Shown one piece after another: positions 1-64,000 of a DNA stretch of 64,000 bases. Positions within the stretch are counted from its first letter, which is position 1; each line of letters begins with the position of its first letter. The stretch covers positions 3,742,501-3,806,500 of the forward strand of contig JAOTOL010001647.1 of NCBI GenBank assembly GCA_034440575.1, read 5' to 3'. The DNA comes from Imbricaverruca yamaguchii. Lineage: Eukaryota; Arthropoda; Thecostraca; Neoverrucidae. The position numbers and the translations under genes are program-made. The notes beneath the pieces were generated by a model. That model was not told the DNA's origin. It was given only the letters and a program-made list of their open reading frames with translations, and made no database searches.

Positions 1-1465
1 AAGCGTTTGAATATGCGGTAATTACTGATTTGGGCTGAGGTAACGACTTGACACAAAAGCCATTATTGCACGTTGTGGCTTGGCCAGTCAAATTATCTTG
101 ACCTGTCGTCACACGGCTTCCTGGTCATGTGGGTCAGCTGACTGGTGTGGAAGTAGCTTGTCAAAAGGGGGTGTCTCCGGATAATTGTGCTTTCCAGGGA
201 GCGCATCCATAAACGTACTGTACATCCGACCTCTGTTTGCCCCCTTCTGAGAGCACATATTGGCATGTGGCACACACGGAATACTTGTGACCTCGGATGC
301 ACCGTTTGCCGAGCCCATGTATGCACAGGCACACCAACTGACCTGCCACGGGGCGAGGTTAGGATCGCTCGGTACGTCACGTGACATCGTCAGTCAACTC
401 ACATATTTGTGCCAGCTTTTAGACTCGCCGCAGCCATCTGGTTGGTGGCGCAGCGTTGCTAGTAAGCCAGGTGATCAGTGAAAATTGGAGGATGTTCACC
501 TGAAATTGCACGATCCGGCAGTGCGTGAAGTATGACGGTGAAGCTGGCAATTTGTGTGAAATTGTATACGCAAGTCAAATTATATATGCAATTTGTTTTG
601 TTCGTTCACACACCTGTTGCAGTCACCTCTCTCTACACCTGCTGGACCCACTGTCGACACATCTGGCCGTACACATCTGTCCACATGTCTGCTGGCCCCA
701 CCCAGTGTTACAATATTGAATTCTCATTAGGTGTGAGATGTCGAAATGAGTACAGAAGAATGTCAAAACCGCAATAGAAATGATGTTTAAAATACTTTTG
801 GTTCTTAAAACCCAGTTTTCAGATAATTGCGCACATATAACTACCCGTTTTGCGTGTTTTGGGAGGCATCTAATTTGGGAATACTTGTAACAAAGATAGC
901 AATACAAATGTATGCGATATAAACTGGCGTTGCATAGCATTAGCACATCATAGGCAATCCCTTTACCTATAATTGCACTACGAGATGTTCGTGATCACAA
1001 TCCCGGATCCTTGATGGTGAGCATAAACGAGGCATGAAGAATTTACAGCCACGCACGAAGAAGCACTATGTCAATACTTCTTTGGGAAGGATGTCGATTC
1101 AGTGTTCATTATGTGGTATATTCCATCCTATTTCTTGAATAATTTATTACTGGCCCCACCTCTACCAACACATCTGCTAGCGGCACGTCTGACCACATGT
1201 CTGCCGGCCCCGCCACTACCCATACATCTGTTGGTCTAACATCTGCCCACACAGCTTCGTGCCATCGTCCTGGAAATAATCATCAAGCACACCTAATCAT
1301 TATTCAACCGGTAGGCTAATCCGTCGCACACCGCCATACTTTTCCGGATACGCTGGTCATGACGCCGGCCCCACCTCCATACATCCATGCCAGATTTCTT
1401 GGTCTTGAAAACTTTACGTGATACCATAATCGTGATGATTACCGGATATAATGGCAGCACAACGT
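1..1465. other. PI3K upstream intron, no gene seen
   Basis: No exon matching the adaptor-binding or Ras-binding domain was found. It contains degenerate pyrimidine-rich repeats of an ACACATCTG...GGCCCCACC type near 600-710 and 1150-1260. Confidence 0.6.
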
Positions 1466-1469
1466 CCAT

Positions 1470-1945
1470 GTCGTGATGTCATTATATCCGGACGTGCCAT
1501 GTCGTGATGTCATTATATCCGGACGTGCCGTGTTGTGCCATCAATATATGCGGGCCTACCGTGTCCTGCCGTCAGTTAATCCGGACGTGCCGTATCGTGC
1601 CGTCAGTATGTACGGACGTGTCGTGTCGTGCCATCAGTACATCCGGACATGTCGTGCCGTCAGTACATCCAGACGTGTGTCATACCGTCGGTATATCCGG
1701 ACGTGTCGTATCGTGCCGTCAGTATATCTGGACGTGTCGCGTCGTGCCGTCAGTATATCTGTACCTCGAGCGCTGCATGACTGATGTAGTCGATGCGCTC
1801 CTAAACTCCAATAACCAACCAACCAGTATATCCGGACGTGTCATGCCGTCAGTATATCCGGATGTGCTGTGTCATGCCGTCAGTATATCCTTACGTGCGG
1901 TATCCTGCCGTCAGTATATCCGGACGTGTCGTGTCGTGCCGTCAG
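1470..1945 (+). repeat. Minisatellite built from the 3' splice site of exon 1946
   Basis: About 15 imperfect copies, period near 31, of CCGTCAG followed by TATATCCGGACGTG. The last copy is the genuine acceptor and the codons for YIRT. Most copies retain the CAG, so each is a possible cryptic acceptor. A short retroelement-tail insertion interrupts it at about 1770-1827. Confidence 0.92.
1770..1827 (+). mobile_element. Short copy of dispersed retroelement tail
   Basis: GCGCTGCATGACTGATGTAG then TCGATGCGCTCCTAAACTCC and a CAATAACCAACC tail. The same module recurs at more than ten places in the window, here inserted within the minisatellite. Confidence 0.6.
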
Positions 1946-30092
<28,147 letters not shown>

Positions 30093-30720
30093 GCGGCGTT
30101 GTCACCACTGCGGCGCGGCGGGCGACCCGCCTGTGCGGAGCTCGCGCACCACGTGAGGACGCTGGTGACGCGGCGCTCGAAGGCTGGCACGATTTGTGTG
30201 TGACGGTCGTGTCGGAAGTTTGTGCAGTCAGTACGTTTACCGGCAGCTGGACATCGGCCAGCACAGACGTCCACAAATACCCCCCCCCGACCGACTCGGA
30301 GGGATCACCTGCGGCCCCCCGCCCCCTGACAGGTGCCTTCGCTGCCGTGGTGCGCCGCTCGCGCGCCTGCATTGAGCAATACAGTGTGGCGGTGTTCGGT
30401 GAACACAACAGCTTGTGAGCCCGCTGCGCACGCGCAGTGCTCTATTTATTGTGTGAGTGGTATAGTTGGTGCAGCAGTGATGCCAAGCAGTCAGTGTGCT
30501 CATGTATCACAGGAGTGCGCTGTCCACGTCATGTCAGAGAGTGTGTTTGTGTTGCACAGTTGTAGACTCACCAATTCGCGTGTTGTATAGTCAGATGGAA
30601 GTGATTGTCGAGCGTTGATTTAGCGGGGATCATCGAATACTGTACGTACGTCGGTCAGTTGCGAATACTCGCCGTGCGAGGCGGCAGTGGCACCGTATGT
30701 GCTGGCGGTGCCATATTTCA

Positions 30721-30813
<93 letters not shown>

Positions 30814-31335
30814 TTCTCTATCTATCTCTATATCTCTATCTCTATCTCTATATATATATCTCTCTCTATCTCTATCTCTATCTCGCTCTCGCTTTCGCTC
30901 TCTCCCTCTTTCTAGGAGCACCGACACCGACGCCACCATGTTGATCGTTTTAGTCTGCGTGTGCTGGTGGTGGACGTCTGGGTCGACTGCGGCCCGCGCA
31001 ACCCACCTACCTGACCATCTCTCATGTCTCACTCCCAGCTCGGTACGGTACCCCCTCGTGATCACGGTCGCCCAATACATTGTCAAGTGCCGCTGCCAAG
31101 TCTTCACTTCGTGGTGACTGGCTGACGCCCGCACGGCTCAGGGCCATACATATATGTGACCAGAGTGCGTTGAGAATGTAGCATCCACGAATTTTTTAGA
31201 CGAAACCGTAGTGTCCATGGCTGCTGCAGGGTTTAGGGCCCGCGAGATCTGGGGGGATGGGAGTCTTCGTGTCCTTGCGCTACTGCAAGCCTTAGCGGTC
31301 TCAAGATTTGGGCGCTGGGTTAGTTGCATGCCTGC
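30093..31335 (+). other. PI3K 3' UTR and downstream sequence
   Basis: Non-coding sequence after the stop codon, GC-rich for the first 300 bases, then containing the TCTG microsatellite. No AATAAA polyadenylation signal is seen before about 32055 (CGAATAAAA), so the transcript end cannot be placed. Confidence 0.5.
30718..30915 (+). repeat. TCTG then TCTA/TC microsatellite in PI3K 3' UTR region
   Basis: About 22 TCTG units followed by mixed TCTA, TCTC and TATA units. If it is within the transcript it would be a long pyrimidine-rich element. Confidence 0.95.
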
Positions 31336-31339
31336 TGAG

Positions 31340-31428
31340 CAGGGATGCGGAGCCGGGAAAATTTTGGACGGCTCTGGCTCCGGGGAAGTATCCCGGCTCC
31401 GGCTCCGGCTCCGAGTAAAATGTCCCGG

Positions 31429-31461
<33 letters not shown>

Positions 31462-31474
31462 TTCCGCATCCCTG
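31340..31474. mobile_element. 135-base hAT-like non-autonomous element
   Basis: Inverted ends CAGGGATGCGGAGCCGG and CCGGTTCCGCATCCCTG, flanked by 8-base duplications CTGCTGAG (31332-31339) and CTTCTGAG (31475-31482; one mismatch). The interior is a GGCTCC/TCCGGC six-base repeat. CAGGG ends and 8-base duplications are typical of hAT transposons. Confidence 0.85.
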
Positions 31475-31489
31475 CTTCTGAGGGATCTG

Positions 31490-34400
31490 ACGGAACCTAG
31501 ATTTGATTGAGGACGAGATCCTAGTGTCTGTAGCCATGAGTGTCGGCACGGTTTAGAAATTGGGGGAGGGGGGGACAAACCAGAGACGCTGTAAGTTTGG
31601 ATAGGCTAGAGGGGTTGCCACGCCTCCCCTTCCCCCCCCCCCCACACACAACAAATCATTGGATCTCAGCCACTTCATTTTCAATGTCTGGATTTACTAT
31701 TGCTGAAAATTATATTTTGGGCACAAAAAGTTCCGCCAAAATTAACAAGCTTCACTTCTTACGACTACCTATGAACATCCATCTTTCTCGTCTGGGCTGG
31801 GCACGATTTCATAAGCACAATAGAACGACGCTGTAGGCACGCCAAACATTGCCCTCTTGTATCAGAAAAAACAGACAATATCGGGGAATGGTTTTGTTGT
31901 ATTCAATGTGGTTATACCTTCCGCATGCTTTCCTGTTTATGGGAACACATTTCGATGCAGTGACAACTAGGGCACTGAGGCTGTGGCACTGATGGCATTT
32001 GCCCCCTACATGGAATGCGGCGTCCCTCTGAAATGTTTCAGTGTACACGCTCGAATAAAAAAATGCAAAAAATTAGGCTAAACAACAAAAACAAACAAAT
32101 GCTAGACGACAGAGGAAAGCAGCTTGAGCTCTAATCCGTCGAAATTAATTCGATTATCAACTTTTTGATACTGCACAACAAGCGTGTCCAATTACATTCA
32201 TTTTCTGCAAATTGAAGCCGTAGTGACGAAACGCGAGGCCATCGAGGAACTCAATTAGACCTTTGACATCAACATGTCCCTGTTTGAAATGTTACTTGAG
32301 TGTTAACCACTGGCTGTCGCTTACTACCAGATTTGGATAGGTTTGAGCGAAGACGGCAAAAATTCAGACGTCTGGAGGATCATCTTGGCCTTTTCTCTTA
32401 AAAAATAACTCGATTGCTCAGCTTTCTAATACCGCATAGCCACGTCGAATGACGCCCATTTGATGGAAATTGAAGCCATAGCAACCGAACTTCGAGTTCG
32501 ATCGTTATTGTTTCAATATCACCAACTAAGAAGTCAAGCTAATCTCTGACCTTGAAGTTTGACCTTGACTTGTACTGGTTTCGAATGCTCCACGATGGTT
32601 TCACCACATGCAATCGCTTGATACCAAATTTGGGCTAGCTTGGGTGAAAACTTTTTTTTTAATGGAGGCGACTGAAGAAACCAGTTTGCGTTGGACGTTG
32701 ACCGTTAAAGTGGTCATGCGAGACCCACTTATGTAATTGCTTACAGCGTGTTCAGTACAAGCAGAAACATTTGTGGTAATGGATTCTAACGATCATAAAC
32801 CGTGATATTGATGGTCTGGGGTTGACATGAGGGTGGTCCGACATTGATATATCCCGGTTTGAAATGTTACTCGAGATTCGCTACGGGCTATTGCTTGGTA
32901 ACAGATGCGGGTAGGTTAGGGGGCGAAGATGGAAACGCGAGGCGACCGAAGAAGACCTTTGAATGCGGTCCGCTAACGCTTGGAGTGTGTGTTGAGGAGT
33001 TGTTGATGCTGGATTTTAACAATTCGCGCGTAATACGTCAGAAACAATTTTGCGGGATGGGTATTTGCTATGTCCCTGCTTACAGCAGAGCAGATGGGGA
33101 TAAGTTCTCGGTCGAGAAATCCGAGAAAAGGCATGGATTACAAAAAATGAAAATAAAGCGAGACCTTCAAATAATCTAAGCACTCCCGTGTAGTAATCCA
33201 TGTGTAGCACATTTCAAAAAGTCTTATTGTGTTGCTGAGATGGGCCGTGATGAGTATTTCTGGACAAACATGAAATATGCTAATGTTTGCTTACAGAATG
33301 CCGACGATCTTCCCCATGTACCTTGAGTGCTTTACGGTCGGAGCTGTGCCCAGCTGAGCTGTGCCCTACGGTGCTGAGCTGTGCTGTGCTTGCTCCCTCT
33401 CCTCCCCGTGTTAGGTGTGCAGTTCCAATAGTTTCAATTTCTAATATTGGGCCTTAATGTGGTATCCTCCAATCAATTTGGGCCTGGCCATTGCCTTCAT
33501 GTATTGTGCCCACCTAATAATTTCCAGAACCTACACCTATGCTAGGTAGCTACAAGGAGCAATGTTGTGTATACCTCAAAAGTGGAACTACCCCAGGGGC
33601 GGATACATGAGATCACTGGGGGTTTGCCCCCCCCCCTCATGGAAAGATGGCGCCCGTCTGACCGAAGTACCTAGCTGGGAATACTAGAGTGCAACAATCC
33701 CCTCGCTCAATTTTCAGCCCAAGACGCTGCTCTGAGGGTAAACTATGGCCTTTTCAATACGGTCGAGTGCACACATCTCCTCTCACATACATTCAGGAAA
33801 ATGTGCACCTCCAGTGACTTTCGCGGTGGGTCCCTTCGAGGAAATGTCCCCCCAGACAAATGTCGCCATGAAAATTTATGGATCCGCCAATGACCTGTTG
33901 TCCGTGTGCGCAATGCTGAGTGAGATCCCCTGGCGGAAGCTAAGTCTGGAAAATTCATACTACAGTCTACATGCCCAGTCATGGTAATGATGAAATACAA
34001 AATTTGATAAATTGGTTGGAAAGTTACACACAGTCAGGAACAATTTTGTAGGTTGTTATGCCTTACTTCCGAACACTTTTCCTTTTCCATATTTGTATTG
34101 ACACACAACAAAAAACAAGGCAGATGGCAAGCCAAAAATATATGCCACATACATGATGGAATTGAATAAAAGTTCCACCAATAAACGATATCGCGCATTA
34201 TGTACAAAATATCACACCAACCGCTGAGGATATCAGGTACACAATTCAGATAACAGCACACAATATACAAGTCTCATTAGAGGCGGATCCAGGAGCCAAT
34301 GATACTACATCCATCCACCACGCAAAGGGCGAAGGCATGGCACATGTATATGCCCCGACCTTTTAAGCCCCAAACGTGATTTTCAGGGCCCCGGTCCGTC

Positions 34401-35400
34401 TCTTCGGGCCTACCATGGTGATTTTGAAGGGTAACCGCATGACTTTTCAGGGCCCCAGCGATTTTCATGGGTCCATGGCACGAACTTTTTAGGATTCTAT
34501 TTTGATTTTCAGGTCACCCGGTGCGACTTCGTGGGGGCTCAGGGCGATTTGCAGGATCCCCGGCTCGCACCTTGTTCAGGTCACAGTGCGAATCTTAGGG
34601 ACCCGATCTGTCTTTTTTGGTCACCAGGATCATTAGCGAGGACTACCCCATGACTTCTTAGCACGAAGCGTGACTTTAATGGGCCCTGCGCGACTTTTTG
34701 GGCCCCAATGATATTTTAACTGGCCCGGTCCCACTTTTTCGCACCCGAGGATCATTTTTTAAAGCCAAGAAGCGATTTTTTGGGGCCAAATGTAATTTCT
34801 AGTGGCCTCGTTGCAATTTTGGGGGCCAGACATTTCAGGGGTCTGCGCGTGCTTTCGGGGCCCCAATGTGATTTTTTTATCGGCTCCGGTGCGATCCTTG
34901 GGACCCAGCGGGACTTTTACGCGGTCCGACGTAATTCTTTTCAAACCTTGATTGGCTGCGCCTCTTGGGGGCCAGCAGCCTCTCAGGGATTGTGGGACAA
35001 AAGAGCACTGTCCCCTTTGCCCCTCCTTTGGTAGGCCGCTGGCTCTAACCACACACAGAAGTTACCCATGTGCGAAACCAGGAACTCAGCTCCGAACTCA
35101 CCAACACCATGTTATTAATATTATGAAACTTCTTCCATTCCAATTTCCAGCTCTTCAAAAGCGAAAGGCATGGACGCGGCTAATGTAAAGTAAAGGTATC
35201 TTGATTAATGCGGCGGGCAATTCAAGTCCTACTTGCATGTGTCGCAACTCTGGCGGCTGCGTCTGGAAGCATTTGTGCGTGGTCTTCCAGAATTTTAGCA
35301 TGAATCATTACTAATTTTTACAACATTAGAACTCTTCAATGGAAACTCTTCTTTATCTTAGTAAATATTCGTACTACAATTTCTCGAGAATGTATTGACA
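31490..35400. other. Intergenic region between PI3K and UBE4B
   Basis: No gene seen. 32145-32510 holds two diverged copies of a segment with CGATT(A/G)...CTTT(T/C)TGATAC/TAATACCGCA and AAATTGAAGCC(G/A)TAG, probably old mobile DNA. The rest is AT-rich. Confidence 0.5.
34370..34935 (+). repeat. Old degenerate tandem repeat
   Basis: About 18 very diverged units, period near 30, around TGATTTTCAGGGCCCC and GCGACTTTTTGGG. Confidence 0.7.
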
Positions 35401-35421
35401 GCTCGAACGTTCTTGACATCA

Positions 35422-35545
35422 CCCATTGACCTTTCACCCATTGACCTTTTACCCATTGACCTTTCGCCCATTGACCATTCCTTCGTTGATCTCTAATATA
35501 ACTAAAATATAACTATATATAGAGGTCAATGCTTTCATCATAGTA
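35422..35545 (+). promoter_or_regulatory. UBE4B: Candidate UBE4B promoter: repeated nuclear-receptor half-sites and TATA-like box
   Basis: Four tandem copies, about 14-15 bases apart, of CCCATTGACC(TTT) lie at 35422-35476. On the minus strand three of them read AAAGGTCA, the NBRE-type monomer site of nuclear receptors. An oppositely oriented AGGTCAATG lies at 35522 and a TATATATAG-like box at 35513-35521. This is 320-440 bases before the UBE4B start codon. Promoter function is inferred. Confidence 0.45.
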
Positions 35546-35860
35546 GCTTACGTGGCGCACTTATTGCATATGCGGCAGAATCAGAGAGACAAAAACAACA
35601 ATAATCTTCAGTTGCTCTTTGTCGTGCACTGTGTTTCGAAGCGCGTTGCGCGTTGGTGTGGTGTATAGAGTGTTACGACCAGGTTTAGCCACAACGTTCA
35701 TAGTCATTTAGCAGTCAACAGTCAGTTAATACATTGTGCTTCAGATCGTGGGACAAATTGGCGGTGACCTGAGCTGAACACTCCATCGAAATCTGTCTCC
35801 TCAGCTCTCATTTCAACTTGAATTTCGGCCAGTTTGAGCAACATCCACTTCTAATTCATC

Positions 35861-35884
35861 ATGAATGAGTTGACGCCCGAAGAG
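35861..35884 (+). CDS. UBE4B: UBE4B exon 1 (start codon)
   Basis: Eight codons, MNELTPEE, then donor GTCAGA. It is short but matches MEELSADE of the human protein and is in phase with exon 2. The ATG context (ATCATGA) is unremarkable. Confidence 0.8.
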
Positions 35885-38800
35885 GTCAGATATTCTATTC
35901 TACCTATCTTTTATCTATTCTTCTGTTTCTATCTTATATTCTGCATATTTTGTAGGGTTTAAATTTGTGGTTCACAGCTTTCAGGTTGGAAGTTAACAAG
36001 GTTCTGTTTTAAATATTGATGAATTTGTGGATAAACATGACTTGATTTTTAGGATTTTTTGGTGGAGCATAATGCTTTAAAACTTGATTAAGACCATGTG
36101 ACCACTCATTTTCTCTGTAAATGATTACATTTAAGTCAATGACAGTCAATAATTACAATTGGTGATATCAGGAATGGTACAGAGGAAATCTGCTATGATA
36201 TTACTAGTATTTTATGAGTTAATACCACAAATATCTGCATACCTTAATAGGATGGTCAGTAATCTTCAACTCTTACCCAACACACCTTGATATCAACAAT
36301 GCATCCAAGTCACTGTCAGCTGACAGCCAGTCAGCTGTTGGTGACATCACTCATGCATACAGACACACCTCCAGCTGAATGAATGAACCCATGGCATCAC
36401 CAGGAATATTTATAAGGGGGTGAAAACATAACACCACTAACCTAACCAAACATAACCCTTATAAATATGTCTTGTGGTGCCCTTGGGTCATTCAGTGCAC
36501 CCAGCTGGGGGGGGGGGTCTTAGTATGTTAGAATGGCATCACCAGCAACTGACTGGCACTCAGCTGATGATGGCTTGTATACGTTGTTGAGATAAAGAAA
36601 GTGTGAGAGGCAATACTTGAAGAACACTGGGATTGTCTGGGTTGTGGCTTGTCTGTTTGTACCTAGATGGTATTGGACTGACCAGCATGGTGCTCAGACT
36701 GAGGTTTCAAGAAGGAAATTATGAATCACAGCATGCAATTCCTTCAAAACCAGATATTGGCAGACCTTGGAACAATTTGGGAAAATAACCTTGCTGGGAA
36801 TGACAGTGTTGTTATTGAAATTCTAAGCTTGTGTGATTGTCCTCAAAAGAAGGCTGAATAATTCTGAGATACTGGGGCACAACTGATACGTAGCAAAGCA
36901 AATCTTGCACTGATACTTGCTGCTGCATTCCATTTGTGTGCTGACTGTTTCAATGAATAATTCATAAATTATGGATGAATACATAAATCATTGAATAAAA
37001 TGAAATAACCTAACCTACCCCAAACAGACTAAGGTAATGTAGCATATTCAAGAGAGTATATTGTATCAATGTAATATATCCTAACCTAGCCCAACAGAAC
37101 CAGAGTCATACCAAACATGCTTTTCCACCAAAATGCCATCAAATCTTTGCTACCATTGCTGACATTGTTGTTAATGGTAACAGAATCACAAGGAACTTTC
37201 AGCCTCCATTGAAGGTTATGAACATGTGTGGCTGCAAATGTTCTGTGTCAGGAATGAAGGTGGAATTAAGCCAGAAACATAAGGTTTTCAATGTGAAAGA
37301 GTATTGAATGGAGGGTATTATTGGAGATCAAGGTACATTTCGATTCTTTGGAGTTCTATTTTTTAATTCATAGCATCTTTATGTGAAAAGGATGATGTGA
37401 CCACTCATTTTCTCTGCAAATTATTACTTTTTGAGTTGGCAAAGAAATACACTCATAATCTTCAATACATCAATACAATCAATACACTCTAAAATATAGC
37501 CATCACATAATTATTCATACTGTGTGTGTGTCAAAGACATGATAAAGAAGAAATTGAATGCTTCATGTTTCCAACACATTGGAAATCTTATGTTTCTGCC
37601 TTAGTTCCTTATTCATTCCTGACAAGTATTTCCAACCAGGTGTGTCTGAAGCCTTCAATAAAGATGAAGTTCCTTTTAATGCTGTTGAGATTAATGGTAG
37701 CACTAACAATGTCAGCAAGCTTTGATGATGTCACAGTGGAAAAGTCTGTTTGGGATGATTCTGGTTTTCCAATTTGGTTAGGTTAGGTTAGCTTATATTA
37801 TGCTATAATATATTTGATACATCATGCTATCTTATAATAGAGAAGACTAGGTTGGGTTGTTTTGTTTAATATATGATTTATTTGTTTAGTAGTCAGAACA
37901 CCACTCACCACTCATAAAAATACATAAAGACATAAAATGATCAGTGTAACTATGAGCCACAGGGGCCCTTCTAGGAACTCTTCTCTTCTCAGAGCCTCAT
38001 ATAAGTGTGAGCTTAGCATCATGGTGTGCCAGCTGTGCCATGCAGCCTGGTTCTGCTGTGCCATACCACCAGCTGTGCCATAGTGCCCAGTTCTGGTGTG
38101 ACAAACTGTGTGTGAGCCATCATGTGGAGACAGGGACTGGCATGGCTGGCTCAGTCAGTGTCGACCCCCGTTGTACCGCCGGTGGCCGCCTGGTTCTGCT
38201 GTGACAGACTGTATGTGTGTGCTGTCAGATGCGGAGATGGCACCTGGCGTGGCTGGCTCCGCCGGTGGATGCCTGGTTCTGCTGTGACAGACTGTGTGTA
38301 TGTGTGTGCTGTCAGATGCGGAGATGGCACCTGGCGTGGCTGGCTCCGCATGTGGCCGCCTGGTTCTGCTGTGACAGACTGTGTGTGTGTGTGTGCTGTC
38401 AGATGCAGAGACGACGCCTGGCACGGCTGGCTCCGTCGGTGTCGACCCCTGTCGTACCGCCGGTGGCCGCCTGGCTCTGCTGTGACAGACTGTGTGTTTG
38501 TGTGTGCTGTCAGATGCGGAGACGGCGTCTGGCGCGGCTGTGATAGACTGTGTGTGTGTGTGTGCTGTCAGATGCGGAGACGGCGCCTGGCGCGGCTGGC
38601 TCCGTCGGTGTCGACCCCTGCCGTACCGCCGGTGGCGTCCGCCGATCCCAGCCAGCCGCCACAGCAAGACAGTCAACAGTTGAGCCAAGGTGATTGGTGC
38701 AGAGGCCAGTTGAGAGCTGGTTATTGGGTTCAGTTGCTGGCATGCTGTAAAAGTTTCACATCAGAGTATCGAGCAATGAGCAATGCTGATGAGGAATAGA

Positions 38801-41800
38801 AACATTATGGGGCAAGTATTGGTACATGGATGTTTGTAGGCGCGATTTTCGTAGGCAAGTGTCTACACACTGATCATTAAGAAACTAGTCCCATTTGGAT
38901 GTGGTCAAGTGACTTCAAGAACTCCAAATGGTTTGTTTATTCAAAGTCTTGAGATAATGTCCAAGCGATGAATGATATTTATATCGTAAATGCCCTTGGT
39001 GTATGTGTATTTTGTTTGTGATGTCATGCTACCGTGGCTGTTTAATTGATCTGTAACTATCGCTGTAATGGCGTTTTCCCGCTCAAATGCTTCCTTTTCC
39101 TGCAGATGAGTAATGGGGTTCTTGCATATTTTTTTTTTGCTGCATCAAGGTTTTTTGTGTAAAAGTTATCAGGTATGTCATGCCATCAACCACATTCAAT
39201 ATCCGTCTAGTTTTCCATGTGGCCCATTCCACAACAAATTGACATGTTAAAGAGCCAAAATATCACCTGGTATTTTATATTTTGTTGAAAATATTTGTGT
39301 GGAATTATCTTATGCACCAAATACAGCTGTCACTTTTAGAGAGATCACGTCAATAGTCGAGGAGTTATACCTCGGACATTTTTTAGATGTCACCTAACAA
39401 TGGTGTCTTTTGAGGACTGTACTCAATGAAGTATAATCTGAATTGGGAAAAAGTATATATCGGTGGTCTCACATTGGCCCACTGAAACTTTTCGCCTTTT
39501 CGAAATTTTCTTTCATGGGGTAATTGAAATCGTGACATCGTGACCTAAAGCTATGTAATATATTTTACCTTTTGGTACAGTCACAAGTCACAATGCAGTT
39601 TGAAAAAGTGCAGAAATGAAGTTCAATATCTTATCTTTTGAAGGAGAAAAATGGGCTTTTGCTCATCAAACTCCACATATCCGTTCAAAATTAGGCATGC
39701 ATGGTTGTTTTTTTGCGATGGTTCATCGTCTACTGTATACATATGTGTCTAGAACGGTATATTACTGAAATACAAGTCTTTTGGCGTTCCAGGCACGTGG
39801 TGGGATGATGTTAGCCATCCGATCTTAAATGTTCTGTTGCACGTCTTATAACTCGTGAAGTCAAGGGTTAAACAAAATATCTCAAATGCCAGCTGCAGCA
39901 AGTTTATATTTGTATCAAAACAGGAAACAATGGACGTTATGACTCACCCCAACGAGGGATTCTCGAAAACCATCACGGGAACGCAGGAGTACCACAAGTT
40001 CGCACCAGTGCCCCACATCACCTTAATAATTCATGAACTGTCTACAGATGCAGGGCATGTGATAATGGTAGTTTAGTGAATTGAGACATTTTAGTATGCA
40101 CACTGATATGGATTGTGTTGATTAATATTATTGCAGTGTCAGATCATCACCCTGGACTGGGATTCTGACAAGGTATGGGATGATCTGCAGAAATGTAGAT
40201 CATGCATTGCATTGCATTTTTGTACTGTATAGCAACACATTATTGCATTGCGTTGTACAATTCTGACGTAGATGGCTCATGATCTAACGCGATTGATTTC
40301 AGGCTCAGCATGTGTCAGTGGGTGCGTCCATGCAAAATTTATTCTGAAGCAGTTCGATATGCATGTGCTTACTTAGTCAATGAAGTTCATCTTTTCATTT
40401 CCAGAATGTGGGGTTTGAAACGCCAAAAGCTTCATATTGTAGTGATTGGCGGCGATAAAAAGCATTTCCTTGTCGGTGAAATATGTTCATACATTTTTTA
40501 ATATTCTGACATTTATTTAAAAATAAAAAATAAATTTAATCCGAGTTGTTGTTGGGGTGTCTTGAGGAACCAGGGTTCTATTGCTAAGCAGAGCTTGTTG
40601 CATGAACCCTGGCCCCACCACCCGATCCATGAACTCCAGTTCAACGGCAGAATTTAGACCGAAAGTTTAACGTGCCGCCATCCCGACACGGCCGCCCGGT
40701 AGCTTGTCCCCGGCCTTATCGGGCCAGCTGCCAACTGACACTCCCGGCCGGGGGCTAAATGCGAGCGCGCGAAGCGACTCCAACCCTGTGTTGCCAGGAC
40801 AGGGGAGACCAGTGCAGGCCAGCACTCTAACCAACTGAGCTACTGGAGCGGCTAGAAGAATAATTTGAATTAGGTAGAAATACATGGCAGAAATACATTG
40901 AGGTAGAAATACATGGCATATAGTGAAAACATTTATGTTACTTTTCTTCTTATAAGTGACGATCTAGGATTTCTCAAAACATCCTTCGTCACTTCTGAAT
41001 TTCCAAAATAGCATTATGACTGTCTCATAGGTCAAGCTAGGCCACATTATTTTTAGGTCACAAGCTCACGATTACAAAAAAGCGTGAACAAAAATTTCCA
41101 ACTTGATACAAGATGCAATGAATCAACGTCAGATGCTATAACTCCTTAACCATTGTTCTGGTCTTCCAAAATTGCACAGCTGGATTATTGAGACAAACTA
41201 ACCCTGTATGCGTATTTTCATTGATATGCAAAATTCCATTTTGCACCATCATTTGTCGATTTGTCGTGGAATGGGCCACTTGCCACAAATCGGAGATATT
41301 TCTGCCATCTGTTTACCCTTGACCCTTGACCCTTGACAACCCTTGACTGCACACGTTGACTGCAACCTTGACCGCACCCTTGCACCCTTGACTGCAACTC
41401 TGCACCCTTGACTGCAACCCTTGACCTCACACGTTAGAACACTTGTGCAATACAGCATTCAAGATCAGATGACTAACATTCTCATTCCATCACGTGGCAC
41501 GAACATCAAATTGTTTGTATGTTAGTAATATACTGTACTCGGCAATTATTTTAACAGGCCACAATGAACTAGCACAAGAACAGCCATGCATACCTAATTT
41601 TGAACGAATTTGTAGTTTTGGGAGCAAACCCTTATTTCTTTTTCCTTCTTCAAAAGATATCAGACATTTCTGCACTTTTTCGAATCACATTGTGACTGTC
41701 CTGATAGGTAAGATAATAAACTATTTTCATCAAACTAAAATATTGGGTGCTATGCCCTTGTCGATTTGTCGTGGAATTGGCCATATATTCTATATTTTCT

Positions 41801-44800
41801 TCATTATCTGCATTTCCAGAATAATGAATGCTTTCCAGCACCGAAATCTGATTTGAAGTTGTTTAGAATCAAAACTACTTTTTATTCCTGGTTTTAAGCA
41901 AGTGTGTACTCCATGCCACACTGTTGGGTCATTTTGTAATCTGGCAATGTATTTGGTAACAGTCGTTTTCCCCATGAATTGTGCTATTTTGGTTTATTGA
42001 TTTATTGATAGCAATTTTGAAATACGTGAGAATTACTCCAATTTTTGAGACAAGAATAAATGCTTAAGTAACTTATTTCCTTTAAAAAATCATAAAAGTA
42101 ACTAAGCATGTGCTTATTATCACTGTTGTGCTTTTGGTTTGGCTTCAACGTCAAATTTGAAGCCAAACCACATTGACTTCAAAGCCCCAAAAAAAACAAG
42201 CAAAAAACCAAATTGGCTTCAACGTCCAATTTTGCCATTAGCCGTGAATGTGCAAAAAGCGCGCCGTGAACCACCCCCTCGACATAAAATGTCCTACTAT
42301 CACAAATTGTGTGCTACAATGTGATGTTCATATAATTTAATGTGATGTCCTGTAGAATACTGCAGAGAGGCAGCAAACATAGACAATTGGCCCACATGTT
42401 CTATTGGATATAGAGTTTTCATATGTCGCTACCAGAGGCGCTGCAATCGCCGATGTCCTCTTTCCCTGACATGTTTGTAACTTCCAGGGTAGGCATTTGT
42501 CCGTTGTTCGTAAACGCGGACTTTCGTAAGCAAGAGCTTGTTCATGTTCTTGTTCCAGAGCTTATGCATAATGTTTGGAAATCACGTGCTATCGTCATAA
42601 ACACTTATGCATGTCATTGCTTGGAAGTGCTTTTTTCGTACTGGAAATGTGAAATGTTTCGTTGCACTTGCTCGTGCAAATGCCGATGTGCAGTAACGTT
42701 TCGAGATGTGTCCTCGCTGCACCCGCCTGTGCAAGTGCCCATAGGAAGCAACCTATCATATGGTTGACATATGGTATGTTAGTTATTTGGGTTTTAGGGC
42801 GCATCAACTGCAGTGGTTATACAGCGCCCAGACATGGTATGACACATGGTTATTGAAGCATTACAAGTATGCTTATTAACGGAGCCCATGTTAATGTAAT
42901 ACTACGTGTGTACAGTGTGCTGATGTCGCCTTGCTGACGTCATGACGCTGTCGAGCTGTTCGTCAGATACCGTTGCATTAGCGATGTTTGTACTCAGGTC
43001 TGCTGACGTCACATATGCGGCAGAGTCGGCGGTGGGAGATCGGCGCGACTCCGGGTCGCGCATGGAGATGGACCCGTCGTCGACCGACGAGATGATCGTT
43101 GGCCTCAACAAGGCGCGCTCCTCGATCGGGGAGCTGGAGCGACTCGAGCCTGGTTTGGACGCCATGGAGACGGACCAGATGGAGCGCAGCAGCACCAAAC
43201 GGCTCCGGGTCAGTTGACTGGATACCTTGGCTAGGGCCAGTTGGTTAGGTACCCTGCCTGTGGCCAGTCGGCTAGGTACTTTTCCTGGGGTCACTGGACC
43301 AGGTACCCTGCCCAGTGTCAGTGCATCAGGTACTCTGCCCAGTATCAGTTGGCTAGGTATCCTGCTCATGGTCAGTTGGCTAGGTATCGTGCTCAGGGTC
43401 AGTCGGCTGGGTATCGTGCCCAGGGTCAGTGGGCTGGGCCCGCGTCCCGGGTCAGTCGGTGAGACTCCGGGCTAATCGACGTGGCCTAACTGACTGACTA
43501 AATTACAACTGCACTGAAAGTTTGCACTAGAGTGAACAATTGTCGACTTCCAGGCAGTTCCAGGCATTGGGCTCAAAATGACCTCGCAGTTGGCGCGCCC
43601 TTAAGCCCAAAATAATCAATCAATCAATCAACCAGGTGGTTCTGCGGCCGGGGGGGGTCCGTCGGACCCCATTGACTGGATGGCTGGCGGTGGGGGGTGG
43701 GGTGGGGGGGCAGTGGGTTCGCCATTTGGTTGACAGGCACCAGCCGCCGCTGATAGTCGATGACGGCCAGATCTCCGAGCCTTCCAGCGGCACCGTCAAC
43801 TCCCATATTGTGCCAAAGCTGGTGTTGCAAGTTTGCTATTTGATGTAAATTGAAAGGAAATCGGACTTCCTCATGTGCACAATTATGTAAATTGTGGACA
43901 ATCCGATTCTTCGGTCTCACAATCTGTCGTTTCAATTTCAATACTCGCATTTGGTTCTCCTCATGCATGGCACGCTTTCGAGAGATATTTCACCAGATTT
44001 TCGGAGGGCGTTCTCAAATTTTCGGAATATCAAACATCAGCCAAGGCAACAGAGCATAACACGTTTTCCGATGCATGTTTTCCGTGAAGCCCGTGACAGT
44101 ACAAACAGTAAATTGTATTATTTTACACCATACTGCTGGTAGGAACTGGTGCTACATTGCTGCAGACAACAGTGCGACTGCAACATCATTTTTATCGGTG
44201 CGTAATTGTTAAGCACGGGACTGTTTCGAGCGCATGCCTGTGCGGCCGTGAGCTGACTGACTGTCTATCGTGTGCCAAGCAGCCGAGCGGTCCGTCGAGC
44301 GAGCCGGCGCCGGCGCAGCCCGACCTGGTGGCGCCGGCCGTGTGCCGCGTGCTCTGTGTGTCGTACAGCGGGAGCGCGCGCATAGAAGGCGCTCCCTACC
44401 CGCTGACGCTCGCCGTCGGTGACATGGACTTCACCAACTTCGACAACTTTATCGACCAGGTAAGCAAGCTCGCGTAATTTACTAGCAATCCTGTAGGCAG
44501 GCCGCAATAATGGACCAACTATCAGGCATATTGTCCTAAACAATGGGTGAGGGACAAGCAGCAGCAGTTCCGACAGTGAGCGTGCGAACGTCTGAAGTTC
44601 CCGCCCTACGCCATCGGCCATATGCGCCAATTCAGTAGTAAGGAGCTGTCTATCGGGTACACGTACTTAGACAATTCGATACTAGCTACGTAAACTAGCT
44701 CCGACTGCTAATCATGGAGCAAATATGGCAGTGCCAGGAGGAAACCATGAATGAGGCGAGCGAGCCCCGATAATAAACTAACGAAAGGATAAATAAGTCA

Positions 44801-47800
44801 CGACATCAGACTATGAACCAGGCTGTCCATCACCGACAAGAACCTCGACAATGAACCATGAACTGGGCAACACGTTATGTGACCTATGCAGTCGATGCGC
44901 CCCTAAACTACGAACCGGGCAACTTCATGCGCCGCCCACTCACCAGGTCGGCCCAGCGGCACACCGCGTACCAAATACACGATCCCCCGACCGTACCAGT
45001 GGATGTTTCGCATTCATACGCAGAGTCACTATGCCCTGTGTATGTGGTAGGTCGTGCCCAAAGCAAACCGACTACTTTGGTCTTGCGGCATGCTTCCTTT
45101 TCTGTTGATTATGGGAGCTGATTTATCCATCCGGCCTCTGGGTATGTTGAGCGATTGATGTGGGTGATGTAGTACTGCAGTATTTGTATTTGTAGATTCG
45201 GCTGCCTACAATTTACATTCGTTATTCCTGTGCCGCCGCTATGCGATGGGTGATACAAGATTCACCAGAAAGCTCATTTGAACAACATGATAAGTGAACA
45301 CATATGTGTATGTAATAGCATGTTTTCATAACTCATTGGTAACGTTCTTGAAGTTTGTCAAGTTACGCATCCAAACTATGATTTTCTCAAATTAACAGCT
45401 ATTGGACTAGGGCTAAATAGGGTCTTTCCTTTTTGCTTCTTTCGTGATCTAGACTTCCACATCTAAGGGATTGTCTTCTATTAATTAGTAATGCATTTTA
45501 AAATGTCTCAACCATTCGTATCCAAGGAAGCATTTTCAAGTTTGGTCGCTGACATCATTATGTAAAAAAATGCACTTCCTTCAGGAAGGCAGACTGATGG
45601 CGGAAGAGATATCGCGACTATCCACTTGGGTTACAGCTCGTTATCAGTTTTCCATTCTGGATAAAATCAGGATGCATGCATGGGTATAGGTAGATTACAA
45701 AGACTCTCGCAACATAATGCATTGTGACTGAATTTGATGCGTCAATAATGATGGCTTTCGTGACACTTTGTTTGATTCACAATTTTACAGACCAGTAACC
45801 CTAAGTTGACAAGTTCTTAGGAGTGAATTTAGACGAAAAACCCAATTTCAACACCCACACCACCGCATCACGAAACGATGTGCAAAGCGCGTCAGCGTAC
45901 TCCGTGCACTTGCAGACACAGACTGGGGCGGAGAGAGGAAAACGCAACTGCGACTGTGCACATCGATCACACCACCCATCCTAGAATACAACAGCATCAT
46001 TTTTGCCACCGTTTCAGGAAGTCAGAGCCGCAAGTTAGAAATGATCAAAAATAGCTGCATCAGAGCAGCCACAGGGGCCCTCAGCACCACACCGATAGCC
46101 AGTCTTCTAGTGGACTCAAACACGTCCACACTCCACTTCAGGAGGACACGACAACTGTGCCGCTACCACATCAAAATCAAATCTATTAAAACTAATCCGG
46201 CACAGCGCTCCTTTACGCCTGCCAGATACGCAGAGCCGATTTGCGCGCAAACTTTCACCATATATCATTCAAATTGCCACGGGTCTCTCAGACCTTAACC
46301 ACGGAATGCCATACACTGCAGCTCGGCCGCCCACTAGGCCATTCCGAACTTTCAGCCAACCAAAGGTCGAGTACTTGCTTTCGGAGAAGAAATCTGTCAC
46401 TGTCATCCAATCCACGCCAACATCCCAGGTAACGAAGAAGCAGACCGGTTCGAAAAGCAAGCCTGAGCATTGAACATTTACCCTTGCGTGGAATACTGGG
46501 TAGACGATTCCAAAGCATTCTTACAACGCCACATTCGCCAACATCAACAGATCACATGGATACAACTCAACACAAGACAGCACAAATCCAACCACACCCA
46601 CGCAAGCAAACCAACGATAGGAACATAGGGACATAACACATCAATCAATTTCACCGACAAAAAGACGTCATCCTCACTAGACTTAGAACTGGTTGCACAA
46701 AATTAACAAAGCTTCAATTGGAGGGTTACCAATACACAACATCTCACTGCGACACCTGCAACATCACGTTAAGCGTAGGCCACATCTTGCTAGACTGCAG
46801 TAGCTTTACCTCTCAAAGACAACCACTTAAAGCATTCTGCCAAAGTGAGGGTATCACCCTATTGCTTCCATCGCTTCTCGGTAACAAACACCCAGAAATT
46901 CTTCAATTGCTATTTGAATATCTGTATGCTATAAACTAGTAGTAACACTGTAGACACCACACCACCAATGCTCACATCAACTCGCAATGCATGACTGCGA
47001 CATACTCGTAGGAAACACGTAAATAGCCATCCCCGCGTGGCGTCGGACGTACATGAGCAGAGTTGCGTCCCAGTTAAAATTAAATGGATGCCGTGGGAAG
47101 TAGATGAGCCGACTTGCTTCAGGAAAGCATAAAACTAAAAACAAAAGTAAAAATTAGCCTAGCGTAAAACGATTACCCAGAGGAGCCATCAGACGTAGAT
47201 GAGCCTATTTGCCTTGCAACTCATAACGCAAACAGCTACCCAAAGGTATAACGGACGTAGAAGAGCCGAATTGCAAAACACTGTACTAACCCAACCGATA
47301 ACTCTGCATGTCGTGGCGTAAAACCAACAACCACCAGCCCCCATATTCAACACCTAAAATATCACACAGACTTTGACGTAAAATTCCCTTAACGTAAATG
47401 TCCACTTGCCCGCACTTTGACCGCAAACACTCGCCTTTCTAGACAGATATATAACGTACTTGCTTTAAAGGCGGCGCAAATGGTCTGTATGGTTCGGCAC
47501 GCCTTAAAAATAACTTCTCCATTTTATTTCTAAATTGGTCTGCTGTATTCTCCACCCCATTCCATATTATCTGTATTACCAGTTGATGGCTCACATATGT
47601 TCTGCTCTCCAGGCTCTCATGGAGGTTCTAAGTGTAGCGAGTAAAGCTTCTAAGCCGCTACCGAGCCCATTCCCCAATCAGAAGCGGCCCGAGTACGGTG
47701 AGTGATGATGCGGCGGTGTAGTCCGCTGTCCACCTTTTGCTGCTGTTGTGACGTCATTGACAGGATTTCTGACCGTGCTCATGACTTATCTAATATACTT

Positions 47801-50800
47801 GAATAAAGCACTCGACCGTTCGTTATTTTTTGTGGCATCGAATTGTGTTCATTGCACGAGCGACTCTGCTTGAGTAGAACACCTTCGCATTTCACACAGC
47901 ATTGTGTAGTGCAATGTGATGCCTTGCACTCCATTGGGTACATTGAGGTGGCCTCGTAGATCATTATCTCTGTAGGCTGGTGCAGTGGTAAGTAATATCT
48001 TGCACCAGCTTCTCAAAACACGAGCAGCAATAGCGTGGCGCGGAATGGCGGGATACTCCGCCTGCAGTGGGGTGCGTTGCGCTCCACTGGGTGTACTGAG
48101 TTGGCCTCGTGTATCACTATCTCTGTAGGCAGATGTACTGACCAGTGGTATCCTGCGTCACCTTTTCCAGACACGGGCAGTAAGGGCGTGACGCGGAACA
48201 GCGAGATACTCCGCCTGCTGCTCTACCTGATGGAGTGTGTCGGCCGTATCGAGGAGGAGACTCGCAGGGCGCCGCGGGTCAGTACGGGGGCCAGTGTGGC
48301 CCGGGTCAGTACAGGGGCCAGTACAGGTGTCAGTGTACCCCGGGTCAGTACAGGGGCCAGTATATTGCGGGTCAGTACAGGGGCCAGTGTACCGTGGGTC
48401 AGTACCGGGGCGGTGTACCCCGGGTCAGTACGGGGGCGGTGTACCCCGGGTCAGTACAGGGGCGGTGTACCCCGGGTCAGTACGGGGGCGGTGTACCGTG
48501 GGTCAGTACCGGGGCCAGTGTACCGTGGGTCAGTACGGGGGCGGTGTACCGTGGGTCAGTACAGGGGCCAGTGTACCGTGGGTCAGTACAGGGGCCAGTG
48601 TACCGTGGGTCAGTACAGGGGCGGTGTACCGCGGGTCAGTACGGGGGCGGTGTACCGTGGGTCAGTATCGGGACCAGTGCACCGTGGGTCAGTACAGGGG
48701 CCAGTGTACCGCGGATCAGTACCGGGGCCAGTGTACCGCGGGTCAGTACAGGGGCCAGTGTACCGCGGGTCAGTACAGGGGCCAGTGTACCGCGGATCAG
48801 TACCGGGGCCAGTGTACCGCGGGTCAGTGCAGGGGTCAGTGTACCGTGGGTCAGTACAGGGGCCAGTGTACCGCGGATCAGTACCGGGGCCAGTGTACCG
48901 CGGGTCAGTGCAGGGGCCAGTGTACCGCGGGTCAGTGGCCAGTGTACCGCGGGTCAGTGCAGGGGCCAGTGTACCGCGGGTCAGTGCAGGGGTCAGTGCG
49001 GGGACCAGTGTACCGTTGGTCAGTGCAGGGGTCAATGTACCGCGAGTCAGTGCAGGGTCAGTGTACTGTGGGTCAGTACAGGGGCCAGTGTACCACGGGT
49101 CAGTGCAGGGTTGTACTGGTTGCTAGTATGTGCAGCTGGTCAGTACAGGATGGTGTATCACAGGTCAGCACAGCGTGGGAAAAGTGGTTCGCTGACCTGG
49201 AGTCGGAGAATAAAAAATTTGTATCGGAGCCCTCCAAGAAAAAAGAAGATATTCCTGCCCATGGAGTCGGAGAATAAAAAAAATGGCCTCGGACCCCCAA
49301 AAAAACAGAAAGCTACTGGTGTCGGAGCCCAAAAAAGATGATTGATCAAGAGCATACAACCCGCTTACTTACAAGCATACTTACACCCCTTTACTGGACC
49401 CTAAGTCACTTCAATCACGCCCACTTAATTCACTCGCACTTACTAGGTTTTTATCCGGAAAGCTCTCAAAACTTTGTCTCAACCCGAGTATACCCAACCA
49501 ATCGAGACAAAGATATTCGCACAAAGGGAAGGGGACAAAGCAGCGAGGCGAAACGCGCGGTCAAAGCGTGGTCGCTGTGTAAACATGACTGCAATATTTA
49601 CACAATTTCAAGACCGCTGCTTGACCTCAATTCCTGTCGCCTTTAATAGGAATTCATACGTCAATACGGTGTTACCTTTTTTCTTCAGTTATATGGGAAT
49701 CAATACACTGAAGATATATGTTCCTAATCATGAAATTACGTTGTCTTTATCCTAGATCGAAACATGAATCTGGCGAGACTGTCCCAATAATTTGTTAATT
49801 CTCCTACTCTGGTACGGACATTGTCCTGTCCTAACGGCGACGTATCCAAGGGTGGTCTAATGATGAAATGATAGATTTTCGTAACTATTTCAAATGACGT
49901 CTAATTGTGATCATAAATGGCCCGGAGAACGTTTAAACTCCGTACATGCACAGTTGCAGCTGAAGTGATAAAACTACTATTCACATGCTTTTCTCTTGAT
50001 GGGTTACTGTAGTTTTGCGAATTGAGGTGGAATTCATACCAAAGTAGCCCAAGGTCTTTTGCATTTTTTAAAGCATTTACATGGCTCCCAAAAATAGGTC
50101 TTCTGCCATCAATGAAGTTCGCTAGCTGGTGATATTTTATGCATTTCAATTCGAAATTGAATGCTCTATTTCGTGAAATTAACAGAAATACTGAAAACGG
50201 TCTGAGATGTCCAGAATTACGTTCTCCGGTAGTCTCCGATTGGAATGCGGCTGGAGAACAGGACCTCGGGTCCGATATGCGAGTATTTGACGTCATTGTG
50301 CATATTTCGAGTTCCAGTATGGTGGCAAGATATGGTAGCAATACGAGAGGTTTCGTAATGGAGATTTTTTTGGTGTAACGCCAGTATTTCCAGGAATTAT
50401 GAAGAAGAATCGTGGTATATTCCAATCTTTCCTTCTGAAGAGTCATTTCGACAGAATTCTGAAGACATACGAAAACCTAATCCCTCATATCTTTGTTATT
50501 CAGAATGAGACGAGATTGGCGCAAGCCGAATGACGATTAATCTGTGGTTACAGTGATTGTGTTGGGCCGCCGTCCTGCCAGTGTGAACATGTCCTGGAGA
50601 GTAATAGGCTGAGGTAATAACTAGTTCCGAAATTTACATTATTTTGTTCTCTATGTCGATGCTTTTGTTTCGTTTGGATTTGGGAGCATCGTGCACACCA
50701 ACGATTACCTGAGTAACCCCCCACGAGTTTGGCCTTGATTGGGGCTTAGACTGAGCCAGGACATAGTTTGTAACTGTGCGATCCGTACCTATCTGATATA

Positions 50801-53800
50801 AACAAGGTCTCCACCACAAATGTGTGGGATTTTGCAGCAGCATTTCCTTCATGTAATTTCCTTGCACCTTCAATATCAGTTCTTCCAGGCAAAATAAATA
50901 TAGGTATAGCCAGAGTTGAATGTATTTATTCAAAGCATATTTGCAGATTCATACACACATGCATAACATGCAATATGTTTGACACATGCACAATGCAATC
51001 CAAACAACCACCACAAACTTGTAGGTATTCTGATATAACATGATATGCTTCCTGGGCAATTGACTGCAACCTGCATTTCATGCCTTATGACCTGCTATGC
51101 CATGCTCTTCTGTTCTGTTGTCCAGGCTTCTAATTTGTATGATGGACTGGAAACTGCAACTGCATTGTTGGAGCTGTACTGAGATCCTGGAAACAAAATG
51201 TCATCCATTATTGGAACGTTTCATTCGGAGAATAAAAAAGTTCAACATTTGCAGTCACAATCCTGGAGAATAAAATGTCCTTAGGTCTCCATACTCCAGG
51301 AGAGGCCCAAAATTCCCACCCTGGGTCAGCATATGCCGTGGGTCAGTAGATAACTGGAGTACTGCTGGTCAACATGTGCCCAGGATCAGTTCAGGACTGG
51401 TGTGCCGCAGGTCGGTACAGGACTACTGCGATGAGCTGGCTAGAGTGGCATTATATGACTGCAATGTCAACAAGACATAAAACTACACCTTTCAGGAAGT
51501 TGATTTGACCTCCTGGGGACAGAGCTTTGACTTCCTGAATTGGTTTCCTTTGAACGTCGCAACATACAACTGTATTAACTTTTGCAGTTTTCAACATACT
51601 CGACTCCAGGAATCCGTGCCATCACAATCGTGCCAGCTGATGCGTGTTCATCTGCCAATATCATCCTCCGCTGGCACTTCCTGCTATTATATTTCTAGAG
51701 TGTTTTGACGTCATCTGGAGTTACGACTTCTTCTGCTCCCCCCCCCCCCCACTTTGCAAAAAAATAGTTCCAAGACACTACATGGCTGATGTGCAGAGGT
51801 GTAATGTCACTGGTGCAGAAAAGAGTAGTTGGAATTCCTGACTCGCCGCTGTGCATCAGTGGAATTCGTGGAAGTAGAGCAGTCGGAAGTGCCTAAAACG
51901 CCAACTAGCTAACTGGTGGACGCCGAGCAGGAGTGCGTTGGCGGAGCAACAGTGTGGTGGTCTGTGCTGTCGACTGGGGGCGTCGCATTCGCAAGTCATC
52001 GATTCAGTACATGTCGGCCTTGATCGTGTCGCGTAGCCGCGCGGTACTATGCTGAGCATAACTGTATTGTGTGAAGAGGCTGTGATATTGTACACGCGAG
52101 TGATGTGATTCTGAAGTCATGACATGTATAATGTACCGTGATATCTGTCTTCATTTCCATCTCCATCTGTATATTCATAAATGCCTCACTCTCGCTCAGC
52201 TTCTTCATGACGGTGGTCTCACTGTGATAGGCCTCAGATTCGGTGTGCCTCTACTCTCTTCTATGTGTACTTTCCCGTTTGATCTCAGTCTGTTTCGATC
52301 GCTGATCACGCTGGTCCATTGGGCGCGAATGATCAACCCTGGTCGATGCGCCCTAAAGCCCAAATAACTAACTAACTAACACTGTCCATTTACCTGTATC
52401 TGAGCCTCCACGGTCTGATGTCTGTGATGTGTTTCGCTCCAGAGATCGGACTGCCTTTTGCAGTGATCGTCTTCCCTGCCTTGAGGTCTGGCGTGCTGCC
52501 GCTCAGGTCGGCGTTAGCCACTCTGGGCTGCCAAATGATCGGCGCCGGGTGTCTCGTGGCTGCGGGCGTCACACATGTGCTGTACACCCCACGTCACGTG
52601 TGCTGTATGCGTCACACGTGCTGTATACCCCACAGAGGTCGGGCCTGCCGCCGCTCAGCGGGGCGTTGGCCAGTCTGCGCTGCCAGACGACGCGCGCCGC
52701 GTGTCTGGTGCTGCGTGGCCGACTGACGGCGCACCTGCCTGCGCCGTCTGCCGCCCACTGGCCGCCGCTGCTGGTGGCACTGCTGGCGCCCGGCCTGATG
52801 CCCCGCGGCTTCGTCCAGGACCTGATCACTGAACTGTCGACACAGACCTGCGCGCTGTCCGAGGTCAGTGGGGTTGTTTGTTTGTTTGTTGGGTGATTCA
52901 CGACGCGCTTTATGCACATTCACGGCTGGTGGCGTCGCCCACACTGTTTGCCGATCGGTCGCGGGATTGGGAAATGTCCGGACCGGTGCGAGTGTCGAAC
53001 CCGTGACCTTTGGTGTACCATCCTCGACCCGAGGTCAGTGGGTGGTACCCGGGGTCTGGTCACCGAACTGTCGATGTAATGCGGCGCGCTGTTCCGAGGT
53101 CATTGGCTGGTATCCAAGGAGGAGGAGAAGGCGCGGTGTCATGTGTGTGATGTGATGTGATATAGGCAAGAAAGGCATATATATCGTATCAAAGTGAATA
53201 TACCATGGATAGAATGCCGTCGTTGAAATGTCACAGGTGAATGGATTAGTGTCCCGTCTGTCTGTGACGCCAGGTTCTGGTGCTGATGATGACCCGTCTG
53301 TCTGTGACGCCAAGCTCTGGTGCTGATGGGGACCTGCCTGTCTGTGACGCCTGGTGCTGATGATGACCCGTCTGTCTGTGACGCCAGGTTCTGATGCTGA
53401 TGGGGACCCGACTGTCTGACGCCAGGTTCTGGTGCTGATGATGACCTGTCTGTATGTGACGTCAGGTTATGGTGCTGATGGGGACCTGTCTGTCTGTGAC
53501 GCCAGGTCCTGGTGCCTGTGCTGCGGCGGCTGGGTCGTCAGGCGAGGTGCGTCTCCATGTCGGACCCGGATCACGGACGGCCACTGCAGGTGTTGGCCGA
53601 GCTGTGCGAGGTGCGCGCCGTCGGGAAGCGGCCCGTCTGCGACCTGCTGGTCACTCTGGTCAGTACTCGACCCCTGTCCTCTCCGCGCTGGTCATCCAGT
53701 AGTTAACCGGACCCATTCTGCCCGTCGCTACTGGCGTAGACCGATCGCATATGTCAACACTCGTCACACGAAGCGGGCGCTGTGTAACATGCAGGCGATG

Positions 53801-54861
53801 TACCCCTAAACCACAACTAACTGACATCAAACAGGAACAGCGGCCTGTCTGGAAACGTGTAGCTGGGCATTGCTTCACTACCGCGGCATAGTTATGTGAC
53901 AATTAGCATTTAAATGGAATTAGGGGACGCCATGATGTTACATGCTGTTCTTGGTGCCTCAGTTAATGCTATCAACCCTCCAATAATCAATACTGCAGTC
54001 GGCAGTGTGCTCTCAATAACTCCTCATTGTATGTATCCTTCCATGTATTTGATGGGTAACGTTAATTGGAGCGACCCGGCCCGACCGTCGTGTTATTGAA
54101 CCCTGACGGTCGAGGCGGACGAGGGGAGTGGGGAGGGGCGGGGATGGCCGAGTGGTTAAGGTACCAAGAGTTTAAGGTTAGGTGGCTATGGGTACCAAGA
54201 GTCCCGGGTTCGACACTAGCGCCGATCAGGACATTTCCCAATCCCGCGGCCCACCGGCGAAGCAGTGTGGGCGGCGCCATTAGCCGTGAATGCACATAAA
54301 GTGCGTCGTGAACCACCCAAATAAACAAACAAACAAGAGGGGGAGTGGGGAGAGAGGAGAGACAGGGAGACTGAGCAATTGCGGTCGGTTTGCAATTCCC
54401 CTGCACGGCATGAATCTCTTGGTTGTTGGGTGGTTCGCTACGCACTTCATGCACATTCACGGCTGATGGCACCGCCCACACTCGCCCGTGGGCCACGGGA
54501 TCGGGAAATGTCTCCAGTGGTCTGAGTGTCGAACCCGGGACCTTTGGCACCCAGAACCCAGCACTTTAACCACTCAGCCATCCCCGCCCACGGCATGGAT
54601 CCCGGCCTTGTGTCGCAGTACGGGAGAACCATAGCACGTCTCCTGTTCTCGCTCGTTAAGGACTTGATGACACCTTATACTGTCATAACTCTATGCTCTA
54701 TAACATGCTATGCTCCTAGCTCTATAATCCACGTGCCACGTTGCCACGTATCTGCTCATGTGTATCCATCTGTCTGAACGTTCAGTTGACCTGCTGCATG
54801 ACACCTTGTACTTCATGGGCAGCTTCGGGGTCAGTTGGACGTTTGTGTGTGCGTGCGTACG

Positions 54862-54921
<60 letters not shown>

Positions 54922-57900
54922 GTGCGTTGTGCGTGTACGTATGTGTGTGTGTGTGTGTGTGTATTGGTGATTGTGTCTCATGTCTGTCCAATCTAGCCAT
55001 TTGTTATTTGTTTGTTTGTTTGTTTGTTTATCAGGGTTTAGGGGCGCATCGACTGCGGTGGTCATGCAGCGCCCATCTGGCCATCTGTAACTCGTTTGTC
55101 CGAGCTCATCTATCCTCTGCCCACTACGTTCTATCCCAGCCGCCCCATCTGTCCGTTCCTGTGTAGACTGTCTGTGACCCGTCTGTTCTGTTCCGCCTGA
55201 CCTGTTTTTATTCCGCGCCACTGTCGTGTCATGGTCTGCACGGCTAATGTCGGTGTCGACGTACATGTCTGACCTTACTGTGTATACATCTGACCTCCAT
55301 ATGCGTAGGTGTGACTTCTGTTTGCACGTCTGGCCGTCTGACATGTCTGACCTATGTGTGTCCACGTCTGACCATGTGTGTCCATGTTTGACCTCTGTGT
55401 GTCCACGTCTGACCATGTGTATCCATGTCTGACCTGTGTGTCCACGTCTGGCCTCTGTGCCCATGTCTGACCTATGTGTGTCCATATCTGGCCTCCGTGT
55501 GTCCATGTCTGACGTCTGCGTGTCCACGTCTGGCTTCTGTGTGTCCACGTCTGACCTCTGTGTGTCCATGTCTGACCTATGTGTGTCCACGTCTGACCTC
55601 TGTGTGTCCATGTCTGATGTCTGTGTGTCCACGTCTGACCTCTGTGTGTCCATGTATGAGCTCTGTGTGTCCATGTCTGACGTCTGTGTGTCCACGTCTG
55701 ACCTCTGTGTGTCCACGTCTGACCTTTGTGTCTATGTCTGATGTCTGTGTGTCCACGTCTGCCTTGTGTGTCCATGTATGAGCTTGTGTGTCCACGTCTG
55801 ACCATGTGTGTCCATGTTGACCTTGACCTCTTGTGTCCACGTCTGACCATGTGTTCCATGTCTGACTCTGTGTGTCCATCTGGCCTCTGTGTGTCCACGT
55901 CTGGCCTTTGTGTCCAATGACCTGTGTGTCCACGTCTGGCCTCGGTGTGTCCACGTCTGGCCTCTGTGTGTCCACGTCCGGCCTTTGTGTGTCCATGTCT
56001 GATCACTGTGTATCCACGTCTGACGTCTGTATGTACACGTCTGGCCCCTGTGTGTCCACGTCTGACCTCTATGTGTCCACGTCAGACCTCTGTGTGTATC
56101 CACGTCTGACCTGTGTGTGTGTGTCCACGTTTGACCTCTGCATGCTGCCCTTTACAGCCCGAGTGGCTGCCGGAGCCGCTGTCGGCCGCAGCCGGTCGCG
56201 AGGTGAGCGCACTCTCCTTCCTGGGCCCGTTCATGCGCTACTCTGTGCTGACCGAGGACGACTCGCGGCTGGCGGCCAAGGTGTACCGCACTGCCACTGG
56301 CGCCGAGGCCACCCGCTCCCTCAACAAGACGCTGCAGCAACAGCTGGACAACGTCCGGGTCAGTCACGTCGGCAGGCGGAGGCAACACTGTCGGTCTGTG
56401 CTCACGCTCTGTGACGGCCTTGTACTTAATGGAATTCAATGTTCGATTTTTATTGTATTTTGTTGTCCTAAGCTATTACGGCTACATTCTGTGTTTTCGT
56501 GGTTTATTTTTATGTGTTATAACGGGTACATTTTACGTTTACGTCTTTATTTTTGCTCGGGGCCTATTTTTGTTCGGGGTCATTCTATTGAGCTGCATTC
56601 TGCATTTACTTTTTAATTCTGGGATATTATGGGTACATTCTACTTTTACATGTTTGTATATTCTGGGTTGTATGGCTACATTCTGTACTTACGTGTTTTG
56701 GTTCGGAGCTATTATGGCTGCATTATATGTTTGCACGGCTCCTTATTTTGTACTGCTATGGCTACATTCTATATTTGCATGGCTTATTATTGTTGGCTAT
56801 TACGGGTACATTCCTTGTTTACATGGTTCTTTATTCTCGGGTACTACGGCTACTTTTATGGTTACATGGTTGTGTATTTTGGGCGCTTATTGATGCATTC
56901 TACTTTTACCTGGTTATTTATTTTGGATTATGGCCATATTCAATCTGTACATGGTTTTTATTCTGGGCTATAATGGGTACATTGTACGTTTACATGGTTG
57001 CACATTACATGGCAACTAGTGGTATCTTCGTTCACCTTCACCTGACTCGCCGTCAAGTGGTCTAGGCTCGACGAGCTAGCTCTGACACCTTATAATTGTG
57101 CACACTAACCCCATTGTGACGTGATCTGGGATGTGATGCCAATGTGACCTTGTCGCGGTCGATGCACTCCCAGACCTCAATGACTAATTATCATTGTAAA
57201 TATACTTGTTATGGGTACAATGTGATCTTGTGGTCAACGCACCCACAAACCTCAATAACAAACATTGTAAATATCTTCGTTATGAGTGCAATGTGATCCT
57301 GCTGCGGTCAACGCACCCCAAATGTCAATAGCTAACGAACATGGTGACATGCGAATGAAAGATAGATGATTGTTGATGGCATATGGTCCCATTCGGTTTT
57401 TAATCATGTGTAGTAAGTACTAAGGTGAAGGCAAGACTCGCCTGGCTGTTACATTCCTTGTGGCTGGGGTGGTGGGGAACTGTTGCACTACTGTTCCCGG
57501 GTCCCAACTGGGCAGGGCTCACCACCGTTACGACAACAGCTGTGTCGTCAGCTGAGCCACGTCACAATAACTACACATGACCGCCCGGAAAATGTCGTGT
57601 CAGCCCGTTGCCCACCTAGCTGGAGTAGATTGCTTTCGATGTGAAGTAGCAGCTGCTGCCAGCTTCCTCTCCATTTGTGCCACCGTGGTAGAGCACAGTT
57701 GGTGCCGGTGCGCCATTCTTACCATTGTCACGAAAATCCTCCCTAACACCTGACACCGCAGGCCAGTGATACATTACAACCGGCGTTTTGCACTGATTGA
57801 ACTTATATCTGCCATTGAATCATTAAGCAGTGTTTCTGAGGGCCGGGATGGGATACATAATGAGCCTTTGCGACACGTACCTTCCTCTGTGGCAGGGGAG

Positions 57901-60900
57901 CTATTGCATATTCTTAATCACACATGGAAAAATGGTCTGTACCCTCCATCGTGGAGCCAGGCTAGTGGTTCCTGTCATAAAACCTGGAAAAAGCTGATGA
58001 CGCCCTCTGGAGCATCGCCCAATCTCATTGACGTCCGCTTTAGGCAAGCTAATGGAGAAGCTTTTGAACTGACGCCTGTCCTGGTTTTTAAAACAGCATG
58101 ACATCTTCGTAAGTGCGCAATGTGGCTTTCTAAAAAACAAAGGCACCACTGGCCGTGTTTTAATTTTAGGCACCGAAGTACGCCTGGCTTTTCGAAGTAA
58201 GAGACATTTAGGTGCCGCTTTCTTTGAAATTGGAAAAAGCCTCCGACACCACGTGGCATCGAGGTGTTCCTTTGAGGGTGTATACACATGGAATCACGTG
58301 GGCACCTTTTTACAAAGCTTCTTAACGAATCGGTGTTTCGTATGCGAATTGGCAACTGCCTCTGATTGGTATGTGCAAAAGAACGGAGTCCCACAAGGAG
58401 GTGTCCTGAGTGTGACTTTTTTGGTGATATGAACAATGGTATCGGGGAATCCTTTACTCAGGGTGTTGGGCGATCCATATTTGTGGATGACTGCGATATG
58501 GTCATGTACATCACGAACGCTGTTGATGCAAAGACAGCTGCAACTAGCCGTCAAACATCTAGCGAGCTGGGCCAGTAAAAACGGTTTCCGCTTCTCCACG
58601 ACAAAGACTGCCCTTCACTTCTGCCGCCGCCGCCTATATCCCAATATGGGGGTCTTATTGTGCCGGTGGAGCCAGTAGTCCGGTTTCTGGGGGTGCACTT
58701 TCAATCACGTTTGACCTATTCACATCATCTCAAAACGTTCTGAGATAATTGTGTTAAAACTCTAATATTAAAATGGTTGGCTCGTATGTCTTCTCGAGCA
58801 GACCGGGCAATATCTCAGTTCATGCTATATCGCTCGATCGTCCGTTCAAAACTGGACTATGCTTGCTTTATTTACGGCGGAGCTTGTTTGGCCAGTAAAC
58901 GCACCCTGGACCCAGTGCATCACTCCGCACTTCGCGTTATTACTGGAGCTTTCCGCAAATATCAAACGGCTAGTCTCTCGGCGGAGACTGACGAGCTCCC
59001 GCCCTGTGTGCACCGGGAACAGCTTCGAATACGTTACGCCTGCAAACTGTGACAACTTCTGGGTCACCCAACCTATGTCTGTGTATTCTCCCTCCGCGTG
59101 TCAACAATGCTCTTCGACGAACGGCATGGGGGGACGAGTAGTCTAGGAGTAAGTTGCCCGTCTCACAATCGAAAGAGTGTGGGTTCGAGTCTCACCCGTC
59201 GCTACTCTTCTCCCGCGGCTAATCGGCGTGAGAGATTAGCGACGCTACATGACTCAACTGTCGACGTGTCGTAAAACCCAACCACCACCACCACCACGAA
59301 CGGCATGGGAGTGCCGTCCCGTACCGTGCGCGAATGCAACTACTGTTTCATGAGAGCGGAGTACGACTTCGAAGTGTTCTGCGAACTTAGCGCAGGTCGA
59401 TCCCCCCTGGGAACTGATCACACCTGTAGTGGATATATCTCTCGCCAGCACAAAAAACCGATACCACTCCGCATGAGTTTCAAGCGCTTGCTATAGAACA
59501 CACCGAGTATTTCCCAGAATTTACCGTTACAAGCACACGTAGCGGCTTCTCACTGTTGCGACGTGCTTCTCACATCCAACACTCACGTCTGTGTATTCTT
59601 CCGAGCTTATTGCTATTTAAAAAAGTATGTGTTTCATTGAAGTGTCCGAAGACCCGCTACATATTATTTCACGGATTCCTTAAGTAGCCTTTTGGCGCTC
59701 AAGACAAGTTTCGAAATTCCAGACCTAACGAAAATCCATTGTGTTATGGCCACAGATCCACCTGCACCACATCTGTCACCGAGTCCCTCTGATGATCCGC
59801 CTCCACTCCACAGGCCCATACGCACCACATCGGACACAGAGTGAGTCCCTCTGATGGCCCACTTCCACAGCCTCGCTTGTGCCATATCTGCCACGGGTCT
59901 CTTTGATGGCCCACCTCCACTCCACAGACTCGCCTGTGCCATGCCTGCCACGGAATCCCTCTGATGTTTCACCTCCATTCCACAGACCCATCTGCACCAC
60001 ATCTGCCACGCGCTGCTGGTCAACTCTGGCTCGCGCGAGGCGACGCTGGACCTGCTGGCTCGTCTGCTGACTGCCAATGAGCGGCGCGCCCAGCTGCACC
60101 CCGACGAGCGCCTGGTCAGCGGCGACGGCCTCATGCTCAACCTGGTCACCGTGCTGATGAGGCTGGCAGACAAGGTGAGCGGTCAAGCTTACTGTACTTA
60201 TGGGGCTGGCAAACATAGTGAGTGGTTGAATCTACTGAAGTTCTCCTGGCAAACATCTCCATTTGGTTGTGAATTTATCGGCTTTGGCACTGCTGATCGC
60301 TCCCAATGATTTCGTTGCAATTGGACCCTCTGTTGGTTGATGTCAATTCCAGCTGTGGGTTAGACGCTTGCCATCTCGAGACTCTGTGCATGTGGGGCAG
60401 ATCGTCAACAGTCTGCCATTGGGAGTAATTTATTGGGTTGGTGAGTGCCCAGCAGCTGAATGCGACCCTATTCAATGCAATGGGCGTGTTGCCGTCTCTG
60501 TGTCCATCTCTCCACCTCTTTATCTATCTCTCTGATATATCTATGTATCTATGTCTATCCATCTACCTATCTTTATCTCTGTATGTCTGTCTGTATCTCT
60601 CTTTGATCTGTCTGCCTCTCTATCTAGGTTCTATCTCTCTCGCTCTCTCTCCCTCTCTCCCTCTCTCTCACTCCCTAGCTCGCTCTCTATCGCTCTCTCT
60701 CTCTCACTTCCTATCTCGCTCCCTTTCGTTCCCTCTATCTCCCGCTATCGCTCGCTCTATCTCTATTTCTATCCATCTATCCATCTATCTCGCTCCCCTT
60801 CTGTCTCCTGTTGAATTTGTTTCGTCTCCCATTTCTGGACTAATGTATGTTGTGCTCACGGTAGGTTTGTGGATAAATTATTACCCTGATTTTTGTCATT

Positions 60901-62180
60901 ACGGATGGGTGTAACTCGATTTTACCTAGTCGAATGTTATCTGGCCATACGAATAAACATTCTGTGTATTTACATAGTTCGTTTAGTTCTTACACGACCT
61001 AAGCGATTTCCTTTCCTGGCTGCGATTTTTACATCTTGTATCGCATTCCAGGTGAAATTAGATAAGGTAGATGCCAACTATACGTTCCACCCCAAGTTCC
61101 GCTTCAAGATAGTGGAGGAGACGAGAGTGAAGATGAACTCACAAGAAGCCGAGGAGTGGACGAAGGAAATGGGTAAGCCCCTTACAATCAAAGTGAAGAA
61201 GCCGTGGGGGTCGTGGTAGCTCAGTTTGTAGGATATTTGTCTCTTCACCGCTAGATCGTGTGTTTGAATCCCACGGCCGGCAGAATTACTGAGTCTATCC
61301 ATGGCCAACTGGGGAGAGAGGTTGACGGCATGTGACATAGCCGTTGAATACGTGATAAGAAGGCGAGGTTTTTCTTCTTCGTGATGAAAGTTAGGTGACC
61401 ATACTGGAGCGTGGGTGGCTGTGGAAATTGTTGGAAACCCCCGAAATATATAATATGTCAAGGATTGCGAATAAAAGAAACCACAAAGGACGTGGATCTT
61501 TGTTATTCCGTAGAAATGTAAATCCTTTTTAAACACAGCTAAATGCATTGGGTTTATCAGAATACTTGATATGCGTCACAGTGCGGTTTATACCAGTACA
61601 GAAATGAAGTTCTCTCTTTCGGAACCAAACAAATACCTTATCTTTCCAATGAAAAAAGGGACTTTGCGCCTATTATTCTGCGAATCCATTCAAAATTAGG
61701 CATGCATGGCTGTTTTGCACTAGTGTATCCTAGCTTGCATGAATATGTATTTATAACGGTATATTACTGATAGACGAGGCTTGTGACGTTTAAGTGTCGC
61801 GTAATGCCCCATGCCGGTGTCGGACCCGGCCGATATGTACCCGCCTGATTTGTACCGGCCCGAGATGTGCGACGATACCCGCCCGTGGCAAGTGTCGGTG
61901 ACGCGTGCTGCCCCATGCCGATGTCGGACCCGGCCGATATGTACCGGCCCGAGATGTACCATGCCCGCCTGTGACAAGTGTCGGTGACGCGTGCTGCCCC
62001 ACGCCAGCGTCTGACCCGGCCGTGACCTGGGAGGAGCCGTCGTTTCACACCGAGTGCTGGTACCTGACGCTGCACTGTCTGCACCTGTCCGTGCTGCCGG
62101 CCACACGCAAGTACCAGCACCGGCTGCGAGCCATCCGCGACTACCAGAAACTGGCGAGTGCCTGCCGCGAGATCACCCCA
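35861..62180 (+). CDS. UBE4B: Ubiquitin conjugation factor E4 B (Ufd2 family), 12 exons, 3' end outside window
   Basis: E4 ubiquitin ligase that extends ubiquitin chains on pre-ubiquitylated substrates and works with the Cdc48/p97 ATPase in proteasomal degradation (family knowledge). Visible: N-terminal [18 protein letters not shown], matching human [20 protein letters not shown]; a Ser/Pro/acidic linker much shorter than in vertebrates; then Ufd2-core motifs, including LMECVGRIEEE, FVQDLITEL, QVLAELCEV, LSFLGPFMRYSVLTEDD, LHPDERLVSGDGLMLNL, NYTFHPKFRF and LHLSVLPATRKY...RLRAIRDY. Exons join to 1764 bases in one frame. The rest of the core and the C-terminal U-box lie beyond the window. The start ATG is chosen because it opens the conserved N-terminus directly. 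Confidence 0.94.
36255..36630. repeat. Long imperfect inverted repeat (foldback) in UBE4B intron 1
   Basis: Arms of about 165 bases, 36255-36420 and 36465-36630, pair through matching blocks: TATTTATAAGGG/CCCTTATAAATA, CCAGCTG...ATGACCC-type, GCCAGTCAG(C/T)TG and CTTCAA. The central spacer is about 45 bases. It may be a foldback transposon or MITE; no terminal duplication was established. Confidence 0.8.
36633..38100. other. UBE4B intron 1, no gene recognised
   Basis: AT-rich. It contains CCTAACCTA and GGTTAGGTTAGGTTAG patches near 37080 and 37775, common in arthropod non-coding DNA. Confidence 0.45.
38122..38571 (+). repeat. Tandem copies of the 3' splice site and start of UBE4B exon 2
   Basis: Copies with CTGTCAG then ATG(C)GGAGA(C/T)GGC start their coding-like part at 38229, 38316, 38403 and 38514 before the real one at 38572 (spacings 87, 87, 111, 58). 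The 38403 copy spells [16 protein letters not shown], nearly the true N-terminus. The non-coding part is a TGGTTCTGCTGTGACAGAC block plus a TG run. None of the copies has a donor, so they would act only as decoy or alternative acceptors. Confidence 0.93.
38572..38689 (+). CDS. UBE4B: UBE4B exon 2: conserved basic N-terminal motif
   Basis: Acceptor GCTGTCAG, donor GTGATT (weak); 118 bases, phase 0 to 1. [12 protein letters not shown] is the conserved Arg-rich motif, followed by a Ser/Pro/Gln linker. The acceptor and the first 20-65 coding bases are repeated four or five times immediately upstream; this last copy is the one that continues in frame to a donor. Confidence 0.88.
38690..39585. other. 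Intron, no gene recognised
   Basis: GTGGCCCATTCCACAACAAA at 39218 is close to the reverse complement of sequence at 41255-41280, suggesting inverted copies of one old repeat. Confidence 0.45.
39590..39785 (+). repeat. Dispersed repeat, copy 1
   Basis: Shares AGAAATGAAGTTC, TTCAAAATTAGGCATGCATG and GAACGGTATATTACTGA with 61555-61790, in the same order and spacing. Probably an unclassified mobile element. Confidence 0.75.
40665..40860 (-). mobile_element. tRNA-derived SINE, minus strand
   Basis: The reverse complement has GCTCCAGTAGCTCAGTTGG and TTAGAGTGCTGGCC (A box and anticodon arm), GGGTTGGAGTCGC (weak B box), then a GC-rich body with CCCCGGCCGGGAGTGTCAG. Confidence 0.7.
40861..42235. other. 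Intron with old duplications
   Basis: Segments at 40970-41280 and 41590-41790 are diverged direct copies that share GCA/ACATT(A/G)TGACTGTC and TCGATTTGTCGTGGAAT(G/T)GGCCA. No coding similarity. Confidence 0.55.
41305..41440 (+). repeat. Degenerate ACCCTTGACTGCA repeat
   Basis: About ten units, period 8-15, of CCCTTGAC(C/TGCA). Confidence 0.85.
42234..42282 (+). mobile_element. 3' fragment of SINE family B
   Basis: GCCATTAGCCGTGAATGTGC then AAAAAGCGCGCCGTGAACCA, matching the 3' part of the element at 54137. Confidence 0.75.
42775..42838 (-). mobile_element. Fragment of dispersed retroelement tail, minus strand
   Basis: The reverse complement reads GGGCGCTGTATAACCACTGC, AGTTGATGCGCCCTAAAACC, CAAATAAC. 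Confidence 0.65.
43024..43208 (+). CDS. UBE4B: UBE4B exon 3: acidic and serine-rich linker
   Basis: Donor GTCAGT at 43209. DSGSRMEMDPSSTDEM...DAMETDQMERSSTKRLR resembles the human [21 protein letters not shown] region. Two acceptors are possible: GCGGCAG at 43017-43023, used here because it is in phase with exon 2, and TACTCAG at 42991-42997, which has a better pyrimidine tract but is out of phase unless another exon intervenes. Confidence 0.75.
43209..43470 (+). repeat. Minisatellite derived from the donor of UBE4B exon 3
   Basis: About ten units, period 25-26, of GGGTCAGT(C/T)GGCTAGGTA then (C/T)C(C/G)TGCCCA. The first is the genuine donor (CTCCGG then GTCAGTTGACTGG). Several units keep GGGTCAGT and could act as donors. 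Confidence 0.85.
43566..43633 (+). mobile_element. Dispersed retroelement tail
   Basis: TTGGGCTCAAAATGACCTCG, GCGCGCCCTTAAGCCC and an AATCAATCAATC tail. Confidence 0.7.
44280..44459 (+). CDS. UBE4B: UBE4B exon 4
   Basis: Donor GTAAGC; 60 codons, phase 0 to 0. It begins with a Pro/Ala-rich stretch, then AVCRVLCVSYSGS and DFTNFDNFIDQ, aligning with LVCKIFRVSW...FSDFKDLIGQ of human UBE4B. The acceptor is the tandem AAGCAG, so a one-residue isoform (with or without the first Gln) is possible. Confidence 0.85.
44460..45790. other. UBE4B intron
   Basis: A tail fragment of the dispersed retroelement lies at 44872-44906 (GTGACCTATGCAGTCGATGC). No gene recognised. Confidence 0.5.
45800..47340 (+). 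mobile_element. Degraded non-LTR retrotransposon: RT end, RNase H, Cys motif and 3' UTR
   Basis: Readable with frameshifts: KFLGVNLDEKPNFNTHT, DTDWGGERKTQLRL, ILEYNSIIFATVSGSQ, GALSTTPIASLLVDS (end of the RT region); HANIPGNEEADRFEKQA (RNase H end motif); CDTCNITLSVGHILLDC (C-terminal Cys/His motif). This is Jockey/I-like organisation. The 3' UTR has about four GTAGATGAGCC(GA)TTGC-type repeats (47045-47275) and ends GGCGTAAAACCAACAACCAC, which resembles the SINE family A tail. Same family as 25060-26140. Confidence 0.88.
47613..47697 (+). CDS. UBE4B: UBE4B exon 5
   Basis: Acceptor GCTCTCCAG, donor GTGAGT; 85 bases, phase 0 to 1. ALMEVLSVASKASKPLPSPF aligns with ILMEVLMMSTQ...NPF of human UBE4B. 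The long Ser-rich vertebrate insert that follows is absent here. Confidence 0.87.
47930..48170 (+). repeat. Partial duplication of UBE4B exon 6 and its upstream intron
   Basis: A unit of about 155 bases is present twice: TTGGGTACATTGAGGTGGCC...ATACTCCGCCTGC (about 47935-48066), and CTGGGTGTACTGAGTTGGCC...ATACTCCGCCTGC, which enters the true exon. The first copy carries diverged exon 6 sequence (about 48017-48066) whose acceptor is damaged (TCTCAAA in place of TTTCCAG). Confidence 0.88.
48171..48277 (+). CDS. UBE4B: UBE4B exon 6: start of Ufd2 core
   Basis: Acceptor CTTTTCCAG, donor GTCAGT; 107 bases, phase 1 to 0. LRLLLYLMECVGRIEEETRRAPR matches [20 protein letters not shown]. A diverged copy of its 5' part lies about 155 bases upstream, and a minisatellite made from its 3' junction follows. 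Confidence 0.9.
48278..49165 (+). repeat. Minisatellite derived from the donor of UBE4B exon 6
   Basis: About 33 units, period 26, of ACCGCGGGTCAGTACAGGGG then CCAGTGT. CCGCGG-GTCAGTAC is the exact end of exon 6 plus its donor. Nearly all units keep (C/T)GGGTCAGT. Confidence 0.95.
49170..51325. other. Intron sequence separating two parts of the exon 6 donor array
   Basis: GAGTCGGAGAATAAAAAA occurs twice near 49200-49285, and a related CGGAGAATAAAAAA at 51216. An open frame on the minus strand at 49901-50446 has no recognisable similarity. No gene is called. Confidence 0.45.
51330..51432 (+). repeat. Detached degenerate piece of the exon 6 donor array
   Basis: CCGTGGGTCAGTAG, CCAGGATCAGTTCAGG and CCGCAGGTCGGTACAGG units match the 48278-49165 minisatellite 2.2 kb away. 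Confidence 0.7.
51440..52310. other. UBE4B intron, no gene recognised
   Basis: Unremarkable apart from a poly-C run at 51738. Confidence 0.45.
52318..52380 (+). mobile_element. Dispersed retroelement tail
   Basis: TTGGGCGCGAATGATCAACC, TGGTCGATGCGCCCTAAAGC, CCAAATAACTAACTAACTAA. Confidence 0.7.
52476..52635 (+). repeat. Partial duplicate of UBE4B exon 7 (5' part)
   Basis: 52482-52571 reads, in the same frame, SGVLPLRSALATLGCQMIGA then GCLVAAG, against SGLPPLSGALASLRCQTTRA then ACLVLRG of the true exon. A CTTCCCTGCCTTGAG tract precedes it and there is no donor. The spacer contains two ACACGTGCTGTA(T/C)(A/C)CCCAC-like copies of the true acceptor. Confidence 0.88.
52636..52863 (+). CDS. UBE4B: UBE4B exon 7: Ufd2 core
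   Basis: Acceptor TACCCCACAG, donor GTCAGT; 76 codons, phase 0 to 0. LSGALASLRCQTTRAACLVLRG aligns with LLSNIRSQCISHTALVLQG, and MPRGFVQDLITELSTQ with LPYGFIQELVRTTHQ. Diverged copies of its 5' part (52480-52570) and its 3' end with donor (53058-53112) flank it. Confidence 0.91.
52873..53028 (-). mobile_element. SINE family B inserted at the donor of UBE4B exon 7
   Basis: The reverse complement reads GGGTTCGACACTCGCACC (B box), ACATTTCCCAATCCCGCG, GCCGTGAATGTGCATAAAGC and ends in CAAACAAACAAACAA. Flanked by CCGAGGTCAGTGGG at 52859-52872 and 53029-53042, so the target-site duplication includes the exon end and splice donor. Confidence 0.9.
53050..53112 (+). repeat. Partial duplicate of the 3' end and donor of UBE4B exon 7
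   Basis: GTCACCGAACTGTCGATG...GCGCGCTGTTCCGAG then GTCATTGG matches ATCACTGAACTGTCGACA...GCGCGCTGTCCGAG then GTCAGTGG of the real junction. Confidence 0.87.
53245..53505 (+). repeat. Minisatellite built from the 3' splice site of UBE4B exon 8
   Basis: About seven units, period 33-39, of CTGTCTGTGACGCCAG then GTTCTGGTGCTGATG. The last continues as the real acceptor and GTCCTGGTGCCTGTG, the codons for VLVPV. Nearly every unit keeps GCCAG-GTTCTGGTGC. Confidence 0.94.
53506..53658 (+). CDS. UBE4B: UBE4B exon 8: Ufd2 core
   Basis: Acceptor GACGCCAG, donor GTCAGT; 51 codons, phase 0 to 0. VLVPVLRRLGRQA and PLQVLAELCEV...RPVCDLLVTL align with IFIPILQGLALAA and PLMALGELCET...HPVCNLVASL. Confidence 0.93.
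53770..53822 (+). mobile_element. Dispersed retroelement tail
   Basis: GGCGCTGTGTAACATGCAGG, CGATGTACCCCTAAACCACA, ACTAACTGAC. Confidence 0.6.
54137..54338 (+). mobile_element. SINE family B, full length
   Basis: The head GGGGATGGCCGAGTGGTTAA looks like a tRNA-Ser/Leu A box, with B box GGGTTCGACACT, body ACATTTCCCAATCCCGCG, and GCCGTGAATGCACATAAAGT then a CAAACAAACAA tail. Confidence 0.85.
54421..54599 (-). mobile_element. SINE family B, full length, inverted relative to 54137
   Basis: The reverse complement begins GGCGGGGATGGCTGAGTGG, has GGGTTCGACACTC, and ends AACCACCCAACAACC. It forms an inverted pair with the copy 85 bases upstream. Confidence 0.87.
54846..54963 (+). repeat. GTGC/GCGT then GT microsatellite
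   Basis: About 18 GCGT units followed by a GT run. Confidence 0.95.
55005..55078 (-). mobile_element. Dispersed retroelement tail, minus strand
   Basis: The reverse complement reads GGGCGCTGCATGACCACCGC, AGTCGATGCGCCCCTAAACC, and a GATAAACAAACAAACAAA tail. It is the best-preserved short copy. Confidence 0.8.
55225..56130 (+). repeat. Minisatellite of TGTGTGTCCACGTCTGACCTC type
   Basis: About 45 units, period 18-19 paired into 36-37, of GTGTGTCCACGTCTGACC and GTGTGTCCATGTCTGA(C/T)C. It ends about 28 bases before the acceptor of exon 9 and shares no exon sequence. Confidence 0.95.
56158..56358 (+). CDS. UBE4B: UBE4B exon 9: Ufd2 core
   Basis: Acceptor CTTTACAG, donor GTCAGT; 67 codons, phase 0 to 0. 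PEWLPEPLSAAAGREVSALSF then LGPFMRYSVLTEDD align with [20 protein letters not shown] and LGAFFSFSVFAEDD of human UBE4B. Confidence 0.95.
56359..57115. other. UBE4B intron with degenerate repeats
   Basis: 56415-57005 is built of about 18 diverged units, period 30-36, around GGGTACATTCTACTTTTACA and TGGTT. No coding similarity. Confidence 0.6.
57120..57330 (+). repeat. Three tandem copies of the dispersed retroelement tail
   Basis: Period about 80: ATGTGA(C/T)CTTG...CGGTC(G/A)A(T/C)GCAC...CCTCAATGAC, with AACATTGTAAATAT(A/C)TT between. Confidence 0.75.
57750..59490 (+). mobile_element. Dead non-LTR retrotransposon (reverse transcriptase), interrupted by a SINE
   Basis: Frameshifted RT blocks in order: SAIESLSSVSEGRDGIHNEP, LLHILNHTWKNGLYPPSWSQ, CGFLKNKGTTGRVLIL, SIFVDDCDMVMYIT (catalytic FVDD), ASKNGFRFSTTKT, RFLGVHFQSRLTYSHH, SIVRSKLDYACFIYGGA, LDPVHHSALRVITGAFR. 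Jockey-like, but a different family from 45800. It lies in the intron between UBE4B exons 9 and 10 with no intact frame. Confidence 0.9.
59131..59295 (+). mobile_element. SINE family A inserted in the LINE, with target-site duplication
   Basis: GGACGAGTAGTCTAGGAG head, GGGTTCGAGTCTC B box, GTCGTAAAACCCAACC tail with CCA repeats. Flanked by ACGAACGGCATGGG at 59117-59130 and 59296-59309. Confidence 0.92.
59750..59985 (+). repeat. Four tandem copies of the 3' splice site and start of UBE4B exon 10
   Basis: Unit about 60-65 bases: CTCC(A)TTCCACAG then (A/G)CCCA(T/C)CTGCACCACAT and CTGCCACGG, then TCCCTCTGATG. Copies start their exon-like part near 59757, 59812, 59867 and 59925. The real one is 59986. 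All keep CACAG. Confidence 0.94.
59986..60174 (+). CDS. UBE4B: UBE4B exon 10: Ufd2 core
   Basis: Acceptor TTCCACAG, donor GTGAGC; 63 codons, phase 0 to 0. ICHALLVNSGSREATLDLLA and DERLVSGDGLMLNLVTVL align with [20 protein letters not shown] and DDRLVSTDGFMLNFLWVL. Its first 25-30 bases with the acceptor recur four times upstream. Confidence 0.96.
60520..60815 (+). repeat. Pyrimidine-rich TCTC/TCTA microsatellite
   Basis: Mixed CTCT, TCTA, CTCG and CCAT units in the intron before UBE4B exon 11. Confidence 0.93.
61052..61172 (+). CDS. UBE4B: UBE4B exon 11: Ufd2 core
   Basis: Acceptor GCATTCCAG, donor GTAAGC; 121 bases, phase 0 to 1. VKLDKVDANYTFHPKFRF and ETRVKMNSQEAEEW align with IKLETVDPTYIFHPRCRI and ETRVNATMEDVNDW. 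Confidence 0.95.
61207..61375 (+). mobile_element. tRNA-derived SINE
   Basis: GTCGTGGTAGCTCAGTTTGT (A box), GTGTGTTTGAATCCCACG (B box), body GAGAGAGGTTGACGGCATGT and tail-like GATAAGAAGGCGAGG. It starts 35 bases after the exon 11 donor. Confidence 0.75.
61555..61790 (+). repeat. Dispersed repeat, copy 2
   Basis: Homologous to 39590-39785 through AGAAATGAAGTTC, TTCAAAATTAGGCATGCATG and AACGGTATATTACTGA. Confidence 0.75.
61797..62007 (+). repeat. Tandem copies of the 3' splice site and start of UBE4B exon 12
   Basis: Two upstream copies, period about 100-118, of GTGTCG(GTGA)CG(C)GT, GCTGCCCCATGCCG then (A/G)TGTC(G)GACCCGGCCG. The third is the true acceptor CCCCACGCCAG followed by CGTCTGACCCGGCCG. 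The upstream copies have lost the AG (GCCG). Confidence 0.9.
62008..62180 (+). CDS. UBE4B: UBE4B exon 12: Ufd2 core, last exon in window
   Basis: Acceptor ACGCCAG; 173 bases, phase 1 to 0. EEPSFHTECWYLTLHCLHLS and VLPATRKYQHRLRAIRDYQK align with [34 protein letters not shown]. Donor GTCAGC at 62181 is inferred from the loss of similarity after REITP. Later exons are outside the window. Confidence 0.88.
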
Positions 62181-62224
62181 GTCAGCCGGCCCATACGGGG
62201 TGCGGACCGGCTGCCTGGGATGGC

Positions 62225-62795
62225 TGTGCGTACTGCCACGGCTGCTGCTTCGTTCCGCCGCTGACACTTTCGTACTGTCGCAGCCACTTATTTGTACCGC
62301 CACGGCTTCTGCTTCACACTGGCTGCTTCATTGGCTCATGTAGTCACGGTCACTGCTTCGTACTGACACGACCACTGATTCATACAGCCACGGTCACTGC
62401 TTCATACTGACACGACTGCTACTTCATGCTGACACGGTCACTGTTTCATATTGACACGGCCACTACTTCATACTGACATGGTCACTGCTTCATACTGACA
62501 CGGTCACTGCTTCATACTGATACGGTCACTGCTTCATGCCAACACGACCACTAGTTCATACTGACACGGCCACTGCTTCATACTGACACGGTCACTGTTC
62601 CGTACTGCCACGGTCGCTGCTTCATACTGACACGGTGACTGCTTCATGCCGACACGACCACTGGTTCATACTGACACGGTCACTGCTTCATACTGACACG
62701 GCCACTGCTTCATACTGACACGGTCACTGTTCCGTACTGCCACGGCCACCACTTCGTACTGCCACGGTCACTGTTTCACAGTGACACGTGTGTCA
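62225..62795 (+). repeat. Minisatellite, period about 24
   Basis: About 24 units of CACTGCTTCATACTGACACG G(T/C). No match to the flanking exon edge was found. Confidence 0.94.
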
Positions 62796-62984
62796 AAGTG
62801 ATTTATCGGGTCTGGTGCTGTGTGTATGAAAGCGTAATATTTAATCTGTTGCCGTGTCGATTACGTCAAAAGGAGCAGCACGCAGGACGAATGATGGTGT
62901 TGTACGTAATACGCATGTAAACACAGTGATAGGAAGAAATGCCCGTTTTGCTCATGAGTTGAGTGTTGGTCAGATGTCTAAAGT

Positions 62985-64000
62985 GAGGTGTTGGTCAGGT
63001 GACTAGGACCTGTGGTGTGGTGTGATCAGGTGACTGTGGTGTGGGTCGGCTGACTGGGGTGGCTGTGGTATGGGTCGGCTGACTGGGTGGCTGGGGTGTG
63101 GGTCGGCTGACTGGGGTGGCTGGGGTGTGGGTCGGCTTGGTGTGGGTCGGCTGACTGGGATGGCTGGGGTGTGGGTCGGCTGACTGGGGTGGCTGGGGTG
63201 TGGGTCGGCTGACTGGGGTGGCTGTGGTGTGGGTCGGCTGACTGGGGTGGCTGGGGTGTGGGTCGGCTGACTGGGGTGGCTGTGGTGTGGGTCGGCTGAC
63301 TGGGGTGGCTGGGGTGTGGGTCGGCTGACTGGGGTGGCTGTGGTGTGGGTCGGCTGACTGTGGCTGGGGTTGGCTGTGGTGTGGGTCGGCTGATGGTGGC
63401 TGTGGTGTGGGTCGGTGATGGCTGACTGGGGTGGCTGTGGTGTGGGTCGGCTGACTGGGATGGCTGGTGGTGTGGGTCGGCTGACTGGGGTGGCTGGGGT
63501 GTGGGTCGGCTGACTGGGGTGGCTGGGGTGTGGGTCGGCTGACTGGGGTGGCTGGGGTGTGGGTCGGCTGACTGGGGTGGCTGGGGTGTGGGTCGGCTGA
63601 CTGATGGCTGGGGTGTGGGTCGGCTGACTGGGTGGCTGTGGTGTGTGTCGGCTGTCTGGGATGGCTGTGGTGTGGGCCGGCTGACTGGGTTGGCTGATTA
63701 GGTGGCTGGGGTGTGGGCCGGCTGACTGGGATGGCTGTGGTGTGGGTCGGCTGACTGGGGTGGCTGTGGTGTGGGTGGCTGTTGGGTGGCTGGGGTGTGG
63801 GTCGGCTGACTGGGGTGGCTGGGGTGTGGGTCGGCTGACTGGGGTGGCTGGGGTGTGGGTCGGCTGACTGGGGTGGCTGTGGTGTGGGTCGGCTGACTGG
63901 GATGGCTGGGGTGTGGGTCGGCTGACTGGGATGGCTGGGGTGTGGGTCGGCTGACTGGGGTGGCTGTGGTGTGGGTCGGCTGACTGGGGGGGTGGCTGGG
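62985..64000 (+). repeat. G-rich minisatellite running off the window
   Basis: About 35 units, period about 29-30, of GGTCGGCTGACTGGGGTGG then CTGGGGTGTG. Each pair of units has more than four G-runs of 3-4, so G-quadruplexes could form on the + strand. The array continues past the window end. Confidence 0.95.

Follow-up and report, generated by a model that had tools for sequence, protein, structure and literature searches.

Tandem arrays stand beside many exons in the 64,000 bp window analysed here (Imbricaverruca yamaguchii, contig JAOTOL010001647.1, positions 3,742,501 to 3,806,500 of the forward strand), and some of their units seem to contain the splice site itself. The original prediction for this DNA was that a lineage-specific process repeatedly duplicates splice junctions and so lengthens introns. 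The question is therefore whether splice junctions are a target of tandem duplication in this barnacle, or are caught in a process that acts on introns as a whole.

Gene models across the window

The window contains parts of PIK3CA and UBE4B and lies on a contig of 3.9 Mb (assembly of 767 Mb, 1430 contigs). The PIK3CA model consists of 21 exons, five of which are located upstream of the window, and p110-alpha was the best PDB match. UBE4B displayed a match to Ufd2P_core (PF10408, E 7.7e-48) and extends beyond the window to about 78155. The closest proteins were from barnacles in both cases. Those of PIK3CA were P0001 (82% identical) and P0002 (Amphibalanus, 75%), and those of UBE4B were P0241 (Amphibalanus amphitrite) and P0242 (Pollicipes pollicipes), both 81% identical. 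A. amphitrite and P. pollicipes are thoracican barnacles belonging to separate orders. PIK3CA and UBE4B are adjacent in the window, and this linkage may be kept in Pollicipes too, as the contigs bearing their best matches P0001 and P0242 are of equal length (42,549,640).

Gene models were obtained by a purpose-written spliced protein-to-DNA aligner with the barnacle orthologues as queries. The PIK3CA junctions in the window were identical with P0001 and P0002, and the UBE4B orthologues agreed at most exons. A total of 28 exons with 54 internal junctions were detected in the window, the same number of exons as in the original prediction; the two complete genes with their flanking DNA provided 41 introns and 82 junctions. 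Where the UBE4B alignments were in conflict, P0242 was taken at 43024 (P0241: 42982) and 38689 (P0241: 38671), and P0241 at 64881 (P0242: 64872) and for the single exon 52636-52863, which P0242 splits. Small UBE4B exons were left out when supported by P0242 only (42825-42836 and 62344-62348) or P0241 only (48025-48108), as was 63030-63040, which was aligned with P0241 and P0121.

One PIK3CA exon, 9767-9947, was set by hand and replaced the aligned pieces 9704-9778 and 9837-9947. The frame at 9704-9947 is broken relative to the orthologues around 9767-9836, and the start at 9767 was placed out of frame. Residues 507-530 of the orthologues align to the array copy 9704-9778 and are absent from the exon-proximal copy. 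This frame break may reflect a sequencing error, allele damage or altered splicing.

Putative mobile sequences were also noted in and around the window. A tRNA-Thr-like sequence, possibly a SINE head, is located in a PIK3CA intron (3060-3133). An Rfam search gave no match at gathering scores. The open frames 57754-59052, 45810-46298 and 25231-25659 look like fragments of non-LTR reverse transcriptases, and a Pfam search of five pieces of such frames gave none above the cut-off. A DDE_1 transposase fragment (PF03184, E 3.2e-14; L013:1560-1853) lies upstream of PIK3CA. Elsewhere in the genome, COX1 and neighbouring mitochondrial genes were detected on a 405 kb contig (L009, G000:C996:269410-273747), as a nuclear insertion or a misjoin. 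A tRNA-Leu(UAA) gene separates COX1 from a putative COX2 at this locus and a tRNA-Lys gene follows, in the gene order of Pancrustacea.

Splice junctions copied into adjoining introns

A junction-centred 40-mer was aligned to the adjoining 1.5 kb on its own intron side. Controls were the intron-side flanks belonging to junctions at distances above 3 kb, and a junction passed when its own flank scored above every control. The expectation that arrays resemble their own junction more than shuffled controls do was borne out, as the copy test was passed at 22 of the 82 junctions of the two whole genes (18 of 54 within the window), with about one of 82 expected.

Splice site and exon bases had been claimed within the array unit at 13 named junctions. 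Twelve of these passed (1946, 6875, 9947, 11761, 12618, 16722, 38572, 43208, 48277, 53506, 59986 and 62008), that at 16722 weakly, with a score of 13 against a control maximum of 12 and the exon match absent. The claim did not hold at 8570, which failed the test (p 0.027) and whose array contains about 13 final exon bases but not the donor. The larger duplications reported at 48171 and on both sides of exon 52636 were recovered at 48171, 52636 and 52863, except that the best match at 52636 falls outside the junction. Additional passing junctions were 9767 (score 35, hand-placed), 60174 (score 19) and 47697 (score 14).

Table 1. Gene models and junction-associated arrays, in window coordinates
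Feature	Position	Strand	Basis
PIK3CA (orthologue of class I PI3K p110-alpha), exon 6 through the final exon	1946..30089	+	Spliced alignment of P0001 and P0002
UBE4B orthologue, exons 1-12 of 22	35861..62157	+	Spliced alignment of P0241 and P0242
About 16 copies of a 31 bp unit across the exon 1946 acceptor, including 14 bp of exon	1469..1959	+	
About 87 copies of a 41 bp unit with a higher-order period of 256 bp, reaching 6 bp into exon 6875	3216..6880	+	
35/105 bp array downstream of exon end 8570, about 13 last exon bases, donor excluded	8673..9174	+	
63-115 bp array across the hand-placed 3' splice site 9767, about 15 exon bp	9335..9781	+	
70 bp unit in 12 copies, made of the donor at 9947 and the final 42 bp of its exon	9906..10744	+	
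3.2 copies of a 31 bp unit over the exon 11761 acceptor, including 24 bp of exon	11686..11784	+	
Degenerate array, basic unit about 25 bp, stopping 3 bp short of exon 12618	12168..12614	+	
Two 32 bp copies by the donor of the exon ending 16722, weak junction relation	16808..16868	+	
58/87 bp array over the UBE4B exon 38572 acceptor, including 27 bp of exon (codons for MRRRRLARL)	38176..38598	+	
27 bp array beginning at the 43208 donor, including 2 bp of exon	43207..43435	+	
Two copies of a 153 bp unit over the exon 48171 acceptor, including 48 bp of exon	47920..48218	+	
About 30 copies of a 27 bp unit beginning at the 48277 donor, including 2 bp of exon	48276..49111	+	
40 bp array over the exon 53506 acceptor, including 10 bp of exon	53253..53515	+	
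58 bp array over the exon 59986 acceptor, including 25 bp of exon (codons for THLHHIC)	59750..60010	+	
Two copies of an 86 bp unit over the exon 62008 acceptor, including 15 bp of exon	61824..62022	+	

Alignment of arrays to 60 bp exon edges, with shuffled controls, gave p<=0.05 for nine of 55 arrays. All nine were located on junctions, and the resemblance was seen in none of the 41 off-junction arrays (three were at 0.051). Exon-only windows of 60 bp are weak for arrays with 2-10 exon bases (3216, 43207, 48276 and 53253), and the 40-mer test was therefore added.

A unit spanning the exon-intron boundary was found at 12 of the 82 junctions, each of them 6 bp or more within a TRF array; arrays with a period below 8 were excluded from all counts. 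Both boundary types were affected, with 10 of 41 acceptors and two of 41 donors in arrays (PIK3CA and UBE4B). The number of exon bases within an array varied from 2 (43208 and 48277) through 6 (6875) to 42 (9947). In 15 arrays whose unit includes splice site and exon bases, wraparound alignment to the exon-proximal unit gave 1 to 88 extra copies at 68-92% identity. The units of the degenerate array before exon 12618 were similar to the acceptor and the initial exon codons (68% identity). One authentic junction beside the exon is intact in each case as placed by the orthologue alignments, with the frame at 9767 ambiguous. Arrays thus do grow into the intron and leave an intact junction, as originally stated, although this is partly a matter of definition, because the exon is the single copy matched by the orthologues. 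A dispersed repeat of about 55-70 bp, with at least 39 further matches in the genome, occupies 1770-1825 within the array before exon 1946.

Junctions compared with other intron positions

Minisatellites (period at least 8) made up 25.3% of the 76,084 intron bases of PIK3CA and UBE4B. Twelve of the 82 junctions (14.6%) were inside a minisatellite, compared with 24.7% of intron points. A local match score of at least 18 was obtained at 14 of the 82 junctions, at 23.0% of 3000 intron points and at 1.7% of 1500 exon-inner points. When the copy test was displaced 20, 40, 70, 100, 150 and 250 bp into the intron, it was passed at 20, 18, 25, 27, 25 and 31 of 82 points, respectively, and at 400 bp at 24 of 80; displaced points thus ranged from 22 to 38%, versus 27% for the junctions. 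Random intron points passed in 71 of 300 cases (24%) and exon-inner points in one of 37. Compared with displaced or random intron points, junctions of the two genes displayed no surplus of repeats or local copies, and the same was true of array coverage in the kinesin genes described below. In addition, 41 of the 55 intron arrays of PIK3CA and UBE4B made no contact with a junction. The similarity is clearly local when set against shuffled introns, yet junctions are ordinary when compared with other positions in the same introns. A process aimed at splice junctions, which the original prediction had proposed, is not supported by these data.

The same proposal held that selection keeps only the intronic expansions. 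Exon interiors were indeed nearly free of arrays (46 of 3850 bases), as expected from it.

A long array spans many points although it was born once, and each array was therefore also counted as one unit. In this count, 11-14 junction hits were found against 1.8-4.7 expected (2.7-6.1 fold, P 2e-6 to 1.4e-3), where the range reflects the choice of unit and the required overlap. When arrays were randomly re-placed in their own introns, the observed 14 of 55 on a junction compared with 4.9-7.3 expected (1.9-2.9 fold, P 0.0002-0.0054), and the observed 23 of 55 on or within 50 bp of a junction with 12.5-13.9 (P 0.0004-0.002).

Kinesin genes on other contigs were analyzed for comparison. A Pfam kinesin search of the genome gave 126 exon-like matches, of which 68 were fetched with 400 bp flanks; matches with internal stops were skipped, as were some that lay in very long open frames. 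Junctions were assigned by splice consensus and 110 of 136 exon edges were retained, domain ends and edges with poor splice scores being omitted. Arrays contained 12 of the 110 junctions (10.9%; 6 of 64 acceptors and 6 of 46 donors), compared with 16.2% of flank points. The one-unit count was 12 against 4.9 expected (2.4 fold, P 0.004). Since these arrays lie on many other contigs, junction arrays extend beyond the window, and the statement that two unrelated genes are affected can be widened to the kinesin genes.

The one-unit excess in the two genes and the kinesins indicates that array placement is not wholly random. The assertion that placement is far from random therefore stands when arrays are counted once, but fails against array coverage and point controls. 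Collapsed coverage over the 192 pooled junctions stood at 14% on the junction itself and at 15-16% between 3 and 25 bp into the intron; it fell to 10-11% between 25 and 75 bp and to 4% between 130 and 160 bp. On the exon side it was 6% at a depth of 20-30 bp. The far intron end of this profile is lowered, because the kinesin flanks are just 400 bp and deep positions are sampled mainly where arrays are few. The one-unit excess is a zone of about 100 bp of intron next to the exon, and the junction lies on its shoulder without a spike of its own.

Array coverage was 28.0% in PIK3CA, 19.5% in UBE4B and 5.1% between them, and 16.8% and 9.0% in the 80 kb upstream and the 96 kb downstream, respectively. 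Since a codon scan found candidate exons in the flanks, these values show only that arrays occur beyond PIK3CA and UBE4B and are denser within them than in the adjacent sequence. The higher coverage in both genes than around them could indicate a gene-linked process. Very dense tandem repeats were observed 66-90 kb upstream of the window (L010-L012), where they occupied 33 and 46% of two 12 kb bins.

Divergence of the copies and origin of the arrays

Pooled over the 15 aligned arrays, copies retained 82.6% of the exon part, 85.4% of the intron part and 88.1% of the splice dinucleotide; as array means, retention was 83, 84 and 77%, respectively. AG or GT was kept at 347 of 394 dinucleotide positions, to which the array at 6875 contributed 170 of 174 and the remainder 177 of 220 (80%). 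In a set of 24 arrays, half of them from kinesins (12) and half from PIK3CA and UBE4B (12), divergence was 15.9% for the intron part and 19.3% for the splice dinucleotide, and unit length was divisible by 3 in six. A clear sign of selection on the copies was absent from these comparisons of dinucleotide, exon and intron divergence and of frame (15 and 24 arrays).

Within the exon-derived parts, differences were found at 164 of 933 third codon positions (17.6%), 111 of 988 first positions (11.2%) and 118 of 983 second positions (12.0%). The surplus at third positions fits synonymous change in the constrained exon copy, which is counted once per array copy, although constraint on the array copies themselves is not strictly excluded. 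No gradient of identity with distance from the exon was found at P 0.05 in eight of the nine arrays tested; the array at 6875 displayed a weak one (rho -0.23, P 0.03). The mean AT skew of intron arrays was -0.19, compared with -0.06 in the remaining intron DNA, and the mean GC skew was weak (0.059, positive in 32 of 55). Near-perfect isolated two-copy duplications (32 of 180 runs) had mixed lengths of microhomology at their breakpoints.

These arrays are probably mirage minisatellites, i.e., products of an abundant and nearly neutral tandem duplication of intron DNA that is tolerated where an intact junction adjoins the exon. In introns, the genome would frequently generate tandem duplications that are tens to a few hundred bases long, presumably by slippage, unequal exchange or break repair, and certain of them would include an exon edge by chance. 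If the exon-proximal copy of the splice site is the one used, splicing would persist and junction duplications would be close to neutral; they would then grow and decay as ordinary intronic minisatellites. Selection would purge duplications within exons. Arrays near exons may survive better, which would produce their excess in the one-unit counts. That excess leaves room for an exon-proximal bias, and the simplest account adds one ingredient, either better survival or a modestly higher birth rate near exons. Splice sites seem to be caught in a repeat process acting on whole introns rather than to be its special target.

It is rather unlikely that duplication itself is favoured near exons, over roughly the initial 100 bp of intron together with the junction, and drives intron growth, with transcription, splicing, GC-rich exon edges or chromatin as the cause. 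Such a bias would explain why collapsed coverage is 14-16% from -3 to +25 bp and falls to 4% at 130-160 bp, why 23 of 55 arrays are on a junction or at most 50 bp from one, where 12.5-13.9 are expected, and why a one-unit excess recurs in the kinesins; the richness of the two genes in arrays relative to the surrounding DNA and the difference in AT skew (-0.19 versus -0.06) also point to it. However, raw coordinates show no surplus at junctions, arrays are also common in the 80 kb upstream (16.8%, gene content not established) and the GC skew is just 0.059. Better survival near exons together with one constrained copy could moreover yield the same gradient.

Maintenance of the extra splice sites by selection, e.g., as decoys or alternative sites in regulated splicing, is very improbable. 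Intronic minisatellites of Caenorhabditis elegans have been linked to alternative splicing (PMC4039745), and the 347 of 394 retained AG/GT positions would agree with such a role, but 170 of them come from the array at 6875, and without it retention (80%) is similar to that of other columns. Moreover, the dinucleotides are more divergent than the intron part (19.3 versus 15.9%), and six of 24 units keep the frame. Least probable of all is an assembly artefact. Copies of the 15 two-gene arrays differ from the proximal unit by 8-32% and are therefore not stuttered reads, and the same pattern occurs in kinesin genes on many further contigs; these observations weigh against the broken frame around 9767-9836 and against some kinesin arrays with near-identical copies (no difference in L046, a few percent in the L034 donor array, L064 and L067), whose copy number may be miscounted.

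Comparison with known systems

Tolerated mirage minisatellites have precedents, although the original prediction knew of no described mechanism of this kind. In amphioxus, tandem repeats over exon-intron boundaries at 5' and 3' sites have been described as "mirages", in which splice signals occur in many, but not all, copies and haplotypes differ in length (PMC3087553). In the account of Adh3 and the globins BflGb6 and BflGb9 given there, splicing was undisturbed by mirages, and the authors put forward a model in which mirages give rise to introns (PMC3087553). PGBD5 and, by citation in the same report, troponin C are further cases (PMC3902484). The barnacle arrays share the structure described in these reports: the unit lies over the boundary at 5' and 3' sites, the authentic boundary is retained and AG or GT occurs in many copies. 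Amphioxus units are given as 10-160 bp (PMC3087553, PMC3902484). The systems differ in host, a cephalochordate versus a barnacle, and frequency relative to other intron points was measured in the barnacle. In contrast, undisturbed splicing and instability of length are reported for the amphioxus mirages, whereas the barnacle arrays are known from the DNA of one assembly.

The amphioxus genome is very diverse. Highly diverse genomes might be what links amphioxus and barnacles, as the genome of one barnacle has also been reported to be very diverse (PMC8270832). It is conceivable, though doubtful, that exon-proximal duplication had separate origins in barnacles and cephalochordates, is a chief contributor to the growth of their introns and supplies duplicated splice sites for new introns or alternative exons.

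In paralogues from human segmental duplications, minisatellites expand in or beside exons and at exon-intron boundaries, where they can create introns (PMC2812944). The human cases described alter coding sequence or make novel introns in recent paralogues, whereas the barnacle arrays lengthen existing introns. In the intron gain by tandem genomic duplication described in PMC4974935, the duplicated segment bears splice signals as in the barnacle; the barnacle arrays differ in that they come without a demonstrated new intron.

Searches of open-licence literature, some of them directed at barnacles, gave, among the matches listed, no earlier report of junction-spanning arrays in barnacles. As far as these listings go, the host group and the measured frequency are new, and the structure itself is known. 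The controlled frequency is between about one junction in nine and one in four, depending on the measure. In a repeat-dense genome, junction-targeted mutation is easily inferred when a random-point control is omitted. Mirage minisatellites are thus not confined to amphioxus genes, and the barnacle arrays provide a system in which to follow how introns lengthen, how repeated splice sites are tolerated and how introns might be gained.
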